In this document: positions 1 to 64,000 of the stretch, in pieces
How positions within the stretch are numbered: the stretch's first letter is position 1
Layout: every line of letters starts with the position of its first letter
From: Lachnospiraceae bacterium
GTDB taxonomy: Bacteria; Bacillota; Clostridia; Lachnospirales; Lachnospiraceae
Assembly (NCBI GenBank): GCA_910574885.1
Contig: CAJTDD010000013.1
Location: forward strand, 1-64,000
Direction: 5' to 3'
DNA length: 64,000 nt
The notes under the pieces: generated by a model
What the model saw: the letters and a program-made list of their open reading frames with translations, nothing else
Told to the model about the DNA's origin: nothing
Databases searched by the model: none
Translations under genes and position numbers: made by a program

Positions 1-24
1 ATATTGGCTAAAGGTCCGCAGTCT

Positions 25-125
25 GGTACAATCGGAAAGAATCACATTCAGGGCAGTTTTATCTTTTGTATAAAGCTGCTCTTTTCGTCTGCCCTGAATC
101 TGATACTTTCCTAAAGAATTGTACC
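25..125. repeat. Long imperfect palindrome downstream of thiN
   Basis: Two nested inverted arms are visible: GGTACAAT at 25-32 against ATTGTACC at 118-125, and a 23-base arm at 34-56 against 89-111 with two mismatches. The centre is about 32 bases. The pairing extends over almost the whole 100 bases, with one 6-base bulge (112-117) on the right. It lies 3' of thiN on the minus strand. It could be a folded RNA end, a MITE-like relic or a strong terminator, but no clear U-tract follows the stem. No coding potential was recognised in 1-184. Confidence 0.6.
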
Positions 126-184
126 ATAACTATCACCCCATATCCGCCGTCGGACATAGGGTGATTCCATTTCTTTATACGTAT

Positions 185-865
185 CTATTTTTCTTCTCCA
201 TCCTTATCCCGCGTCTCCATCAGGATTACCCATCCCGACGGGAAACGGATCACAGCCTCCTCCTCGCCTTCTGCAATCTGGTTGCTCACACAAAGACTGT
301 TATAGGGCGGCAGCGTATGGTTCCTTAACGGATACTTCGCACCGCTAATATTGAAGCCAAAGACGTCCTCCCCCAGCGGGAATACGGAGAAATAATCGCC
401 GAAAGCCTCATCCCTTCGGATATGGGTCTCGCCGTCTCCGATGATAGTAATCAAATTCTGGCTGTCAAGAATCTTTGCATCAATCCCTGCCTTAAACGGA
501 ATCATGAGGCTCTGCACATTTGCCCAGAGATGGTCGATTCTGCCGCCAGTTGCACCGAGAATCACCAGTTCCTTACTGCCAAGGGTCATGGCCAGACGGA
601 TTGCTATCTCCGTATCGGAAGCATCCTTTACCGGATTGTACTCCCGAACAGGAACATTTGTTTTATTCTTATAATAATCCCGGATTTCCTCCTTGGCGCT
701 GTCAAAATCTCCCACAATATAATCCGGCATAATCTGGTGATAATACAGGAATTCCACACCCTTATCTACCGCGATTACGCACCGTTCTTCCTGTTGGTTC
801 AAGACAGACAGCGTCAATGCCTCATCTAGTTCCCCTCCGCTGATAATGATACTTCTTTTACTCAT
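185..865 (-). CDS. thiN: Thiamine pyrophosphokinase
   Basis: Transfers pyrophosphate from ATP to thiamine to make thiamine diphosphate, the cofactor form, in the cytoplasm. The 226-residue length is normal for the family. The N-terminal catalytic half shows VDKGVEF and PDYIVGDFDS, followed by DASDTEIAI, a conserved acidic motif. ILGATGGRIDH marks the junction before the C-terminal thiamine-binding half. The ATG overlaps the end of rpe by 8 bases, so the two are probably translationally coupled. It is the last gene of the priA-to-thiN block, the usual place for thiN in Clostridia. Confidence 0.93.
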   Translation of the reverse strand: MSKRSIIISGGELDEALTLSVLNQQEERCVIAVDKGVEFLYYHQIMPDYIVGDFDSAKEEIRDYYKNKTNVPVREYNPVKDASDTEIAIRLAMTLGSKELVILGATGGRIDHLWANVQSLMIPFKAGIDAKILDSQNLITIIGDGETHIRRDEAFGDYFSVFPLGEDVFGFNISGAKYPLRNHTLPPYNSLCVSNQIAEGEEEAVIRFPSGWVILMETRDKDGEEK

Positions 866-1526
866 ATTCTCTCAAAATCTCCATAAAATCTTTCGTGTTC
901 TTCCCTGGGTCTCCTCCAAATACCGCCGACCCTGCAACAATCACATTGGCGCCCGCCTCAAGGACTTCACGGACGTTGGAGAGGTAGATACCTCCGTCCA
1001 CTTCAATATCCAAGGACAATCCTTGCTCATCTGCCATCCGGCGAATCAGACGAATCTTGTCCAATGACTCTGGAATAAACTTCTGCCCTCCAAACCCTGG
1101 ATGGACGCTCATGACTAGAATCATGTCTACCTCTTTCAGATAATCCCTTACTGCCCCGCCCTCCGTCTCCGGACAGATAGAGAGTCCCACCCGAAGCCCG
1201 CAGGATCGTATCTTCTCTAACGTCGCCTTTACGTCCTCACAAGCTTCCAGATGAACGGTTATCAAGTCTGCCCCTGCCTTTTTGAAATCCTCAATATACC
1301 GGATGGGTTCCTGTACCATCAAGTGTACATCCATTACCTGACTCCCCGCTCCCTGAATGGACGCCAGCACCGGCATCCCAAAAGAAATACTAGGGACGAA
1401 CATCCCGTCCATGACGTCAAAATGAAGGTATGCGGCTCCATTTTCTTCCGTCGTCCTTATCTGTCTGCCCAGCTCCTTAAAATCTGCCGCCAAGATTGAC
1501 GGGGCTAATATACATGCCATACTCAA
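858..1526 (-). CDS. rpe: Ribulose-phosphate 3-epimerase
   Basis: Interconverts ribulose 5-phosphate and xylulose 5-phosphate in the pentose phosphate pathway. At 222 residues it has the full TIM-barrel length. Family motifs are present in order: LAPSILAADF near the N-terminus, HFDVMDGMFVP with the metal-ligand His and Asp, DVHLMV, VHPGFGGQKF (phosphate and metal site), and VDGGI with the second catalytic Asp. It overlaps rsgA by 4 bases and thiN by 8 bases, so it sits inside a tightly packed operon. The neighbourhood rsgA-rpe-thiN is standard for Firmicutes. Confidence 0.95.
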   Translation of the reverse strand: MSMACILAPSILAADFKELGRQIRTTEENGAAYLHFDVMDGMFVPSISFGMPVLASIQGAGSQVMDVHLMVQEPIRYIEDFKKAGADLITVHLEACEDVKATLEKIRSCGLRVGLSICPETEGGAVRDYLKEVDMILVMSVHPGFGGQKFIPESLDKIRLIRRMADEQGLSLDIEVDGGIYLSNVREVLEAGANVIVAGSAVFGGDPGKNTKDFMEILREYE

Positions 1527-2401
1527 TACCTCCTTTTATTCTTCAATTCTTCATACATCTCCGTATAGTCCTGATAGCGGACAGGATGGATTCTGCCATT
1601 CTCTACCGCATTCCTTACCATACATCCCGGCTCATGCACATGGCTGCAGCCATTGAAACGGCATGTTCCTTCATATTCCGCAAATTCCGGGAAATATTGC
1701 CTAAGCTCTTCCTTCTCGAAATCATTGACATACAGGGAACTGAATCCCGGCGTATCCATGATATAGGAATCCCCGTCTATGGGGAATAGTTCCGAGTGCC
1801 TGGTCGTATGCTTCCCACGCTCGATTTTACGGCTGATGGAGCCTGTCTCCATATTCGCCTCAGGCGTCAGCATATTAATCAATGTGGATTTCCCTACGCC
1901 GGAGGGACCTGCAATTGCCGTGGTCTTTCCCTTTAAGCAGTCTCTCACAAGATCTATATTTTTTCCTTCCAATGCGCTCGTAAACAACAGAGGATACCCG
2001 CATCCCCCGTAAATCGCCCGAAGCTCCTCAATCTGCGCCTCATCGGCTATGTCCTGTTTGTTGAAGCACAATACAGCCGGAATCCCTTTCCGCTCCATCA
2101 TGACAAGAAAACGATCAAGAAGGTTATAGTGGGGCGCAGGGCGCAATACGGCAAATACTACCAATGCCTGGTCGATATTAGCCACCGCTGGGCGTACCAG
2201 CTCATTTTCCCGCGGAAGAATCCGAATGATATTACCGGTCATTTCTTCCCCGTTCAGTATTTCAATCTCTACATTGTCTCCCACTAAAGGCTTGACCTTC
2301 TCTTTCCGGAAGATACCTTTTGCCTTACATTCATAAACACCGGATTCTACTACGTGTACGTAGTAGAATCCGGCAATCCCTTTCACAATCTTACCTTGCA
2401 T
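1523..2401 (-). CDS. rsgA: Small ribosomal subunit biogenesis GTPase RsgA
   Basis: Circularly permuted GTPase that assists 30S subunit maturation. The 292 residues contain an N-terminal OB fold (about 1-65). The G motifs come in permuted order: FNKQD (G4) precedes GPSGVGKST (G1), followed by DTPGF (G3). The C-terminal zinc module shows Cys-x4-5-Cys-x-His and a further Cys (CRFNGCSHVHEPGC). The start lies 8 bases after the prkC stop. Codons 10-21 contain a perfect 16-bp-arm palindrome (see 2340-2373), which is odd for coding sequence. Confidence 0.94.
   Translation of the reverse strand: MQGKIVKGIAGFYYVHVVESGVYECKAKGIFRKEKVKPLVGDNVEIEILNGEEMTGNIIRILPRENELVRPAVANIDQALVVFAVLRPAPHYNLLDRFLVMMERKGIPAVLCFNKQDIADEAQIEELRAIYGGCGYPLLFTSALEGKNIDLVRDCLKGKTTAIAGPSGVGKSTLINMLTPEANMETGSISRKIERGKHTTRHSELFPIDGDSYIMDTPGFSSLYVNDFEKEELRQYFPEFAEYEGTCRFNGCSHVHEPGCMVRNAVENGRIHPVRYQDYTEMYEELKNKRRY
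2340..2373. repeat. 34-bp palindrome inside the 5' end of rsgA
   Basis: The arms 2340-2355 and 2358-2373 are perfect reverse complements of 16 bases, around a 2-base centre. It falls on codons 10-21 of rsgA, coding GFYYV-H-VVESG, a region that is conserved in the family as protein. The mRNA could fold into a very stable hairpin about 28 bases after the start codon. A coincidence of codon choice around a conserved peptide is possible, but 16 of 16 pairs is a lot. Confidence 0.8.
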
Positions 2402-2409
2402 AAACGTCG

Positions 2410-4605
2410 CTACTCCACAGTCTGGTTATCATCGCCTGTATCCGGCGGGGGTGTCTGCTCTGCCGGTTTCCTGCTGACCACAAGATTCACGGACGTACCT
2501 TCCTCTACGGTACTGCCAACACCAGGATCGCAGCTGATGACAGTTCCAGACGGAACTGAATTGTCATCCCGGTAAACCACATTTCCGGTCGCAAGCCCTG
2601 CACTGCTCAAAAGCTGTTTTGCATTCTCCAGAGTTGTATTGGTCACAGGCGGAACCGCTACCTTTTCCGGCGGCTTCGGTCCCTGGCTTACCACCAGACC
2701 GACTGACGTACCTGCCGCTACTTTCTTTCCTCCATCAACACTCTGGGATACGACAAGCCCTTCTGGAACACTGTCATTCCAATCATAAGTTACCGTACCA
2801 ACGTTAAGCCCTGCCGCAATAATCGCATTCTGGGCATCCGCATCTGCCTGGCCGATGACATTGGGGACAGTCTTCTTCTCTGCGCCCTTGCTGACCTTCA
2901 TAATAATCTGCGTATCTTCCGTAGCCTGCGCATGTGCCGCCGGGGTCGTCTCAACGACATCCCCCTCGGCTACGGTATCGCTGTATACAAATTCCGACGA
3001 AATCTTCTTAAAGCCTGCCTGAGTCAGCATACTATGCGCTTCGCTCTCATTGTGGCCTTTGACATCCGGGACTTCGATCTTAGTACCCACAAGCCCGGAA
3101 CTTACCACTACCACAATCGTCGTATTCTTATCTACCTTCTTACCTGCTTCCGTCTTCTGCTCCGAAACCGTTCCTTCCTCGTACTTGTTGGATTCCTTCC
3201 GCTCAGCAACCCTAAAACCAAGCCCCATCCCGTTCAGCTCTTTCTTTGCTTCTTCTTCCGTCTTCCCGACCACATTGGGAACCTTTACCTGCTCCTCTTC
3301 TGTCGTCTCGTTTTTCAGTTTGGGCGTGAATTTGAACAGTCCCGCAGCCTTCCCGATTACAAAAATCAATATGAACACGATGATGACCGCTACCACAATC
3401 GTCAGAATCTTCATCACCTTGTTCATGCGCGGGTTCACATCGTCGGAATCCCTGCGCCTCCTTCCGCGTGAATCATAGTCGTCATCGTCAAAACCGTCAT
3501 CATAATCACGGTCGTCTTCATCGTCATCATAATCATTACCGTCTCCGTAGCCGTCATAATCATCGTCGTCCCCATAGCCGTCGTCGTAATCATGATGCTC
3601 TCCATAGCCGTCGTCATAACCATTTGTACCATAACGGTTATCACTGTCACTGCCGTAACCATCGCCGCCATACTCGTCATACTCGTCGTCATCGTCGTAA
3701 CTTCGGATATCGTCCAGCTCATCACCGGTAATAATGACAGTATTCATTCCCCTAAGCGGCGGTATCACCACAAAATCCCCATTGGGGTCTACCAGGGAAC
3801 GCTTCAAATCCTGAACCAACTCATCCGTATTCCGGTATCTCCGCTCACTGTTCTTCTGGGTACATTTCAGAATAATCCGCTCTAAACTATAGGGAATATC
3901 CGGCACAATCTCCGACGGCGGGGTAATCTCTTCCTGCAAATGCTTGATTGCAACCGATACCGTGGACTCTCCGTCGAACGGCACCTGCCCTGTCGCCATC
4001 TCGTACAGGGTAATGCCCACCGAGTAAATATCGCTTCTCTGGTCGCTGAACCCGCCTCTTGCCTGTTCCGGCGACGTATAGTGGACGGAACCCATAGCAT
4101 TGGAGCTGACCGTGTTGGACGTAGTCGCCTTGGCAATCCCAAAATCCGTCACTTTCACCTTGCCGTCTTTGGAAATGATGATGTTCTGCGGCTTGATATC
4201 TCTGTGTATAATGTCTGCCGCATGGGCGATTCCCACACCCGTACACATCTGAATCGCGATGCTGATGACTTCCTTGTGGGACAACCTGCCCTTTCTCTCT
4301 ATATAATCTTTCAGCGTAATCCCCTCGACCAGCTCCATGACCATGTAATACAGCCCCCGGTCTTCTCCGACGTCGTATACGTTGACAATATTCGGATGAA
4401 TTAGACCGGCCGCCGCCTGAGCCTCCGAGCGGAACTTACGTACAAAATTCTCGTCTTCTTTATATTCCTTTTTTAACACCTTGATTGCCACGTAACGGTT
4501 CAGCATGCGGTCCCTGCCCTTGTATACGTCAGCCATACCGCCCGCCCCTACCTTACTGAGCACCTCATATCGTTTTCCAAGGATAATCCCGTCTTTCACA
4601 CTCAT
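2410..4605 (-). CDS. prkC: PASTA-domain Ser/Thr protein kinase
   Basis: Membrane Hanks-type kinase that senses muropeptides or lipid II and phosphorylates cell-wall and translation targets. The kinase domain (about 1-275) shows GAGGMADVYKG, VAIKVL, HRDIKPQN, DFGIAK and an activation loop rich in Thr and Ser before GSVHYTSPEQ. Residues about 295-390 form an extreme Asp/Tyr/Gly-rich linker, followed by RGRRRR and one transmembrane helix (about 393-420). Four extracellular PASTA repeats follow (each begins VPNV, VPDV, VPNV or VPPV), then a Thr/Pro/Asp tail. The stop of the phosphatase gene overlaps this start by 4 bases, the classic coupled kinase-phosphatase pair. Confidence 0.95.
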   Translation of the reverse strand: MSVKDGIILGKRYEVLSKVGAGGMADVYKGRDRMLNRYVAIKVLKKEYKEDENFVRKFRSEAQAAAGLIHPNIVNVYDVGEDRGLYYMVMELVEGITLKDYIERKGRLSHKEVISIAIQMCTGVGIAHAADIIHRDIKPQNIIISKDGKVKVTDFGIAKATTSNTVSSNAMGSVHYTSPEQARGGFSDQRSDIYSVGITLYEMATGQVPFDGESTVSVAIKHLQEEITPPSEIVPDIPYSLERIILKCTQKNSERRYRNTDELVQDLKRSLVDPNGDFVVIPPLRGMNTVIITGDELDDIRSYDDDDEYDEYGGDGYGSDSDNRYGTNGYDDGYGEHHDYDDGYGDDDDYDGYGDGNDYDDDEDDRDYDDGFDDDDYDSRGRRRRDSDDVNPRMNKVMKILTIVVAVIIVFILIFVIGKAAGLFKFTPKLKNETTEEEQVKVPNVVGKTEEEAKKELNGMGLGFRVAERKESNKYEEGTVSEQKTEAGKKVDKNTTIVVVVSSGLVGTKIEVPDVKGHNESEAHSMLTQAGFKKISSEFVYSDTVAEGDVVETTPAAHAQATEDTQIIMKVSKGAEKKTVPNVIGQADADAQNAIIAAGLNVGTVTYDWNDSVPEGLVVSQSVDGGKKVAAGTSVGLVVSQGPKPPEKVAVPPVTNTTLENAKQLLSSAGLATGNVVYRDDNSVPSGTVISCDPGVGSTVEEGTSVNLVVSRKPAEQTPPPDTGDDNQTVE

Positions 4606-5342
4606 ACACTCACCTCGTCTGCAAGCGGCTCTGCTATAACAACCCCTATGTTATCTCTCCCGCCGTTGCTGTTTGCCTTCTCAATCAACATCTGCACTGC
4701 CTCCACCACATCCCGGGAGCCGCGCACGATATCAAACATGTCCTCATCCTCTACCATATTGCTCAATCCGTCCGTACACATCAATATGATGTCCCCCTTC
4801 TTGAGCCGGAACTCGTATATATCTGCCTCCACGCCTTCCTTCACGCCGATTGCCCTTGTGATGATATTCTTGTCCGGATGGTTCCTTGCCTCTTCCGCCT
4901 TGATGCCTCCAAGCCTTACCATCTCTTCCACAAGAGAATGGTCTTTGGATATCTGGCGTATCTTCTCATTGATTAAATAGAGACGGCTGTCTCCCACATT
5001 GGCAAAATACAAAGTATTGCCAACAACCGTCGCCACCACCAGTGTCGTCCCCATGCCTTCCAGCTTGATATCCGCAGATGCGACTTCGATTAACTTATCG
5101 TTTGCAATGCTGACAACGTTGCGCAGAATCTCTTCCGGCTTGTTAAGGGGCGTATTCTCCAATTCTTCCCTAAGTACGCCCACCGTATATTTTGACGCAA
5201 AATCTCCTGCCTTGTGGCCGCCCATTCCGTCGGCTACCGCAAGAAGATTCGGAAACGGCCCGATAGGCTTATCCGTCACATATACATAGTCTTGGTTGAC
5301 TTCACGCTTTCTCCCTACATCAGTCATTGCAAATATCTTCAT
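4602..5342 (-). CDS. prpC: PP2C-family Ser/Thr phosphatase (partner of PrkC)
   Basis: Metal-dependent phosphatase that reverses PrkC phosphorylation. The 246 residues carry all the PP2C signatures: VNQDYVYV, VADGMGGH (metal-binding Asp-Gly), GMGTTLV, FANVGDSRLYL and MCTDGLSNMVED near the C-terminus. It overlaps rlmN upstream and prkC downstream by 4 bases each, implying coupled translation. No transmembrane segment is seen, so it is a soluble cytoplasmic enzyme. Confidence 0.95.
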   Translation of the reverse strand: MKIFAMTDVGRKREVNQDYVYVTDKPIGPFPNLLAVADGMGGHKAGDFASKYTVGVLREELENTPLNKPEEILRNVVSIANDKLIEVASADIKLEGMGTTLVVATVVGNTLYFANVGDSRLYLINEKIRQISKDHSLVEEMVRLGGIKAEEARNHPDKNIITRAIGVKEGVEADIYEFRLKKGDIILMCTDGLSNMVEDEDMFDIVRGSRDVVEAVQMLIEKANSNGGRDNIGVVIAEPLADEVSV

Positions 5343-6487
5343 CTGGTTCTCCCGTCCGCGGCAGCGTATCGTCTCCTAAGCTGACCGCAGGCTCCGTCTA
5401 TATCCGAGCCTCTTTCCCTTCTTATAGTAACATTAATTCCATTTTTTTCAAGTTTATTTTTAAAAACACAGGCATTTTTCCTGTCTGGTCTTCTGTATTT
5501 CCTTTCTGTGACCGGGTTCACGGGGATGAGGTTCAAGTGGCAGTTCCTTGGTTTCAGGATTGCCGTAAGTTCCCGCACATCCTCCGCCGTATCGTTCACA
5601 CCTGCAATCAGGCTATACTCGAACGTTACCCTCCGTCCTGTTTTTTGGAAATAATCGTCGCATGCCTTGAGCACTTCTGAAAGGCCGTATTTCTCTGCCA
5701 CGGGCATGAGCTTCCTTCGCTTCTCCTGCGTGGAGCCGTGGAGGGATAACGCCAGCGTAATCTGGAAACCTTCCAATGCCAGCCGGTACATGTTGGGCAC
5801 GATCCCGCAAGTGGACGCCGTGATGTTCCGCTGGCTGATATGCAAGCCCCGCTCATCGCTTATCATCTGGATAAACCGGACAAAGTTGTCGTAATTGTCA
5901 AGAGGTTCCCCCGTTCCCATTACGACAACATGGGATACCCGTTCTTTGGTCAATTTCTGGATCTGATATACCTGCCTTAACATCTCAGAAGGAGCGAGAT
6001 CCCGCTTTCGCCCACCGATGGCGGATGCACAGAACCTGCAGCCCATCCGGCAGCCTGCCTGAGACGAAACACAGACTGAATTCCCATAGGGATGGCGCAT
6101 CAGGACGCTCTCAATCATGTTGCCGTCCCCTAACCCGAACAGAAACTTCTCGGTGGGGTCTGCTTTTGAGATCTGGCGTTCTGCCAGCTCCATCTGGGGA
6201 ATTTCATAGGTTTTTGATAGTTTTTCCCGAAAACTCTTAGAAAGATTCGTCATCTCATCAAAACTGCCGACTAATTTTACATGCAGCCATTCGTAAATCT
6301 GACGGCTGCGGAAGGGCTGTTCACCTAATGCGTGGATCTCTTCCGCCAATTCGTTATAATTCAAGGAGCAGATGTCTATCTTCTCTTCCGCTCCTATATC
6401 TTCTGTCTCATTTATCTTTTCTGTTTCGTCTATATCTTCTCTCACATTTATCTCTTCAATCGTTTCTATATCCTGCATACATTCCAT
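5339..6487 (-). CDS. rlmN: 23S rRNA/tRNA adenine-C2 methyltransferase RlmN
   Basis: Radical-SAM enzyme that methylates C2 of A2503 in 23S rRNA and A37 in some tRNAs. The cluster motif CRMGCRFC is present, as is the C-terminal catalytic Cys (SDIDGACGQLRRR). Core homology begins at about residue 38 (SLNYNELAEEIHALG). The first 37 residues are an added acidic stretch made of 12-residue repeats (see 6371-6466). No strong ribosome-binding site precedes the first ATG, so the exact start is uncertain. A palindromic repeat copy lies just upstream, separating it from rsmB. Confidence 0.93.
   Translation of the reverse strand: MECMQDIETIEEINVREDIDETEKINETEDIGAEEKIDICSLNYNELAEEIHALGEQPFRSRQIYEWLHVKLVGSFDEMTNLSKSFREKLSKTYEIPQMELAERQISKADPTEKFLFGLGDGNMIESVLMRHPYGNSVCVSSQAGCRMGCRFCASAIGGRKRDLAPSEMLRQVYQIQKLTKERVSHVVVMGTGEPLDNYDNFVRFIQMISDERGLHISQRNITASTCGIVPNMYRLALEGFQITLALSLHGSTQEKRRKLMPVAEKYGLSEVLKACDDYFQKTGRRVTFEYSLIAGVNDTAEDVRELTAILKPRNCHLNLIPVNPVTERKYRRPDRKNACVFKNKLEKNGINVTIRRERGSDIDGACGQLRRRYAAADGRTR
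6371..6466 (-). repeat. 36-bp (12-residue) tandem repeats in the rlmN N-terminus
   Basis: Residues 8-19 (ETIEEINVREDI), 20-31 (DETEKINETEDI) and 32-39 (GAEEKIDI, partial) align as consecutive 12-residue units, and the DNA repeats in step (GAAGATATA at unit ends). This stretch lies outside the conserved RlmN fold. It may arise from slippage-type expansion and could vary in copy number between strains. Confidence 0.7.
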
Positions 6488-6497
6488 AATATTTTCT

Positions 6498-6562
6498 ATA
6501 CCTTATTGGACGAAGTCCACCCGCCCGCAGGGCATGCATCACCGTGTGCCATTGGGTATATA
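6498..6562 (+). repeat. Palindromic repeat family, copy 1 (rlmN/rsmB gap)
   Basis: Contains the family core TTGGACGAAGTCCA, then CCCGCCCGCAGGGCATGCAT and GTGTGCC-TTGGGTATA. Two mini-hairpins are predicted: GGAC-GAA-GTCC and GCCC-GCA-GGGC. This copy fills most of the gap between rsmB and rlmN, so it lies in the mRNA leader of rlmN. The left flank (TATACCTTATT) matches copy 5. Confidence 0.85.
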
Positions 6563-6603
6563 ATACTGCTATCATAAACCCATATCGCAAATCACCAAGC
6601 TCT

Positions 6604-7905
6604 TCACATTCTCAGGAACATCGCTATGTAGAACCCGTCTCCTGAATCACGCCCTGGCAAGGTCTGCCGTTCACGCTGCAGATGAAATTCTGGAAACTGT
6701 CTTGCGAACCATGCGGCATTATCCTCATTCTCTTCTTTATGAATGGTACATGTACTGTAAATCAACTTGCCGCCCTGTTTCACATACTCTGCCGACACAG
6801 ACAGAATCTCCCGCTGGAGCTTCACCAGTTCCCGCTGTGTATCCTGAGTCATCTTATATTTTAGATCCGGTTTCCTTCCCAGCACCCCAAGTCCTGAGCA
6901 TGGAAGATCTGCAATCACAATATCGGCTTTCCCTACGGACGCCTCGTCTCTCAGGCGCGCATCCATCTGCACCACTTCTATGTTCGTCATGCCGCTTCGC
7001 AGAATATTCTCCCGTATCATCCCTATCTTATATTCCGTCAAATCCCTTGCTTCCACATGCCCGGTTCTCCGAAGCATCTCTGCAAGATGGATTGCCTTGC
7101 CGCCGGGAGCGGCACAGACATCTATAATATAGCTGCCTTCCTCCGGTGCCGCCCACTGTGCGACCTGCATGGAACTGACGTCCTGTACCTGAAAATATCC
7201 TTTTTGAAAACTTTCCAGTTTCATCAGATAGTCAAGGCCTGAAAGGTGAAGCGCGTAAGGTAACTCTGCATCTTCCTTCACGGAGACACCCTCTTCTTTC
7301 AGCTTACGCATCAGTTCTTCCTTGGATATCCTATCTGGATGAAAGCGGACCGTCACCGGCTTTTCTTTCAGGAACTCTTCTGCCATGGCACGGACTGTCT
7401 CTTTCCCATATTCGGCCAGCCATTGCCCAAGTATCCATTCCGGTACAGAATAGCGCACGGAGAAACTATAAAGCATGTCCTCCTCGGAAGGATAACTGAT
7501 ATCAGACAAATTCCTGCTGATATTGCGGAGTACTCCGTTGACAAATCCCCGAAGGCTGCCAAAGCCTCTCTTTGCGGCAAGTTTCACGGCTTCATTGCAC
7601 GCTGCGGAAGCCGGGACACTATCCATATATTTTAACTGATAGACTGCGCTCCTAAGAATTGTCCGGATTACCGGCTTCATCTTGCTTACCTTGACCTTGG
7701 AGAACTGGTCGATGATGTAATCCAGTTCAATCATGCGTTCGAGAGTCCCATTCACCACTCTTGCAATGAACGCGCGTTCCTGTTTTTCCAGATATTGATA
7801 CTGGTCAAGTGCGTTCTTGAGCGCAATATGGCTATATTCCCCGCCACGGGTGATTTGGATTAAAATATCCAGAATCAATTCTCGGGTATTCGTGGATTGT
7901 GCCAT
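6604..7905 (-). CDS. rsmB: 16S rRNA m5C967 methyltransferase RsmB
   Basis: Makes 5-methylcytosine at position 967 of 16S rRNA with SAM. The 433 residues comprise an N-terminal NusB-like RNA-binding domain (about 1-140) and a Rossmann methyltransferase domain. SAM motif DVCAAPGGKA is visible. The two catalytic cysteines are in DLPCSGLG and YSTCTIHKEEN. It follows the zinc peptidase gene by 23 bases and probably shares its transcript. Confidence 0.95.
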   Translation of the reverse strand: MAQSTNTRELILDILIQITRGGEYSHIALKNALDQYQYLEKQERAFIARVVNGTLERMIELDYIIDQFSKVKVSKMKPVIRTILRSAVYQLKYMDSVPASAACNEAVKLAAKRGFGSLRGFVNGVLRNISRNLSDISYPSEEDMLYSFSVRYSVPEWILGQWLAEYGKETVRAMAEEFLKEKPVTVRFHPDRISKEELMRKLKEEGVSVKEDAELPYALHLSGLDYLMKLESFQKGYFQVQDVSSMQVAQWAAPEEGSYIIDVCAAPGGKAIHLAEMLRRTGHVEARDLTEYKIGMIRENILRSGMTNIEVVQMDARLRDEASVGKADIVIADLPCSGLGVLGRKPDLKYKMTQDTQRELVKLQREILSVSAEYVKQGGKLIYSTCTIHKEENEDNAAWFARQFPEFHLQRERQTLPGRDSGDGFYIAMFLRM

Positions 7906-7928
7906 GAGATAATCCTCCGCATCTAAAT

Positions 7929-8630
7929 TTAATTTCTCCGGTTATTCGCAAGCAATATAATACGCAAGAGCTGTAACGCCGCCGAAATTGCGCCTGCCAC
8001 ATAGGTAAGCGCCGCTGCAAAAAGCACCTTCTTTGTCGCATTCACTTCATCCTCGTAGAGAATCCCGCTGCCGCCTAAAATATGGATTGCACGGCTCGAT
8101 GCATTGAACTCTACCGGAAGCGTCACAATCTGGAATAAGACAGCCAGGGAAAATGCCAAAATACCCAGATTCAGAAATACCATAGAAGAACGGCTACTGA
8201 ATAAGAGTCCGATAATAATCAGCGGCCACGCGATAGCACTGCCGAAATTCACTACAGGCACAAGTGCGCCTCGGATCTGAAGCGGAACATAACCCGTATC
8301 ATGCTGGATTGCATGCCCGCATTCATGGGCAGCCACCCCAAGCGCCGCAACGGACGAAGAATTGTAGGTCGCATCAGACAAACGCAGGACTTTAGACCTT
8401 GGGTCATAGTGATCCGTCAGATTCCCCGGGACATGCTCCACCTGCACATCATGGATACCTGCACTTCTCAAAATCCGCTCCGCAGCCTCACGCCCTGTCA
8501 TTCCAGAATGGTTCCGTACCCTGGAATACTTGCCGAACGTAGACTTCATCTTCGCCTGTGCCAGCAGACAGATAATAAGGCCGATTATGACCAGAATATA
8601 TGTGGGATCTATCCCATAACCATAATACAT
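7929..8630 (-). CDS. Membrane neutral zinc metallopeptidase (YugP family)
   Basis: Membrane-embedded protein of 233 residues with the metallopeptidase motif HECGHAIQH at about residues 103-111. Hydrophobic segments lie near 9-26, 125-172 (two) and 200-225. The family is widespread in Firmicutes but its substrate is not established. A good ribosome-binding site (AGGAGG, 7 bases before ATG) fixes the start. Its position between fmt and rsmB is conserved in Clostridia. Three 15-bp direct repeats lie immediately upstream of the ribosome-binding site. Confidence 0.9.
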   Translation of the reverse strand: MYYGYGIDPTYILVIIGLIICLLAQAKMKSTFGKYSRVRNHSGMTGREAAERILRSAGIHDVQVEHVPGNLTDHYDPRSKVLRLSDATYNSSSVAALGVAAHECGHAIQHDTGYVPLQIRGALVPVVNFGSAIAWPLIIIGLLFSSRSSMVFLNLGILAFSLAVLFQIVTLPVEFNASSRAIHILGGSGILYEDEVNATKKVLFAAALTYVAGAISAALQLLRIILLANNRRN

Positions 8631-8652
8631 AACTACACCTCCTGATTACTTA

Positions 8653-8697
8653 TCACTATTACACATATCACGATTGCACATGTCTCTGTTACACATG
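8653..8697 (-). repeat. Three 15-bp direct repeats upstream of the zinc peptidase gene
   Basis: On the minus strand, units CATGTGTAACAGAGA, CATGTGCAATCGTGA and TATGTGTAATAGTGA follow each other without spacing (8697 down to 8653). Each contains ATGTG(T/C)AA. They end just before the AGGAGG site, so they would be in the 5' leader or near the promoter. This could be a binding-site array, or simple tandem duplication. Confidence 0.55.
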
Positions 8698-8725
8698 GTT
8701 CATCAACATATACAAAGTATTATAT

Positions 8726-8756
8726 ATGAAAAACAGGTAAAATACCTGTTTTTCAT
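8726..8756. terminator. Bidirectional hairpin after fmt
   Basis: ATGAAAAACAGGTA and TACCTGTTTTTCAT pair fully around an AAA centre, giving a 14-bp stem whose outer part is A/T-rich. On the minus strand it comes 17 bases after the fmt stop and before the zinc peptidase gene, so it probably ends the priA-def-fmt transcript. Confidence 0.75.
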
Positions 8757-8772
8757 ACAAATTTAACAATTA

Positions 8773-9798
8773 TTAATGATTTCCTAAAACTGTCCCTGCT
8801 TTCATCGGATACCCTCGCAGGAATGCGCCCGCATCCATCCGCTTCTTTCCCGGTATCTGTAACGCAAGTATTTTCAACGTTCCACGCCCGGTTTTCACAC
8901 AGAACCCATCTTTCCCGACTGCAACGACCGTTCCAGGAACCATCATCTCCTGATTCCCTGATGTTCCAGAATCCCCCATGTCCTCTTCCAGTTCCAGATT
9001 CTCCCGATTCTCTTCTGGCTTTGAATACTCTGCCGTCTTCGGCGCGTCCACCACCAGCGCGTCCCATATCTTCATCACCTTGCCGTCCCAGTCCGTGTAT
9101 GCGCTCGGCCAGGGATTTAATCCCCGTATCAGCCGCTCAATGGCTGCGGCGTCCTGATTCCAGTCAATCTCACCAAGGCTCTTATCCAACATTCTTGCGT
9201 ATTCCGTCGTGCTTTCACCCTGTTTTTCCGGTTTGACCGTTCCTTCTTCCAACTCCTTCAGCGTCCGGACACAAAGGTTTGCTCCCGCTTCCGCCAGTTT
9301 ATCGTGAAGGCTCCCACCCGTCTCCTTTTCGTCCAGCACAACTTCCGTCTTCAGCAGCATGTCTCCCGTGTCCAGCCCCTCGTCCATCTGCATAGTGGTG
9401 ACGCCGGAGACCTTCTCACCGTCTATGACAGCCCACTGGATAGGCGCAGCCCCGCGGTATTTCGGGAGCAGAGACGCATGTACGTTGATACAGCCATAAG
9501 GCGTCATCTCGAGAATCTCCTTAGGCAAAATCTGCCCGAACGCTATGACGACTATGACGTCCGCCTGATATTTCCGCAGTTCTTCCACACAGTCCAATGC
9601 CCGAACCCGCTTGGGCTGGAATACGGGAATCTGGTGTCTGATTGCTGCTTCCTTGACCGGCGTGTACTGCATCTTGCCGCCCCGTCCCTTGGGCTTGTCG
9701 GGCTGTGTGACTGCGAGGACCACCTCATGTCCTGCCTGAACCAACGCCTCCAGAGTTCCTACAGAAAAATCCGGGGTTCCCATGAAAATAATTTTCAT
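8773..9798 (-). CDS. fmt: Methionyl-tRNA formyltransferase
   Basis: Formylates initiator Met-tRNA using 10-formyltetrahydrofolate. The N-terminal transferase domain shows FMGTPDFSVGTLE, the folate-site motif HASLLPKYRGAAPIQWA and the TGDM region. The C-terminal OB-like domain follows. Between them (about residues 255-290) is an acidic insertion (EENRENLELEEDMGDSGTSG) not usual for Fmt, making 341 residues instead of about 315. The stop of def is directly adjacent to the start, so def-fmt are coupled. Confidence 0.95.
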   Translation of the reverse strand: MKIIFMGTPDFSVGTLEALVQAGHEVVLAVTQPDKPKGRGGKMQYTPVKEAAIRHQIPVFQPKRVRALDCVEELRKYQADVIVVIAFGQILPKEILEMTPYGCINVHASLLPKYRGAAPIQWAVIDGEKVSGVTTMQMDEGLDTGDMLLKTEVVLDEKETGGSLHDKLAEAGANLCVRTLKELEEGTVKPEKQGESTTEYARMLDKSLGEIDWNQDAAAIERLIRGLNPWPSAYTDWDGKVMKIWDALVVDAPKTAEYSKPEENRENLELEEDMGDSGTSGNQEMMVPGTVVAVGKDGFCVKTGRGTLKILALQIPGKKRMDAGAFLRGYPMKAGTVLGNH

Positions 9799-10272
9799 CT
9801 ACTCATCCTCCTCATATACCGCATCGTGAAGTCCGCCTTCTACCATCTCGACGTACATTTTTCCCTCCAGATGATCAATTTCATGACAGAATGCACGGGC
9901 AAGGAGTTCCTCTCCTTCCATCTCTACCTCTTCCATATCCTCGGTCAGTGTCCGGATACGGACATAGTTCGGCCTGGTCACGGTTCCTGCCTTCCCTGGA
10001 ACACTCAGGCACGCCTCCTCCCCGGTCTGCTCTCCGGATACTTCCAAAATCTCCGGGTTTATCAGCACGATTGGCCCGTCGCCGATATCAATGACCACAA
10101 TCTTCTTCAGAATTCCTACCTGGGGTGCGGCAAGCCCTACTCCCTGCGCCTCATACATCGTATCCAGCATGTCGTTGATTAGTATCCTGTTGCGAATTGT
10201 CATCTTCGTTACGTCTTTGCATTTCTTCGTAAGAACCTCATCTCCCAGTTCCCGAATCTTTCTTATTGCCAT
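9799..10272 (-). CDS. def: Peptide deformylase
   Basis: Removes the N-terminal formyl group from new proteins; metal-dependent. The 157 residues contain motif 1 GVGLAAPQVG, motif 2 EEACLSVPG with the metal Cys (the usual EGCLS has Gly where this has Ala), and motif 3 HEIDHLEG with the catalytic Glu and two His ligands. It ends one base before fmt begins, the common def-fmt arrangement. Confidence 0.95.
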   Translation of the reverse strand: MAIRKIRELGDEVLTKKCKDVTKMTIRNRILINDMLDTMYEAQGVGLAAPQVGILKKIVVIDIGDGPIVLINPEILEVSGEQTGEEACLSVPGKAGTVTRPNYVRIRTLTEDMEEVEMEGEELLARAFCHEIDHLEGKMYVEMVEGGLHDAVYEEDE

Positions 10273-10330
10273 AGCCTGCTCTCCTCTTCGTTTTATTCTA
10301 AACCATACCCGTCATGTTCCACCTGAAAAT

Positions 10331-10388
10331 ATACAATGCCGGACGAAGTCCGCCCGCCCCGCAGGGTCATGCATCACGGTATGCCTAA
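10331..10388 (+). repeat. Palindromic repeat family, copy 2 (def/priA gap)
   Basis: Core CCGGACGAAGTCCG, then CCCGCCCCGCAGGGTCATGCAT and CACGGTATGCC. Compared with copy 1, the outer pair of the first hairpin changes from T-A to C-G, keeping it paired. It occupies the gap between priA and def. Confidence 0.82.
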
Positions 10389-10397
10389 ATACTTAAA

Positions 10398-12638
10398 TTA
10401 AAATACATTCATAGGATTAAAATCAAACTGAATCCGCATTTCCTGAAATCCCTTATTCATCTCTATATACTGCTCCATCCGGTTCTTCACCTCGATTAAG
10501 AGCCTGCCGTCGCTCCCTTTCAGGTACAGCGCCCGCCGGTACATGTCGCTGACCTTTGCCACATAAGGGCTTGCCGGACCAATCTTCTGTAAGACCCCTT
10601 TCTTGTCTACCCTGACCGCAAATTCTTTCAGATACTTTGCAGCCGTCTCGAGCATTTTCTCATCCGGTCCCGTCATCAGCACTGCCAAAAGCTGCTCCAC
10701 AGGCGGGTAGCCCATCAGTCCACGGTACTCCATCTCGGCAGCGTAGAATCCTTCGTAATCCTGTGCCGCCGCCATCTCAATGCTGTAATGTTCGGGACTG
10801 TAAGTCTGGATAACGACCTCCCCCCGGCCTTTCCCCCGGCCGGCACGTCCCGCCGCCTGGGTCAAAAGCTGGAATGTCCTCTCTGCGGCGCGGTAATCAT
10901 TCGAGTACAGGGACATATCTGCCGCAAGGATTCCAACCAGCGTCACATTGGGAAAATCATGTCCCTTAACGATCATCTGTGTTCCGATCAGGATATCTGC
11001 CTCTTCGCTGGCAAATGCTTCCAGTATCTTCTCATGTCCGTCCTTCGTCCTTGTAGTATCCATATCCATCCTGAGGACGCGCGCGCCAGGGAACTTCTGT
11101 TTCACCAGCTCCTCGATCTGCTGCGTCCCTGCCCGGAATCCTCCCATATACTGGGAACCGCAGGAAGGGCAGACAGTTACCTGCGGTTCCTCATGCCCGC
11201 AGTAATGACAGACCATCCTTCCGCCCTTATGCGCCGACAGAGAAACGTCACAATGAGGACATTTTACTACATATCCGCAAGACCTGCAAGAAACAAAACC
11301 TGCATATCCTCTCCGGTTCAGGAACAGCATGATCTGTTCTCCTCCTGCGAGCCTATGCTCTATCAGTTTTTCCAGCCGGTCGCTGATAATGGAACGGTTG
11401 CCTTCCTTCAGTTCTTTGCGCATATCTTCCACGTATACTTCCGGCAGTTCTCCCTCCCCGGCACGCGTATTTAGCTTTAAAAGCTGAAAACGCCCGCACT
11501 CGCAGGCATAGAACGCTTCCAAAGAAGGTGTGGCAGATCCAAGGACTACGCTTGCGCCCTCTCTTTTTGCCCGTTCGATTGCGGTCTCCCGGGCGTGGTA
11601 GCGGGGCGTCTGTTCGCTCTTATAGGCAGATTCGTGTTCCTCGTCTATCACAATCAGCCGAAGCCGGGAAAAAGGCGTGAATAGGGCGGAACGGGGACCA
11701 ATCATCACGTCTACCTCCCCCGATTTCACCCGCTCCATCTGGTCATAACGCTCTCCCGGCGACATTCTGGAATTCAGGATAGACACTCGGCCGCCGAACC
11801 TGCCGTAGAACCGCATGACGGTCTGGTAAGTAAGCGCAATCTCGGGAATCAATACGATTGCCTGGCCTCCCGATTCCAATACTTCGGCAATCATTTCCAT
11901 GTAAACTTCTGTTTTTCCGCTTCCCGTTATCCCATATATCAGATAGGTCTTACGAAGCCCACGGCTATAGTCTTCCCTGAAAACATGGATTGCATGTTGC
12001 TGTTGTGCGGTAAATTCCCATAATTGCCTGGCTTTCTCCTTCTGGCGGATGGGATTGCGGAACACCTTTTCGGACTTTAGCGCTATCATCCCTTGCTCTT
12101 CTAAGGCGCGCACGACTGTCCGGGTCACATTCAGTTTCTTCGTCAAGAAATCATAATCCTGCTCCGGCTGGTCTAAAAGGGCGGCAAGAAGCCTTGCCCG
12201 GGCTTTCTGGTTCTTGTGGAGGAATCTGTCAAGCTGCCGTTTTCCTTCTTCCTCGCCAAGCAGAAGGCAGACGCGCTTTTTTTCCTTCGCTTTCTCCTGC
12301 TTTTTGATAGGGATGACCGTTTTCAATGCCTGAATCATGGTTCCGCCGTAATGCTCCTTCATCCACGCCGCAAGCGCCACCAGCTTCGCTTCGATTGCCA
12401 CGCTGTCTTTTGCCACTCCAAGTATTGGCTTCATCTTCTCTGGGTCGTATCCCGGTTTCTCGGAAAAACCGGTCACATAGCCGTGGATTTCCTTGTTGCC
12501 TCTTCCAAAAGGGACGATGACTTCCGTCCCAACCCGAAGTGTGCCTTCCAACTCTGGGGGGATGACGTATTGAAATACTTTATCCAGTTTTTCATGCGTA
12601 ATGTCTACGATTATATCTGCGTACATATATTTCCCCAA
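10398..12638 (-). CDS. priA: Primosomal helicase PriA
   Basis: Superfamily 2 helicase that reloads the replisome at stalled forks. The 746 residues hold an N-terminal DNA 3'-end-binding domain (from MYADIIVDI), Walker A GITGSGKTEVYM, Walker B VIDEEHESAYK, and helicase motifs GSATPSLEA and RAGRG. The zinc-binding insert has four CxxC pairs (CRSCGY, CPHCD, CHYCG, CPSCG). The gap of 3 bases after murE and the downstream def suggest a murE-priA-def-fmt unit. Confidence 0.95.
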   Translation of the reverse strand: MGKYMYADIIVDITHEKLDKVFQYVIPPELEGTLRVGTEVIVPFGRGNKEIHGYVTGFSEKPGYDPEKMKPILGVAKDSVAIEAKLVALAAWMKEHYGGTMIQALKTVIPIKKQEKAKEKKRVCLLLGEEEGKRQLDRFLHKNQKARARLLAALLDQPEQDYDFLTKKLNVTRTVVRALEEQGMIALKSEKVFRNPIRQKEKARQLWEFTAQQQHAIHVFREDYSRGLRKTYLIYGITGSGKTEVYMEMIAEVLESGGQAIVLIPEIALTYQTVMRFYGRFGGRVSILNSRMSPGERYDQMERVKSGEVDVMIGPRSALFTPFSRLRLIVIDEEHESAYKSEQTPRYHARETAIERAKREGASVVLGSATPSLEAFYACECGRFQLLKLNTRAGEGELPEVYVEDMRKELKEGNRSIISDRLEKLIEHRLAGGEQIMLFLNRRGYAGFVSCRSCGYVVKCPHCDVSLSAHKGGRMVCHYCGHEEPQVTVCPSCGSQYMGGFRAGTQQIEELVKQKFPGARVLRMDMDTTRTKDGHEKILEAFASEEADILIGTQMIVKGHDFPNVTLVGILAADMSLYSNDYRAAERTFQLLTQAAGRAGRGKGRGEVVIQTYSPEHYSIEMAAAQDYEGFYAAEMEYRGLMGYPPVEQLLAVLMTGPDEKMLETAAKYLKEFAVRVDKKGVLQKIGPASPYVAKVSDMYRRALYLKGSDGRLLIEVKNRMEQYIEMNKGFQEMRIQFDFNPMNVF

Positions 12639-12641
12639 AAA

Positions 12642-14105
12642 CTAACCCCGCAGTTCTTCCAACACCTCTCGGATCAAGCTGCGGTCGTCCATGTCGTATT
12701 TCACACCTTTGATTTCCTGATATGTCTCATGCCCCTTGCCCGCCAGTACAATCACATCTCCCGGCTCGCCATGTGCAATGGCGTACCGAATCGCCTCTTT
12801 CCTATCGCAAATGGCAATGTACTTTCCGTCCGTCTTCTCCATACCTGTGATGATATCATCAATAATTGCCTGAGGTTCTTCAAAACGTGGATTATCTGAC
12901 GTAATAATCGTAAAATCAGACATCCGCCCCGACACCTCTCCCATCTCGTACCGTCTTGTCCTGGAACGGTTGCCGCCGCACCCGAAAATTGTCACGATAC
13001 GCCCTGGGTCATAATCCCTCAGTGTATGGAGCAGGCTCTCAAGGCTCATGGCGTTATGTGCGTAATCAATCATCATGGTAAATGCATCCGACACCTTTAC
13101 CATCTCGATACGCCCTCTTACCTTCGCCACTTTCAGCGCTTTCTGGATATTCTCTGCCGGCACGTCAAAATGCCGGCACACGGCGATTGCCGTCAGTGAG
13201 TTGTAGACGCTGAAATCTCCCGGAATGTCAATCTCCACGTCAAAATCCATCAGCCCATTTACATGGTAGCGGACTCCTAAATATCCCGGTTTTGTGATAT
13301 GTTCAATGCCCGTAGCACGTAAGTCTGCTTCTTCTGACATACCAAATGTCTCCACCTGACATGTGGCATTCTGGAATACATCCTGATACCACGGGTCGTC
13401 CACATTGGCAATCCCCAGCCTGCACTGGGTGAACAGGATTCCCTTACAGCGTTTGTAATCTTCAAAATCTTTATGCTCGTTTGGCCCGATATGATCCTCT
13501 CCCAGATTGGTGAAGATTCCGATCTCAAAAGGAATCCCCGCCGTCCTGTGGAGCATAAGGCCCTGGGAGGAAACCTCCATCACCACACTGTCGCATCCTG
13601 CTTCCACCATTTCGGCAAAATATTTGTGAATCGTGTAAGACTCCGGCGTCGTATTGTTCGCCGGTATGGATTTGTCCCCGATTACTGCCTCAATCGTTCC
13701 AATCAGCCCAACCTTGTGTCCCACGCCCTCCAGAATGGATTTTACCATGTAGGTCGTGGTGGTCTTTCCCTTTGTGCCGGTGATTCCAATAATCTTCAGC
13801 TTTTCTGCCGGATAGCCGAAATACGCTGCCGACATCAGCGCAAGGGCGTAGCGGGTGTCATCAACCCGAATGACCGTCACTTCTTCCTTAACTTCCACTT
13901 CTTTCTCTACGATCAGGGCTTTTGCTCCTTTCGACGCCACCTCTTTGGCATACTTATGCCCGTCGGAAACTGCGCCGCTGATACAGACAAATACACTTCC
14001 TTCCGTCACTTTGCGGGAATCGTTAATAAGCTCTGTGACGCTAATCCCGTCATTTCCCTGGACGACTTCATATTCCAAATGCTCTAACAACTGAGTTAAT
14101 TTCAT
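12642..14105 (-). CDS. murE: UDP-MurNAc-L-Ala-D-Glu: meso-diaminopimelate ligase
   Basis: Adds the third residue to the peptidoglycan stem peptide. ATP-binding motif GTKGKTTTTYM and the ligase motif SDNPRFEEP are present; DNPR is the signature of meso-diaminopimelate rather than lysine specificity. I chose the ATG at 14105 (MKLTQLLEHL): it matches the usual MurE N-terminus and follows AGGAGG. An upstream ATG at 14183 is in frame but adds 26 non-conserved residues. The 487-residue length is typical. Confidence 0.95.
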   Translation of the reverse strand: MKLTQLLEHLEYEVVQGNDGISVTELINDSRKVTEGSVFVCISGAVSDGHKYAKEVASKGAKALIVEKEVEVKEEVTVIRVDDTRYALALMSAAYFGYPAEKLKIIGITGTKGKTTTTYMVKSILEGVGHKVGLIGTIEAVIGDKSIPANNTTPESYTIHKYFAEMVEAGCDSVVMEVSSQGLMLHRTAGIPFEIGIFTNLGEDHIGPNEHKDFEDYKRCKGILFTQCRLGIANVDDPWYQDVFQNATCQVETFGMSEEADLRATGIEHITKPGYLGVRYHVNGLMDFDVEIDIPGDFSVYNSLTAIAVCRHFDVPAENIQKALKVAKVRGRIEMVKVSDAFTMMIDYAHNAMSLESLLHTLRDYDPGRIVTIFGCGGNRSRTRRYEMGEVSGRMSDFTIITSDNPRFEEPQAIIDDIITGMEKTDGKYIAICDRKEAIRYAIAHGEPGDVIVLAGKGHETYQEIKGVKYDMDDRSLIREVLEELRG

Positions 14106-14204
14106 CTTACCTGAATGCCTCCTGTTATCGTCTCTTTCTATGGTATCCCCTAAGGGTATCCTTACTGTCCACGGACAGAACAACTTCTGTACGCCAAAAG
14201 AATT

Positions 14205-14233
14205 GTATCATACTTAGGATTATTTTTCTACAA
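14205..14233 (-). promoter_or_regulatory. Candidate sigma-A promoter for murE
   Basis: On the minus strand, TTGTAG (14228-14233) and TGATAC (14205-14210) are 17 bases apart. It is about 100 bases upstream of the murE ATG. The leader also holds CTGTCC-GT-GGACAG, a small palindrome near 14165-14178. Confidence 0.4.
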
Positions 14234-14269
14234 ATAGAATCATTTATTAATGCATAGGGTTTAAATTTA

Positions 14270-14278
14270 TGCTATACT
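14270..14278 (+). promoter_or_regulatory. Extended -10 promoter for pepT
   Basis: TGCTATACT forms an extended -10 element (TGN plus TATACT at 14273-14278). No good -35 is seen 17 bases upstream, which is common when TGN is present. The pepT ATG is 85 bases downstream. Confidence 0.5.
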
Positions 14279-14362
14279 GGAAAACAGATGGATAAACCTA
14301 AGCTCCGCAACAGTATATGCGGCTGTCTGCGGAAATATATTAAGAAAAGGGGAATGTGATTT

Positions 14363-15580
14363 ATGAAAGCATATGAACGGTTACTCAAGTATGTGGTCGT
14401 AAGGACGCCAAGCGATGACAACAGCGAGACGGTCCCTACCTCTTCCTGCCAGTTTGATTTGGCGCGCCTGCTAGAGCAGGAGATGAAGGAGCTGGGTCTT
14501 TCAGATGTGCGCCTGGACGACCAGTGTTATCTGTATGGGAAGCTGCCGGCGACTCCCGGGTTGGAGGACAAGCCTGCTATTGGCTTTATCGCACATATGG
14601 ATACGGTGTCGGATTTCTGCGATCATGAAATCAAGCCTGTACTTACGGAAAATTATGACGGGAAGGATTTAGCCCTCGGGGACAGCGGGCTTGTGTTAAG
14701 CCCGGATAACTTCGGGCATCTTGAGAGCCTTGCGGGGCGGACGCTGATTACCAGCGACGGGACGACGATTCTCGGGGCGGACGATAAGGCTGGGATTGCA
14801 GAGATTCTTACGATGGTGGAGCGGCTGATTCAGGAGGATATCCCCCATGGTACAATTTGCGTCGCATTTACCCCAGACGAGGAAGTCGGCACGGGAGCTT
14901 CTCATTTTGATGTGGAGGCGTTCGGGGCGGATTATGCTTATACGCTGGACGGAGATACGGAAGGCGAGATTCAGTACGAGAACTTCAATGCGTGCAAGGC
15001 GAGGTTCGATGTGAAGGGGTTCAATGTGCATCCTGGTTCCGGGAAGGATACGATGATTAATGCGAGCCTGGTCGCAATGGAGATTAACTCACTCCTGCCG
15101 GGCATGGAGACCTGCCGGGGCACGGAAGGGTATGAGGGATTCTACCATCTGATGAGCATGTCGGGTGAATGTGCAAAGGCACAGTTGAATTATATTGTGA
15201 GGGATCACTCTAAGGAATTTTTTGAGGCAAGGAAAGGGACTCTTCGGTTGATTGAGAAGAACCTCAACGAGAAATGGGGCGAGGGTACGGTCACGCTTAC
15301 CATTACCGAACAGTATAAGAATATGGCGGAGATTATTGCAGGATGCATGCACTTGATTGATAATGCCAAGACAGCCTGTGAGAATGCGGGGGTGACGCCC
15401 CTTGTGATTCCGATTCGCGGAGGCACGGACGGATGCCAGCTTAGCTTCAAGGGACTGCCTTGCCCGAACCTTGGGACAGGGGGTCATGCGTACCATGGGC
15501 CTTATGAGCATATCACGGTGGAAGGCATGGACAAGAGTGTGGATGTTGTAATGGAATTGGTGAAGCTGTACGCGAAATAG
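14363..15580 (+). CDS. pepT: Peptidase T (tripeptide aminopeptidase)
   Basis: Dinuclear zinc M20 peptidase that releases N-terminal residues from tripeptides in the cytoplasm. The 405 residues show GFIAHMDTVSDF (metal His and Asp), GADDKAGIAEI (bridging Asp), FTPDEEVGTGA (catalytic Glu pair), YTLDGDTEGEIQYENFNA and the late GGTDG...TGGHAYHGPYEH motif with the last His ligand. Start is supported by AAAGGGGAATG upstream. It is a monocistronic plus-strand gene between minus-strand units and ends at a shared hairpin. Confidence 0.95.
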   Translation: MKAYERLLKYVVVRTPSDDNSETVPTSSCQFDLARLLEQEMKELGLSDVRLDDQCYLYGKLPATPGLEDKPAIGFIAHMDTVSDFCDHEIKPVLTENYDGKDLALGDSGLVLSPDNFGHLESLAGRTLITSDGTTILGADDKAGIAEILTMVERLIQEDIPHGTICVAFTPDEEVGTGASHFDVEAFGADYAYTLDGDTEGEIQYENFNACKARFDVKGFNVHPGSGKDTMINASLVAMEINSLLPGMETCRGTEGYEGFYHLMSMSGECAKAQLNYIVRDHSKEFFEARKGTLRLIEKNLNEKWGEGTVTLTITEQYKNMAEIIAGCMHLIDNAKTACENAGVTPLVIPIRGGTDGCQLSFKGLPCPNLGTGGHAYHGPYEHITVEGMDKSVDVVMELVKLYAK

Positions 15581-15592
15581 AAGGGGCGGCTT

Positions 15593-15622
15593 CGAGTAGG
15601 GGAAAGGATTTTCCCCTACTCG
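15593..15622. terminator. Hairpin between convergent pepT and Rpn-like gene
   Basis: CGAGTAGGGGAAA pairs with TTTCCCCTACTCG around a short centre (GGAT). It is placed 13 bases after pepT and close to the end of the convergent minus-strand gene, so it may serve both directions. The T-tract on the plus side is weak (ATTAAATT). Confidence 0.65.
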
Positions 15623-15628
15623 ATTAAA

Positions 15629-16491
15629 TTATGCCAACTGAATAATCTCGGCTTGGATTTCCTCTAATTCCTCCATTGATAAGGACGGTATATAATGTGC
15701 GATTTTTTCAAGTGACATTTCTCCATCTTTAATCATTCTTTCCGCCGTTTCCCGGTCTGCATCATGCCGTTCACTTCTGATGAATGAATTCATAATCTGT
15801 TCTTCGTCAAATAAACTCATCATAATCGTTACAACCTCCTTTTCCCTGCTATGCAAATATTCCTTTAAAACATTCCTGTCCTTACATATTCTTATCGTTT
15901 CCATAACTGCCTTTTGTGTCATTCCATACTGTTGGGTCTGCTCGTTAAAAACTTTACAGAAAATAATGTATTGATTAATAATGTCGTCCTTATCGCTCTC
16001 GTAAATAATTTTTGCTTTTACTTCAAGGTCTATATCTGCATCCTCAAAAAATTCTTTTGATAAAGATATTCTATTGGGTTTCTGCCCTTTATTTCCTGTA
16101 AATATTACATAAAGTTCAGGTTTTGGCATTTTTACTTTCTTACTTTTGTAGTAGTTTTGTCTGGTTCGTTGAAAATATTCGTGATAACTTTGCGCCAAAT
16201 ACAACAAAACTCTTACTAAAATATTCATTGTCCATGTAGACTGTGCCTCTATAAGTATCATCAATTTATTACCTACAATAAACCCCAAATCATTATATAG
16301 ATTATCGGTCAGCACATTTTCTATTGTTACATCTGTCAGTGAATCCTCCGTCGCTGCTGTGTCCTCTGGGTGAAGCGTTTTATACAATTTTTTAACAGAT
16401 AACTCTTATTTTGAAAAAGATCAAGAAATACACTGTTTTTGGCAGTACGCTTTGCTTTTATTTCCTGTTTCTGCTTTGTATCGTCCTTCAT
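15629..16491 (-). pseudogene. Rpn-family PD-(D/E)XK nuclease/transposase-like, frameshifted
   Basis: The N-terminus (MKDDTK... RTAKNSVFLDLFQNKSYLLK, start 16491) continues in another frame as LYKTLHPEDT... TIENVLTDNLYNDLGF... MILIEAQSTW. This is the usual Rpn recombination-promoting nuclease sequence, with the catalytic Asp and Glu-x-Gln preserved. The break lies near 16385-16390 at an A6 run (TTAAAAAATTG on the minus strand); two fewer A would restore the frame. The C-terminal part has the late Glu-rich helices typical of the family. A frameshifted relic is most likely; slippage on the A6 run cannot be excluded. Confidence 0.8.
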
Positions 16492-16673
16492 TCCATCACC
16501 TCGGTAACTTAAACTCTGCGACATAAAATGCAATGTCATTTGCTCCTACTATATCTTAATTATACAAAAAAGGCCCTCTATTTACAATGAAATTCACACG
16601 ATTTTTTTATACTATTTTCTGAAACTGCCTGCAGATTTATCAAAAAATGATTTGATTCTACATATTCTCTACA

Positions 16674-17537
16674 TTATACCTCTTCTTTGAACCCTTCGCC
16701 TACAACCTCATTTGACTCCATAATAATCGTAAATGCCTGCGGGTCAATCTTACGCACCATCTTCTTAATGGTATACATCTGCTTATTGTTGCAGGCGCAC
16801 ATGACAACGTCCTTATTTTTCTTAGAATAGCTCCCGGTTCCTTTGAGGATGGTAGAGCCTCTCCCAGAGTATTCGTCGATGGATTCCGCTACTTCTGCAC
16901 CATGCTCTGTCACAATAAGAGTCATCTTCCCTTCGTCTACGCCGTACAGGATGCGGTCCATCACGATTGCCATGAGATAGGTCACGATGATTCCATAGAT
17001 GAAACCGTCAATGTCCTTGAACACAATCCAGCTCCCCAGAACGATTGTTGAGGTATCCAGTACAAAGGTGATGATTCCTAATGACATGTGCGGCTTTACT
17101 TTCTTGATGGACATGCTGATAAAGTCCTGGCCGCCTGTGGAAGAACCGCGCATGAACACGATTGCATATCCTGCGCCGCCAAGTACGCCCATGCAAAGCG
17201 CCGCAAGAAGGCGGTTGCCGTCATATACCGGGAACATAGGGGCAATGTAATCCATGAAAACAGAAGAGATAATCATCGTCTTGACCGATTTCAGGAAGAA
17301 TGTCCTGCCCAGGAATTTGTAGCAGAATATGGCGACGGGTACGTTCAGTAACAGGGTTCCTGCGCCGACTGGAAGTCCAAACAGATGGTATAGGATGATT
17401 GCGATTCCCGAAAACCCTGCTACCGGAAAATTGGCGTTCAGCGCAAAGTTGTAGATTCCCACTGCAATCAGCATACTTGCCGCAATATCGACGATGATAT
17501 CGATTCCTAATTCTTTCCATTTCATTTTGTAACTCAT
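16674..17537 (-). CDS. YitT family membrane protein with DUF2179 domain
   Basis: The 287 residues have five to six hydrophobic helices in the first 190 residues (starting DIIVDIAASMLIAVGIYNFALN), then a soluble C-terminal domain of the DUF2179 type (TILKGTGSYSKKNKDVVMCACNNKQ). The fold resembles small transporters, but the substrate is unknown. AGGAGG precedes the ATG by 8 bases. It is separated from the glycan operon by the structured gap at 17588-17691. Confidence 0.9.
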   Translation of the reverse strand: MSYKMKWKELGIDIIVDIAASMLIAVGIYNFALNANFPVAGFSGIAIILYHLFGLPVGAGTLLLNVPVAIFCYKFLGRTFFLKSVKTMIISSVFMDYIAPMFPVYDGNRLLAALCMGVLGGAGYAIVFMRGSSTGGQDFISMSIKKVKPHMSLGIITFVLDTSTIVLGSWIVFKDIDGFIYGIIVTYLMAIVMDRILYGVDEGKMTLIVTEHGAEVAESIDEYSGRGSTILKGTGSYSKKNKDVVMCACNNKQMYTIKKMVRKIDPQAFTIIMESNEVVGEGFKEEV

Positions 17538-17587
17538 TTTATCAAACCTCCTGTAACGACTGTAAAAAAGATTCTATCAGACACTTG

Positions 17588-17691
17588 AAAAAAAGCAGCT
17601 GCGAACTATACTTTATTGGGTGACCCCAGCCCTGCATAGACTTATCCCATGGAATATTCCCTGCAAGTATAAAATATAATTCGCAACTGCT
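17588..17691 (-). terminator. Long structured hairpin ending the glycan operon
   Basis: On the minus strand, AGCAGTTGCGAATTATATTTTATAC (17691-17667) pairs imperfectly with GTATAGTTCGCAGCTGCT (17611-17594), followed directly by a T7 run. The apical part (17612-17666) has GCAGGG and CCC-type complementary stretches of its own. It lies 75 bases after the last glycan gene. Best read as the operon terminator. Its length (about 100 bases) is greater than usual, so an attenuator for yitT is an alternative. Confidence 0.6.
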
Positions 17692-17765
17692 CTTCTGGTT
17701 ATTAGTATATCCGTTAAAATTATTTTTGTCAATATAGGAGAAAATTAACCTGAATTTCGGCATAC

Positions 17766-18329
17766 TTACAACCTACGAATCTGTCTTCCAGGGTTTCCTG
17801 CAACGACGCAGTAACCCTCCTCAAAGCTTTTGGTAACTACCGAACCGGCTCCTACCACCGTATGGTCCCCCAGCTTAACCCCTGGTAATATCACGGCATT
17901 CATACCTATCCAACACTTTTCCCCCAATATCACTTCTTTTCCCTGTTGATGGACGTCCGGCTCCATCAAATCATGATTTGCCGTAATAATTCCCACATTC
18001 TGGGCAATATAAGTCCCCTTTCCAATAGTAATCTTACCCGCAAACGTTTGAAAATAATTTCCTGCCCCCTGGAAATTATTTATGTCGTCCACATGAAACT
18101 CTATATTATTTCCACACTTCATATAAGGCGACACTGGCCACGGTACGCCCAGATTCGTTTGAAACAGAATCCGATGCACAATGTCCGTCGCCGCCCACCG
18201 CCATCCCAAAGCCGTTATGCTTTCAAACCATTTCCCTTTCAGATATTGTTTTCGATAGAAAAATGGCTGGAGTATTTTTACAAACAGCCATTCGATTACA
18301 CATATAAACAGTTTCATTACTTTTCGCAT
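17766..18329 (-). CDS. Left-handed beta-helix O-acetyltransferase
   Basis: The 187-residue protein has hexapeptide repeats in its C-terminal half (ITIGKGTYIAQNVGIITAN, GEKCWIGMNAVILPGVKLGDHTVVGAGSVVTKS), ending VVAGNPGRQI, the standard sugar/CoA acetyltransferase tail. The catalytic-type His is in ITANHDLMEPD. The N-terminus is hydrophobic (LFICVIEWLFVKIL), suggesting membrane association. As the last gene of the glycan operon it probably acetylates a repeat-unit sugar; the acceptor is unknown. Confidence 0.82.
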   Translation of the reverse strand: MRKVMKLFICVIEWLFVKILQPFFYRKQYLKGKWFESITALGWRWAATDIVHRILFQTNLGVPWPVSPYMKCGNNIEFHVDDINNFQGAGNYFQTFAGKITIGKGTYIAQNVGIITANHDLMEPDVHQQGKEVILGEKCWIGMNAVILPGVKLGDHTVVGAGSVVTKSFEEGYCVVAGNPGRQIRRL

Positions 18330-18348
18330 ATGCTTTTACACTTTCCAT

Positions 18349-19905
18349 TTATTTTATAAATAATTTAATATAATCCTCTGCCTCTATTGTATTCAAATTA
18401 AAGTCCCAGCCATATTTGCAAATACATTTCAAATAGTCGCCTGCCGACATATAATCATAAAAGGCATTGCCTGTATGTTTATAATTTCGGAGGCAAATCT
18501 TCACACGGTTGAGATATCTCAGAAAAGCAATTTTTTTCAATTTTGATTTTCGTCTCTCCTTCTTTGACATAGAGCAGTCCATATAATCCATCTGTATCCC
18601 GACGGTAGGATCGATATAATTCTGCATGTATTGATATTGCAGATACCGACCTTCCAGAAATATCCTTGGAAGTTTGGAGAAAAAATCGCAGAGCCTCTTA
18701 TCCCAAAAGGGAAGTTCCCAATCCAGGCCTGCGAACTCATAGGCCCGGACGTCATTTGCAATAAATTTTGCCTGACGGTTTTTCCATTCCCACAGCATGT
18801 ACTCCTGAACCATACCTCTTGGCGACAGTGTTTCAGGAATATTTTTTACCCATTTTCTGACTGCTTTTTGAACCGTGGGCGATGTCCGCAGATTATAATG
18901 ATCTTGTAAAATCATCGCCGCCATTTCGGTTCGGTTATATTCCCTGTTTTCGATATGAATGTGACTGCCTGCAAGAAAATCCAACGCATGCCCGGGAATA
19001 ACAACGGCGTTTTCCACAGCAAGCTCTCTCCGCTTCAACTCCAATACCGCCGGAAGGGGCTGAATGCTCCCGATTGACGTCCCTCGGCAGGAAAAATCTA
19101 AATACTTTTTATAGTCAGGGGAATGGAAAAAATCTCTCCAAACCTTCCCGTTATACTCGATAAAATGCCATGGACACCCCAATGCTTCTGCCACTTCCTT
19201 TGAGCATTCCGACTCCTCGTTCCCTGCACGCCCGTAAGAGAAACAGACAATATCTTTATATCCAAGCCGTTTTAAAACTACTGCTGCCGTCCTTGAGTCA
19301 CATCCGCCGCTTAACGGTATCAGCGCCGTTCTTCCATCCAAACGCTGTATCATGTCACAGAATACTTCGTCAAGGCAGGCGTCCAATTCTTCCAAAAACT
19401 CCTTTTCCACTCCTGTACCGTCACAGGTATAACGGCATTCATAATAAGATTTTCTGAAAATACTTCCGTCTTCTTTCGATATCACCACATACTCGCCCGG
19501 AAGGACCTGATAAATCCCCCGAAAAATTGTTTCATTTTCTGTAACATAACTGGCTCTTAAAAACTCGTTTACATTTTCATCCTGCAATACCGACTTGCTT
19601 TTCTCCGCTATCTTTGCCGCATCATCGCCAACCCAAATCCTATGTTCCTTTACACAATAAAACAACGGGATACTCCGTATGATGTCACATCCCAATATCA
19701 CACTTTTTTCCTGTTCATCCAGCAAGGCAAACGAACCTCTAAGCTCTCTAAGCCATACCATATTGGACGAAGTCCACCAACCCGCAGGGCATGCATCACG
19801 GTGTGCCCTTGGGCGCTCCCCAATACCCCCCCCCCTTATATTTTCGATTAATTTGCTTTTCTCGCCAGAATTACAATGATAGATACACTTTTCTACATTC
19901 AACAT
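18349..19905 (-). CDS. Asparagine synthase-like amidotransferase, degenerate N-domain, G10 tract
   Basis: The synthetase domain has the PP-loop LIPLSGGCDSRTA and follows the AsnB C-domain layout, so it should adenylate a carboxylate and transfer an amine. The N-terminal glutaminase region is shortened: no catalytic Cys at residue 2, and only LRGSFALLDEQEKSVILGCD recalls the domain. Residues about 24-50 are encoded by a G10 tract and by palindromic repeat copy 3. In glycan clusters such proteins often amidate uronic acids, which fits the WbpA/WbpB/WbpE-like genes nearby. The frame is open in this sequence, but a one-base slip at the tract would truncate it near residue 30. Confidence 0.8.
   Translation of the reverse strand: MLNVEKCIYHCNSGEKSKLIENIRGGGIGERPRAHRDACPAGWWTSSNMVWLRELRGSFALLDEQEKSVILGCDIIRSIPLFYCVKEHRIWVGDDAAKIAEKSKSVLQDENVNEFLRASYVTENETIFRGIYQVLPGEYVVISKEDGSIFRKSYYECRYTCDGTGVEKEFLEELDACLDEVFCDMIQRLDGRTALIPLSGGCDSRTAAVVLKRLGYKDIVCFSYGRAGNEESECSKEVAEALGCPWHFIEYNGKVWRDFFHSPDYKKYLDFSCRGTSIGSIQPLPAVLELKRRELAVENAVVIPGHALDFLAGSHIHIENREYNRTEMAAMILQDHYNLRTSPTVQKAVRKWVKNIPETLSPRGMVQEYMLWEWKNRQAKFIANDVRAYEFAGLDWELPFWDKRLCDFFSKLPRIFLEGRYLQYQYMQNYIDPTVGIQMDYMDCSMSKKERRKSKLKKIAFLRYLNRVKICLRNYKHTGNAFYDYMSAGDYLKCICKYGWDFNLNTIEAEDYIKLFIK
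19755..19816 (+). repeat. Palindromic repeat family, copy 3, inside the AsnB-like gene
   Basis: Core TTGGACGAAGTCCA, then CCAACCCGCAGGGCATGCAT and CACGGTGTGCCCTTGGG. Translated on the minus strand it gives RAHRDACPAGWWTSSNMVW in the N-terminal region of the AsnB-like protein, a peptide unrelated to that family. It lies directly beside the G10 tract. Confidence 0.88.
19826..19835 (-). repeat. G10 homopolymer tract in AsnB-like coding sequence
   Basis: Ten C on the plus strand (ten G in the coding strand) at codons about 24-27, read as R-G-G-G. Length changes by one would shift the frame close to the start. The second G10 tract of the window (30787-30796) has the same context, ATA before C10 on the plus strand. 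Confidence 0.9.
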
Positions 19906-19907
19906 TC

Positions 19908-21182
19908 CTATCGTTTCTCCTTCTTAACATAGACAATCATAACCAGATATGAAAACGCCATAACCGCGGCTACCGTAATCGTTCCGAGAGTCGCATAAGC
20001 CGCTCCTACCATACCGTATTTCCGAATAAATACATAATTAAACACAATATTGCACGTTCCTGCCGAAACACTGAGAAATAACCCATAGTTCACGCGCCTT
20101 AATCCTGCAAGCAAATTGGTGCTGAATGACTTGAACGTTCCGGATATAAAATACCCTGCCACTAATATTCGGAAAGGAGAAACAGCCTCCAAATACTGAC
20201 TTCCGGATAAGATACCGATTACAAACGGTGCGAAAATAATCAACACCGAACATATGAGAAAATTCAGGGAGCCGAGTCCTATAAAATATCGTTTCACATT
20301 CCTTCTTAACCATATATGATTGTTTCTGTTTCTGACAATATCCGGCAGAACACATGTAACCACACTGTTTGGAATAAATGTCAGCGCAGTCGGCAGCAAT
20401 GTGGCAACTTTATAAACCGCTACCTCCGAAGAATCCTGAAGCAATGCGGCAATCATAGATACATCCAGCAGATACAGCATACAATTCAGTGCGGAACTTG
20501 CCCCGGTAAAGAGCGAATAATGCCATAATGTCTTTGTCTCTCTCCACTTAATCTTAGGTACGATAAACATCCTGCGTATTTCTTTCTTTGTATACAGAAT
20601 TACTTGCAGTAAAGAGATTGCATATGCCAGATACCGTCCGGTAATTACACCCTTGATTCCAAAAACAGCGCCAGCGCACGTCCCAAGAGCAAGTAAGAGA
20701 GTGTTCCTGTTTAATATCTTTGCATAATCATGAATACGGCTTTCACATCGCAAAATGGTTAAAAGAAGGTTCATAGCGTATTCCAGCAATAATAAAGGAA
20801 CTATAGCAATAATGTACGGTTTTGCCGCAGGCAATGAAAAAGACATCTTGCGGCTCCATACAATGAATATGGCAACAAGGATTGCATCGATAACCAATCC
20901 GACGTTTAAGCAGAACCGGTAATATGAAAATTCTTTCTCGGTTCCCCTGTTTTCTGCCCCGAACTGGAAGGCTCCTGATAGAAGCCCTAAGCCTGTGACC
21001 AGAAGCAGATAGGAATAGATATTAAGCGCGAAACTCCATATCCCGTATTCTGACTTCGTAAGCAGCCTTGTAATTACCATACTGCTCGCCATCCCCACTA
21101 TTTTGTTGAGAATATTTGCAATAAACATCTGGAAAAGCCCGGTTTTTAACTGAATCCATACTCTTCTGATTAATTCTGTCAT
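19908..21182 (-). CDS. Wzx-type polysaccharide flippase
   Basis: Multi-pass membrane protein of 424 residues with about 12 hydrophobic helices. The N-terminal pattern (LIRRVWIQLKTGLFQMFIANILNKIVGMASSMVITRLLTKSEYGIWSFA) is that of O-unit/teichoic-type flippases, including the LLTKSEYGIWSF motif. It should move the lipid-linked repeat unit across the membrane for the EpsG-type polymerase. The downstream AsnB-like start is two bases after its stop. Confidence 0.9.
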   Translation of the reverse strand: MTELIRRVWIQLKTGLFQMFIANILNKIVGMASSMVITRLLTKSEYGIWSFALNIYSYLLLVTGLGLLSGAFQFGAENRGTEKEFSYYRFCLNVGLVIDAILVAIFIVWSRKMSFSLPAAKPYIIAIVPLLLLEYAMNLLLTILRCESRIHDYAKILNRNTLLLALGTCAGAVFGIKGVITGRYLAYAISLLQVILYTKKEIRRMFIVPKIKWRETKTLWHYSLFTGASSALNCMLYLLDVSMIAALLQDSSEVAVYKVATLLPTALTFIPNSVVTCVLPDIVRNRNNHIWLRRNVKRYFIGLGSLNFLICSVLIIFAPFVIGILSGSQYLEAVSPFRILVAGYFISGTFKSFSTNLLAGLRRVNYGLFLSVSAGTCNIVFNYVFIRKYGMVGAAYATLGTITVAAVMAFSYLVMIVYVKKEKR

Positions 21183-21199
21183 TTACTCCCACTCATCTC

Positions 21200-21695
21200 T
21201 TATTTTTCTGACATCATATATTTATCAATCGCTTCAACCCATACTGCATATCCGGCGCCATTCAGATGCACTCCGTCTGCGCTTAAATAGCGGGAAATTA
21301 CATCCCCACTTTCATCCATAAATTGTCCATACAAATCAACATAGCTACAGCCATTCTCCTGTGCAACAGATTCTAATTCCATGTTTGCCTCACAGATTTC
21401 ATCAAGCGTGACCTTACTGTCTATGACCGGTAATACGCTTTGAATGTAAATTTCCGTATCTGGCAAAAAATTATCTATTGTTTTGACAATCTTGTCCATA
21501 TTGTCTCCAAGCTCTTCCGGTGCGACGCCGTGTGATAAATCATTAATTCCTGCCATTATAAAAATCTGAGATACAAATGACATCTAATTTTACGAGAAGC
21601 AAGTGAAACAACAAAAGCGCCCCTGACAGATTCATGATGATTGACGCCAGAAACAGTCTGGAACGTGTCTTCTTGGAAATAGAAGATATTTTCAT
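21200..21695 (-). pseudogene. SGNH/GDSL esterase with internal deletion
   Basis: The 3' part encodes the C-terminal half of an SGNH hydrolase: FIMAGINDLSHG (GxND block), DTEIYIQSVLPV and the catalytic SADGVHLNGAGY. The GDS block that should carry the nucleophile Ser is absent. Upstream, an ATG at 21695 after GAGG opens a short frame (MKISSISKKTRSRLFLASII...) that looks like a signal anchor and ends in a different frame at about position 21540. The simplest reading is a gene that has lost its middle, leaving an inactive esterase or O-acetyltransferase. Confidence 0.75.
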
Positions 21696-21702
21696 CACAT
21701 TT

Positions 21703-22839
21703 TTACCTCACACATACACTTCTCAAGATATCGGCAGCCTTCCTCACATCTTTACGCTCCATATATGGATGCATCGGCAGGCTCAGTACCGTCTTGCACA
21801 GCTTTTCGGTTACTGGACAGTATGCCTTGCTGCTATCCGTTCCGGCAAAGGCGCCTTGGATGTGCATAGGTTTTCGATAATAAATCATGGTCGGAACACC
21901 TGCTTCTTTCAATTTGTCCTGGACCTCCTGACGGTTGATGCCCTCCGGCAATTGCACGGTGTACTGCGCCCAACTACTGTAATAGCCGTCCGGTATCAAA
22001 GGCAAGGTCAGACCAGAACCATCCAATTCCTCGCCATACCACTTTGCCGCCTGATTGACAGATGTTAACTCATACTTTTGAAAAGCCTCGAACTTGACCT
22101 TCAATATTGCCGCCTGGAGTGTATCAAGCCGGCTATTCATGCCAATACGGATATTGTCATATTTATCTTCTCGGTTTTTGCCGTGTACGGTCAAGCTGCG
22201 AAGTGTTTCTGTCCAGTCGTCATGATCTGTGAAGATTGCCCCTCCATCCCCATAGCAGCCCAGGGGCTTGGCCGGGAAGAAACTGGTTGTAGATATATCT
22301 CCGAAAGAGCAGGCTCTCTTTCCTTTCAAATGCCCGCCAAATCCCTGAGCGCCGTCTTCCAAAAGGAGCAAACCGTATTTCTTACAGATTAATCTGATTG
22401 AAGCATAATCTGCACACAATCCAAATAAATCTACTGCCACTACCGCTTTGGGAGTGTATTTTCCCTCCTTCTTCACAGCAAGCACTGTCTCTTCCAGTTT
22501 CACAGGGTTCAGGTTAAACGTCCTTGCATCAACATCTACAAAAATCGGAACCGCCCCTCTTCCCGCCGGGCTTTCTCCGCTGGAAAAAAAGGTGAAATCC
22601 GGCACAAATACAGCATCCCCCGCTCCAATTCCCCATGCCGCCAACGCTAAGGATATGGCGTCCGTACCATTACCACAGGTGATACAATGTTTCACGCCCA
22701 CATATTCCGCAAGCAGATGTTCCAACTCAGACACCTGACTGCCGCTGATAAAATTACAATCTTCCAGAGCCTCCCATACTGCATGGTCAATATCCTGCTT
22801 TAACGCCTGATACTGCGCTTTTAAATCACGAAACTGCAT
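21703..22839 (-). CDS. DegT/DnrJ/EryC1 aminotransferase (WbpE-like)
   Basis: PLP-dependent sugar aminotransferase of about 378 residues. The start at 22839 (MQFRDLKAQYQALK) follows GGAGGAG and matches the family; an in-frame ATG at 22995 would add residues read from repeat copy 4. Family motifs include FISGSQVSELE, TCGNGTDAISLAL and the PLP-lysine region SFFPAKPLGCYGDGGA. Sequence style is closest to WbpE, which aminates UDP-3-keto-GlcNAc uronic acid. The presence of WbpA- and WbpB-like genes in the same operon supports this. It overlaps the HAD gene by 14 bases. Confidence 0.87.
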   Translation of the reverse strand: MQFRDLKAQYQALKQDIDHAVWEALEDCNFISGSQVSELEHLLAEYVGVKHCITCGNGTDAISLALAAWGIGAGDAVFVPDFTFFSSGESPAGRGAVPIFVDVDARTFNLNPVKLEETVLAVKKEGKYTPKAVVAVDLFGLCADYASIRLICKKYGLLLLEDGAQGFGGHLKGKRACSFGDISTTSFFPAKPLGCYGDGGAIFTDHDDWTETLRSLTVHGKNREDKYDNIRIGMNSRLDTLQAAILKVKFEAFQKYELTSVNQAAKWYGEELDGSGLTLPLIPDGYYSSWAQYTVQLPEGINRQEVQDKLKEAGVPTMIYYRKPMHIQGAFAGTDSSKAYCPVTEKLCKTVLSLPMHPYMERKDVRKAADILRSVCVR

Positions 22840-23491
22840 TTTTCTCCTCCATATATTTTTGAACTTCCTCTGTCGATTCCAGAAATGTATACCCAAAGGC
22901 ACACCGTAATGCATGCCCTGCGGGCGGGTGGACTTCGTCCAACAAAGTATACCCAAGGGCACTCTTATCAAACTGGCTTCTGGTTCCCAATCCATAGCCG
23001 ACCATGACAGGTTTTACATATGGAAGTTTTCCCGCATCCAAATCCATCAAAGAATCCCCTATGATAGTTAAATCTTTACTCCTAATATTTTCTTGAATCC
23101 ACTGACGCTTCGACTGCGCCTTTACTACCGCAACCGGAACGTCCAAGCCAAGCGTTTGCAATTGCCATTTCAGATTTGCCTGTGAATATCGCTTTGTAAC
23201 AATGATACCTTGATTTTCATGAATCCATTTTTCAATATCCTCTTTTGGAAAAAATAATTCGTCTAACGCCAGGTATTTTTTTGCTTCCAACATCTCCCTC
23301 TTTCGCGAAAAATAATCGTATGGTAACGTTTTCCCAAACTCCATAGCCACCAATTCATCCTTGATAAGAAGTTGTTTTACCTTTTTATAGGTTTCCAATG
23401 TGATATCTTCCAGAGATAGCAGGTCGCAGAATACTCGGTGGAATCTCATCCACAGATTATTTAAAGTTCCGTCAAAATCAAAAATTATCAT
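22826..23491 (-). CDS. HAD-family phosphatase with an in-frame repeat insertion
   Basis: Haloacid-dehalogenase hydrolase of 221 residues. Motif I is IIFDFDGTLNN, motif II region VPVAVV, and motif IV TIIGDSLMDLDAG, so a phosphatase of a sugar or other small phosphate is likely. Residues about 183-202 (LLDEVHPPAGHALRCAFGYT) are encoded by palindromic repeat copy 4, a 20-codon insert that keeps the frame. After it the protein resumes with FLESTEEVQKYMEE. The insert is near the C-terminus, away from the catalytic motifs, so activity may survive. Substrate unknown. Confidence 0.82.
   Translation of the reverse strand: MIIFDFDGTLNNLWMRFHRVFCDLLSLEDITLETYKKVKQLLIKDELVAMEFGKTLPYDYFSRKREMLEAKKYLALDELFFPKEDIEKWIHENQGIIVTKRYSQANLKWQLQTLGLDVPVAVVKAQSKRQWIQENIRSKDLTIIGDSLMDLDAGKLPYVKPVMVGYGLGTRSQFDKSALGYTLLDEVHPPAGHALRCAFGYTFLESTEEVQKYMEEKNAVS
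22887..22962 (-). repeat. Palindromic repeat family, copy 4, 60-bp in-frame insertion
   Basis: On the minus strand GTGCCCTTGGGTATAC (22962-22947) and GTGCCTTTGGGTATAC (22902-22887) are near-identical direct repeats exactly 60 bases apart. Between them lie TTGGACGAAGTCCA, CCCGCCCGCAGGG and CATGCATTACGG. Removing one 60-bp period would leave an uninterrupted HAD reading frame (KSALGYTFLES). Confidence 0.92.
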
Positions 23492-24432
23492 TCTTCAAAA
23501 ATCTCCTCAAAATAACGGTACATGGTAAGCCGTTCCTTACCTGACCTTTTCACATACGGACTCACTTTTTCTCCTGACAGCATCTTGACTACATATTTTG
23601 GAATGTCAAATCCAGACTTCACTGTAAGCGGAAGCCCTCCCGATGGATATCGCAGGTTGATATCTATAAAATATGGGATTCCCTGGTCTACAATATATTG
23701 GAAATTCACGCATCCCCGAAACAGCCAGTTATCTGCCATTATTTTTAACCATGGTTCAATCTGGAACTCTGAATCATTTCGGGTGACAGAGACGGCTCCG
23801 CCTATCATTTTTAAGCGTTGTCTCTGATTATATCCTATCAGATTTCCCTCTTCATCAAACAAACAGTCTGCCGTGTACTCAATTCCCTTTACAATGCGAA
23901 AGAAAGCCACATTTTCTTTCGACTCCAAATATGCCCTATGTATCTTCTCATTTTCGATAAGTATCGTTCCGTTACCGCCGCTGCCGATTTTGCGTTTCAT
24001 TATAATTGGATACGCGTCTGTAAGACCGTCTATCATTTCGGGAACCGGGAGTCCGTTTTGCCTCATGATACGATTTGCTTTTTCCTTATCGTCTAATGCT
24101 TCAAATGTTTCAATTGGAGAAACAATAAACCTGCTCACTGTTTTCTGACGCAAGATATGTTCATTTCTTGCAATCGCCTTAATTTCTTTTGAGTTGGTAG
24201 GCAGGTAGATATCAATTCTTTCTTTTTGCAGCAAATCTGCCAAACTTTCTATAAACTCCGGACAATCGGCGTTTGGAAGAATAAATTGTTTGTCTACGAA
24301 AAATTTCCCGACCGCAACTTCTGAACAATCCGCCCCATATATTGTGAGGCATTCCATTTCTCTTAGATTCTTCGCAAGATATACGCCTGTCAGCCCTCCA
24401 TTGCTGCCAATCAGCATGATGAATCGTTTCAA
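23488..24432 (-). CDS. ATP-grasp family ligase
   Basis: A 314-residue protein of the CarB/PurT-like ATP-grasp group. N-terminal pre-ATP domain LIGSNGGLTGVYLAK, nucleotide loop IIMKRKIGSGGNGTILI, and metal-binding C-terminal region FIDINLRYPSGGLPL. These enzymes form an acyl phosphate from a carboxylate and couple it to an amine. Within this operon it may attach an amino acid or amine to a sugar acid, but neither substrate can be read from sequence. It overlaps both neighbours by 4 bases. Confidence 0.82.
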   Translation of the reverse strand: MKRFIMLIGSNGGLTGVYLAKNLREMECLTIYGADCSEVAVGKFFVDKQFILPNADCPEFIESLADLLQKERIDIYLPTNSKEIKAIARNEHILRQKTVSRFIVSPIETFEALDDKEKANRIMRQNGLPVPEMIDGLTDAYPIIMKRKIGSGGNGTILIENEKIHRAYLESKENVAFFRIVKGIEYTADCLFDEEGNLIGYNQRQRLKMIGGAVSVTRNDSEFQIEPWLKIMADNWLFRGCVNFQYIVDQGIPYFIDINLRYPSGGLPLTVKSGFDIPKYVVKMLSGEKVSPYVKRSGKERLTMYRYFEEIFEE

Positions 24433-25514
24433 AACTCCCCCTCCATATCCATACTCGAAAAATCTCTAAGCGGGAACTTGACAGGTTTTCCTTCCTTCTC
24501 ACTTTTATAAATAGCCAGTACCAGCTCCAACGCATTGCGTCCTGCCACGGCGTCCACATATGGCTTACGGTCATTGGTAATTGCGTCTATGACGTCTGCA
24601 TATAAACTGATATGCCCATTCCCATATACATTGCTGGTTGCTTCCTGAAGCCCTTTGTTTTTGCCGTCTTCGTCGGTTTCGTCTGCGAACTCCCAGACGT
24701 CAATATTGTTGGTAGACTTACCGCCTATCTTTACCGTTCCCGTCTCGCCGAACAGATAAAGCGTCTCCTCCATATTCTGCGGATACACGTTGGTAGTTCC
24801 TTCTATCGTTGCTACCGCGCCATTTTTGAACTTCACGACCGCCATGCCCACATCCTCGGCTTCCAGGTAATCATGGAATTGCCGCCTGGTCTGCCCGTAT
24901 ACTTCCTCCACCTCGTCTCCCATCATCCAGCGCAAAAGATCGATTCCATGAATACACTGATTCATTAATGCCCCGCCGTCTGTCGCCCATTTGCCCCTCC
25001 AGGATGCCTGGGAATAATAACCCTCATTCCGGTTCCAGCGCACATGGACGGAGCCGTGGGACAGTCTGCCAAACCTTCCGGCTTCCAACGCTTTTCTCAT
25101 CTCCTGTACCGCTATGTTGAAACGATTCTGATGGCATGCCGATACCTTCACATGATTGATTTTTGCCTGCTCAATAATCGCATCGGCATCGGCTATACTC
25201 ATGGCAATGGGTTTCTCAATGATCACATGGATTCCATGCCGGATACAATACAGAGCAATTTCCGCATGGTTTCCGCTTTCCGTTGCAATGCCTGCCAGCT
25301 CGATCGAATTCTCTGCTATCATCTCTTTATAGTCGGTATACCGTCTTATGGACTCGTCTTTTTCCAGCCCATTCTTTTCAAGGAGGGATTCCATCTGTTT
25401 AGGAACCTTATCGCACACGGCTGTAATTTCCAGACCGTTGCCGACTGCTGCCTTGATATGGTTTGCCGCGATTCTGCCGCAGCCTATGACTGCATATTTC
25501 ATTTTCATCCCCAT
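24429..25514 (-). CDS. Gfo/Idh/MocA oxidoreductase (WbpB-like)
   Basis: NAD-dependent sugar oxidoreductase of 361 residues. Rossmann motif VIGCGRIAANHIKAA at the N-terminus, EKPIAMSIADAD and the central AACHQNRFN region typical of the family. Next to a WbpA-like dehydrogenase and in an operon with a WbpE-like aminotransferase, the likely role is oxidation of C3 of UDP-GlcNAc uronic acid. The start is ambiguous between ATGs at 25514, 25508 and 25502. It follows the dehydrogenase gene by three bases. Confidence 0.86.
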   Translation of the reverse strand: MGMKMKYAVIGCGRIAANHIKAAVGNGLEITAVCDKVPKQMESLLEKNGLEKDESIRRYTDYKEMIAENSIELAGIATESGNHAEIALYCIRHGIHVIIEKPIAMSIADADAIIEQAKINHVKVSACHQNRFNIAVQEMRKALEAGRFGRLSHGSVHVRWNRNEGYYSQASWRGKWATDGGALMNQCIHGIDLLRWMMGDEVEEVYGQTRRQFHDYLEAEDVGMAVVKFKNGAVATIEGTTNVYPQNMEETLYLFGETGTVKIGGKSTNNIDVWEFADETDEDGKNKGLQEATSNVYGNGHISLYADVIDAITNDRKPYVDAVAGRNALELVLAIYKSEKEGKPVKFPLRDFSSMDMEGEF

Positions 25515-25517
25515 CCT

Positions 25518-26831
25518 TTACAGAACTTCTATATTCTCTCTGTTACGCACAAACTTCATGACATTTTTTGTATCAAAAACTGCTTTCGCATTTCTTTGTA
25601 CCAACTCGTAATCCACATTGGAATGCGCCGCCGTGACGATTACCAGGTCATATGTACTCACAATCTCTGCCTCCAAAGCAGGAATGCTATGGTAAGTCTG
25701 TTCATGATATCTGTATTCTGATACTCTAGGATCATAATATTCAACTTCCGCCCCATTCTTCATCAGTTCTTCGATAACGCGTAAGGCGGGACTTTCACGG
25801 TAATCGTCAATATCCTGTTTGTAAGCCACGCCAAGGACAAGGATTTTGGAGCCATTCATCGCCTTCTTCTGACGGTTTAGAATTCGCTCTGCCCGCTCCA
25901 CGCAATATCCGGGCTGACCGTCGTTTATAACCATGGAATTTTCAATCAGCGTTGTGTGAAAACCGTATTCCCGGGCTTTCCAGGAAAGATAATAAGGGTC
26001 CAGTGGAATACAGTGCCCTCCAAGCCCCGGTCCAGGATAGAATGCCTGGAACCCATAGGGTTTTGACTTGGCAGCGTCTATCACTTCCCACACGGAAATC
26101 CCCATTTCATCGCACAGGCGGCAAAGTTCGTTCACAAGCCCTATGTTCACATTCCGGTATGTATTTTCAAGGATTTTTTCCATCTCCGCAATAGCAGGCG
26201 AAGAAACTTCGTGGACGTCGCCTTCTAACACGGCGCGATACATGGCGGCAATCACTTCCGTTGCATCTCTGCCTATACCGCCTACTACTTTCGGCGTATT
26301 CTTCGTCTTATAGAGCAGGTTGCCCGGGTCTACACGCTCCGGAGAAAATCCAAGGTAAAAATCCTTCCCACAGGTGAGGCCAGAACCTTTTTCCAGAATT
26401 GGTTTTACCAGTTCCTCCGTAGTCCCTGGATATGTGGTTGACTCTAACACCACGATTGTCTCTGGTTTCAGATATTGTGCGATTGCTTCTGTTGACGACC
26501 TGACATAGCTGATGTCTGGCTGCTGATGCCTGTCCAACGGCGTAGGGACACAGATTGCAATAAAATCCATGTCCGCCGCAAAACTAAAATCCGTGGTTGC
26601 CTTCAATATCCCTTTCTTCACCAGTTCTTCTAAATCTCGGTCTACTACGTCGCCAATATAATTTTTGCCGGAATTCACCATGTCCACCTTTTCCTTCTGG
26701 ACGTCAAAACCAATGGTTCTGAAGCCAGCTTTTGCCTTTTCTACTGCAAGGGGTAAACCTACGTAACCTAAACCTATAACTCCAACTGCAATATTTCTGT
26801 CTGCGATTGCCTGCATTAACTTGTCTTTCAT
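25518..26831 (-). CDS. UDP-sugar 6-dehydrogenase (WbpA-like)
   Basis: Oxidises C6 of a UDP-hexose (probably UDP-GlcNAc) to a uronic acid with two NAD. N-terminal Rossmann motif VGVIGLGYVGLPLA, the catalytic-Cys motif GLGGHCIPLDPYYLSW, and C-terminal VLGVAYKQDIDDYRESPAL. I chose the ATG at 26831 (MKDKLMQAIADRN), preceded by GGAGG, giving 437 residues; an in-frame ATG upstream would overlap the previous gene. It provides the first step of the proposed amino-uronic acid route. Confidence 0.9.
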   Translation of the reverse strand: MKDKLMQAIADRNIAVGVIGLGYVGLPLAVEKAKAGFRTIGFDVQKEKVDMVNSGKNYIGDVVDRDLEELVKKGILKATTDFSFAADMDFIAICVPTPLDRHQQPDISYVRSSTEAIAQYLKPETIVVLESTTYPGTTEELVKPILEKGSGLTCGKDFYLGFSPERVDPGNLLYKTKNTPKVVGGIGRDATEVIAAMYRAVLEGDVHEVSSPAIAEMEKILENTYRNVNIGLVNELCRLCDEMGISVWEVIDAAKSKPYGFQAFYPGPGLGGHCIPLDPYYLSWKAREYGFHTTLIENSMVINDGQPGYCVERAERILNRQKKAMNGSKILVLGVAYKQDIDDYRESPALRVIEELMKNGAEVEYYDPRVSEYRYHEQTYHSIPALEAEIVSTYDLVIVTAAHSNVDYELVQRNAKAVFDTKNVMKFVRNRENIEVL

Positions 26832-26850
26832 TTTTCCTCCAACTGCCTCT

Positions 26851-28032
26851 CTACAAAATCTGATTCTTAGACGCCATGTTGTAGAGCATCTGCGCCTGAG
26901 TTTCAACATCAAAATATTTATGGGCTGTCTGATATGCTTTTTCAGATTTTTCTTTTAACTCTTCTCTGTTCTGCCCTATCCGTTTCAAAACTTGGATAAT
27001 ATCGTCTGCGTTTTTTACGCAATATTCGCACCCATTGAAATATACCCTGTAACTTTTGTGAGGATACACCATAACCGGCGTTCCCACCGCAAGGGAATTA
27101 CACATCGTTACGGACTGCGTCCCTGGCTGCAGATACAAATCGGCCGAAGCAATATACTCCCTAAGTTTATCCGCCGACATCCATCCCAGATACTCTGCTC
27201 TGCTTTCGTTTTGTATATACTGTTTTAGCAATGCTTTGTTATCATCAGGTATGCTTCCAATAATGAGCAGCTTACACTTGATATCCGTCTGCTTCAATGC
27301 CTGAAACAGAAGCGCCGTTCGTTTTGTCTTTGCCATCTTTCCGGAATGGACAAAAAGCAGTATATCGTCTGACAGCCCTAATTCCTGCCGGATTCTATCC
27401 CGTATCTTTTTCTTTTCTTCTTTTCCGATAATCGGAGACGGCAATGGGGAAAAAACTGCACCGGATAAATCAATTCCATACATTTCCCGATAGAACTCTT
27501 TTGTCTCTATGGATATGTAAATAAATTTATCAAAATATCTGAACAGCCTGCGAATCATAAACTTTCCTATACAGAAATGAATGAATCTGGAGCGGCGCGG
27601 ATGGTTTCCGCTTAAACTGTTAAACTTATCTGCATGGGTATCTCCGCAGAGCCGTACCTTGGGATGGCTTCTCCGGTAATTTACAATCTCCCCCAGATTA
27701 TAAAACTGTAGATTGTGAACCATAATCACATCCGGGCATTCTTTTTCTAATGTGTCCCTTACCGATATTGTTTTTCTGTAACGCGTCTGAAATGCATCCG
27801 GTAAAAAGTCATATCGGTTTTTTAAACGAATGATTTTAATGCCTGTTTTTGTATAAGAAACACCAGGCTCTACCTTTTTATCTTTTCCGTCCTGATCCAT
27901 GGTATATTGGTTTGTGAGTATCACGACGTCATGGCCGTCGGCTTTATTTTTTTCTGAAATAATATTTCTATGATACGCCCAATTTTCAGCGTATGCGTCT
28001 ACCATACAGACATGTATGATTTTCACATTCAC
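26851..28032 (-). CDS. Glycosyltransferase, GT4-like
   Basis: GT-B fold protein of 393 residues. The N-terminal half has PDVIMVHNLQFYNLGEIV, and the donor half has LFVHSGKMAKTKRTALLFQAL and ADLYLQPGTQSVTMCNSLAVG, with a modified E-x7-E motif. It should add one sugar to the lipid-linked repeat unit at the inner membrane face. Donor and acceptor are not predictable. The stop lies 19 bases before the WbpA-like start. Confidence 0.82.
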   Translation of the reverse strand: MNVKIIHVCMVDAYAENWAYHRNIISEKNKADGHDVVILTNQYTMDQDGKDKKVEPGVSYTKTGIKIIRLKNRYDFLPDAFQTRYRKTISVRDTLEKECPDVIMVHNLQFYNLGEIVNYRRSHPKVRLCGDTHADKFNSLSGNHPRRSRFIHFCIGKFMIRRLFRYFDKFIYISIETKEFYREMYGIDLSGAVFSPLPSPIIGKEEKKKIRDRIRQELGLSDDILLFVHSGKMAKTKRTALLFQALKQTDIKCKLLIIGSIPDDNKALLKQYIQNESRAEYLGWMSADKLREYIASADLYLQPGTQSVTMCNSLAVGTPVMVYPHKSYRVYFNGCEYCVKNADDIIQVLKRIGQNREELKEKSEKAYQTAHKYFDVETQAQMLYNMASKNQIL

Positions 28033-28057
28033 TCCCCCTGTCTCTTTGAATTACTTT

Positions 28058-29065
28058 TTATCCGGATAGTTTCTTATATCCCCTAAGCAAAGAACCGATG
28101 AAATGGAATCCGAATTTTCCACTTTTCTTTAGCGCTCTGATATATGGGTATCTTCTTTGCGTCATATGGTAAAAATCCTTTGCGCACTTTCGATACAAAG
28201 CATCAAATTCTTTGTACCAGTCGAATGCTTTTTTAACTTTATGGTTCTTTAGATAGATATTGTAATTCTGCCTTGAAAGAATCAAAAGGTTTGTTATAAA
28301 AAATTCCTTTTTCTGAGACGACATGCTTTTCACAGCCGACTTATAATAATCGATAGAATCAAACAAAATGCGCTGCATCATCTTATGATTTTTCAATACG
28401 CTTGCATCGCTCACGCTTTGCGTTTTCTGTCCAACCAGATAATCGTATACCGGGTAATGAAAATAAATTAAAGTATCTATATACGTTACGGGAAACAGCG
28501 CGTACTGCACATCGTCATAGAAACAGTTTTCCGTCACCCTGATATGATTTTCCCGTAAAATACTCGTCTTTATTGTCAGCATATGTATGCTTATCTGCTC
28601 TAACCTGCCCACTACATCGTCAAATGGATAAACCTTCTCTTGCCGTAACTTGGCGGTTATAAGTTTTTTCTTATAATTCCGGGACATATCCATCTTATAA
28701 TATGCGTTGAGGACTGCGTCTACATGGCTGGTTTTCAGATATCCAACCAATCTGACAAGATTCTCTGTCTCCACCCAATCATCCCCATCGATAACCTTGA
28801 AATATTTACCCTCCGCAGTTTCAATTCCTTTATTGATTACAGAACCGTGTCCGCCGTTTTCCTTATTCACAAGGCGGATATATCCCTTGTACTTTTCGCA
28901 GTATTCCTCCAAAACTTCCGGCGTTTTGTCCTTACTCCCGTCATTGATAAATATAATTTCTACATCTTCTGATAATCTTTTATCTAAAAAATATTCTATA
29001 TTCTTTCTGATATATTGTTCCGTATTATATGACGGAACAATGATTGATAATATCTTCATCCCCAA
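28058..29065 (-). CDS. Family 2 glycosyltransferase
   Basis: GT-A enzyme of 335 residues starting MGMKILSIIVPSYNTE. The nucleotide-sugar region shows FINDGSKDKTPEV and the metal motif in VIDGDDWVE. The C-terminal half is basic (RGYKK tail), consistent with peripheral membrane binding. One transferase step of the repeat unit is its likely job. Starts at 29065 or at the third codon are both possible. Confidence 0.87.
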   Translation of the reverse strand: MGMKILSIIVPSYNTEQYIRKNIEYFLDKRLSEDVEIIFINDGSKDKTPEVLEEYCEKYKGYIRLVNKENGGHGSVINKGIETAEGKYFKVIDGDDWVETENLVRLVGYLKTSHVDAVLNAYYKMDMSRNYKKKLITAKLRQEKVYPFDDVVGRLEQISIHMLTIKTSILRENHIRVTENCFYDDVQYALFPVTYIDTLIYFHYPVYDYLVGQKTQSVSDASVLKNHKMMQRILFDSIDYYKSAVKSMSSQKKEFFITNLLILSRQNYNIYLKNHKVKKAFDWYKEFDALYRKCAKDFYHMTQRRYPYIRALKKSGKFGFHFIGSLLRGYKKLSG

Positions 29066-29086
29066 AACCTCTGTGCTTTCTTTTTG

Positions 29087-30211
29087 TTAGCTTATTCTAT
29101 ATGGAAATACGTTCCCGTCTCCGATAATCATGCAAACCAGAATAAAATATGCGATTCCTAATATGCAGACAAGACCTCTTGCGATATGTTTATTCGCTTT
29201 CCCTGAAAAAATCTCCGGTAGATTCCCCAATAACAAAATGATTGGAAACTCAAAATACAGTGTACTCCGTTTGAAAAATGGCGTGGTGAACCCTGTAAAT
29301 CCGATAATCACTGCAAGTGCGTAGAGAACTACAAAAAACATATAACGGTTGTTCAGTTGTTTAATATATTTAATAAATAAGAACAGCACGAGGAGAATCA
29401 ATATCTTCACATATAAGTCCCGGTTCATCCTCATGCTGTTGATGCCAAGATACTCATATTTATTAAAAAAGGTGATAAATCCAGCTATATATTTTATGAT
29501 ATAATTATAGACGTTGATAAAAATCACAAAGCAAAGCAGAATTATCCCTGTAAATTTTTTATTCACTTCTTCTTTCTTATAATCCCATAGGAAGCATGCG
29601 ACGACTGCCAGCAGAGCAGACGCATGGAACAGAACAGCCAGAAAACAAAAAGCGATATATTTCCATATCTTTTTCTGGAATATATACTCCATTCCTGCAA
29701 AAACGATTGCCACTGCGAAAAATTGTCTGACCAAGTTTAACGACATGGGGAATACAAAAAACAGAAAAAACGTATACACGGTCGTCAGGTGATACTCCGA
29801 GTAGTTGTGTACTAACTGCCAAACAATTAACGACAGCGGGATAAAACAAAGCATACCAAAAATAAATTTGTTGCTCCCTATACCGGAAAGCAGCTTCACA
29901 AGGAATTTGAATCCTGGTTCCCACACATCTAAGTATCCACGTGAAAACAGTTGTTTCCATGTACTGCTTCTTACCAAAGTAAAAATATAATCATAATTCC
30001 CATAATCAGTACCTACCTGATAACGCATTCCGGACATCAGGGACGGAATCAATACTGCCATAAACAATCCATAGGTATGGATTGTTTTCTGCTTATAGCG
30101 GTAAAGTGAAAAATGTGCTGACGCAAGCATGAATATACATATATAAAAAAACAAACTCATGATATTTCCCATTTCCCAGATGATCCTTTCTAAGTCAGTA
30201 CCGTTTTTCAA
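29087..30211 (-). CDS. EpsG-type polysaccharide polymerase
   Basis: Integral membrane protein (up to 374 residues) with about ten hydrophobic helices; it contains the EpsG family segment SGMRYQVGTDYGNYDYIF after the second helix. Wzy/EpsG proteins join repeat units on the outer face. The open frame begins with TTG at 30211, overlapping the previous stop. ATGs at 30172 (MGNIMSLFF) and 30160 lie nearer to the first helix and could be the true start. It is the only polymerase candidate in the cluster. Confidence 0.82.
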   Translation of the reverse strand: MKNGTDLERIIWEMGNIMSLFFYICIFMLASAHFSLYRYKQKTIHTYGLFMAVLIPSLMSGMRYQVGTDYGNYDYIFTLVRSSTWKQLFSRGYLDVWEPGFKFLVKLLSGIGSNKFIFGMLCFIPLSLIVWQLVHNYSEYHLTTVYTFFLFFVFPMSLNLVRQFFAVAIVFAGMEYIFQKKIWKYIAFCFLAVLFHASALLAVVACFLWDYKKEEVNKKFTGIILLCFVIFINVYNYIIKYIAGFITFFNKYEYLGINSMRMNRDLYVKILILLVLFLFIKYIKQLNNRYMFFVVLYALAVIIGFTGFTTPFFKRSTLYFEFPIILLLGNLPEIFSGKANKHIARGLVCILGIAYFILVCMIIGDGNVFPYRIS

Positions 30212-31938
30212 ATCCCCTTATATATGGATTGCATAATCTTGCGCACACAGTTTTCATTAAATTTACTGCTGTACTTTTTTAAGTTTGCCGGTTGGATTTC
30301 ATCACAATTTTTTACCTGTTCCAGCAAGGATTTGTATTCTTCTGCCGTTCCCTTTTTGCTCAGATATCCTGTTATTCCACTGATACAGTAATCCTTGATT
30401 CCTCCCGACGCGCTCGTAACGAGAGGCACGCCTGCCGCCATCGCTTCAACTGCCGCTATCCCTAACCCTTCCCGCCTAGAAGGGAAAGCAAAACAATCAG
30501 ACGCCCGCAACAGTTCCGGAATATCCCTTCGGAAGCCAAGAAGCTTTACTTTTCCGGATAATCCAAGTTCTTTTATCAATTTATCCAGCTTCTTTTTCTG
30601 CTCCCCTTTTCCGGCAATGAAATATTTTGTCTTTAAGTCATCCATTTCTTTCAAAGCCCTGATTATAACCTGATGATTCTTGTTGACGTTCAATTCTCCT
30701 ACAGAGAGGATGCAAAAGTCATCCAATCCTACGCCAAGTTCCTCTCGTTTCTTCTGCCGGAGCAAAACAGCCTTTAGATGCTTATACCCCCCCCCCTGAT
30801 ATATTTCTGACATAATATCCTTTAGATTTCTGATATCAAATTTTTTAGCAATTCTTAGATTATTGGCTATGCACTTTTTCCGGAAGTCCTCATCCTCATG
30901 CATTTTCTTGATTGCCAATACCATCTGATCTACATCCGTAGGGTCTATGCAGCATCCTGTAACTTTATCCTTAGTATAATCCTTTATTCCATTTACATCT
31001 GCCGAAATCATGGGCAGTCCCGCCGCCATTGCTTCCAAAGGAGCTATGCCCAAACCTTCCCTTACAGACGGATGTACAAAACAGTCTGCTATCTCGCATA
31101 GCTCGTCGATATCGGAACGAAAGCCTGCAAGTTTTACATGCTCCTTCAGCCCATATACGCTGATAAGCCCATCCAAACTCTCCTGCATTTCACCCCGTCC
31201 GACAACAAGGTAGACAATATTCGCGATTGCTCCCTTTTCCGCCATTTTGTGAAGCGCTTCGATAACAATCTTCTGATTTTTCCGTTCGCTTAGTTCTCCT
31301 ACAGATAGAAGAACAAAATCGTCCTCTTTTAGCCCCAGGGAACGTCGCTTCTGGGATCGATTGATTTGGCAAACCGAAAACTTTCCAATATCTACCCCTA
31401 CCCCCGGAATATAAACCGTCTTTGCCGCATAGAATCTTGTTTTCGCTCTGTGATAATCTTCTTTATTAATTGTAATCAGAACATCTGTCCATCTGCTGAG
31501 GAACTTTTCTATAGGATAAAACAGCAGCCAGTTTTTTAGCGGACCTCCCTCATAAAAATGGAAACCATGAGCCGTATAAATTACTTTTGTATGGGCTGTA
31601 TGTGCCGCTATACGCACAATCGACGATGCAATCGGGGTATGCGTATGGATAAAGTCATACTTCCCTTTTTTCAGAATATTTACCGCTTTTCTGTAGGAAG
31701 AAATATGGCTTTTTATATTGATCGGGTTTCTTGAAAAGTCTAATTGAATGCAGTTTACATCCATGCCTGCCAGTTCTTTTTTTAGCTTCTGCGTTCTTTC
31801 TTTCGGCCACACGGATGTGTCGTTAAAATCACACGCCACATCCACTTTATATCCCATATTCAGGAGCAAACGGATGTTTTCCATATTAAATTGGCCTATC
31901 ATTGATGGCACGGTAGCCGCCATTAATACTCTTTTCAT
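30208..31938 (-). CDS. Fused glycosyltransferase: full GT4 plus extra donor domain, G10 tract
   Basis: Residues 1-380 are a complete GT-B enzyme (MKRVLMAATVPSMIGQF..., THTPIASSIVR, LLSVGELSERKNQ, EGLGIAPLEAMAAG). At residues 381-384 a G10 tract encodes QGGGY. Residues about 385-576 are the second (nucleotide-sugar) half of another GT4 (ILSVGELNVNKNH, EGLGIAAVEAMAAG), with no acceptor half. The extra part looks like the tail of a second, related enzyme joined at the tract. A one-base change in tract length would stop translation soon after a complete transferase, so both forms could be functional. Confidence 0.85.
   Translation of the reverse strand: MKRVLMAATVPSMIGQFNMENIRLLLNMGYKVDVACDFNDTSVWPKERTQKLKKELAGMDVNCIQLDFSRNPINIKSHISSYRKAVNILKKGKYDFIHTHTPIASSIVRIAAHTAHTKVIYTAHGFHFYEGGPLKNWLLFYPIEKFLSRWTDVLITINKEDYHRAKTRFYAAKTVYIPGVGVDIGKFSVCQINRSQKRRSLGLKEDDFVLLSVGELSERKNQKIVIEALHKMAEKGAIANIVYLVVGRGEMQESLDGLISVYGLKEHVKLAGFRSDIDELCEIADCFVHPSVREGLGIAPLEAMAAGLPMISADVNGIKDYTKDKVTGCCIDPTDVDQMVLAIKKMHEDEDFRKKCIANNLRIAKKFDIRNLKDIMSEIYQGGGYKHLKAVLLRQKKREELGVGLDDFCILSVGELNVNKNHQVIIRALKEMDDLKTKYFIAGKGEQKKKLDKLIKELGLSGKVKLLGFRRDIPELLRASDCFAFPSRREGLGIAAVEAMAAGVPLVTSASGGIKDYCISGITGYLSKKGTAEEYKSLLEQVKNCDEIQPANLKKYSSKFNENCVRKIMQSIYKGI
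30787..30796 (-). repeat. G10 homopolymer tract at the glycosyltransferase fusion joint
   Basis: Ten C on the plus strand, ten G in the coding strand, read CAG-GGG-GGG-GGG-TAT. It sits exactly between the complete transferase and the additional domain. It is one of only two homopolymeric G/C runs of this length I found in the window; both are in the glycan operon. Confidence 0.9.
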
Positions 31939-31950
31939 CCAATTTCTCCC

Positions 31951-32610
31951 TCAATCCAAAAATTTTACGGGTCTAGCCGGAACCCCCACTGCGACACACC
32001 GATCGGGAAGATCCCGGATTACCACCGCTCCTGCGCCCACTATGGTATCTCGCCCGATTTTCTTTCCTTGAATGACCTGTGTCCCGGTTCCCAGCTCGGC
32101 TCCCCGCTCTATCCGTACATTCCCCGATACGTTTACGCTTGGGTATAACGTCACAAAATCTTGTATGGAATCGTCATGCCCGACCGTGCAGTCCAGGTTG
32201 ACGATTACATGATTTCCGATAGAAATCCCCACCGTAATAATGGAACCGGCACAGATAATCGTACCTTCTCCTACCGTATTTTCTTCTGATATCATGACGC
32301 TTGGGTCAATCAATGTCGCAAATCTGACATTCTTATATGTCCTCAGTTTTTCCGTCACCTGAATTCTGATTTTCGCAGAACCGATTGCGCAGACTGCCCA
32401 CACTTCTTCCATAATGTTTTCAAAATACTCGCATCCGCCTAATACCGGATATCCTCTTTCTTCATTTCCATGAAACACAGGATTGTCGTCAATAAATCCT
32501 GCAATCTCCCAGCTCGGGGTGTCGGCGTTGATGCGTTCCACAAGCCACGACACTTCTCTTCCAAATCCTCCGGCGCCTATGATGTATAGCTTCTTACTCT
32601 TTGCTCCCAT
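31951..32610 (-). CDS. PglD/NeuD-family sugar O/N-acetyltransferase
   Basis: A 219-residue protein with an N-terminal Rossmann-like domain ([19 protein letters not shown]) and a C-terminal left-handed beta-helix ([59 protein letters not shown]). This is the PglD/NeuD architecture; the catalytic-type His is in VGHDD. Next to PglC- and PglE-like genes, it likely acetylates the amino group of a UDP-4-amino sugar. It overlaps the PglC-like gene by 17 bases. Confidence 0.87.
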
Positions 32611-33238
32611 GAAATTCCTCCATCGTCACAGATGTATCCGAACTGATACCTTCTCTCCTTAACACAGCCGAAATGGTTCTGGCTATGATTTTCCAATCAC
32701 TGACAAACCGTATATGATCCACGTACGCTACATCCAGCTCAAATTTTTTCTCCCATGAGATTGCATTTCTCCCGTTGACCTGCGCATACCCGGTTATTCC
32801 CGGACGGACTTCATGCCGTCTCTTCTGCCGCTCATTGTAAAGCGGAAGATACGCGACAAGCAGCGGTCTTGGTCCTACGATACTCATATCGCCCTTTATA
32901 ATGTTGAAGAGTTCCGGCAATTCATCCAGGCTCGTGGAGCGCAGAAACTTTCCGAATTTAGTAAGCCTTGCGCAATCAGGAAGAAGTTTGCCACAGGAAT
33001 CTTTTTCCTCCGTCATGGTACGGAACTTGTATATGTAGAAAACCTTTCCGCCCAATCCAGGCCTTGCCTGCCTGAATATCACTGGGGTTCCCATCTTACA
33101 GCCCACAAGAACCGCCAGAATCCCAATCAGCGGGCTTAACATAATCAGTGCAGCCACGGCAAGGATAACATCCTGGGGACGTTTTATGTATTTCTCATAG
33201 AATCCAGCCTTATGACCTTGTATCATGATTCCATCCAT
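32594..33238 (-). CDS. Initiating sugar-1-phosphate transferase (PglC-like)
   Basis: Monotopic phosphoglycosyl transferase of 214 residues that loads the first sugar phosphate on undecaprenyl phosphate. One N-terminal re-entrant hydrophobic segment ([24 protein letters not shown]), then KFRTM, the catalytic Asp-Glu motif ([12 protein letters not shown]) and [11 protein letters not shown], and late [15 protein letters not shown]. No long N-terminal membrane domain is present, so it is the small PglC form rather than the WbaP form. It starts the repeat unit. Confidence 0.9.
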
Positions 33239-33244
33239 TTCTTT

Positions 33245-34381
33245 TTATACAAAACAGTTTTTTATAAGCTCCATAATGATTTCCTGCTCTTGCTCCGTCA
33301 TTTTGATATCGCTTGGAAGGCATAACCCTCTGCAAAAGATATCTTTCCCTACGTCTTCCCCTTCTTCCGCCATAACGAAATCGTAGTTTTCATATACGGG
33401 CTGGAGATGCATGGGTTTCCAGATGGGACGGGATTCCACATGATACTCCTCAAGTTTTTCTCTAATCTTTACCGGAGAGACTTCTATACCCTTATCAATT
33501 AAAATACAGCTAAGCCAGAAATTCGGTTCTGTATATTCCAGGAATGGATTCATGGTCAAAGGGAATCCCTTTAAGCCTTGCTCATATCTTTGGTAGATTT
33601 GTTTTTTTCGTATCCTGTGTTCTTCCAGATAACGCAGCTGCCCTCTTCCGATTCCGGCAAGAATGTTGGACATACGGTAATTGTATCCTAATTCTTTGTG
33701 TTGATACCACGGCACATTTTCACGTGCCTGAGTGGACCAGAACCTTACCTTTCTTGCGGCTTCTTCCTCGTCCGTCAGGAGCATTCCTCCCCCGGATGTA
33801 GTAATAATCTTATTTCCGTTAAAGCTTATGACGTTGTATGCCCCAAACGTTCCGGTCTGCTGTCCTCTGTATGTCGCTCCCAGGGATTCCGCCGCATCTT
33901 CGATGAATACTGCATGGTATTTTCTGCATATATCCCGGAGTTCGGAAAGCTTTGCCGGAGTTCCGTACAGATTTGCTGCAATAACCGCCTTTGCATCCGG
34001 ATATTTTTGAAATGCGCGCTCCAGGGCAGCGGGATCCATGTTCCAGGTATCGCGCTCACTGTCGATAAATACCTGTATACCCTGCTCATAGCTGACTGGA
34101 TTCACGGTGGCGGCGAACGTCAGATCCGAACACAAAACCTTGTCGCCTTTTTTTATTCCTGCTAACTTGACTGCAAGGTGCAGCGCCGCCGTACCTGCCG
34201 ATAATGCTACTGCATGCGTACAGCCTACATAGCTGCAGATTTCCTGCTCCAAACGCTCCAGGTTCTTTCCGACTGTAGATACCCAGTTTGTGTCAAATGC
34301 CTCTTTTACAAATTTTTGCTCGTCCCCGTGCATTGTGGGGGACGCCAGCCATATCTTATTTTTAAATGGTTTTATTGACAT
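33245..34381 (-). CDS. DegT/DnrJ/EryC1 aminotransferase (PglE-like)
   Basis: PLP aminotransferase of 378 residues starting MSIKPFKNKIWLASPTMHGDE. It carries the SAGTAALHLAVKLAG helix, DAAESLGATYRG, and the PLP lysine in SFNGNKIITTSGGGM. With PglC- and PglD-like neighbours, the likely reaction is C4 amination of a UDP-4-keto-6-deoxy sugar (bacillosamine route). The 4,6-dehydratase (PglF) needed before it is not in this window. It overlaps loaP by 10 bases. Confidence 0.88.
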   Translation of the reverse strand: MSIKPFKNKIWLASPTMHGDEQKFVKEAFDTNWVSTVGKNLERLEQEICSYVGCTHAVALSAGTAALHLAVKLAGIKKGDKVLCSDLTFAATVNPVSYEQGIQVFIDSERDTWNMDPAALERAFQKYPDAKAVIAANLYGTPAKLSELRDICRKYHAVFIEDAAESLGATYRGQQTGTFGAYNVISFNGNKIITTSGGGMLLTDEEEAARKVRFWSTQARENVPWYQHKELGYNYRMSNILAGIGRGQLRYLEEHRIRKKQIYQRYEQGLKGFPLTMNPFLEYTEPNFWLSCILIDKGIEVSPVKIREKLEEYHVESRPIWKPMHLQPVYENYDFVMAEEGEDVGKDIFCRGLCLPSDIKMTEQEQEIIMELIKNCFV

Positions 34382-34896
34382 ATCTCCACATCCTTTTCTG
34401 TTATCTCAAGCCCTGCCGTCAGATATGGGAAAATCCGGCTTTCTGGTTCATCGGAATATATTGTCGTTTCCACCTTTGCCAGACGTTTATGCCGGTCTAT
34501 TTTACAAATCCGGCTTTCCATTCCTTTCAGCGGTCCCCGAATAATCTTCGGAATACCTCTGCGGATGATTCCTTCCGACATGTTCAAGTTGTGGCTCTCA
34601 CCACACAACTTTTTCAGAAATATCTCTTCATTTCTTGCCACGGTAAACAGCTTGATTCCCTGCAGGCAGAAGCACGCTTTTATCTCGTCCGCCAAAAGAT
34701 TTTCGTCTTCGCTTTCCAGAAATACATGGGCTGGAAATAAAATGTTTCGTTCCAGATGCCATCTGCCCTCATAGCGGCGCATCCGGTCATAGGTTAAAAT
34801 GAATCCTTTCCTGAGTGAATTGGGGGAAAGGTGTTTATTGCAAATATCCAAAATTTTATATTCTTCCTGCGGCTTGCAGGATATTACGTGCCAAAT
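34372..34896 (-). CDS. loaP: LoaP-like NusG-paralogue antiterminator
   Basis: Specialised NusG relatives of the LoaP type prevent termination in long polysaccharide operons. The conserved blocks FPAHVFLESEDE, NMSEGIIRRGIPKIIRGPLKG and KIDRHKRLAKVET (KOW domain) are visible. The first TTG/ATG-like codon is TTG at 34851, but the conserved N-terminus WHVISCKPQEEYKILDIC lies upstream in the same frame without a stop. The best start is an ATT at 34896, six bases after GAAGGG. That gives 174 residues, the normal size. It heads the operon, and two small hairpins precede it. Confidence 0.8.
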   Translation of the reverse strand: MWHVISCKPQEEYKILDICNKHLSPNSLRKGFILTYDRMRRYEGRWHLERNILFPAHVFLESEDENLLADEIKACFCLQGIKLFTVARNEEIFLKKLCGESHNLNMSEGIIRRGIPKIIRGPLKGMESRICKIDRHKRLAKVETTIYSDEPESRIFPYLTAGLEITEKDVEICQ

Positions 34897-34915
34897 AGTT
34901 ATCCCTTCTTTCGTG

Positions 34916-34944
34916 GAGTAACCTACTCTGCGAAAATATTTTCG
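34916..34944 (-). promoter_or_regulatory. Leader hairpins upstream of loaP
   Basis: GAGTA-ACC-TACTC (34916-34928) and the perfect palindrome CGAAAATATTTTCG (34931-34944) lie side by side in the leader. LoaP proteins are known to act through a small hairpin in the operon leader, so one may be the loading site. This link is inference. Confidence 0.4.
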
Positions 34945-34993
34945 ACGTCTTTCCTGACCGTATATATTTTATTTCATTTTTTGAAAATAGTAC

Positions 34994-35022
34994 TTGCTAT
35001 TTTTTCCCAAAGATGCTATCAT
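34994..35022 (+). promoter_or_regulatory. Promoter of the tRNA pair
   Basis: TTGCTA (34994-34999) and TATCAT (35017-35022) with a 17-base spacer, and TGC directly before the -10. It is 36 bases upstream of tRNA-Pro. Confidence 0.6.
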
Positions 35023-35057
35023 ATAACACGGTTAAAGAATTAACAAGAATATCTCAT

Positions 35058-35132
35058 CGGGGTGTGGCTCAGCTTGGCTAGAGCGCCTGGTTTGGGACCA
35101 GGAGGCCGCAGGTTCAAATCCTGTCACCCCGA
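35058..35132 (+). tRNA. tRNA-Pro (anticodon TGG)
   Basis: The acceptor stem CGGGGTG pairs with CACCCCG, followed by discriminator A. D-stem GCTC/GAGC, anticodon stem CCTGG/CCAGG with loop TTTGGGA, and TTCAAAT T-loop are all in place. CCA is not encoded. Confidence 0.97.
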
Positions 35133-35139
35133 TATCCAT

Positions 35140-35210
35140 GCGGGTGTAGTTCAATGGTAGAACACTAGCCTTCCAAGCTAGATACGTGGGTTCGATTCCC
35201 ATCACCCGCT
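35140..35210 (+). tRNA. tRNA-Gly (anticodon TCC)
   Basis: The acceptor stem GCGGGTG pairs with CACCCGC, with discriminator T. D-stem GTTC/GAAC, anticodon stem CTAGC/GCTAG with loop CTTCCAA, and TTCGATT T-loop are standard. It is 7 bases after tRNA-Pro, so the two are co-transcribed. Confidence 0.97.
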
Positions 35211-35220
35211 TTTTATTTTG

Positions 35221-35256
35221 CGGGAAGCCCTATCCTATCGGGTTTCCCGATTTTTT
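35221..35256 (+). terminator. Terminator of the tRNA transcript
   Basis: CGGGAAGCCC pairs with GGGTTTCCCG (10 bp, one G-T pair) around TATCCTATC, followed by ATTTTTT. It lies 10 bases after tRNA-Gly, upstream of the dehydrogenase gene. Confidence 0.85.
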
Positions 35257-35293
35257 CCCCCAATCCTATTTCACAATTTCAGGAGGTATGATA

Positions 35294-36241
35294 ATGAAGA
35301 TTGTATTTTTAGACGTTAAGACAATCGGCGAAGACATTGATCTGTCCGGTTATGACCGGCTCGGAGAAGTCGTGAAGTACCCCTTCTCCACCCCCGCCCA
35401 GGTTCCCGGTCGGATTGCAGACGCAGACGTCATTGTATTGAACAAGGTACGGATTGATGCTGAGACGATAGGAGTAGCCCCTCGCCTGAAACTGGTGTGC
35501 GTAACTGCCACCGGCACGAACAACTTGGACAAAGAATATCTGAACAGCCGCAACATCGCATGGAGGAATGTCAATGGATACTCTACGGAGTCCGTCGCAC
35601 AGCATACCTTTTCCATGCTGTTTTATTTACTGGAAAAGCTGCGGTATTACGATGATTATGTGAAAGACGGGCGTTACGCGTGCGACACGTCATTCACCCA
35701 TTTTGAGGAACATTTTTATGAATTGAAGAATAAGACCTGGGGCATCATCGGGCTTGGTAATATCGGAAGGCGGGTGGCCTCTATCGCCGAAGCCTTTGGC
35801 TCCCATGTAATCTACACCTCTCCCTCAGGCAGTACGCCTCAGGAGGGATACTATCAGACCGATATGGACACCCTTCTTAGCACATCCGACATCATTTCCG
35901 TACACGCACCGCTAAATGAATATACGGAGAATCTGCTCGATGCCGCTGCATTTAAGAAAATGAAGAACTCTTGCATCTTCCTGAACCTTGGAAGAGGTCC
36001 GATTGTGGTGGAGCAAGATCTTGCCGAAGCAATCGAACAGAAGGAGATTGCTGCCGCAGGACTGGATGTTCTTTGCGAAGAGCCTATGAGCCCGGACAAC
36101 CCGCTCCTTAGGATTCAGGACAGCCGAAGATTGCTCATTACTCCCCACATTGCATGGGCAAGCGTGGAGGCAAGGACACGGCTGATGGAGATTGTCCTTG
36201 GACAGATAAAGGATTTTTTTAGCTGCGGGTCACAGCCATAA
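35294..36241 (+). CDS. D-2-hydroxyacid dehydrogenase
   Basis: NAD(P)-dependent reductase of about 315 residues. Rossmann motif GLGNIGRRVASIAEAFG, catalytic Arg in NLGRGPIV, Glu in LCEEPMSPDNPL, and His in TPHIAWAS. This set resembles hydroxypyruvate/glycerate dehydrogenases; substrate is not certain. I chose the ATG at 35294 (MKIVFLDVKT), seven bases after AGGAGG; an in-frame ATG within tRNA-Gly is not credible. It sits behind the tRNA terminator, so it may depend on read-through or on an undetected promoter. Confidence 0.9.
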   Translation: MKIVFLDVKTIGEDIDLSGYDRLGEVVKYPFSTPAQVPGRIADADVIVLNKVRIDAETIGVAPRLKLVCVTATGTNNLDKEYLNSRNIAWRNVNGYSTESVAQHTFSMLFYLLEKLRYYDDYVKDGRYACDTSFTHFEEHFYELKNKTWGIIGLGNIGRRVASIAEAFGSHVIYTSPSGSTPQEGYYQTDMDTLLSTSDIISVHAPLNEYTENLLDAAAFKKMKNSCIFLNLGRGPIVVEQDLAEAIEQKEIAAAGLDVLCEEPMSPDNPLLRIQDSRRLLITPHIAWASVEARTRLMEIVLGQIKDFFSCGSQP

Positions 36242-36247
36242 ACAAAA

Positions 36248-36303
36248 AAGGCACTGTCGGAATATGCCCATAACAGCCATATTCCGACAATGCCTTATTT
36301 TTT
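36248..36303. terminator. Strong bidirectional terminator
   Basis: The arm 36248-36266 pairs with 36278-36296 (19 positions, one mismatch), with A-tract on the left and ATTTTTT on the right. It separates the dehydrogenase from the convergent LspA-like gene and overlaps the last bases of the latter. Confidence 0.92.
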
Positions 36304-36783
36304 CGGATGATTTCCATGCAGTATCACAGCAAGAATCTCTCCTGCCATTACCAGTACGCTCCCCATAGCAAGGTAGATATCCCCCAGATTCGCCGTAATC
36401 CTCCCGATATGCTTCTTTTTTGTCCTAAGCCCAATATAATCGACTACCTTCCCCCTCGCCAACCTGTCGAAGAGGTTGCTCGCCGCCCCGGCGCTCACCA
36501 GAGTCATGCCCAATTTCCTGATATAATTCCTCTTTTTTGCAAATGTCAAGACATCCCACGCCATCACCCCGGCGCTGGCAAACAGAGACATCCCCTTCAC
36601 AGCCGCCGGGTACTCGTCAAACAGGTTCAGCAGGAATCCCCGGTTATATACCTTACGGATTACAATCTTTCCGCCCGGGAGCTCCCTTTCTTCGCCTGGG
36701 TTCAGTTCTTCCTCCACCCGTTTCTTAATCATGATATCCGCGCCGAGCAGTATTGCAAATATTACCAGCATAGCGGAGAGCAT
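36295..36783 (-). CDS. Signal peptidase II-like protein (LspA family)
   Basis: Membrane protein of 162 residues. It has an N-terminal helix (LSAMLVIFAILLGADIMIKK), NRGFLLNL where LspA has NxGxxF, and the two conserved blocks with the candidate catalytic Asp residues: ASNLFDRLARGKVVDYI and ANLGDIYLAMG. These match the LspA architecture, but the second block has Gly-Asp instead of the usual Ala-Asp and the protein is short between helices 1 and 2. It may be a divergent lipoprotein signal peptidase or a paralogue. Confidence 0.7.
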   Translation of the reverse strand: MLSAMLVIFAILLGADIMIKKRVEEELNPGEERELPGGKIVIRKVYNRGFLLNLFDEYPAAVKGMSLFASAGVMAWDVLTFAKKRNYIRKLGMTLVSAGAASNLFDRLARGKVVDYIGLRTKKKHIGRITANLGDIYLAMGSVLVMAGEILAVILHGNHPKK

Positions 36784-36784
36784 T

Positions 36785-37075
36785 CTATATCTCCTCTTTG
36801 ATCTTCACGATCTGCTCTTCCTGCTTCTCAATCTCTTCCTCACGTTTCTCAATCTCTTCACACAAGGAAATGTATTCGGTATCGTCTACCTCGCCTTTCC
36901 GGAACTTCTCATAGACCATGCGTCCGATATCCTTCAAGTCCCGCTCATTGGAGCGCTTCATCGAACGGATGTCGTTCTTAATCTTCTGAATCTCCAGCGT
37001 ATCCTCTGCTTTTTTGCTAAAATCACTTGCCGTATCTGAAATCTTCTTTCCCAGTTCACCAAAAAAATCTGCCAT
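36785..37075 (-). CDS. Small coiled-coil protein
   Basis: A 96-residue charged protein. The N-terminus (MADFFGELGKKISDTASDF) is amphipathic, and the rest is a long helix rich in Glu and Lys, with heptad-like spacing in the last 35 residues (EKREEEIEKQEEQIVKIKEEI). No enzyme motif. The family occurs in Clostridia, but I cannot name its function. It ends one base before the LspA-like gene, so the two are likely co-expressed. Confidence 0.75.
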   Translation of the reverse strand: MADFFGELGKKISDTASDFSKKAEDTLEIQKIKNDIRSMKRSNERDLKDIGRMVYEKFRKGEVDDTEYISLCEEIEKREEEIEKQEEQIVKIKEEI

Positions 37076-37109
37076 TTTATCTTCTCCTTTTCTCTCTTTC
37101 TTGCGTTCA

Positions 37110-38813
37110 CTACAACTGGCGTAAAATGTCCAGGGAACGATACAGGTTCATGGCTCCATACCCCCACTCCCGATTCGGGCTTTCCATCCCAGGCCTCTGC
37201 TCCGCGCCCAGAAGGATGATATTCCGAATCTGGCTGGAATTCACACCCCACGCCTCCGTATTGTTCAGCACCCATTCCATCAGAAGCGCCACCGCCCCTG
37301 TTGCGATTCCCGCCGCAACACTGGAACCGCTGCGGACCACGAACTCATTGTTCAATCCGGCGCCGGATACCAGTACGCCAGGCACCGCATAATCTGGTTT
37401 GACTCTTCCATCTCTAGTATACCCCCTCCCGGAATTAATATCAACTGATTTATCAACTCCATTATAGTATGCGACCGTCATCGCAACTAAACTGCTTCCC
37501 GGTTCCGCCAGGGTCGTGTCCGGGTTTGCCTCTAAGAAATATACCTCTCCGGTCAGGAAGTCCTGGACTGGCAGCCAGATATGGAATCTCCCATCAGAGC
37601 GCAGCACAGGTTTCACACTGATTTTCCAGATCCCCGGCGCCGGATTCCGGATTCTCATAAAGATTAATTGTGAATCATTGTTCTCCAGCAACAGCCGGTA
37701 CTCTACCTCCACTTCTGTCCTGTCAAACACAAAAGTCTCCCGGTATTCCCGCCCTTGCTTGAGTGTAATATACCCCGTCCTTTCCCCGGAAGGAGAGGTA
37801 ATGGCAACGGTCATGACATTGGGGACTGCCGTCCACAGCTCTGCCACGAAGCCTTCTACCCCTTCTCCCACACGAATCTCGGCGTCCGCGGTATCATCCA
37901 TACTGCTAAGTTCCCGGGAAAAGTGATGCCTGTGAACCGCCCCGTTTCCTGCGCTGATTACAACACTCCTGTTCAGTACCGACGAATAAGCGTCAAGCAT
38001 GTTAGACAGAAGGGAGGTTCCGTTATGGCCGCCCAGGTTCGTGCCAAGGGCAACACACATGACCAAAGGCATATTGCGTTTCCGCGCAAGGGCATTGATG
38101 TACTTCATAGCGAGCATGATATCATTCTCCTGAAAACAGGTCGCATCCTGGCGGATGACGTAAAAGTCCTTGAGATAGGCTTTCGCAGGCTTTAGTTTCA
38201 CCACCGCAAGAGTCGCCTCCGGGGCGGCTCCGATAAACCGATGTTCCAAATCGGCATTTCCAGCCGCAACACTGGCGATAAATGTACCATGTCCCTCCGT
38301 GTCCATGCTGGGGACGATTTCCAGTGGATTTTCTGAGCGCAGCGCTTCATTAATCATTTCTTCTGTGTACTCGCTTCCGTAATCCAATCCGTCGGGAAGC
38401 GTGCCGTCCTGTATGGTCTGGTCCCAGATGCCGGCAATTCTCGTGGAGCCGTCGATATTTCGGAAGAGGGGATTCCGGTAATCGATTCCGGTATCCAGTA
38501 TGCCCACCATGACTCCGTTTCCCTGAAGATTCAGCGTCGGGTAGCTCTGTACCACGCTGATCCCCGCATCATCCATTGCCTGTAAATCCATTAGCTGGTA
38601 ACAGTTTGGAATGGAATTGTAACGATAGTATTCCAAAGATACCGGCTCCGTCAGCGTCCTCTCTACGTAGACTGCCTGAAACCCAAAATCCATGGACTGG
38701 ACGCATGCCATCGCCCTTTGCGCCTCCTCTGGCGTTATCTCCCGGTAAACCGGAGCGATAAAATCAATAAAGTCCTCTGACATAATCATTTTCCGGCAAG
38801 TTTCTCTATCCAT
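37110..38813 (-). CDS. Csp-like subtilisin-family protease
   Basis: A 567-residue S8 protease. Catalytic triad is seen as Asp in GILDTGIDYRNP, His in TEGHGTFIAS and Ser in RSGSSVAAGIA. A large insertion between the His and Ser blocks (about residues 290-450) fits the jelly-roll of Csp proteases, which process the cortex-lytic enzyme SleC during spore germination in Clostridia. No signal peptide is seen, and an N-terminal prodomain-like segment is present. The ribosome-binding site lies inside the stem of the hairpin at 38818-38854. Confidence 0.82.
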   Translation of the reverse strand: MDRETCRKMIMSEDFIDFIAPVYREITPEEAQRAMACVQSMDFGFQAVYVERTLTEPVSLEYYRYNSIPNCYQLMDLQAMDDAGISVVQSYPTLNLQGNGVMVGILDTGIDYRNPLFRNIDGSTRIAGIWDQTIQDGTLPDGLDYGSEYTEEMINEALRSENPLEIVPSMDTEGHGTFIASVAAGNADLEHRFIGAAPEATLAVVKLKPAKAYLKDFYVIRQDATCFQENDIMLAMKYINALARKRNMPLVMCVALGTNLGGHNGTSLLSNMLDAYSSVLNRSVVISAGNGAVHRHHFSRELSSMDDTADAEIRVGEGVEGFVAELWTAVPNVMTVAITSPSGERTGYITLKQGREYRETFVFDRTEVEVEYRLLLENNDSQLIFMRIRNPAPGIWKISVKPVLRSDGRFHIWLPVQDFLTGEVYFLEANPDTTLAEPGSSLVAMTVAYYNGVDKSVDINSGRGYTRDGRVKPDYAVPGVLVSGAGLNNEFVVRSGSSVAAGIATGAVALLMEWVLNNTEAWGVNSSQIRNIILLGAEQRPGMESPNREWGYGAMNLYRSLDILRQL

Positions 38814-38817
38814 AAAA

Positions 38818-38854
38818 ACACCTCATATACCTTTTCTCTTAGTATATGAGGTGT
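38818..38854 (-). promoter_or_regulatory. Hairpin that buries the protease ribosome-binding site
   Basis: ACACCTCATATAC and GTATATGAGGTGT form a 13-bp perfect stem around an 11-base loop; on the minus strand the 3' arm contains the GAGGTG ribosome-binding site seven bases before ATG. T5 follows the stem. It lies 27 bases after the clpX stop, so it can act as the clpX terminator and also hide the start of the next gene. Confidence 0.75.
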
Positions 38855-38880
38855 TCCTCGTATTCTTCACAGCAAAAAAT

Positions 38881-40305
38881 CTAACCCGTAATACGCGGCA
38901 CCTCCTGCCCTCTCAGCATGATCAGCGGCCCGCCTGTCCCCTCTATGTATTCCCGCGTAATCGTCACCTGCCCGATATTATCATCCTTAGGGATCTCGAA
39001 CATAATATCCAGCATGAACTCCTCAATAATCGCCCTGAGCGCCCTTGCGCCCGTATCCTTCTCCACAGCCTTCTTCGCAATCGCCGCCAATGCGCCTTCA
39101 TCAAATTCCAACTTTACCTCATCTAATGCAAGCAGCTTTTGATACTGTTTCAAAATCGCATTCTTAGGCTCAGTCAGAATCTTCACCATCATCTCCTCAC
39201 TCAGACCCCGCAAGGTAAATACTATCGGAAGGCGTCCTAAAAATTCGGGTATCATCCCAAAATTACGCAAATCCTCGGTGGCCACCTTCTCAAGAATCGT
39301 CTTGTCCCTGTCATACCTGTCTTTTAGCTCCGCCCCGAACCCAATGGAAGACTGCTTCGTCAGCCGCTCTTTAATGATCTTATCCAAATCCGGGAACGCC
39401 CCGCCGCAGATAAACAGAATATTCTTCGTATTCACAGTGGTAAGCGGAACCATGGCATTCTTGCTGTTCGCCCCTACCGGAACCTCCACGTCGCTTCCCT
39501 CAAGAAGCTTTAACATCCCCTGCTGGACAGATTCCCCGCTTACATCTCTCTGGTTGGTGTTCTTCTTCTTGGCAATCTTGTCAATCTCATCGATGAAAAT
39601 AATCCCTTGTTCCGCCTTCTCCACATCATTGCCAGCAGCAGCCAGAAGTTTCGATACGACACTCTCGATATCATCCCCGATATATCCTGCTTCCGTCAGG
39701 GAAGTGGCGTCTGTGATGGCAAGGGGAACGTCCAAAAGCCTTGCCAGCGTCTTCACAAGATAAGTCTTACCAGAACCAGTAGGCCCGATCATCAGCATAT
39801 TCGACTTCTCAATCTCGATATCATCCATGGTGTCCGTCGCCACACGCTTATAATGGTTATAGACTGCCACAGACATAGCCTTTTTCGCGTACTCCTGTCC
39901 CACCACATACTCATCCAGTTTCCCTTTGATTCTATGGGGCGCAGGGATATTGCGGATGTCAATCAGGGGCTTTTTCTCTTCCCCCTCCTTTTTCTTCTTA
40001 ATCTTCTGCTTCTTTGGGACATTCTGCTCCATGTCAGCCATATTAAAAATCTGTACGCCCGGGATATTCAGATTCATGAGCTGGCTGTAATCTACCTGCC
40101 CGCTCATCATAGCGTCAAAACTCTTCTGCATACAATCGCTGCAGATTGAGATGCCGTTGGGAAGATCAATCATCTTGCCTGTAGTCGTCTCCGGACGCCT
40201 GCACACAAAACAAATCTTCTCATATTCGTCCTCATGATGCTTCTTCGTATCCTCCACCTGCCCATTTCCCACTTTCTCTACGTTGTTCTTATCCTGTTCG
40301 GACAT
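38881..40305 (-). CDS. clpX: ATP-dependent protease subunit ClpX
   Basis: Unfoldase partner of ClpP. The N-terminal zinc-binding domain has CFVCRRPETT and CSDC (four Cys). AAA+ core: Walker A GPTGSGKTYLVKTLA, GYIGDDIE, Walker B IIFIDEIDKIA, and sensor region FLGRLPIVF. The 474 residues are longer than the usual 410-420 because of a charged Lys/Glu stretch between the zinc domain and the AAA core (KKQKIKKKKEGEEKKP). clpP is not in this window. Confidence 0.95.
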   Translation of the reverse strand: MSEQDKNNVEKVGNGQVEDTKKHHEDEYEKICFVCRRPETTTGKMIDLPNGISICSDCMQKSFDAMMSGQVDYSQLMNLNIPGVQIFNMADMEQNVPKKQKIKKKKEGEEKKPLIDIRNIPAPHRIKGKLDEYVVGQEYAKKAMSVAVYNHYKRVATDTMDDIEIEKSNMLMIGPTGSGKTYLVKTLARLLDVPLAITDATSLTEAGYIGDDIESVVSKLLAAAGNDVEKAEQGIIFIDEIDKIAKKKNTNQRDVSGESVQQGMLKLLEGSDVEVPVGANSKNAMVPLTTVNTKNILFICGGAFPDLDKIIKERLTKQSSIGFGAELKDRYDRDKTILEKVATEDLRNFGMIPEFLGRLPIVFTLRGLSEEMMVKILTEPKNAILKQYQKLLALDEVKLEFDEGALAAIAKKAVEKDTGARALRAIIEEFMLDIMFEIPKDDNIGQVTITREYIEGTGGPLIMLRGQEVPRITG

Positions 40306-40384
40306 CTTGCCTTACCTTCCTTCTTACGTCACACTTAATCTTATGTCTTTCCAATCAAGAATCCTGCTTATACAGGCAATCCCT

Positions 40385-42349
40385 CTACCCTTCCCGTACC
40401 ATCTCAAGGAATCTCTCCTCCGAAATAATCGGAATCCCCAATTCATTTGCCTTCTTATTTTTAGACGACGTAGACGCCGCGTCATTATTAATCAAATAAT
40501 TCGTCTTAGAAGTCACTGACCCCGTCACCTTTCCCCCAAGGCTCTCAATCAATTCCTTCACCTCTCTCCGGTTGGCGAAATGCTCCACACTGCCGGTAAT
40601 CACGAAATTCACCCCTGCAAATATCTGTTTCGTCTCCTCTGCCGTCTCTTTGGGAATCACCAGTTCCTCCAGCAAATCCCGGAACTGCCTCACATGCTTC
40701 TCTGATGCAAAATAATCCACGAACGCCTTCGCAATCACCCCGCCCACACCCGGAATCTCATTTAACTCTTCCTCCGTAGCGCCAAGCATCTTCTCCACAT
40801 CATATCGGAATTCCTTACAGATGACCTTCGCATTGGCAAGTCCGATATTGGCGATTCCCAGCGCATAGATTACTCTGGGCAGCGTCGTTGTCCGCGCCTT
40901 CTCGGCATTACCCACCAGATTCCGGTAAGACTTCTCGCCAAACCCTTCCAGTGATTGGATTTCCTCCTGATACCGGTCCAGATGAAAAATATCCGCAAAC
41001 TCCCGGATATATCCCAAGGAAATGAATTTCTCCAAGGTCGCCTCCGAAAGTCCTTCGATATTCAGCGCATCCCTGCTTACGAACAGGGCAAATGACTTGA
41101 CATGCTTCGCCTGACACTCTGGGTTCGTACAGTATAAAGCCTTCGCATTGGCCACCTGCCGTACTTCCGTCGCCCCCTGGCACACCGGGCACCTGTGGGG
41201 AATATCCTTCACGCCGCTTCTGGTCAAATTCTTTGCAATCTGGGGTATAATCATGTTCGCCTTATACACCTCAATCTTATCCCCAACGCCAAGCTCTAAT
41301 TCCTCCATGATGCTGATATTATGGACGCTGGCGCGGCTGACCGTCGTTCCCTCAAGCTCCACAGGCTCAAAAATTGCCACAGGGTTAATAAGCCCTGTCC
41401 TTGACGGGCTCCACTCAATCTCCGTAAGGGTCGTCTCTTTAAGCTCATCCGCCCATTTGAACGCATAGGAATCCCTTGGGAACTTAGATGTCCGCCCAAG
41501 GGACTGCCCATACGCTATATCATTATATATTAACACAAGACCATCCGACGGGAAATCATTCTCTGCAATTTTTTCTGAAAATTTAATAACTTCGGCTTCC
41601 ACCGTATCCTTTGTCACCGCATGGAACTCTACTACCTCAAAGCCCTGCTCCATGAGCCACTCCATCTGGCAGGCCCTGGAATTATGGAAATCCACATTCT
41701 CTGCCTGCACCAGAGAAAATGCGTAGAACCTTACGTTCCGTTTCGCCGTAATTTCGTTATTCAACTGGCGCACCGAACCGCTGCACAGATTCCGGGGATT
41801 CTTATATTTCGCATCCACATCCTCAATTTCAGAATTAATCCGCTCAAAATCCCGGTATCCGATCACCGCCTCGCCCCGCAGTATCAATTCCCCCTGATAG
41901 GCAATTTTAAGAGGGATGTTACTGAACACCCTTGCATTATTCGTAATCACCTCGCCCACCTCGCCGTTTCCCCGGGTGACAGCCTTAAAAAGCTCCCCGC
42001 CCCGGTAAGTCAGCACAATGGTAAGGCCGTCCAGCTTCCATGACAGCAGCGCCTTCTGTTCGCCGAGAAATTTTTTCAGTTCCTCGACCTCCTTGGTCTT
42101 ATCCAACGAAAGCATGGGGCTTTCATGTCGTTCCTTAGGCAGCTCGCTCAATACCTCATATCCCACGTTCACAGTTGGGCTGTTGGCAAATGTAATCCCA
42201 AGTTCCCCCTCAAGCCCTTTCAGTTCATCGTACAGCGCGTCATACTCCCGGTTGCTCATGATTTCCCTGGATTCCTGATAATATGCGCGTCCCGCGTCAT
42301 TTAGCTTCTCCACTAACTCTAACATTCTGGCTTTCTTCGATTCGCTCAT
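40385..42349 (-). CDS. ligA: NAD-dependent DNA ligase
   Basis: Seals nicks using NAD. The 654 residues contain the N-terminal Ia domain (AYYQESREIMSNREYDALYDEL), the adenylation Lys in WKLDGLTI, an OB fold (RTGLINPVAIFEPV), four-Cys zinc finger (CPVC and CTNPEC), helix-hairpin-helix motifs, and a C-terminal BRCT domain (FVITGSVEHFANRREVKELIE). The start is fixed by AAAGGAG five bases upstream. It overlaps the 3' end of the upstream pseudouridine synthase gene by 53 bases, a larger overlap than usual. Confidence 0.95.
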   Translation of the reverse strand: MSESKKARMLELVEKLNDAGRAYYQESREIMSNREYDALYDELKGLEGELGITFANSPTVNVGYEVLSELPKERHESPMLSLDKTKEVEELKKFLGEQKALLSWKLDGLTIVLTYRGGELFKAVTRGNGEVGEVITNNARVFSNIPLKIAYQGELILRGEAVIGYRDFERINSEIEDVDAKYKNPRNLCSGSVRQLNNEITAKRNVRFYAFSLVQAENVDFHNSRACQMEWLMEQGFEVVEFHAVTKDTVEAEVIKFSEKIAENDFPSDGLVLIYNDIAYGQSLGRTSKFPRDSYAFKWADELKETTLTEIEWSPSRTGLINPVAIFEPVELEGTTVSRASVHNISIMEELELGVGDKIEVYKANMIIPQIAKNLTRSGVKDIPHRCPVCQGATEVRQVANAKALYCTNPECQAKHVKSFALFVSRDALNIEGLSEATLEKFISLGYIREFADIFHLDRYQEEIQSLEGFGEKSYRNLVGNAEKARTTTLPRVIYALGIANIGLANAKVICKEFRYDVEKMLGATEEELNEIPGVGGVIAKAFVDYFASEKHVRQFRDLLEELVIPKETAEETKQIFAGVNFVITGSVEHFANRREVKELIESLGGKVTGSVTSKTNYLINNDAASTSSKNKKANELGIPIISEERFLEMVREG

Positions 42350-43043
42350 ATAGCTCCTTTAACTCCTGCTCTGTTAATTTTCTGACTGCCCCCGGCTTTA
42401 AGCCGCCAAGCTCAATATTCATGACCCGAGTCCGGATAAGCCGCTTCACCCGGTAGCCCAGCGACTCGCACATCCTGCGTATCTGCCGGTTCAGTCCTTG
42501 GGTCAGCACAATGGAAAAGGTATACTTTCCCACCATTTCCGTCCTGCAGGGCCTTGTCAGGGCGTCAAGCCCTTTCTCCGGATCCCGGATTCGGACTCCT
42601 TTTTCCATCTGCCGGAGAAATTCCTCCGTTACAGGCTTATCCACTGTCACCTTATACTCCTTCTCATGCCCGTATCTCGCCCGCATCATCCCGTTAATCA
42701 AGTCTCCGTCGTTGGTCATAAGCAAAAGTCCTTCCGAGTCCTTATCCAGACGCCCTGCATAAGTAATCCGCTCCGGATAATTCAGGAACCGGACAATGCT
42801 CTTGCGCTCTCTTCTCTCTTCTGTGCAAATGATTCCCACCGGCTTATTCACAGCCAGCACAATTCTCTCCCGTCTTCCCCCGACGAGCTTCTTTCCGATT
42901 CGTACCTCCTGAGACGGCTCCACTTTCATGCCGGGAACCGCCCGCTTTCCGTCTACCGTGACACGCCCGCTCTCAATCAGGCGGTCTGCCTCCCTGCGGG
43001 AACACACGCCCGCATCGCTCAGATATTTATTCAGCCTGCTCAT
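42297..43043 (-). CDS. 23S rRNA pseudouridine synthase, RluF-like
   Basis: A 248-residue RsuA-family enzyme. An N-terminal S4 RNA-binding domain (RLNKYLSDAGVCSRREADRLIE) is followed by the catalytic Asp motif GRLDKDSEGLLLMTNDGD and the C-terminal GLNRQIRRMCESLGYRVKRLIR. The overall length and motifs fit RluF/RluB types, so a 23S rRNA uridine is the likely target. The 53-base overlap with ligA suggests coupled translation. It overlaps the DHHW gene by 17 bases. Confidence 0.9.
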   Translation of the reverse strand: MSRLNKYLSDAGVCSRREADRLIESGRVTVDGKRAVPGMKVEPSQEVRIGKKLVGGRRERIVLAVNKPVGIICTEERRERKSIVRFLNYPERITYAGRLDKDSEGLLLMTNDGDLINGMMRARYGHEKEYKVTVDKPVTEEFLRQMEKGVRIRDPEKGLDALTRPCRTEMVGKYTFSIVLTQGLNRQIRRMCESLGYRVKRLIRTRVMNIELGGLKPGAVRKLTEQELKELYERIEESQNVRVSGEAK

Positions 43044-44208
43044 CCTGCAACACTCCGCTTATCTTTCCGTCCTGTACAAAAGTATTTCCACTATATAAAA
43101 ATAATACGCTGGAAATCTTATTTTCTTCCATAATCTCATCCAGATTCCCCTCATAGTACTCCGGGTCCACCACGATAATCTCCCGGAAATAGGGCACAAG
43201 GAAGGGAATCAGACAGTTCGCATAAGAATCCTTCACCAACAGCAGACGGTCTGTGGTATCCGCCGTGGTGCGGATATTGCCCACCCCGTAGTTCCCGCCA
43301 AGGAACAGGCCATAGGCATCCCGCTCCTTTAATTTCGTGCGGTCGTACAGGGTAGAGACCTTTCCCTCCCCGAAATCTGCCACAATCTGAGGCATCTCCT
43401 TCTCATTTTCAGGTCCATAGATGTAGATGGACTCCTGATATCCGCTCTGGTATCCGCTCTTTAACGACAGGTCGCCCGTAAATATATTCGTGACCGCATA
43501 CTTCTCCCATTTCGGCGTCTTCGCACCGTCAAGCCCCATAGACTCCACAAGCTGCTGGCTGGCATAATATGCGCCGAGGGTTGTCCAATGGGAATCTGTG
43601 TGATAATAGATTTCTTCTTTCTTGTGGGACGAAAGGGTCTTGCTCAAATCTACCCATGTAACGCCTTCCCCCAGATTCTGCCAGATGGAGCGGAAGATTG
43701 CATTCTGGTCCTCTGTCACGGCAAAACGGGGAAGTTTATCCGATAAGATATTCGCGGCATTGGGGGCTAACGCAAGATATATAGGAACCTTCTCATACCG
43801 CGCCTTGAATGCCTCCATGGCGTTTAAGTTCGCGTCTATCTTCTCCTGGTCTGCCGCTGCCACCGCCTCCAGAAGATATGCATCCCTGCCCTTGAATACA
43901 CCGCCAGACTCCCGTTTTCCAATCAGCAGGTCCATCTGGTTCTTCATGGACACCCACAGATTGCGGACGAGGAACTGATCCTGGCGGAACTCCTCATACT
44001 GTGCCATGAAAGAACCGTCAGCCACATGTTCCAGCGACAGCTTCGGACGTGTGGCAAGGGGACGGTTCTCCTTCTCGGAGAACTCCTGCTCAAGTGGAAT
44101 CAGTTCTAATAAGGAAATCAGTACTAACATCCCGAAAAACGTAAGCGCCGCCGTCTTTCTCCTGTATGCTCTTCCCTGCTTAAAATCCTTTTGTTTTCTC
44201 TGCTTCAT
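43027..44208 (-). CDS. DHHW-family membrane protein, O-acylation partner
   Basis: A 393-residue protein anchored by one N-terminal helix (AALTFFGMLVLISLLELIPL), with an extracellular domain of the AlgX/AlgJ-like DHHW type: ENRPLATRP, YYHTDSHWTTLGAY with the conserved Asp-Ser-His, and LLLVKDSYANCLIPFL. Such proteins act with MBOAT acyltransferases to O-acetylate wall or extracellular glycans. The start at 44208 follows AGGAG; an in-frame ATG at 44250 would add residues from repeat copy 5. Confidence 0.85.
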   Translation of the reverse strand: MKQRKQKDFKQGRAYRRKTAALTFFGMLVLISLLELIPLEQEFSEKENRPLATRPKLSLEHVADGSFMAQYEEFRQDQFLVRNLWVSMKNQMDLLIGKRESGGVFKGRDAYLLEAVAAADQEKIDANLNAMEAFKARYEKVPIYLALAPNAANILSDKLPRFAVTEDQNAIFRSIWQNLGEGVTWVDLSKTLSSHKKEEIYYHTDSHWTTLGAYYASQQLVESMGLDGAKTPKWEKYAVTNIFTGDLSLKSGYQSGYQESIYIYGPENEKEMPQIVADFGEGKVSTLYDRTKLKERDAYGLFLGGNYGVGNIRTTADTTDRLLLVKDSYANCLIPFLVPYFREIIVVDPEYYEGNLDEIMEENKISSVLFLYSGNTFVQDGKISGVLQDEQAE

Positions 44209-44221
44209 ATATTCTCCTAAA

Positions 44222-44313
44222 ATATACCCTCCGGGCGTCCCGTAATGCATGCCCCTATGAGGCGGGTGGGCTTCGCCCAGTAAGGTATGCCCAAGGGCAC
44301 ACCGTAATGCAAG
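44222..44313 (-). repeat. Palindromic repeat family, copy 5 (DHHW/MBOAT gap)
   Basis: On the minus strand: GCATTACGGTGTGCCCTTGGGCATACC, then CTGGGCGAAGCCCA, CCCGCCTCATAGGGG, and a second GCATTACGGGACGCCCGGAGGGTATAT. The first hairpin is GGGC-GAA-GCCC (others GGAC/GTCC) and the second CCT-CAT-AGG (others CCC/GGG), so both keep pairing by double changes. The MBOAT stop codon lies at the edge of this element. Confidence 0.9.
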
Positions 44314-44317
44314 CCGC

Positions 44318-45700
44318 TCAACATACGATATATGCCACGCACAGCACGAACATTACCCCATATATGACACAATTTATCATCGCCATTCCTCTTGCGCCTC
44401 TGTCCATCACACTAACGTACCCTTTATGTACAAACGGAAGAAGCCCTATCAGCATAACGGCAAGAAGGGCAGCATTCGTGACTAACAGGTACATCCCCCT
44501 GTCATCCGCAAGGCCCGACGCTCCCACTGCGAACATAGTTCCTAGATAGGTGAAGCCTTCGCTCACTCTGGGATTAAAAAAGAATACCCAGCCAATCATC
44601 ACCATCACAATGCTGTAAATATGCCCGAGAAACCCTGGCATCTCATCTAACATCCTCCACAGAAACAGCTTCTCCGCCACCATCAAAAGGCCGCAGTACA
44701 GCCCCCATATAATATAATTCCCGGAAAGGCCATGAAACAGGCCTACGAGCAGCCAAATCAGCAGGATATTCCTCACCTGCTTTGATTCCTCGACATCGCC
44801 CCCGCCCAGGGGATGGTACACGTATTCCCGGAACCACGCCCCAAGGGACATATGCCATTTATACCAGAATTCCGTCGTACTTCCCGCCCCATAAGGATAC
44901 TCGAAATTCCCCGGCAGCTCGAAGCCTGTCATTTTTCCCAGTCCTAACGCCATGTCCGTATATCCGCTCAAATTATAATATATTTGGAGCGCGAACGCCA
45001 GACATCCAAGCCATGCGCTGAGCACAGACATCTCTCCTGCTCCCATCGCCATGACCTCGGCGTGGAGAATTCCTATATTATCTGCGAACAATACCTTCTT
45101 GGCAAGCCCGCGGATAAAATACATCGCCCCTTCCCCGACCTTGCCCGGCGTCATCTGCCTTGCCCCAAGCTGCTTTTCCATCTCTGCATACCGCACTACC
45201 GGACCGCCCGGCATCTTTAAGAACATAGACACATACAGGACAAGGTCAGCCGGATTCTTCTGCACCTTTGCATTCCCCCGGTAAACATCCAGGATATACG
45301 ATAACATCTGAAGTGTATAGAAAGACATCCCTATGGGCATCGCAAACCCCTGAAAGGGAATGTCAACAGGCAAGACAGCTTGAAGCCCCGCAAGAACCGT
45401 CCTTCCATATAGAAAGAAGACGAGAACCCCCAGATTGATTCCCACGCCAAAGCGCATAACAGCTCTGGCGCGCCTCCGATTCTTCAAAACTCCTGCCAAC
45501 CTAAGCCCGCAGGCATAAGTAAAAAGCGCCATCCCCACCATCAGGAAAACAGCCACAGGCTCCCCCCATGCATAGAACACAAGGCTTGCCAAGAGCAACA
45601 GAGCGTTCTTCAACTGCCCCGGCATCAGATAATACAGAAACAATACAACCGGTAAGAATGTAAATAAAAATACAACACTGTCAAATAAACCCGCTACCAT
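44318..45700 (-). CDS. MBOAT-family O-acyltransferase
   Basis: Multi-pass membrane enzyme of about 460 residues. Family signatures: GEPVAVFLMVGMALF, IPFQGFAMPIGMSFYTLQMLSYILDVYRG, the conserved polar block FWYKWHMSLGAWFREYVYHPLGG, and the catalytic His near LLVGLFHGLSGNYIIWGLYCG. It passes acyl (probably acetyl) groups out for transfer by the DHHW or SGNH protein. Start at 45700 overlaps the preceding stop (TAATG). Confidence 0.92.
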   Translation of the reverse strand: MVAGLFDSVVFLFTFLPVVLFLYYLMPGQLKNALLLLASLVFYAWGEPVAVFLMVGMALFTYACGLRLAGVLKNRRRARAVMRFGVGINLGVLVFFLYGRTVLAGLQAVLPVDIPFQGFAMPIGMSFYTLQMLSYILDVYRGNAKVQKNPADLVLYVSMFLKMPGGPVVRYAEMEKQLGARQMTPGKVGEGAMYFIRGLAKKVLFADNIGILHAEVMAMGAGEMSVLSAWLGCLAFALQIYYNLSGYTDMALGLGKMTGFELPGNFEYPYGAGSTTEFWYKWHMSLGAWFREYVYHPLGGGDVEESKQVRNILLIWLLVGLFHGLSGNYIIWGLYCGLLMVAEKLFLWRMLDEMPGFLGHIYSIVMVMIGWVFFFNPRVSEGFTYLGTMFAVGASGLADDRGMYLLVTNAALLAVMLIGLLPFVHKGYVSVMDRGARGMAMINCVIYGVMFVLCVAYIVC

Positions 45701-46497
45701 TACAGCTCTGCCGCCTCCGCCATGTGATTCACCCATTCCCCATAGTAATCCGATGCCAGATGGATTCCGTCCTCGGTATAATATTCGTCTTTAATCAGAC
45801 TTTCATTATCAATAAAAGTCACGCCTTCTTCCTCACATAATTCCATGAGTTTCCTGTTATACGCAGGAATATTCCCATACAGTTCATCCTCTTCTATGAC
45901 CTCCTGCTTAACCGGCAGGATACTGTTGACGTAAATCTTCGTATCCGGCAGCTTCTCTTTCAGTTCGTCAAGCACGCGCCTGTATGCGGCCCCAAATATT
46001 TCTGCATCCCCGGACGCCGCCTTAATGTCGTTCAGCCCGTAGGCAAGGAACAACACTTGCGGGCCCACTTCAATCGCCCTTGAAACATGATTCTTAATCA
46101 TGCTGACCTCCGTCTCGCACACGCCGGTATCCCGTTCCGCCGTAACAAAGGACTTATCAAGCGCCTGGTTCTCATACAATCCCTGGGCAATGGAATCCCC
46201 AAGCACATAGGAATTGGCAAATTTCTCGCTGACAGACCGGTTCGCCCATGCCTCGTCCGCCGCCCGCTCCGCCTCCTCAAGCTCCTGAATCTGCGCGTCA
46301 ATCGCCGCCGTATCCGCTTCTTCCATCCGCTCAAGCTTCGCGAGCCCTTTTCTCGGGTCTTCTCTGGGATTCATGACGCCCACCGCGAACACGACGCCCC
46401 CGATGACCATCCAGATAATCATTGCCGCGACAGCCAGGCGCAGGACGACGTCTCGTTCTTCACTTTTCTTCTTCGTCTTCTCTTGTCCTCTACTCAC
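45700..46497 (-). CDS. Membrane-anchored SGNH hydrolase
   Basis: A single N-terminal helix (VVLRLAVAAMIIWMVIGGVVFAVGV) is followed by a Glu/Ala-rich stalk and an SGNH domain: YVLGDSIAQGL (nucleophile Ser), YGLNDIKA, NSILPVKQEV and DGIHLASDYYGEWV (catalytic Asp-His). I chose GTG at 46497, after AAGGAG, because the promoter at 46538-46566 lies downstream of the longer ATG start at 46566. With DHHW and MBOAT genes it makes an O-acetylation set. Confidence 0.88.
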   Translation of the reverse strand: MSRGQEKTKKKSEERDVVLRLAVAAMIIWMVIGGVVFAVGVMNPREDPRKGLAKLERMEEADTAAIDAQIQELEEAERAADEAWANRSVSEKFANSYVLGDSIAQGLYENQALDKSFVTAERDTGVCETEVSMIKNHVSRAIEVGPQVLFLAYGLNDIKAASGDAEIFGAAYRRVLDELKEKLPDTKIYVNSILPVKQEVIEEDELYGNIPAYNRKLMELCEEEGVTFIDNESLIKDEYYTEDGIHLASDYYGEWVNHMAEAAEL

Positions 46498-46537
46498 GCA
46501 AGATACGTTCTCCTTAAAGCCACTATTTATATCCCGT

Positions 46538-46566
46538 ATTGTACTGTTTTTCCCTGTAAAAGTCAA
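46538..46566 (-). promoter_or_regulatory. Promoter of the SGNH-MBOAT-DHHW operon
   Basis: TTGACT (46561-46566) and TACAAT (46538-46543), 17-base spacer, on the minus strand. Transcription should start about 46531. Confidence 0.75.
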
Positions 46567-46570
46567 ATAT

Positions 46571-46580
46571 ATGCTATACT
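46571..46580 (+). promoter_or_regulatory. Extended -10 for the divergent small gene
   Basis: ATGCTATACT carries TGC before TATACT, on the plus strand, 49 bases upstream of the next ATG. No clear -35. It overlaps the divergent minus-strand promoter region. Confidence 0.4.
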
Positions 46581-46628
46581 ATATCATAAATAACTACGAT
46601 TTTAACAATCAGCAAAGGAGTTTTTTAT

Positions 46629-47108
46629 ATGAATATGTTCACATTATCAGCAAAATCCTGTATGTCCCACCTCTTACTTAGGGACACCTTCGATAAATTT
46701 TCGTTCATCGAAGGGGAAATCACTACCTTTAACAAATTTACTTTGGACGGGTTCCTGCACAAAGACTTTTTCGATGAAAAGCCTGCGCGGGATTATTCCT
46801 ACTGGAGAGAAGTCCGGGACTTCTGTTTCAGCCTCATCAAAGGGAAACGGACGCCGCTTCATTTTAAGATTGTCCTCTCCCTTGCGCCGGAGCACTTCGG
46901 GGATTTTCTGGACGGACATCAGATACGTACATTTTCCCCGGAAGACATCACGGGGCTGTACCTGAATTTCCATTACGACGGCGCCGTCCTGCAATGTATC
47001 ACCGGAATTTCCATGCGGACATTCACCATGGATAAATCTCTTGAGAAAGAATGGGACGCCTATGTGGAAGGATTTTTCAAAAGAGCGGAAATTGACCGGG
47101 AAAAATAG
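46629..47108 (+). CDS. Conserved Lachnospiraceae protein (DUF5721-like)
   Basis: A 159-residue soluble protein (SAKSCMSHLLLRDTFDKFSFIEGEI... LDGFLHKDFFDEK...WREVRDFCFSLIKGKRTPLHFKIVLSL). This pattern recalls DUF5721, a family of unknown function in Lachnospiraceae. No transmembrane segment or catalytic motif is recognised. AAAGGAG precedes the ATG by about eight bases. It has its own promoter. Confidence 0.75.
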   Translation: MNMFTLSAKSCMSHLLLRDTFDKFSFIEGEITTFNKFTLDGFLHKDFFDEKPARDYSYWREVRDFCFSLIKGKRTPLHFKIVLSLAPEHFGDFLDGHQIRTFSPEDITGLYLNFHYDGAVLQCITGISMRTFTMDKSLEKEWDAYVEGFFKRAEIDREK

Positions 47109-47128
47109 ACATATTTTTAACAGAGACA

Positions 47129-47157
47129 TTGTATTTTTTTTATAAATCATTTATAAT
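47129..47157 (+). promoter_or_regulatory. Promoter of the chemoreceptor gene
   Basis: TTGTAT (47129-47134) and TATAAT (47152-47157) with a 17-base spacer. The ATG at 47202 follows AAAGGAG. Confidence 0.7.
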
Positions 47158-47201
47158 TTACATATACTTTTTGTTAGTTAATCGTAAAAGGAGATAAGAA
47201 C

Positions 47202-49217
47202 ATGAGAGGTAAGAGAAGAACTGAAGACAGGCCGGCGTCCAGATCCGCGATGCGCAGATGGGGCATTACAGGGAAACTGGTCATTGCAATCGTCGTCACC
47301 ATCGTAATTATGGTCGGCGCACTATTGCTGATCGTCCGCAGCCGCGTATCCGATGCTCTGCTGGCAAAGAGCGAGAAGCTGCTGGAAGAGACTACGGATA
47401 AGGCAATCCAGGAGGTGAACTCGTGGATGAGCGGAATATTGGCGACTCTGGAGACCCAGCGGGATACGATTCAATATGAAGATATGGACGTTCCGCGCAT
47501 GGTAGAATACATTAAGCATACGGCCAACCAGAACAGCGCATATCCGGCGGGAATCTATGTGGCGCTGACGGACGGCTCTCTATACCATGCATCCTTCGTA
47601 CCTGGTCCAGAATACAATGCCCTTGAGAAATCGTGGTATAAGGACGGGTTGGCATCCGAAGACTTCATTTTAGGCGACGCGTACTTTGACGAAGACAGCC
47701 AGTCCTATGTTGTAGGCGCGTCCGGCGTATTGAAGACCGCCGCCGGAGAAGTGAAGGGCGTTGCGGCAGCGGACGTATACCTGACTTCCATATCCGATAT
47801 CGTAGCCGATATCCGGCTGGAAAAGACGGGCGGGATTTTCCTTGTAGATACCAGGACCGGAACTATCATCGGCCATCCGGATACGGAGATGAACGGACGA
47901 TCCATAACGGAATTCACCGGCGATATGTATGCCTACGCTGCCAAGAAGATACAGGAGAATGCTACCGGGCTGAGCCTCTACAATGACGATATGTACATAG
48001 AATTGAAGACTGTGCCGAACTGTGACTGGATGGCGGTATCTTATGTTTCCAGAGACGAAGTGCTTGCTGATTTGGATACCTTGACAAGCATTATGACATC
48101 GGTAGCCGCGTTTGCAGTCTTAATCATGATTGTGCTGATTATCATTCTTGTAAGGAACATTATCGGGAAACCGGTAGCCGAACTGAATAATGTCGCATCA
48201 AGGATCGCAGAAGGCGATTTGGAGCAGTCCATCCGGCACACTTCCAATGACGAACTTGGAGAGCTGGCGGCCAATTTCGGCAAGACCGTAGTACGTCTCA
48301 GGGATTATGTGGACTATATTAACGAGATATCCGAAAAATTACAGGAAATCTCCGAGGGTAATCTTGCATTTACCCTTACCCATGAATATCTGGGAGAATT
48401 TGCAAAGATTAAGGACTCCTTAGAGCGAATTTCCTGGTCTCTCAACGAGACGCTGGGACAGATCAATGTGGCGGCCGGCCAAGTGGCGACTGGTTCCGAG
48501 TACGTTTCCGACGGGGCACAGACATTATCGCTGGGTTCCTCCCAGCAGACTGACGCCGTGGAATCTCTTGCATCCCATATTTCTGCGGTTTCCGATGGAA
48601 TCCAGAAGACCGCACAGGGCGCGAAACAGGCAAGCCAGATATCGAGGAATGTTAAGACGCGTATCCTTGAAAGCAACGAGAAGATGCAGCATATGAATTC
48701 GGCGATACAGAAGATCAGCGATAAGTCAACGGAGATTCACAGCATCATCAAGACCATAGAGGACATCGCATTCCAGACCAATATCCTTGCGCTGAACGCG
48801 GCTGTGGAAGCGGCCCGGGCAGGTACGGCAGGAAAAGGATTTGCAGTAGTCGCAGATGAAGTCCGTAACCTTGCCAGCAAGTCCTCTGAGGCGGCGAAGA
48901 ATACCACCACCCTGATTGACCAGACGGTGGAAGCCGTTGTCGAAGGTTCCAGCATGGCTGAGGATACGGCAGCTTCTATGATGGAGGTTGTAGAACAGGC
49001 GGAAGAGGTGAGCAAGCTGATTCAAGGAATTGCGGAATATTCTGCTCAGCAGGCAGAGGCAACGGAGGAAGTGACACGGGGAATCGCACAGATTTCCGAT
49101 GTGGTACAGTCTAACCTGTCTACCGCTGAGAAGAGCGCCTCTGCCAGTGAGGAGTTGTCCGGTCAGGCTAGTATGCTGAATGAACTGGTATCGAAGTTCC
49201 GGCTGAAAAAGCAATAA
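47202..49217 (+). CDS. Methyl-accepting chemotaxis protein with dCache sensor
   Basis: A 671-residue receptor. TM1 is about residues 24-46; a periplasm-facing dCache-type domain follows ([51 protein letters not shown]), then TM2 near 293-316, a HAMP domain, and the cytoplasmic signalling hairpin with tip sequence [21 protein letters not shown]. Methylation helices lie on either side. No chemotaxis kinase genes are in the window; ligand unknown. Confidence 0.93.
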
Positions 49218-49228
49218 GATATAATCCA

Positions 49229-49262
49229 GAAACGGGATTGCGTTTTGGCGCAATCCCGTTTC
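49229..49262. terminator. Bidirectional hairpin between chemoreceptor and htpG
   Basis: GAAACGGGATTGCG pairs fully with CGCAATCCCGTTTC around a six-base loop (14 bp). It stands between convergent genes. A plus-strand T-rich stretch follows only loosely. Confidence 0.88.
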
Positions 49263-49340
49263 CATATCTTTCTTCAATTCCCATATTAATCATTATAATG
49301 GCCTCTGCAAGATAACACAATTATTTGAATGTCACGTCGC

Positions 49341-51413
49341 CTACTTTGTCAACAGCATCATGACCTCATTGCTCCTCTGTACAAATGCCGTCATCTCTTC
49401 CGGATTCAGCGGCTTATGTGCCAGCATCGCCAAATCGTAAAGCTGTTTACAGATAATAGACACATTCTCATTCTCCTTATTCTCTACCACGAACTTCACC
49501 AGCGGGTGGTTCGCATTCAGAATCAGCGTGCTCTCTCCGCCCATATCCATGCCGCCCATATTGCCCATGCCGTACATCTTCATCATCTCCTGCATACGGC
49601 GGTTCTGCTCGGACAATGTAATCATGGATGCGACCTTCTCATCTTTCAGCTTCTCAATCTTCACATCCAACTTGTCGTTGCCAAGCTCCTTGCGGAAAAT
49701 CTCAATCAGGCTGTCGGACGTTGCCTTGAATGCTTCCTTCTCTTCTTCCGCCACCTCTTCCTTCACGTTATCCGTAACGTCGGCGTCAATCCTCTGGAAA
49801 CGGATATTCGGATTCTTCTGCTCTAACTGTGTGATGAACGGGGAATCAATGTTATGGTTCATGATTACGGCATCCTGTCCCTGATTCCGGAACATATTGA
49901 TGTACTGGCTCTGCTGAATCTCATCCGTCACATAGTAGATAGTGGTCTTAATCTCCTCTACCTTGTTCTCGTCCTCATTCTCACCCTCGGACGCCTCATC
50001 CTTCTTCTCATTGGCCTCAACGACCTCGCCGCCGTTCTCCTCGATACAATCCTTCAAGGTCAGGTATTTCCCGTCAATATTCTTAAACAGGATGACTTCC
50101 TTCATCTTGTCGCAGAACTTCTCGTCTTTCAAGCAGCCGAACTTGATGAACGGGCTGATATCGTCCCAATATTTCTCGTAGTCCTCTCTCTTCGTCTTGC
50201 ACATTCCGGAAAGCTTATCTGCAACCTTCTTGGAAATGTAATCGGCAATCTTATTGACGAACCCGTCGTTCTGGAGCGCGCTTCTTGAAACGTTCAGCGG
50301 CAGATCCGGACAGTCGATAACTCCCTTTAATACCATCAGGAACTCCGGAATAACTTCTTTGATATTGTCTGCAATGAATACCTGATTATTATATAACTTA
50401 ATCGTTCCCTCAATAGAATCATACTCGGTATTGATTCTCGGGAAATACAGGATTCCTTTCAGGTTGAAAGGATAATCCATGTTCAGGTGAATCCAGAACA
50501 GCGGCTCCTTGTAGTCTAAGAATACCTTGCGGTAGAACTCCTGATAGTCCTCGTCGGAGCAATCGTTGGGGTGCTTGGTCCACAGCGGATGGATATCGCT
50601 CAATGAGACCGGACGCTTCTCAATCTTGACCTTCTCCTTCGCCGGCTCCACCTCGACCATTTCTTTTTCGCCGTCTTCATTCTCTTTCTCTTCCATCTTG
50701 GCTTCTTCGTGGATATGCTCGACCACAACGTCGTCCTCTTTCAGGTCTGCCTCGTCGATGGTCTCATACTCCAGCTCTGCATTCGCCTTGGACAGGAAAA
50801 TCTCTACCGGCATGAAGGAACAGTATTTCTCAATGACTTCCCTGACGCGGTACTCGTTGGAGAATTCTACACTGTCATCGTTCAGGAACAGTGTAATCTC
50901 GGTTCCTACGCCTTCTTTATTCCCCTCGTCCATCTCGTACTCTGTGCCGCCGTCGCTGACCCAATGTACCGGGGTTGCGCCTTCTTTATAAGAAAGTGTA
51001 TCGATATGCACCTCGTCTGCTACCATGAACGCAGAATAGAATCCCAGGCCGAAATGACCAATCATATCGTCTTCCGTAGTCTTGTCTTTGTATTTCTCAA
51101 GAAATTCTGTCGCGCCGGAAAATGCAATCTGGGTGATGTACTCTTCCACTTCCTCGGCGGTCATCCCCAGACCGTTGTCCGTGAATTTCAAGGTCTTCTC
51201 TTCCGGGTTCACCTCTACCTTGATGGACGGCTTGTAGTCGTCCGGCAACTGGTATTCTCCCATCATATCCAATTTCTTTAACTTTGTGATTGCGTCACAT
51301 CCATTGGATACCATCTCACGCGCGAAAATGTCGTGATCGGAATATACCCACTTCTTAATAATTGGGAAAATATTCTCACTGCTGATTGACAAATTTCCTT
51401 TCTTTGCTGCCAT
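49341..51413 (-). CDS. htpG: Molecular chaperone HtpG (Hsp90)
   Basis: A 690-residue Hsp90. N-terminal ATPase with NIFPIIKKWVYSDHDIFAREMVSNGCDA, FTDNGLGMTAEEVEEYI, GHFGLGFYSAFMVA and GVGTEITLFL. The middle domain (PLFWIHLNMDYPFNLKGILYFPR, LPLNVSRSALQND) and C-terminal dimer domain follow. The start at 51413 (MAAKKGNLSISSENI) follows TAGGAG; a longer in-frame ATG adds 16 residues. Upstream lie a sigma-A promoter and a CIRCE element. Confidence 0.96.
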   Translation of the reverse strand: MAAKKGNLSISSENIFPIIKKWVYSDHDIFAREMVSNGCDAITKLKKLDMMGEYQLPDDYKPSIKVEVNPEEKTLKFTDNGLGMTAEEVEEYITQIAFSGATEFLEKYKDKTTEDDMIGHFGLGFYSAFMVADEVHIDTLSYKEGATPVHWVSDGGTEYEMDEGNKEGVGTEITLFLNDDSVEFSNEYRVREVIEKYCSFMPVEIFLSKANAELEYETIDEADLKEDDVVVEHIHEEAKMEEKENEDGEKEMVEVEPAKEKVKIEKRPVSLSDIHPLWTKHPNDCSDEDYQEFYRKVFLDYKEPLFWIHLNMDYPFNLKGILYFPRINTEYDSIEGTIKLYNNQVFIADNIKEVIPEFLMVLKGVIDCPDLPLNVSRSALQNDGFVNKIADYISKKVADKLSGMCKTKREDYEKYWDDISPFIKFGCLKDEKFCDKMKEVILFKNIDGKYLTLKDCIEENGGEVVEANEKKDEASEGENEDENKVEEIKTTIYYVTDEIQQSQYINMFRNQGQDAVIMNHNIDSPFITQLEQKNPNIRFQRIDADVTDNVKEEVAEEEKEAFKATSDSLIEIFRKELGNDKLDVKIEKLKDEKVASMITLSEQNRRMQEMMKMYGMGNMGGMDMGGESTLILNANHPLVKFVVENKENENVSIICKQLYDLAMLAHKPLNPEEMTAFVQRSNEVMMLLTK

Positions 51414-51460
51414 ACTTATCACTCCTACCTCATTTTTTAATATTTTCAAAATGTTATACA

Positions 51461-51525
51461 TACGTTATGAACGAAGTCCATCAACCCGCCGAACCTATCT
51501 TACGTCTTGCGGGCGTGCCGGAACT
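51461..51525 (+). repeat. Palindromic repeat family, copy 6 (degenerate, htpG leader)
   Basis: ACGTTATGAACGAAGTCCATCAACCCGC and TTGCGGGCGTGCCGG resemble the family, and CCCGC/GCGGG still pair, but the centre (GAACCTATCTTACGTC) differs. It lies in the htpG leader. Confidence 0.45.
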
Positions 51526-51562
51526 TAAAAAACGAAAACCAGATGTCCTTCGCCTAAATGAT

Positions 51563-51591
51563 ATGATAATACGAGTGATTTTAAAAGTCAA
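51563..51591 (-). promoter_or_regulatory. Sigma-A promoter of htpG
   Basis: TTGACT (51586-51591) and TATCAT (51563-51568) with a 17-base spacer on the minus strand. The predicted leader is about 140 bases and contains repeat copy 6. Confidence 0.75.
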
Positions 51592-51598
51592 TAGAAAA

Positions 51599-51625
51599 TT
51601 AGCACTCTTTCCGAATGAGTGCTAA
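51599..51625. promoter_or_regulatory. CIRCE operator (HrcA site)
   Basis: TTAGCACTC, nine bases, GAGTGCTAA: a perfect CIRCE inverted repeat, the HrcA-binding site of class I heat-shock genes. It lies eight bases upstream of the -35 of the htpG promoter on the minus strand. Confidence 0.95.
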
Positions 51626-51888
51626 CAAATTTCTTAAAAATATAAAATTTCTATAAAATGGGGCATTCTAAATCAAATCCAAAATACCTGACCGCATTCC
51701 GGTAAGAGATATCTGGAATCATTTTTTAGTTTTAAATGAGTATTTATAATAGAGTCTGAGGTGTTTCATTCATTTCCAATTCATTCTTCTCAAATTCCTT
51801 TTGTTTTTCAGATTTGCATTTCAATTTTCCCTTCCTTCAGCAGCCCTGCGCACTTTTCTTCTATCAGAGCAAGCATAAAAAATAAATA
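51626..51888 (-). other. Gap with a possible gene remnant
   Basis: About 260 bases between CIRCE and the first AAA-ATPase gene. On the minus strand 51876-51808 encodes a 22-residue frame (MLALIEEKCAGLLKEGKIEMQI) that resembles the Glu/Lys-rich C-terminal helices of Rpn-like proteins, but it has no clear ribosome-binding site. Otherwise only A/T-rich sequence is seen. Confidence 0.3.
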
Positions 51889-53469
51889 TCACACCACAGC
51901 CTCAATCAAGATTTTATCTCTTACCCTAATCTCTTTTACGCCAATTTCTTTCTTTTTATTGAAATTAAAACTGAGCATATATCCTTTCTTTAGATGGAAA
52001 TAATCAAGATAATCTGACAGCTGTTCTTCTCCACGCTCATTATATGCATTGCCCCGCCAGATCTTAATCTCAATTACCGACTGTTCTCCCCGATAGTACA
52101 GCACCAGATCCATGCGTTCATTATTTCTGGTACGCGACTCTACACTATAGTTCCCTACACCATTAATAATCGGCTTGAGAAACAAAAGGAAATATCGTCT
52201 CCCTACATCTTCATAAAAAGTAACATCCTGATCCCCATATAAATAATCAAAAGTTTCTACAAATTTTTCAAGCACCTTCCTGACATCCAGATGTCCTCCG
52301 ACAATGAATTGATTCTTCTCCTGCACCCCTGCTTTATAAAACTCACTAGAGGAAAATTCTTCTGCGATGAAATAATTATAAAGTACCGATTCAAAGATCT
52401 GGTTAAAGACTACTGCCGTATCCTTCTCATTTCTGATAAAACCAAACATAACCGCATCTTTCATATAATCATTTGTTGCAGTATAGGGAATCGGCCTGCC
52501 GGTAAAAAGCAATTCATATAATACGGTCCGAAGCTTTGGATAGAGTTTCAGTTTTCTTATCATTGACTGATAAAGAGTGTTGTCTTCTTTCACCAGCATT
52601 CTCTCAGCTTCACAGACCCCTTCCTTTGTCCAGGCGCTTTTTTTATCCTTAAATTTTTCTGTCCCCGCGATCTCTTCATCTAGATATTTACACATCCCGG
52701 ATACCAGATACGGATACCCGGACGTCATTGCGTAAATCATTCCCGATATCAGTGTGATATCCATACCAGTGTGATAATCCTTTTCATATTCCCTTAACAT
52801 ACCGGCAATATCATCTGAGGAAAAACTCATATCTATATCAAATCTGGCGGCAATATTCCATGGGCTGTTTTCCATGTGTTCCCCGTCAGGTCTTATTTTC
52901 CGTCTGACACTGCGCACATCGTAAACTCCGGCCAGAATCACTGATTGAAATGCCGGGAACTTTCTTCTCCTCAGATAATATGCACGGAGCTGTGCAAGGA
53001 AATCTACAAATACCTGGTCGTTCGAGGCTGCGTCCACTTCATCGATAATCAGGACAATCTTCCTCTCCGCCTTAGCACACCATTTTTTCAACGCTTTAAA
53101 AAGTGTCTGGAGGGAACTTGTACCATCTGTCTGCCCGGCAAATGAAGCAAGTTTCTTTTCAATATCATCTGGCAAATTCTCAGTCAAATCCAGTAATTCT
53201 TCGGAAAAAGCCGCAACAAATGACTGTTCACTTTCAAACGCTAATGAACTCATCGTCTGAAAATCCATGTAGACTGTCTCATAATCTTTCTTCAGGTATT
53301 CAGCAAGCGCTGTCAATATCGTTGTTTTCCCAAACTGACGCGCCCTGTTCATCGTAAAATACAGCCCGGCATCTACCATGCCCTTAATCTCTGTCAGACG
53401 GCCGGTCAAATCTACCATATAGTTTAATTCCGGTTCACAACAACCGACCGTGTTAAATACCTTCGCCAT
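51889..53469 (-). CDS. AAA-ATPase with C-terminal PD-(D/E)XK domain, type 1
   Basis: A 526-residue protein (start MAKVFNTVGCC at 53469, after AGGAGGG). Residues about 1-300 form an AAA-ATPase: Walker A NRARQFGKTTIL, Walker B VLIIDEVDAAS, and STP-like GYPYLVSGMCKYL helices. The C-terminal portion has a PD-(D/E)XK-like core, with MDLVLYYRGEQSVIEIKIWRG. This architecture is common in gut bacteria but unassigned; toxin, defence or DNA-maintenance roles have been guessed. The gene lies 20 bases after its partner, so the two are likely co-transcribed. Confidence 0.85.
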   Translation of the reverse strand: MAKVFNTVGCCEPELNYMVDLTGRLTEIKGMVDAGLYFTMNRARQFGKTTILTALAEYLKKDYETVYMDFQTMSSLAFESEQSFVAAFSEELLDLTENLPDDIEKKLASFAGQTDGTSSLQTLFKALKKWCAKAERKIVLIIDEVDAASNDQVFVDFLAQLRAYYLRRRKFPAFQSVILAGVYDVRSVRRKIRPDGEHMENSPWNIAARFDIDMSFSSDDIAGMLREYEKDYHTGMDITLISGMIYAMTSGYPYLVSGMCKYLDEEIAGTEKFKDKKSAWTKEGVCEAERMLVKEDNTLYQSMIRKLKLYPKLRTVLYELLFTGRPIPYTATNDYMKDAVMFGFIRNEKDTAVVFNQIFESVLYNYFIAEEFSSSEFYKAGVQEKNQFIVGGHLDVRKVLEKFVETFDYLYGDQDVTFYEDVGRRYFLLFLKPIINGVGNYSVESRTRNNERMDLVLYYRGEQSVIEIKIWRGNAYNERGEEQLSDYLDYFHLKKGYMLSFNFNKKKEIGVKEIRVRDKILIEAVV

Positions 53470-53489
53470 CCGCCGCGCCCTCCTTTCCT

Positions 53490-55214
53490 TCACTCATCTT
53501 TCTCCATGTCATATGCAATCTCGCAAGACTTCTTATAACAGGCGATTCCATACTTGTGAATCACTTTCATCCCACTCGTCCTAAGGATCTCTGTGTAACC
53601 GCCGTTATCGATCTGCTTCATTGCTTCCTTACAAGCAGCAGCATAACGTGCGTTTTCTGCATACTTCACTTCTATGACACAGCCAATCTTCTCATGTGGA
53701 ATCTCAATACATATATCCGTATATCCGGTTCCAGACTCTGAATTCGATTTGACGCTCCAACCGCCTTCTGCCTGCAAAAGACCTAACAGCATACCATGGT
53801 AGAAGTTTTCTTTCATTTCCTTTTTAACGGCAGTATCCCGAATACTGATCGACTCTGACATGATCTCACTAAATATCCGCTGTACTCCTTGTGCATCACC
53901 GCTCTTTATAGCTTTACAGAATTCCTTCCATCTCTTTGTATTTCCTATGACCTTGACTCTGAACCATGAATTAATTTTCTTTTCATAGATTCCACGGACC
54001 TCCCGGTTGGGTATGACCAGCTTATGAAGCCCATTTTCCGGTCTTCCGGTTTCTGTAAGATATCCCGTGGTAAACAGGACGCTCCACAGATAAGTCTGGC
54101 GGGTCTCAAGATCCTCACTCCCAAGATCCGTATATGTCAATTCCGGTATTAAAGCTTTCTCTATATACTCCCCGGAAATCAAAGCCTCAATCTGATTCCT
54201 CACGGTTGCCGAGGCATTTTCAAGTATATCCTGTATGATAGCATTACTGCTGCTGTTCTCCCAATGCGCCTCCATCGGGGCATGGATATCCTCCCTGAGC
54301 TTATCACACTGATTGATTACATCCCACGGACAATATACGTCCACATTTCCGAAATGATAACCATCATACCACTCTTTGATACGTTCAAACGTCTCCTCTA
54401 TCCCATAATATCGAAGCATCTCTATGACTTCCTTATCCGTAAAGCCAAAATATTCCCCGTAATCTACGTCTGAAATCGTCCGTACCTTAAAATTATTAAG
54501 CCCTGTAAAGATACTCTCTTTCGCAATCCTAAGGCATCCCGTAATAACTGCCAAGAATATATTATGATTTGTCTTCAACGTATGACTGAACAGCAGACGC
54601 ATCATCTGCACCATCTGTGGATAATATCCATACTGATAGGCTTTGTCCAGAGGCACATCATACTCGTCCAGCAGGATCACTACCTGCTTTCCATAATGGG
54701 TACTGAGGAGCTTGGAAAGTAATTTCAGGCTCACGCATATGCTTGACTTCGTTTCAAAATGGTTCGACAAAATATCGTCTAATTTGCACTTATCATATTC
54801 GGAAATATGTGGGCTGTCCATGAGCCAGACAAAGCGCCCCGCTTCTTCACTGATAATTTCGCACAGCATGTCCGTTGCTTCTGTAAAATTCTCCCCTTCC
54901 ACATCTTTAAAACTCAGTGTGATGACCGGATATTTTCCCATGTATTGTTCGCATAATTTTTTTTCTTTCGCTATGTCAAGTCCGTCGAACAGCGACGAAT
55001 CCGTACCGATCTCAAAAAATGTCTTGAGCATATCCATATTGAGGCTTTTGCCAAATCGTCTCGGACGTGTAAAGAGATTGACAATACCTCTTGCTTCCAG
55101 CAGGTCACGGATAAATCCTGTCTTATCTACATAGTAAAAATCCTGTTCTTTAAAGGTTCTGAAAAATTCTACTCCTATGGGGAGCTTCTTCTTTTTTCCT
55201 TTCACAACGCTCAC
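53490..55214 (-). CDS. AAA-ATPase with C-terminal PD-(D/E)XK domain, type 2
   Basis: A 574-residue protein of the AAA-ATPase-like plus PDDEXK_9 type. It starts KLPIGVEFFRTFKEQDFYYVDKT, the family hallmark, then Walker A TRPRRFGKSLNMDML, Walker B VILLDEYDVPLDKAY and the C-terminal nuclease core GYTDICIEI...GCVIEVKYAENAR. The start may be GTG at 55214 or at 55205, since both have a purine-rich stretch in front. It differs in sequence from its downstream partner, so they are not a recent duplication. Confidence 0.87.
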   Translation of the reverse strand: MSVVKGKKKKLPIGVEFFRTFKEQDFYYVDKTGFIRDLLEARGIVNLFTRPRRFGKSLNMDMLKTFFEIGTDSSLFDGLDIAKEKKLCEQYMGKYPVITLSFKDVEGENFTEATDMLCEIISEEAGRFVWLMDSPHISEYDKCKLDDILSNHFETKSSICVSLKLLSKLLSTHYGKQVVILLDEYDVPLDKAYQYGYYPQMVQMMRLLFSHTLKTNHNIFLAVITGCLRIAKESIFTGLNNFKVRTISDVDYGEYFGFTDKEVIEMLRYYGIEETFERIKEWYDGYHFGNVDVYCPWDVINQCDKLREDIHAPMEAHWENSSSNAIIQDILENASATVRNQIEALISGEYIEKALIPELTYTDLGSEDLETRQTYLWSVLFTTGYLTETGRPENGLHKLVIPNREVRGIYEKKINSWFRVKVIGNTKRWKEFCKAIKSGDAQGVQRIFSEIMSESISIRDTAVKKEMKENFYHGMLLGLLQAEGGWSVKSNSESGTGYTDICIEIPHEKIGCVIEVKYAENARYAAACKEAMKQIDNGGYTEILRTSGMKVIHKYGIACYKKSCEIAYDMEKDE

Positions 55215-55257
55215 CTTCTCCTGTACTGGTCTCTATTGTAATATAAAAGAGATGGGT

Positions 55258-58200
55258 CTACTCAATACTCTTCAACGACTCCACCATATCTATCTTCTTG
55301 AGCTTAAAATACATCACTCCGTTAATCATCAGTGAAAATGCCACCGTAAGAGCCAGACTATAGATAAAACTCGGCAGATTGATATTCCTGCCGAACATCG
55401 CTGAATCCACCTCCACCGTCTCAATAATGAAAAGGTGCAAAAACTTCCCAAGCACAACTCCTACGACTGCCCCAAGGAAGGTCAGCAGGATATTCTCCCG
55501 GTACACATATTCTGCCACTTCCGTATTGTAAAATCCTAAAACTTTCAGTGTCGCCAATTCCCGCTTACGCTCTGCAATATTGACAGTATTCAGGTTATAA
55601 AGCACCACGAACGCCAGCATCCCTGCCGAAATAATCAAGACAACAATGACCAGGTTCAGGCTCCTTAACATATCGTCTAACTGCTTCTCGATATCATGGG
55701 TATAGCTGACGCTCAGCGCGCCGTCCTTTTTCAGGATATCCCTTCCGACCTTCTCCATCTCCGTATTGGTAGCCGAGTCCGCCATCGTGAACAAGATACT
55801 GTTATACTCCGGCTCCTGGCCGTATACATTTTCATAACAGCCCGGCGTAAAATATATGTAATGCCCCATATAGTTTTCGCAAATCTGCGTAATCTTTACC
55901 TTCTTATTGCCGTTTTCTTCATCCTTAATCTCGATGGTATCACCCTTTTTTGCCTCTAAAAGCTTTGCCGTCTTCTCGCTGACGATTACGCCGTCGTCTG
56001 ACAGTTCGTACCGTTCTTTCGTCTTCCGGTCATGGAAATCAACGAACTTGGGGATGTCCTCCACCGTACCGAACACACATGCATAAGCCGCCCGCTCCTT
56101 CTTTCCGTTTACCAGCGTGATATTCTGCATATCCGCATCCATAAACCGGGCCACCTGCCCTTCATCCTCCAAGGCCTCTTTCAGCTCTTCCTGCTGCTCC
56201 TTCGTAATATCCTCTTCCAGATAAATGCTTCCGTCATAGAACTGAATCTCGGCAAATTGAAGCTCGGCAATCTCATAGCAGGAATCTTTCAGCCCGAATC
56301 CTACCAGCATCAGCGCCATACACCCGCCGATTCCAAATATGGTCATGAAGAAACGCTTCTTATACCGCATCAAATTCCGTATGGTGGATTTCCACGTAAA
56401 ATTAAGATGCCTCCAGATGATACCGATACGTTCCAAGAACACCCGCCGTCCATTCTTTGGGGTGGGCGGACGCATCAATACTGCAGGCTGTGCATCCAGT
56501 TCCCGGTAGCAGGCCATGACCGTAGCAAATATGGTGCAGAACACCGCAGCCCCGGACGCCATCACCGCATACCCCCAGTCATAAGGCACGAGAATCCGCG
56601 GTAAATGCTGGTATAATATCCCGTATGCGTAAACAATAATATATGGAAGAATCTTCTCCCCAATCAGGACGCCTAAAATGCTCCCTCCCGCCGTAGCTAA
56701 CAGCGCATAGCCGATATATTTAGACGCAATGGCCGCTTTGCCGTAACCAAGGGCTTTCATCGTCCCGATGGATGTGCGCTGTTCCTCCACCATGCGCGTC
56801 ATGCTGGTCAGGCTGATGAGCGCTGCCACAAGGAAGAAGAGTACCGGGAACACCCGCCCGATTGCTCCGAGACGCTCCGCATTTTCTCCGAATCCGCTGT
56901 ACTCTATCAAAGTGCTTCGGTCATACACATACCACTTAGGCAAGCCGATATCCGCAATATCCGCTTCCGCCTCGGCAATCTTTTCTTCTCCTTCGGCAAT
57001 CTCTTCCTCGGCTTTGACCTTGCCGTCCTCATATTCCTGCTTAGCGTCGGCAAGTTTTGCTTCATTGGATAGGATTTCTGCCTCGCCGTCGGCAAGTTTT
57101 GCTTCCTGCTCCTTTATCTCTCCCCATCCCGCATTAATCTGCTTCTGTCCGGATGAAAGCTGTGCAGGTACGGACGCAAGTTCGGATTCTGCCGCCGAAA
57201 GCTGTGCCTTGGTAGCGGCAAGCTGCGCTGCCGTATCGTCTAACTGCTTCTGGCTTGCGGTAAGTTCGGCAGCTCCCGACTCATATGCCTGACGCTGGCC
57301 TTCAATCTTCATTGTAAGCATCTGGGCCGTTTTCTCCAACTCTGCAAGCTGCTGCAAAAGCTCGGCAGGAATTTCGATCTCGGGGCCTCCCGGATTATCG
57401 TCTCCCTCCGAATCTCCCGGAACGTTTACATCCCCGGAATCTTCTGGGGCATTGCCGTCTAAAGAGCCGCCCTCGCCTATACCGCCTGAAACATCTCCGT
57501 TCCTGAAACTATCCTGTACACTCGTCCGGACAACTTCCGGCTGCGCCCCGGCTGCCTTCCGTATTCCCGTCCTTCTGGCTTGTGCCTGCATCTGTTCAAT
57601 CTGCGCTTTTATGGCTCCAATCTGATCGAGTACGGTCTGATAACTCTGCTCGTCCGCCCCGATCTGCGCCTGCAGGCCCTCTAACTGCTGCCTTCCTGCC
57701 GCTATCTGTGCCTCCGCATCCGGCCTTGCCGCCTCATACTGTGCAAGCCCCTGCTCATATGCCGCCTTGCCGTCATTTAACTGTGCAAGCCCTGACCGGT
57801 ACTCGGCTCTGGCCGAATCCAGTTCCTTCTGCTTGGAGTTCAGGGTGGATTTCGCATCCGCTATCTGCTTCCTGCCGTCCTCAATCTGCACCCTGGCATC
57901 CGCAAGCTGCTTTTCTGCGTCCGCTATCTTCTCCGCCGCATCCGCAAGCTCCTTTTCCGCCTCTTCCTTTCCTTCTTCCATCTCCTCTTTCGCCTCGGCA
58001 AGTTTCTCATTTGCCTCGTCTTTCAGGCTGTCTTTACGGACCAGGGCGCGCTCGTCCGTAAGTTCCTCCACCTGTGCAAGAATCTCCTCAATCCGGTCAT
58101 CGTATGCGTCGGTAAATGCAAGCAGAGCCTTTGCACCTTCTACCTGCAGATAGACCTCGGTAAACACATCCATATCAAAGGTATTTTCCGGCACAACAAG

Positions 58201-58812
58201 AAATGCCTGAATGCTCCCGTCCCCCACCGTCGAGCTGCCTCTTCCGTAGGACAGATAGCACGGGCTGTTCCCAAGCCCCACCACCTCAAAGGTATCCGTC
58301 TTTAATGTATCGGAAATCTCATCGTCTGTCCCTGACTTCAGTTCAATCTTATCCCCAATCTTGAACTCCGAATTATCGTCCGCAAGGCACTCCCCTGTTT
58401 TCTCGGGAAGCCGTCCCTTGCTCACTGTCACCCGGTTCATCTTCTCCTGCAATGACATGACATGGAGTACCTGCTGCTCGTCCTTGGCGCTATAGAGGAA
58501 ATCCGCGCTGTACGCCCCTTCTGCCCTTGCGATTCCATCTGCTTTCTCCATGGCGCGCACGTCTCTCTCCGTAACGCCGTAGGTACAGATTGCCTTGATG
58601 TCCATCAACTCCGCCTCGTCAAAATAAGAATCCCCGCTCAGTCTCATGTCCGGCTCTGAGGCACGGATTCCCGAAAAAAATGCGACTCCAAGAGCAACAA
58701 TGAACAGAATCGATAAAAACCTCCCCGGGCTCTTCCGGATTTCCATATAGAAATCTTTCCTGGTTGCCTTCTTTCTCTTTTTCGTCGTCTGATTCGTCCT
58801 CTTCATCTGCAT
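55258..58812 (-). CDS. FtsX-type ABC transporter permease with long coiled-coil
   Basis: A 1184-residue MacB/FtsX-family permease. TM1 is near residues 33-50 (FLSILFIVALGVAFFSGI). A long extracellular Ala/Glu/Lys/Gln-rich coiled-coil spans about 270-640 and is broken by a Gly/Asp/Pro-rich insert (about 437-480). The first FtsX domain (about 670-800) and second (about 1060-1180) close the protein. The partner ATPase gene lies three bases upstream. Such transporters often export peptides or act in cell-wall or antimicrobial response; the substrate is unknown. Confidence 0.92.
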   Translation of the reverse strand: MQMKRTNQTTKKRKKATRKDFYMEIRKSPGRFLSILFIVALGVAFFSGIRASEPDMRLSGDSYFDEAELMDIKAICTYGVTERDVRAMEKADGIARAEGAYSADFLYSAKDEQQVLHVMSLQEKMNRVTVSKGRLPEKTGECLADDNSEFKIGDKIELKSGTDDEISDTLKTDTFEVVGLGNSPCYLSYGRGSSTVGDGSIQAFLVVPENTFDMDVFTEVYLQVEGAKALLAFTDAYDDRIEEILAQVEELTDERALVRKDSLKDEANEKLAEAKEEMEEGKEEAEKELADAAEKIADAEKQLADARVQIEDGRKQIADAKSTLNSKQKELDSARAEYRSGLAQLNDGKAAYEQGLAQYEAARPDAEAQIAAGRQQLEGLQAQIGADEQSYQTVLDQIGAIKAQIEQMQAQARRTGIRKAAGAQPEVVRTSVQDSFRNGDVSGGIGEGGSLDGNAPEDSGDVNVPGDSEGDDNPGGPEIEIPAELLQQLAELEKTAQMLTMKIEGQRQAYESGAAELTASQKQLDDTAAQLAATKAQLSAAESELASVPAQLSSGQKQINAGWGEIKEQEAKLADGEAEILSNEAKLADAKQEYEDGKVKAEEEIAEGEEKIAEAEADIADIGLPKWYVYDRSTLIEYSGFGENAERLGAIGRVFPVLFFLVAALISLTSMTRMVEEQRTSIGTMKALGYGKAAIASKYIGYALLATAGGSILGVLIGEKILPYIIVYAYGILYQHLPRILVPYDWGYAVMASGAAVFCTIFATVMACYRELDAQPAVLMRPPTPKNGRRVFLERIGIIWRHLNFTWKSTIRNLMRYKKRFFMTIFGIGGCMALMLVGFGLKDSCYEIAELQFAEIQFYDGSIYLEEDITKEQQEELKEALEDEGQVARFMDADMQNITLVNGKKERAAYACVFGTVEDIPKFVDFHDRKTKERYELSDDGVIVSEKTAKLLEAKKGDTIEIKDEENGNKKVKITQICENYMGHYIYFTPGCYENVYGQEPEYNSILFTMADSATNTEMEKVGRDILKKDGALSVSYTHDIEKQLDDMLRSLNLVIVVLIISAGMLAFVVLYNLNTVNIAERKRELATLKVLGFYNTEVAEYVYRENILLTFLGAVVGVVLGKFLHLFIIETVEVDSAMFGRNINLPSFIYSLALTVAFSLMINGVMYFKLKKIDMVESLKSIE

Positions 58813-58815
58813 ACC

Positions 58816-59520
58816 CTACCACTCTATAGTTTCTACCGATACCGGGTACGGATTCCTCAAAATGTCCGCCACCCGTCCGTTCTTGATCTTGATTACACGG
58901 TCGGCCATCGGCGCGATCGCCGAATTGTGGGTAATGAGAATGACTGTCATACCCTTGATCCGACACGTATCCTGCAAAAGTTTCAGGATGGATTTTCCCG
59001 TGTTATAATCTAACGCTCCTGTCGGCTCGTCGCACAGCAGGATCTTTGGGTTCTTCGCCAACGCCCTTGCAATGGACACCCGCTGCTGTTCCCCGCCGGA
59101 TAACTGCGCCGGGAAATTATTGAGACGCGCTCCAAGCCCCACTTCCTCCAACACTTCCCTTGCATCCATGGGGTCTTTGCAGATTTGGAGAGCCAGTTCT
59201 ACATTCTCCAGTGCAGTCAGGTTCGGAATCAGGTTGTAGAACTGGAATACGAATCCGATATCGTCCCGGCGGTAAGCCGTGAGCTGCTTCTGGGAGTAGG
59301 AAGTGATATCTTGCCCGTCCACGATTACCCTTCCCTCTGACGCCGTATCCATGCCGCCCAGAATATTCAAGACCGTCGTCTTTCCTGCACCGCTTGGTCC
59401 CACTACCACGGCGAACTCTCCCTGATTGATTTGGAAATCAATCCCGTCCGCCGCCATGATCTCCACCTCGCCCATGCGGTATCTCTTTTTTACATCTTCT
59501 AATGTGACAAACCCGCCCAT
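58816..59520 (-). CDS. ABC transporter ATP-binding protein (MacB/LolD type)
   Basis: A 234-residue ATPase with Walker [18 protein letters not shown]-loop [16 protein letters not shown], signature [15 protein letters not shown], Walker [13 protein letters not shown] and switch His in ILITHNSA. It resembles the DevA/LolD/MacB group. Its gene precedes the FtsX-like permease with three bases between, so the two proteins form one transporter. Confidence 0.95.
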
Positions 59521-59704
59521 ATGTTTCCTCCGTGAACACTCATTTAGTTTTCTAACTTCTTTTTGTAAATCTGGCTTTCATTTCCTTCACGAACTTTTTC
59601 TTGTACGTTGCTATTATATCACGTATAATACCAGAAGAGAAATCTAATATTTATAAAACTATTCTAAAAGATATGGTAAAATAGCTGTATAAAGGGAGGT
59701 CCAT

Positions 59705-60208
59705 ATGAATACTGTAAACATAATACCAGCGAAATCTGACTCTGAAATCCACGAAATCGCCAATCTGGCGGAAGAAATCTGGCACCAGCACTTTACTCCT
59801 ATCATCGGGGAGGCGCAGGTGAATTACATGGTGGAAAAGTTCCAGTCCTATCCTGCCTTACGGGAACAAATTGGACTGGATGGTTATGAATACTACCAGT
59901 TATTCAGCTCACACACCTTCGCCGGTTACATGGGAATCCATCCGGAGGCAGAGGCGTTGTTTTTAAGCAAGCTCTACATAAAAAAAGAATGCCGCGGCCA
60001 GCATCTTGCGACAGAAGCGCTTCATTTTCTGGTTGATTTGTGTAAAGACCGGGGGCTTAACAAGATATGGCTGACCTGCAATAAGCATAATGAAAATACG
60101 CTGGCAGTCTATGACCATCTGGGATTTGTAATTACGGACGAGCAGGTAGCAGATATTGGGAATGGGTTTGTGATGGATGATTTTATACTGACTCTTGAGA
60201 TTCGATAG
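59705..60208 (+). CDS. GNAT-family N-acetyltransferase
   Basis: A 167-residue GNAT. The acetyl-CoA region shows LSKLYIKKECRGQHLATEAL (pattern R-x-x-G-x-x-A is slightly altered as RGQHLA), and ends with WLTCNKHNENTLAVYDHLGF. AGGGAGG precedes the ATG. Acceptor unknown; possibly a small molecule or peptide. It is a single gene between divergent and convergent neighbours. Confidence 0.85.
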   Translation: MNTVNIIPAKSDSEIHEIANLAEEIWHQHFTPIIGEAQVNYMVEKFQSYPALREQIGLDGYEYYQLFSSHTFAGYMGIHPEAEALFLSKLYIKKECRGQHLATEALHFLVDLCKDRGLNKIWLTCNKHNENTLAVYDHLGFVITDEQVADIGNGFVMDDFILTLEIR

Positions 60209-60274
60209 CAGGGGACTGCCACTGCCGTGAAAATGGGAGAGGAAGATGTCACTTCGTGACCCCATTTTCGCGCA

Positions 60275-60296
60275 GTTCAGCGCCGAAGCGCTGAAC
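60275..60296. terminator. Hairpin between GNAT and GH20 genes
   Basis: GTTCAGCGC and GCGCTGAAC form a perfect 9-bp stem with a CGAA loop. A second small hairpin, GTCAC-TTC-GTGAC (60248-60260), stands next to it. They lie between convergent genes; no clear T-tract. Confidence 0.65.
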
Positions 60297-60313
60297 TTTC
60301 AAAATAAAATGGA

Positions 60314-61756
60314 TTAGATATCCTCCTGTGCCTTCCTTGCCTCTTCCATGTCCTCTTCCGAGAAATTCCTCCGGAATTCCTCCGCCTGTCTTGCCGCCGT
60401 CTCTTCATCCGGCTCCCATCCGTCCACCTTCATCGCATGAATCCCATTCTTCTCAAACAGGCCGAACGCCCCTTCAAGCCGCTTGCGGAAATCCTCATAC
60501 TCCGGACGTTCCTCGCCGCACCATCCCACTTCCGCCAAAGCCGCGAACCTGGGCCAGCACAGCTCTTCCAGCCGCTCGTCATCCCGGATAAACTCCGTCC
60601 ACACCAGACATTCTGCCCCCAGTACAGAATCCCCGCCGCATGCTCCAAGTTTCCCCGGGTCTGCCTTCAAGTCATACATATCCTTCACAGAATGCATACC
60701 ATAGGGATAATCACAGTAACAGTTCTCCACCATGGCAAGAATCGCCGTCCCGCCCTTGTCAAGATGCGCCTGAATCTGATGATCCTTATCCTCTGTCCAG
60801 AGCTGCACCACCACCTCTTTGTCCAGATTCCCGCCATAGACAGCCTCATTCCATACAATGGGAATCCGCCCCTTCGACAACAGATATGAAGCGATGCGGT
60901 TACAGAAGTATCCCTGAAGCTCCTGGGCATTTTTGAGTCCTTCCTCCTCAATGCGCTTCTGGCAGCATGCACACCCATTCCAGCGTTCCTTAGGCGCTTC
61001 GTCGCCTCCGATATGAAAATATTTCCCTGGGAAAATCTCCATCAAATCATCCAGAAGATTCTCTATGAACGTAAAAGTCTCCTCTTTCCCGGCGCAGAAC
61101 AATTCCTTGAATATCCCCGCCCTCGTTTCAACCTCCACCGGTTTTCCAAGGCAGGAAAGCTGTGGATACGCCGCTAAAATCGCCGTCACATGCCCTGGCA
61201 TGTCAACCTCCGGAACGACCTCAATCCCCAGTTTCCCGCAATAGTCCACAATATCCCTGACCTCATCCCGCGTGTAGAAACCACCTGACCTCTGGTCGGA
61301 ACGATAATTTCCAAAATGATCCCCCGCCCGCACCGAACTGATTTCGTGGAGCTTGGGATACCGTTTGCTCTCAATCCTCCATCCCTGGTCGTCCGATATA
61401 TGCCAGTGGAAATGGTTCAGCTTGAACTCTGCAGACATGCGGATCATTTTCTTTAACTCCTCCACAGAAAAATAGTGCCTTGCACAGTCAATCTGGAAGG
61501 AACGGTAGGAATACGCCGGATAGTCTTCAATCTCCATACAGGGCAATTCCTCCCCGTACATCATCCGCAGCTGCCCCAATGTGGTGCGGGCATAGAAAAG
61601 CCCGGCATCCCCGCTGCCCTCCAAAAGAATCTGCTCCGGCGAAATACGGATACGGTATTCTTCCGCTTTCAATCCGGTGCAGATTTCCTCCTTTACCGGG
61701 ACATCCTGCCCGGCTAATCCTTCTGTTAACTGCATTTTTCTTGGTTTTGGTATCAT
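60314..61756 (-). CDS. Glycoside hydrolase family 20 beta-N-acetylhexosaminidase
   Basis: A 480-residue GH20 enzyme. N-terminal GH20b-like part, then the TIM barrel: YRSFQIDCARHYFSVEEL, NHFHWHISDDQGWRIE, VVPEVDMPGHV and the catalytic motif FHIGGDEAP (Asp-Glu) near residue 250. Trp-rich LWTEDK and WTEF positions follow. No signal peptide is seen, so it acts inside the cell on imported GlcNAc/GalNAc-containing fragments. It lies downstream of an AraC regulator in the same direction, a probable control pair. Confidence 0.92.
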   Translation of the reverse strand: MIPKPRKMQLTEGLAGQDVPVKEEICTGLKAEEYRIRISPEQILLEGSGDAGLFYARTTLGQLRMMYGEELPCMEIEDYPAYSYRSFQIDCARHYFSVEELKKMIRMSAEFKLNHFHWHISDDQGWRIESKRYPKLHEISSVRAGDHFGNYRSDQRSGGFYTRDEVRDIVDYCGKLGIEVVPEVDMPGHVTAILAAYPQLSCLGKPVEVETRAGIFKELFCAGKEETFTFIENLLDDLMEIFPGKYFHIGGDEAPKERWNGCACCQKRIEEEGLKNAQELQGYFCNRIASYLLSKGRIPIVWNEAVYGGNLDKEVVVQLWTEDKDHQIQAHLDKGGTAILAMVENCYCDYPYGMHSVKDMYDLKADPGKLGACGGDSVLGAECLVWTEFIRDDERLEELCWPRFAALAEVGWCGEERPEYEDFRKRLEGAFGLFEKNGIHAMKVDGWEPDEETAARQAEEFRRNFSEEDMEEARKAQEDI

Positions 61757-61794
61757 ATGTTACCCTCCTCTTCCTATTTTTTTGTATTTCTTAT

Positions 61795-61814
61795 TTGGAT
61801 GAAGTCCGCCATAT
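61795..61814 (+). repeat. Possible fragment of the palindromic repeat family, copy 7
   Basis: TTTGGATGAAGTCCGCCATA keeps the GGAT-GAA-GTCC hairpin with G-T pairs but lacks the rest of the element. It lies between the AraC gene and the GH20 gene. Confidence 0.3.
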
Positions 61815-62752
61815 TACCAGCCTTCTTCCGAGTGAATCCAGTATTTCAATAACTGCTGTTCGTAATTCTCCGGGCGCCTCCGCCATTCGCTGGGCGATAC
61901 GCCTGTGACCTGCTTAAAATTCCGGTTAAATGTTGACAGCGTCGTAAAGCCACATTTTCCCGCAATATCCGTCATGGATTCATCTGTATTTTTCAGATAA
62001 TTACATGCCGTCTGCACCCGCACCAGATTAATGTATTCCAACGGTCCCATATGCATGTATGTGGAAAATACCCTCCGGAAATGCGTCTCGCTGATATGGC
62101 ACCATTTTGCCAAATCTTCCACCTTCAAAGGCTCCATATAATGGAGCGTGATGTAATCCAACGCCCGGGAAACAGGTATCGTAATCTTCCCGCTGATTTC
62201 CAGCGGCCCATTCTCATCCGGGTTCTCTCTGGCGATGCTTACCAGGAGCGCCGCCATAAGCCCCTTGGCTTCCTCCAAATAGAATTCCTTCGTATCCCGC
62301 ATAATATCAAGGATTCCCCGTATCATCTTTGCAATGCCCGGCGTTTCCTCGATTGCACGGAAGATTGCCTGTGAATTGATTCTGTGGAGCAGGTATTTCA
62401 TCCGTTTCACATTACCGCCTTTCAGGTACAGCTCTTCCAGAATCCCCTCCACATCCACGAACAGATACTCCCATCTGCTGATCGTACCCGGGTCGCTGTT
62501 CGTCGTATGGGGATAATTTCTGGGGATGATCGAAATCTCTCCGCCCGTAAACCGGTAATCCCTCTCCCCTAGAGTCAGCGTCCCTTCGCCCTCGTAGCAG
62601 TAACCGATCTCCATATAATTGTGGAAATGCAGATAATCAATATCCCGGCCATAGGTCTGCACCCATTTCTGCCCCAGCAGTGCAAGGATCGGGCTTCCTT
62701 CCGGCATCTTGTAATATCGGAATTCTATCTTAGGTTTTTTCTTCTTAGACAT
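61814..62752 (-). CDS. AraC-family transcriptional regulator
   Basis: A 312-residue regulator. The N-terminal cupin-like sensor (YLHFHNYMEIGYCYEGEGTLTLG, SIIPRNYPHT) suits sugar binding. The C-terminal double helix-turn-helix is clear: VEDLAKWCHISETHFRRVFSTYM and MTDIAGKCGFTTLSTFNRNFK, ending GVSPSEWRRR. It precedes the GH20 gene, so it probably controls hexosaminidase and perhaps the MATE gene. It overlaps the upstream MATE gene by 8 bases. Confidence 0.92.
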   Translation of the reverse strand: MSKKKKPKIEFRYYKMPEGSPILALLGQKWVQTYGRDIDYLHFHNYMEIGYCYEGEGTLTLGERDYRFTGGEISIIPRNYPHTTNSDPGTISRWEYLFVDVEGILEELYLKGGNVKRMKYLLHRINSQAIFRAIEETPGIAKMIRGILDIMRDTKEFYLEEAKGLMAALLVSIARENPDENGPLEISGKITIPVSRALDYITLHYMEPLKVEDLAKWCHISETHFRRVFSTYMHMGPLEYINLVRVQTACNYLKNTDESMTDIAGKCGFTTLSTFNRNFKQVTGVSPSEWRRRPENYEQQLLKYWIHSEEGW

Positions 62753-64000
62753 CGCTTTTTATCCTTCCCAAGGCGCTGTTCTCGGCCGCCTTCTTCTCCC
62801 ATGTTCCGGAATAATATCTCACTGCCCCCACAAGCGCCGCACATATCCAGGTCAGAGGAGAGACGAACCAAAGCCCCCGGTATCCGAACAGCCTTGGGAA
62901 CAATAACGCGCACCCGATTCTCGTCACGACCTCGCTCACTCCCATGAGTACCGTCACCGATACGTCCCCAGACGCCCGCAGGATATTGTGATAGACTACC
63001 AGTATCCCCCCGGCGATGAAAAATCCCGTAAATATCCGCATATATTCCACGCCGAACCGGATTGCCTCTGGCGTCTGGGTAAACGCCTCCATAATCGGCC
63101 GGGCGCACACGAACGTCACCGGACAGAAGATACCGTAACATACCCCATTCATCACATACGCGCTGCGGACCCCTTTCCTGACCCGTCCGAAATCACCCGC
63201 GCCCACATTCTGCCCGGTAAATGTCCCAAGGGAACTGCCGATTGCGTCTGCAAGCTGAAACCCCAGCCCCTCTACCTTCATGCAGACCCCGTAGGCAACA
63301 ATCATGGTCGTCCCGTATGTATTGATTACTGCCTGAAGCGTCATGTCTGATATGGAAATAATGCTCATCTGCAGCCCCGTAGGAAGTCCGTAACGCAATA
63401 CCTGCCCCGCCAGATAAAAATCCAGTTTCCATTCTGTCTTTCTGATCCGCAGAAACGGCAGTATCCTCCATGCATACCACATACAGAGTATCCCGGAGAT
63501 CATCTGTGCAAGTACCGTGGCAAACGCCGCCCCCGCCGTCCCCATGGGAATCCACGCCACGAACACGATGTCCAGAAACACATTCAGCACACTGGATACA
63601 ATCAGGAACAACAGGGGGACTAGGGAATTCCCCAAGGCGCGCAGCACAGACGAGCTGAAATTATACAGCATCGTCCCGCAGCTCCCGGCATAAATGACCA
63701 TAAGGTACGCCCCTGCCGCCGGAAGCAGCGCCTCCGAAGTCCGAAGGATGCGAAGCAGCGGATTCACCGTCAGCATTCCTCCCACCGTAATCAGAGCCGT
63801 CATCCCCGCCGCCACATACGCTCCCGCCACAAAGGTATGGCGTATCTGATCTTCCTGCTGTGCGCCGTAATACTGAGATATTACCACGCTGACTCCCGTT
63901 GTCACTCCCATCATGATTGAAAACAGCATGTACATCGCCGTCCCGGCAATACTGACCGCCGCCAGGGCCTCATCCCCCAGAAACCTTCCTACGATATAAG
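62745..64000 (-). CDS. MATE-family efflux transporter (5' end cut)
   Basis: The frame stays open through the window edge: upstream of the ATG at 63935 it continues as YIVGRFLGDEALAAVSIAGTAMYM, the usual MATE N-terminal pattern, so the true start lies beyond 64000. Visible are about ten of the twelve helices and the typical block VSVVISQYYGAQQEDQIRH. The C-terminus is complete. Substrate unknown; possibly a cation or drug antiporter. Confidence 0.9.
   Translation of the reverse strand, partial: YIVGRFLGDEALAAVSIAGTAMYMLFSIMMGVTTGVSVVISQYYGAQQEDQIRHTFVAGAYVAAGMTALITVGGMLTVNPLLRILRTSEALLPAAGAYLMVIYAGSCGTMLYNFSSSVLRALGNSLVPLLFLIVSSVLNVFLDIVFVAWIPMGTAGAAFATVLAQMISGILCMWYAWRILPFLRIRKTEWKLDFYLAGQVLRYGLPTGLQMSIISISDMTLQAVINTYGTTMIVAYGVCMKVEGLGFQLADAIGSSLGTFTGQNVGAGDFGRVRKGVRSAYVMNGVCYGIFCPVTFVCARPIMEAFTQTPEAIRFGVEYMRIFTGFFIAGGILVVYHNILRASGDVSVTVLMGVSEVVTRIGCALLFPRLFGYRGLWFVSPLTWICAALVGAVRYYSGTWEKKAAENSALGRIKSDV

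Follow-up and report, generated by a model that had tools for sequence, protein, structure and literature searches.

What is the hairpin-folding repeat of about 60 bases that recurs in this stretch of DNA (the window, 64,000 nucleotides from a Lachnospiraceae bacterium), and what could have carried it to more than 100 places in the genome, mostly between genes and sometimes within them? The preliminary description had reported at least five clear copies and two degenerate ones, at 51461 and 61795, in both orientations. The window was scanned with a covariance model with filters off, and the five main copies were recovered on both strands with E values of 3.6e-24 to 4.3e-13. The features considered were as follows.

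6497..6559, plus strand: full element, 80.9 bits, E 1.5e-23; intergenic, between two minus-strand genes
10330..10394, plus strand: full element with degraded 3' end, 49.3 bits, E 4.3e-13; intergenic
19754..19816, plus strand: full element, 65.4 bits, E 2e-18; antisense in an asparagine-synthase-like ORF
22889..22951, minus strand: full element, 82.9 bits, E 3.6e-24; C-terminal extension of a HAD-like ORF
22952..22962, minus strand: partial 3' end of a preceding unit, GTGCCCTTGGG, read from the sequence
44224..44289, minus strand: full element, 74.8 bits, E 1.6e-21; between two minus-strand genes
about 44291..44332, minus strand: partial tandem neighbour unit, weak, 12.8 bits, E 0.47 (window search, filters off)
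51461..51525, plus strand: perhaps the 5' half of a decayed copy; S. musculi lacks an 82-bp stretch here

The building set of the model included four of the five main copies, all except that at 10330, and the scores of these four partly reflect their use in building it; an independent measure is the exact count of the core GGACGAAGTCC, which occurs 75 times in the genome against once for the reversed control pattern. The weak partial unit was scored at E 0.002 in the genome search (44287-44332). The two degenerate copies fared less well. No match of the model up to E 10 was obtained at 51461 in the window search with filters off; since the stretch there is 82 bp longer than its counterpart in S. 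musculi (Sporofaciens musculi, a relative from a Lachnospiraceae genus), it may at best hold the 5' half of a copy that has decayed. The candidate at 61795 was not supported, there being no model match and S. musculi aligning through the region with small gaps only. Around 6497..6559 the stretch exceeds its S. musculi counterpart by 149 bp, and no model match was found in the other genus orthologues examined. The site at 10330..10394 is 73 bp longer than in S. musculi, and none of nine further genus orthologues with both flanks had a model match between them. The copy at 44224..44289 overlaps a predicted gene start, at a site 84 bp longer than in S. musculi.

For a location of copies inside coding genes the window itself offers a weak case, since two copies are intergenic, one sits in a doubtful N-terminal extension, one in a C-terminal extension and one lies over a gene start; other parts of the genome do have such copies, as at the loci L080 and L010. 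The copy at 19754..19816 is near the N-terminal end of an ORF whose start codon is uncertain. That at 22889..22951 is sense and in frame and reads YTLLDEVHPPAGHALRCAFGY; the HAD match of the ORF that carries it is slightly under the Pfam cut-off.

The repeat family is real. As the preliminary description had anticipated, many copies lie outside the window, in both orientations: a genome-wide covariance model search gave at least 137 matches (E 0.01 or better), and at E 0.001 or better at least 75 were found in S. musculi and at least 136 in one genome from another genus, these being lower bounds from 150 candidates scored in each genome. Model matches were present in at least 42 of 397 genomes sampled from the same family, again a lower bound, with 13 candidates scored per genome. 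The site set used below comprised 149 sites and left out some model-match places of the genome search. The unit core is mostly 56-64 bp long, and its ends read TATACC...GGGTAT both in the consensus and in a 31-row alignment that includes other genera. Each copy looks like ACC...GGGT, flanked by AT on either side, and the terminal inverted repeat spans no more than some 4 bp (ACCC/GGGT). In agreement with the first impression, this is no recognised family: an Rfam scan of the window at gathering thresholds gave two tRNAs and otherwise nothing, and a literature search found no description of it. No match was obtained in plasmids, phages or viral contigs, which were searched by blastn with one copy or by exact patterns only.

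Insertion of the repeat is lineage-specific. For 20 sites both flanks were found in S. musculi, aligning at about 70-97% identity, and at none of the 20 did the model match in the corresponding position, although some half or more of these comparisons lack base-level resolution; orthologues sharing the copies as ordinary conserved sequence was the alternative raised at the outset, and it failed here. At six sites the empty state could be resolved to the base, or almost. At L080 an intragenic copy lies in a 459-aa ORF with an empty 433-aa paralogue in the same genome, and at L010 a kinase gene carries an in-frame copy and its orthologue is empty. L049 retains, on the left, the C of an empty CATA, and L022 retains, on the right, the G of an empty TATG; at L040 the centre in S. 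musculi is GT, not AT. In the ComEC orthologues the copy sits in a variable linker and a clean empty site is absent. The left junction of the L080 pair requires three extra bases, in our reading.

The absence of shared positions also bears on the idea of a regulatory RNA or terminator module, selected and copied for its usefulness to the host. Many intergenic copies and covarying hairpins (described below) agree with such a module, and we nevertheless regard it as very improbable, given the 0 of 20 sites shared with S. musculi, the in-gene copies, and an orientation without significant bias where the flanking genes run in one direction (28 same, 43 opposite, p 0.10), with divergent (29) and convergent (19) gaps also occupied. 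The element would appear to be parasitic rather than useful.

The insertions are biased towards a shared two-sided target, Y-N3-WW-NN-Y[AT]R-NN-WW-N3-R. Element-like flanks and malformed ends were excluded from the counts and repeated flanks merged, which left 94 left and 76 right flanks from the 149 sites. Position -8 was Y in 74 of the 94 (p 5e-9) and position +8 was R in 63 of the 76, or in 40 of 50 once element-like flanks were dropped (p 1e-5), about 49% being expected at either position. The outer positions recurred in other genera alone (21/24 and 15/17, p 3e-7 together), five of 49 rows having been excluded as the same genus or possibly so. A 4-bp TATA target duplication was also considered: the end 4-mers agreed at 26 of 49 sites, no more than in shuffles (24.9), and AT is therefore preferred. 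The outer bases fit AT better than a TATA duplication, although an AT duplicated from the target would look the same as one that the element brings with it. The right flank is an imperfect mirror of the left, and its +1 C, +9 G and +10 A resemble the way the element itself begins; the flanks may therefore still contain decayed tandem neighbours. The element would insert into double-stranded DNA at a roughly palindromic, two-sided target centred on Y-AT-R, and insertion would leave AT on both sides, either by a 2-bp duplication or by crossover.

Two units that meet would form a T-AT-A target from their own ends, which would explain why units also stand in tandem. Whole units abut and share one AT, one array holding five of them; AT is all that separates the units, and no spacers of the CRISPR type were found between repeats. 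Tandem neighbours were often near-identical, with an identity of 0.93 (14 pairs) against 0.78 for random locus pairs, which points to local amplification. Near-identical neighbours in arrays could also suggest a plain minisatellite, with replication slippage and gene conversion behind both its origin and its spread. Most of the sites surveyed, however, hold a single model match, lie at unrelated places and follow a common target rule, and orthologous sites are empty; as the full account we give this explanation hardly any credence.

Each unit contains three hairpins, hpA, hpB and hpC. The first two covary: the pairing of hpA and hpB persists even as their letters differ from genus to genus (97.6% paired, compared with 83.9% in shuffles), and their covariation was reached in none of 500 shuffles. 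The pairing of hpC is weakly supported, with 77 of 81 cells paired, a value reached by 34 of 5000 shuffles, in a test that skipped four of the 31 rows. The loops of the first two hairpins are mostly G-N-A or G-N-N-A, and such short loops are typical of stable DNA hairpins. The folding energy of one copy was unexceptional (DNA z -1.4, RNA z -2.2). An RNAalifold consensus of this genome's copies, in which the hpB 3' arm paired with the far end, was contradicted by the copies of genome G139, where hpB is changed to GTCC/GGAC and the far GCCC is unchanged; local hairpins were supported instead. The body of the element would be maintained as a series of short hairpins, which may be what a mobilising enzyme, or the element's own replication, recognises. 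Taken together, three lines (empty sites, covarying hairpins and a shared target) show that the element is mobile and that its structure is under selection. It is probably best described as non-autonomous mobile DNA, about 56-64 bp in length, with core ACC...GGGT, a two-sided Y-AT-R target and a hairpin body.

The copies avoid genes. Genic sites numbered 23 of 142, seven of the 149 sites at locus edges having been dropped, compared with 75% of TATA motifs (p 2e-49); the intergenic TATA background omits the gaps that hold elements, so that 75% is somewhat high, and the coding fraction by base was 79-80%. Gene calls were in-house and hexamer based rather than from a published gene finder. Selection would remove most genic insertions; a minority persists in frame, and several of these lie in linkers, in loops or at the ends of genes. 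Among the 16 in-gene sites of the frame analysis, some of them near an uncertain start, sense copies were read in the frame TAT/ACC in 10 of 10 cases in this genome, and the frame differed in the single case (1/1) in S. musculi. Because TATA within genes is mostly in that phase anyway (1274 of 2085 cases), and given the S. musculi exception, no peptide selection is claimed. The proposition that the element is open in five of six frames was true for 22 of 105 full-length copies only; the mean number of open frames per full-length copy was 3.6, against 2.7 in shuffles. The in-gene copies are predicted to provide independent examples of proteins lengthened in frame by a short repeat, here by about 21 residues, as described for Rickettsia, and the repeat may cause misannotation of gene ends in these genomes.

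A single enzyme acting in trans presumably moves the element. The short GNA/GNNA hairpin loops recall REP/BIME-type elements moved as single-stranded DNA hairpins by an IS200/IS605-like Y1 (RAYT) transposase, and Y1 matches were found in 19 of 34 genomes tested, including the copy-bearing S. musculi (five), G005 (17) and G139 (four). Such an origin is nonetheless very unlikely here, as Y1_Tnp had no match in this genome (assembly 96% complete) or in five genomes from other genera that carry copies (G426, G398, G272, G092, G211), the target is two-sided, and the ends are without a GTAG/CGTC tag. There was also no replication-strand bias in S. musculi, with 11 sites each way among the matches listed (50 of 75), counted by hand in regions bracketed by GC-skew samples.

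The AT on either side, the two-sided target and gene avoidance could be explained by a MITE that an IS630/Tc1-like or IS30-like DDE transposase moves by cut-and-paste, producing a 2-bp duplication; its full-length parent would have been lost or not found. Matches to the IS630-type DDE_3 domain (PF13358) occurred in 8 of 34 genomes, copy-bearing G005, G426 and G211 among them, and the dimer junction of IS30 resembles tandem units separated by 2 bp. This origin is possible and somewhat doubtful, given that DDE_3 had no match in this genome, S. musculi or G139, and that the terminal inverted repeat is so short. IS30-type HTH proteins are present in this genome; those inspected had no convincing matching ends, a crude inverted-repeat search giving about the chance number.

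In a more specific but unlikely mechanism, the unit would travel in the form of a small circle and recombine conservatively and site-specifically through a 2-bp AT crossover, as with a serine-type recombinase. The circle junction GGGT-AT-ACC would then be the attachment site and the chromosomal targets its look-alikes. Movement as a circle would account for the two-sided target and the likeness of its right half to the element's start, as well as for the disagreeing outer bases, the one-AT tandem arrays and the lack of long inverted ends; if true, the unit would be among the smallest mobile cassettes known, without a gene of its own. With this mobile element, gut Lachnospiraceae gain a family of minimal mobile DNA in which a target rule and a structure are kept by selection while the letters change. 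What moves tiny gene-less repeats becomes a testable question, the enzyme being expected to act on a 60-bp substrate and a target of roughly 20 bp.

The preliminary description had likened the repeat to REP/BIME or Rickettsia palindromic elements. The latter are described as short palindromic repeats, intergenic or fused in frame into protein genes, of 105-146 bp with a long stem, in Rickettsia (PMC2229807). Their behaviour is shared, namely in-frame insertion in protein genes as at L080 and L010, and membership is not: compared by description, the Lachnospiraceae repeat is about 60 bp long, with several hairpins and a defined Y-AT-R target. The likeness to REP/BIME extends to high-copy short palindromes that sometimes lie in genes, and the evidence speaks against it beyond that: REPs are described as 20-40 bp long with a GTAG or CGTC tag (PMC3733652), whereas the present repeat has no end tag, no Y1 match in its genome, a two-sided target and three hairpins instead of one. 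RUP, Correia/NEMIS and ERIC are given as palindromic, TA-flanked MITEs of about 107-155 bp with terminal inverted repeats of 7-24 bp, and a single genome holds some 110 copies of RUP (PMC2229807, PMC3049150); the Lachnospiraceae repeat shares the palindromic form and the TA at the termini and differs in its length of about 60 bp, its ends of about 4 bp, the AT at the target centre and the lack of an IS630-type match in the genome. The BOX elements of Streptococcus, as described, consist of A, B and C modules in variable tandem number, some of which encode open frames (PMC3049150). The modular repeats and variable tandem number are alike, whereas the Lachnospiraceae repeat is built not of distinct modules but of identical or similar whole units joined by AT.

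Covariance searches were run with a model (R1) of the 56-64 bp element that was trained on 29 copies from this genome, including four of the window copies. The preliminary description had claimed at least five clear copies in the window, and with filters off the five that it placed were all matched by R1, at E values from 4.3e-13 to 3.6e-24.

Element copies in the window (R1 covariance model, filters off)
window 6497-6559, element copy
window 10330-10394, element copy
window 19754-19816, element copy
window 22889-22951, element copy
window 44224-44289, element copy

Two degenerate copies had been claimed as well. The one at 51461 gave no R1 match up to E 10, but does lie inside an 82-bp stretch that is absent from Sporofaciens musculi, a relative from the same genus. 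The one at 61795 is not supported, as R1 found no match there and the S. musculi alignment runs through it with small gaps only. Rfam at gathering thresholds returned two tRNAs within the window and no other family. Two longer segments of the window differ from S. musculi: 51661-55259 (about 3.6 kb) is without counterpart in the syntenic region, and 15579-16674 (about 1 kb) is missing from S. musculi. The prediction of many copies across the genome was borne out by at least 137 R1 matches at E 0.01 or better, a lower bound since only 150 candidates were scored, and an 11-base core has 75 exact occurrences in the 5.35-Mb genome versus one for the reversed control. At E 0.001 and under strict filters, with 13 candidates scored per genome, at least 42 of 397 Lachnospiraceae genomes had matches. 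In a deeper search with 150 candidates scored, S. musculi WCA-9-b2 (NZ_WUQX01000001.1) holds at least 75 and G139, a genome of another genus, at least 136. Plasmids and phages gave no element match by blastn with one copy as query, nor did viral contigs match three exact element patterns.

Ordinary conserved sequence would be expected at the same positions in orthologues. Among 110 merged element sites in the part of this genome that was analysed, both flanks were located for 20 in 1.5 Mb of S. musculi, and none of these 20 had an R1 match at the same place. S. musculi carries a copy in the same gap in opposite orientation at one site, an array about 230 bp off at one, and a copy about 4 kb off at one. 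Several of the 20 are not base-exact; empty sites could be read closely at loci L013, L022 (5757), L040 and L010 (2636), and at L049 on the left side only. At L080, a 459-aa ORF has 21 extra in-frame residues compared with a paralogue some 3 kb distant to which it is 97% identical. Three paralogous loci (L041:3795, L054:3947 and L055:3947) carry the element at an identical position within flanks that are about 86-95% identical, and some copies therefore multiply through duplication of the surrounding DNA.

Left ends of the element read N-ATACC, where N is mostly T or C, and right ends GGGTAT-N, where N is mostly A or G. The four-base ends on left and right agree at 26 of the 49 sites clean on both sides versus 24.9 in shuffles, which is no excess. 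The site at L049 is CATA when empty and starts with C when filled; that at L022 is TATG when empty and has the G at its end when filled; that at L040 is TGTA when empty, and T and A lie outside and AT inside when it is filled. These ends and pairs fit insertion of a core, ACC...GGGT with AT on each side, at Y-AT-R. Counting outward from this target, a pyrimidine stands at -8 in 74/94 left flanks and a purine at +8 in 63/76 right flanks (background about 49% for each), and positions -3, -4, +3 and +4 are A/T rich. The +8 purine persisted once element-like right flanks were dropped (40/50; 24/33 with a stricter cut, p 0.008), and in the other genera alone, where positions -8 and +8 were tested, the counts were 21/24 and 15/17. 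Against perfect symmetry, the right flank also favours C at +1, G at +9 and A at +10, resembling the element's own start; these bases are either decayed remnants of neighbouring units or a true preference for look-alikes of the attachment site. Units also stand head to tail with a single AT between neighbours, in 12 arrays among 67 loci by a strict parser. Identity in 14 neighbour pairs was 0.93 versus 0.78 for random pairs of loci, and some arrays mix clearly different units (L074, 0.88; L022, 0.74). At least seven consecutive units with nearly equal scores were seen at G139:C1:3019353-3019789.

Each unit is laid out as TATACC-TTAWT-hpA-CCC-hpB-ATGNATTACGGNNTG-hpC-TATAC, where hpA, hpB and hpC are hairpins. 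Across genera the hpA stems include GGAC/GTCC, GTGC/GCAC, GCAC/GTGC, GAAC/GTTC and longer ones, and the hpB stems GCCC/GGGC, GTCC/GGAC, CTCC/GGAG and others. Covariation was tested on a 31-row alignment, other genera included, with shuffles and slid controls. Pairing in hpA and hpB reached 97.6% versus 83.9% when shuffled, and 35 cells were changed on both sides versus 7.7, neither value being reached in 500 shuffles and both being far higher than in the slid controls; the count of pairs with a double change (six) was less striking, being reached by 39/500 shuffles. The hpC signal was weaker: 77/81 cells were paired, whereas shuffles averaged 74.5 and 34/5000 of them got as high. A simple hairpin finder located hpA in 158 of 194 distinct copies, the loop having G first and A last in 123, and hpB in 122 of the 158 hpA-positive copies, with such a loop in 102. 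Short GNA loops are a common feature of stable DNA hairpins. Arrays of G139 (L024 1490-1510 and 3615-3640; L025 4690-4720) adjoin a TTGAAC...GTTCAA hairpin, which in L024 comes after TATACCTTA; it may mark a second subfamily whose first hairpin differs.

The 110 sites analysed in this genome comprise 72 intergenic, 22 across a gene end and 16 inside a called gene, the 39 of S. musculi 32, 6 and 1, respectively, and all 11 in other genera are intergenic. In both species together, 23/142 sites were genic versus 75% of TATA motifs (p 2e-49), a background that omits the gaps holding elements. Three of the in-gene copies lie between domains.

In-gene copies between domains
L011, HisKA–HATPase interval
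L021, ahead of the glycosyltransferase domain
L053, ComEC, competence–lactamase domain interval

Relative to co-directional genes, 28 copies had the same and 43 the opposite orientation (p 0.10). No replication-strand bias was seen in S. musculi (11 sites each way, arrays merged, among the 50 of 75 matches listed), as counted by hand in two regions bracketed by GC-skew samples.

Candidate mobilising enzymes were sought in a set of 34 genomes. The REP/RAYT-type transposase domain Y1_Tnp had no match in this genome or in five copy-bearing genomes of other genera; further genomes with copies, S. musculi included, do have it. The IS630-type domain DDE_3 was present in G005, G426 and G211, but neither this genome nor S. 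musculi nor G139 had a match. For this genome these absences are not final, since its assembly has a completeness of 96% and a contamination of 7.9%. IS30-type HTH_38 matches occurred in 31/34 genomes, and a crude search of eight loci gave no inverted repeats around these genes clearly beyond chance. In G139 an IS30-type ORF (L224 1342-2539) lies inside a weak 12-13-base inverted repeat with an ACC start and a GGT end, of a quality expected by chance and without AT at its right end. A conserved HTH_38 protein of about 370-386 aa (L239 3434-4543, L241 2549-3709) is without clear transposon-like ends and in L239 lies near a muramidase-like ORF; we take it to be perhaps a prophage gene, not an IS30 element. 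Units in tandem with 2 bp between them resemble the dimer junction of IS30. The boldest reading is movement as a small circle, through a putative recombinase with crossover at the AT that would act as serine recombinases do; it seems rather unlikely.

No description of this family was found in the open literature searched, and subscription papers may hold one. Comparison with short palindromic repeats drew on parts of PMC3733652, PMC2229807, PMC3049150 and PMC10969869. These small palindromic repeats form a new mobile family, which resembles the Rickettsia palindromic elements in behaviour and is set apart by its target rule and by the selection on its structure.
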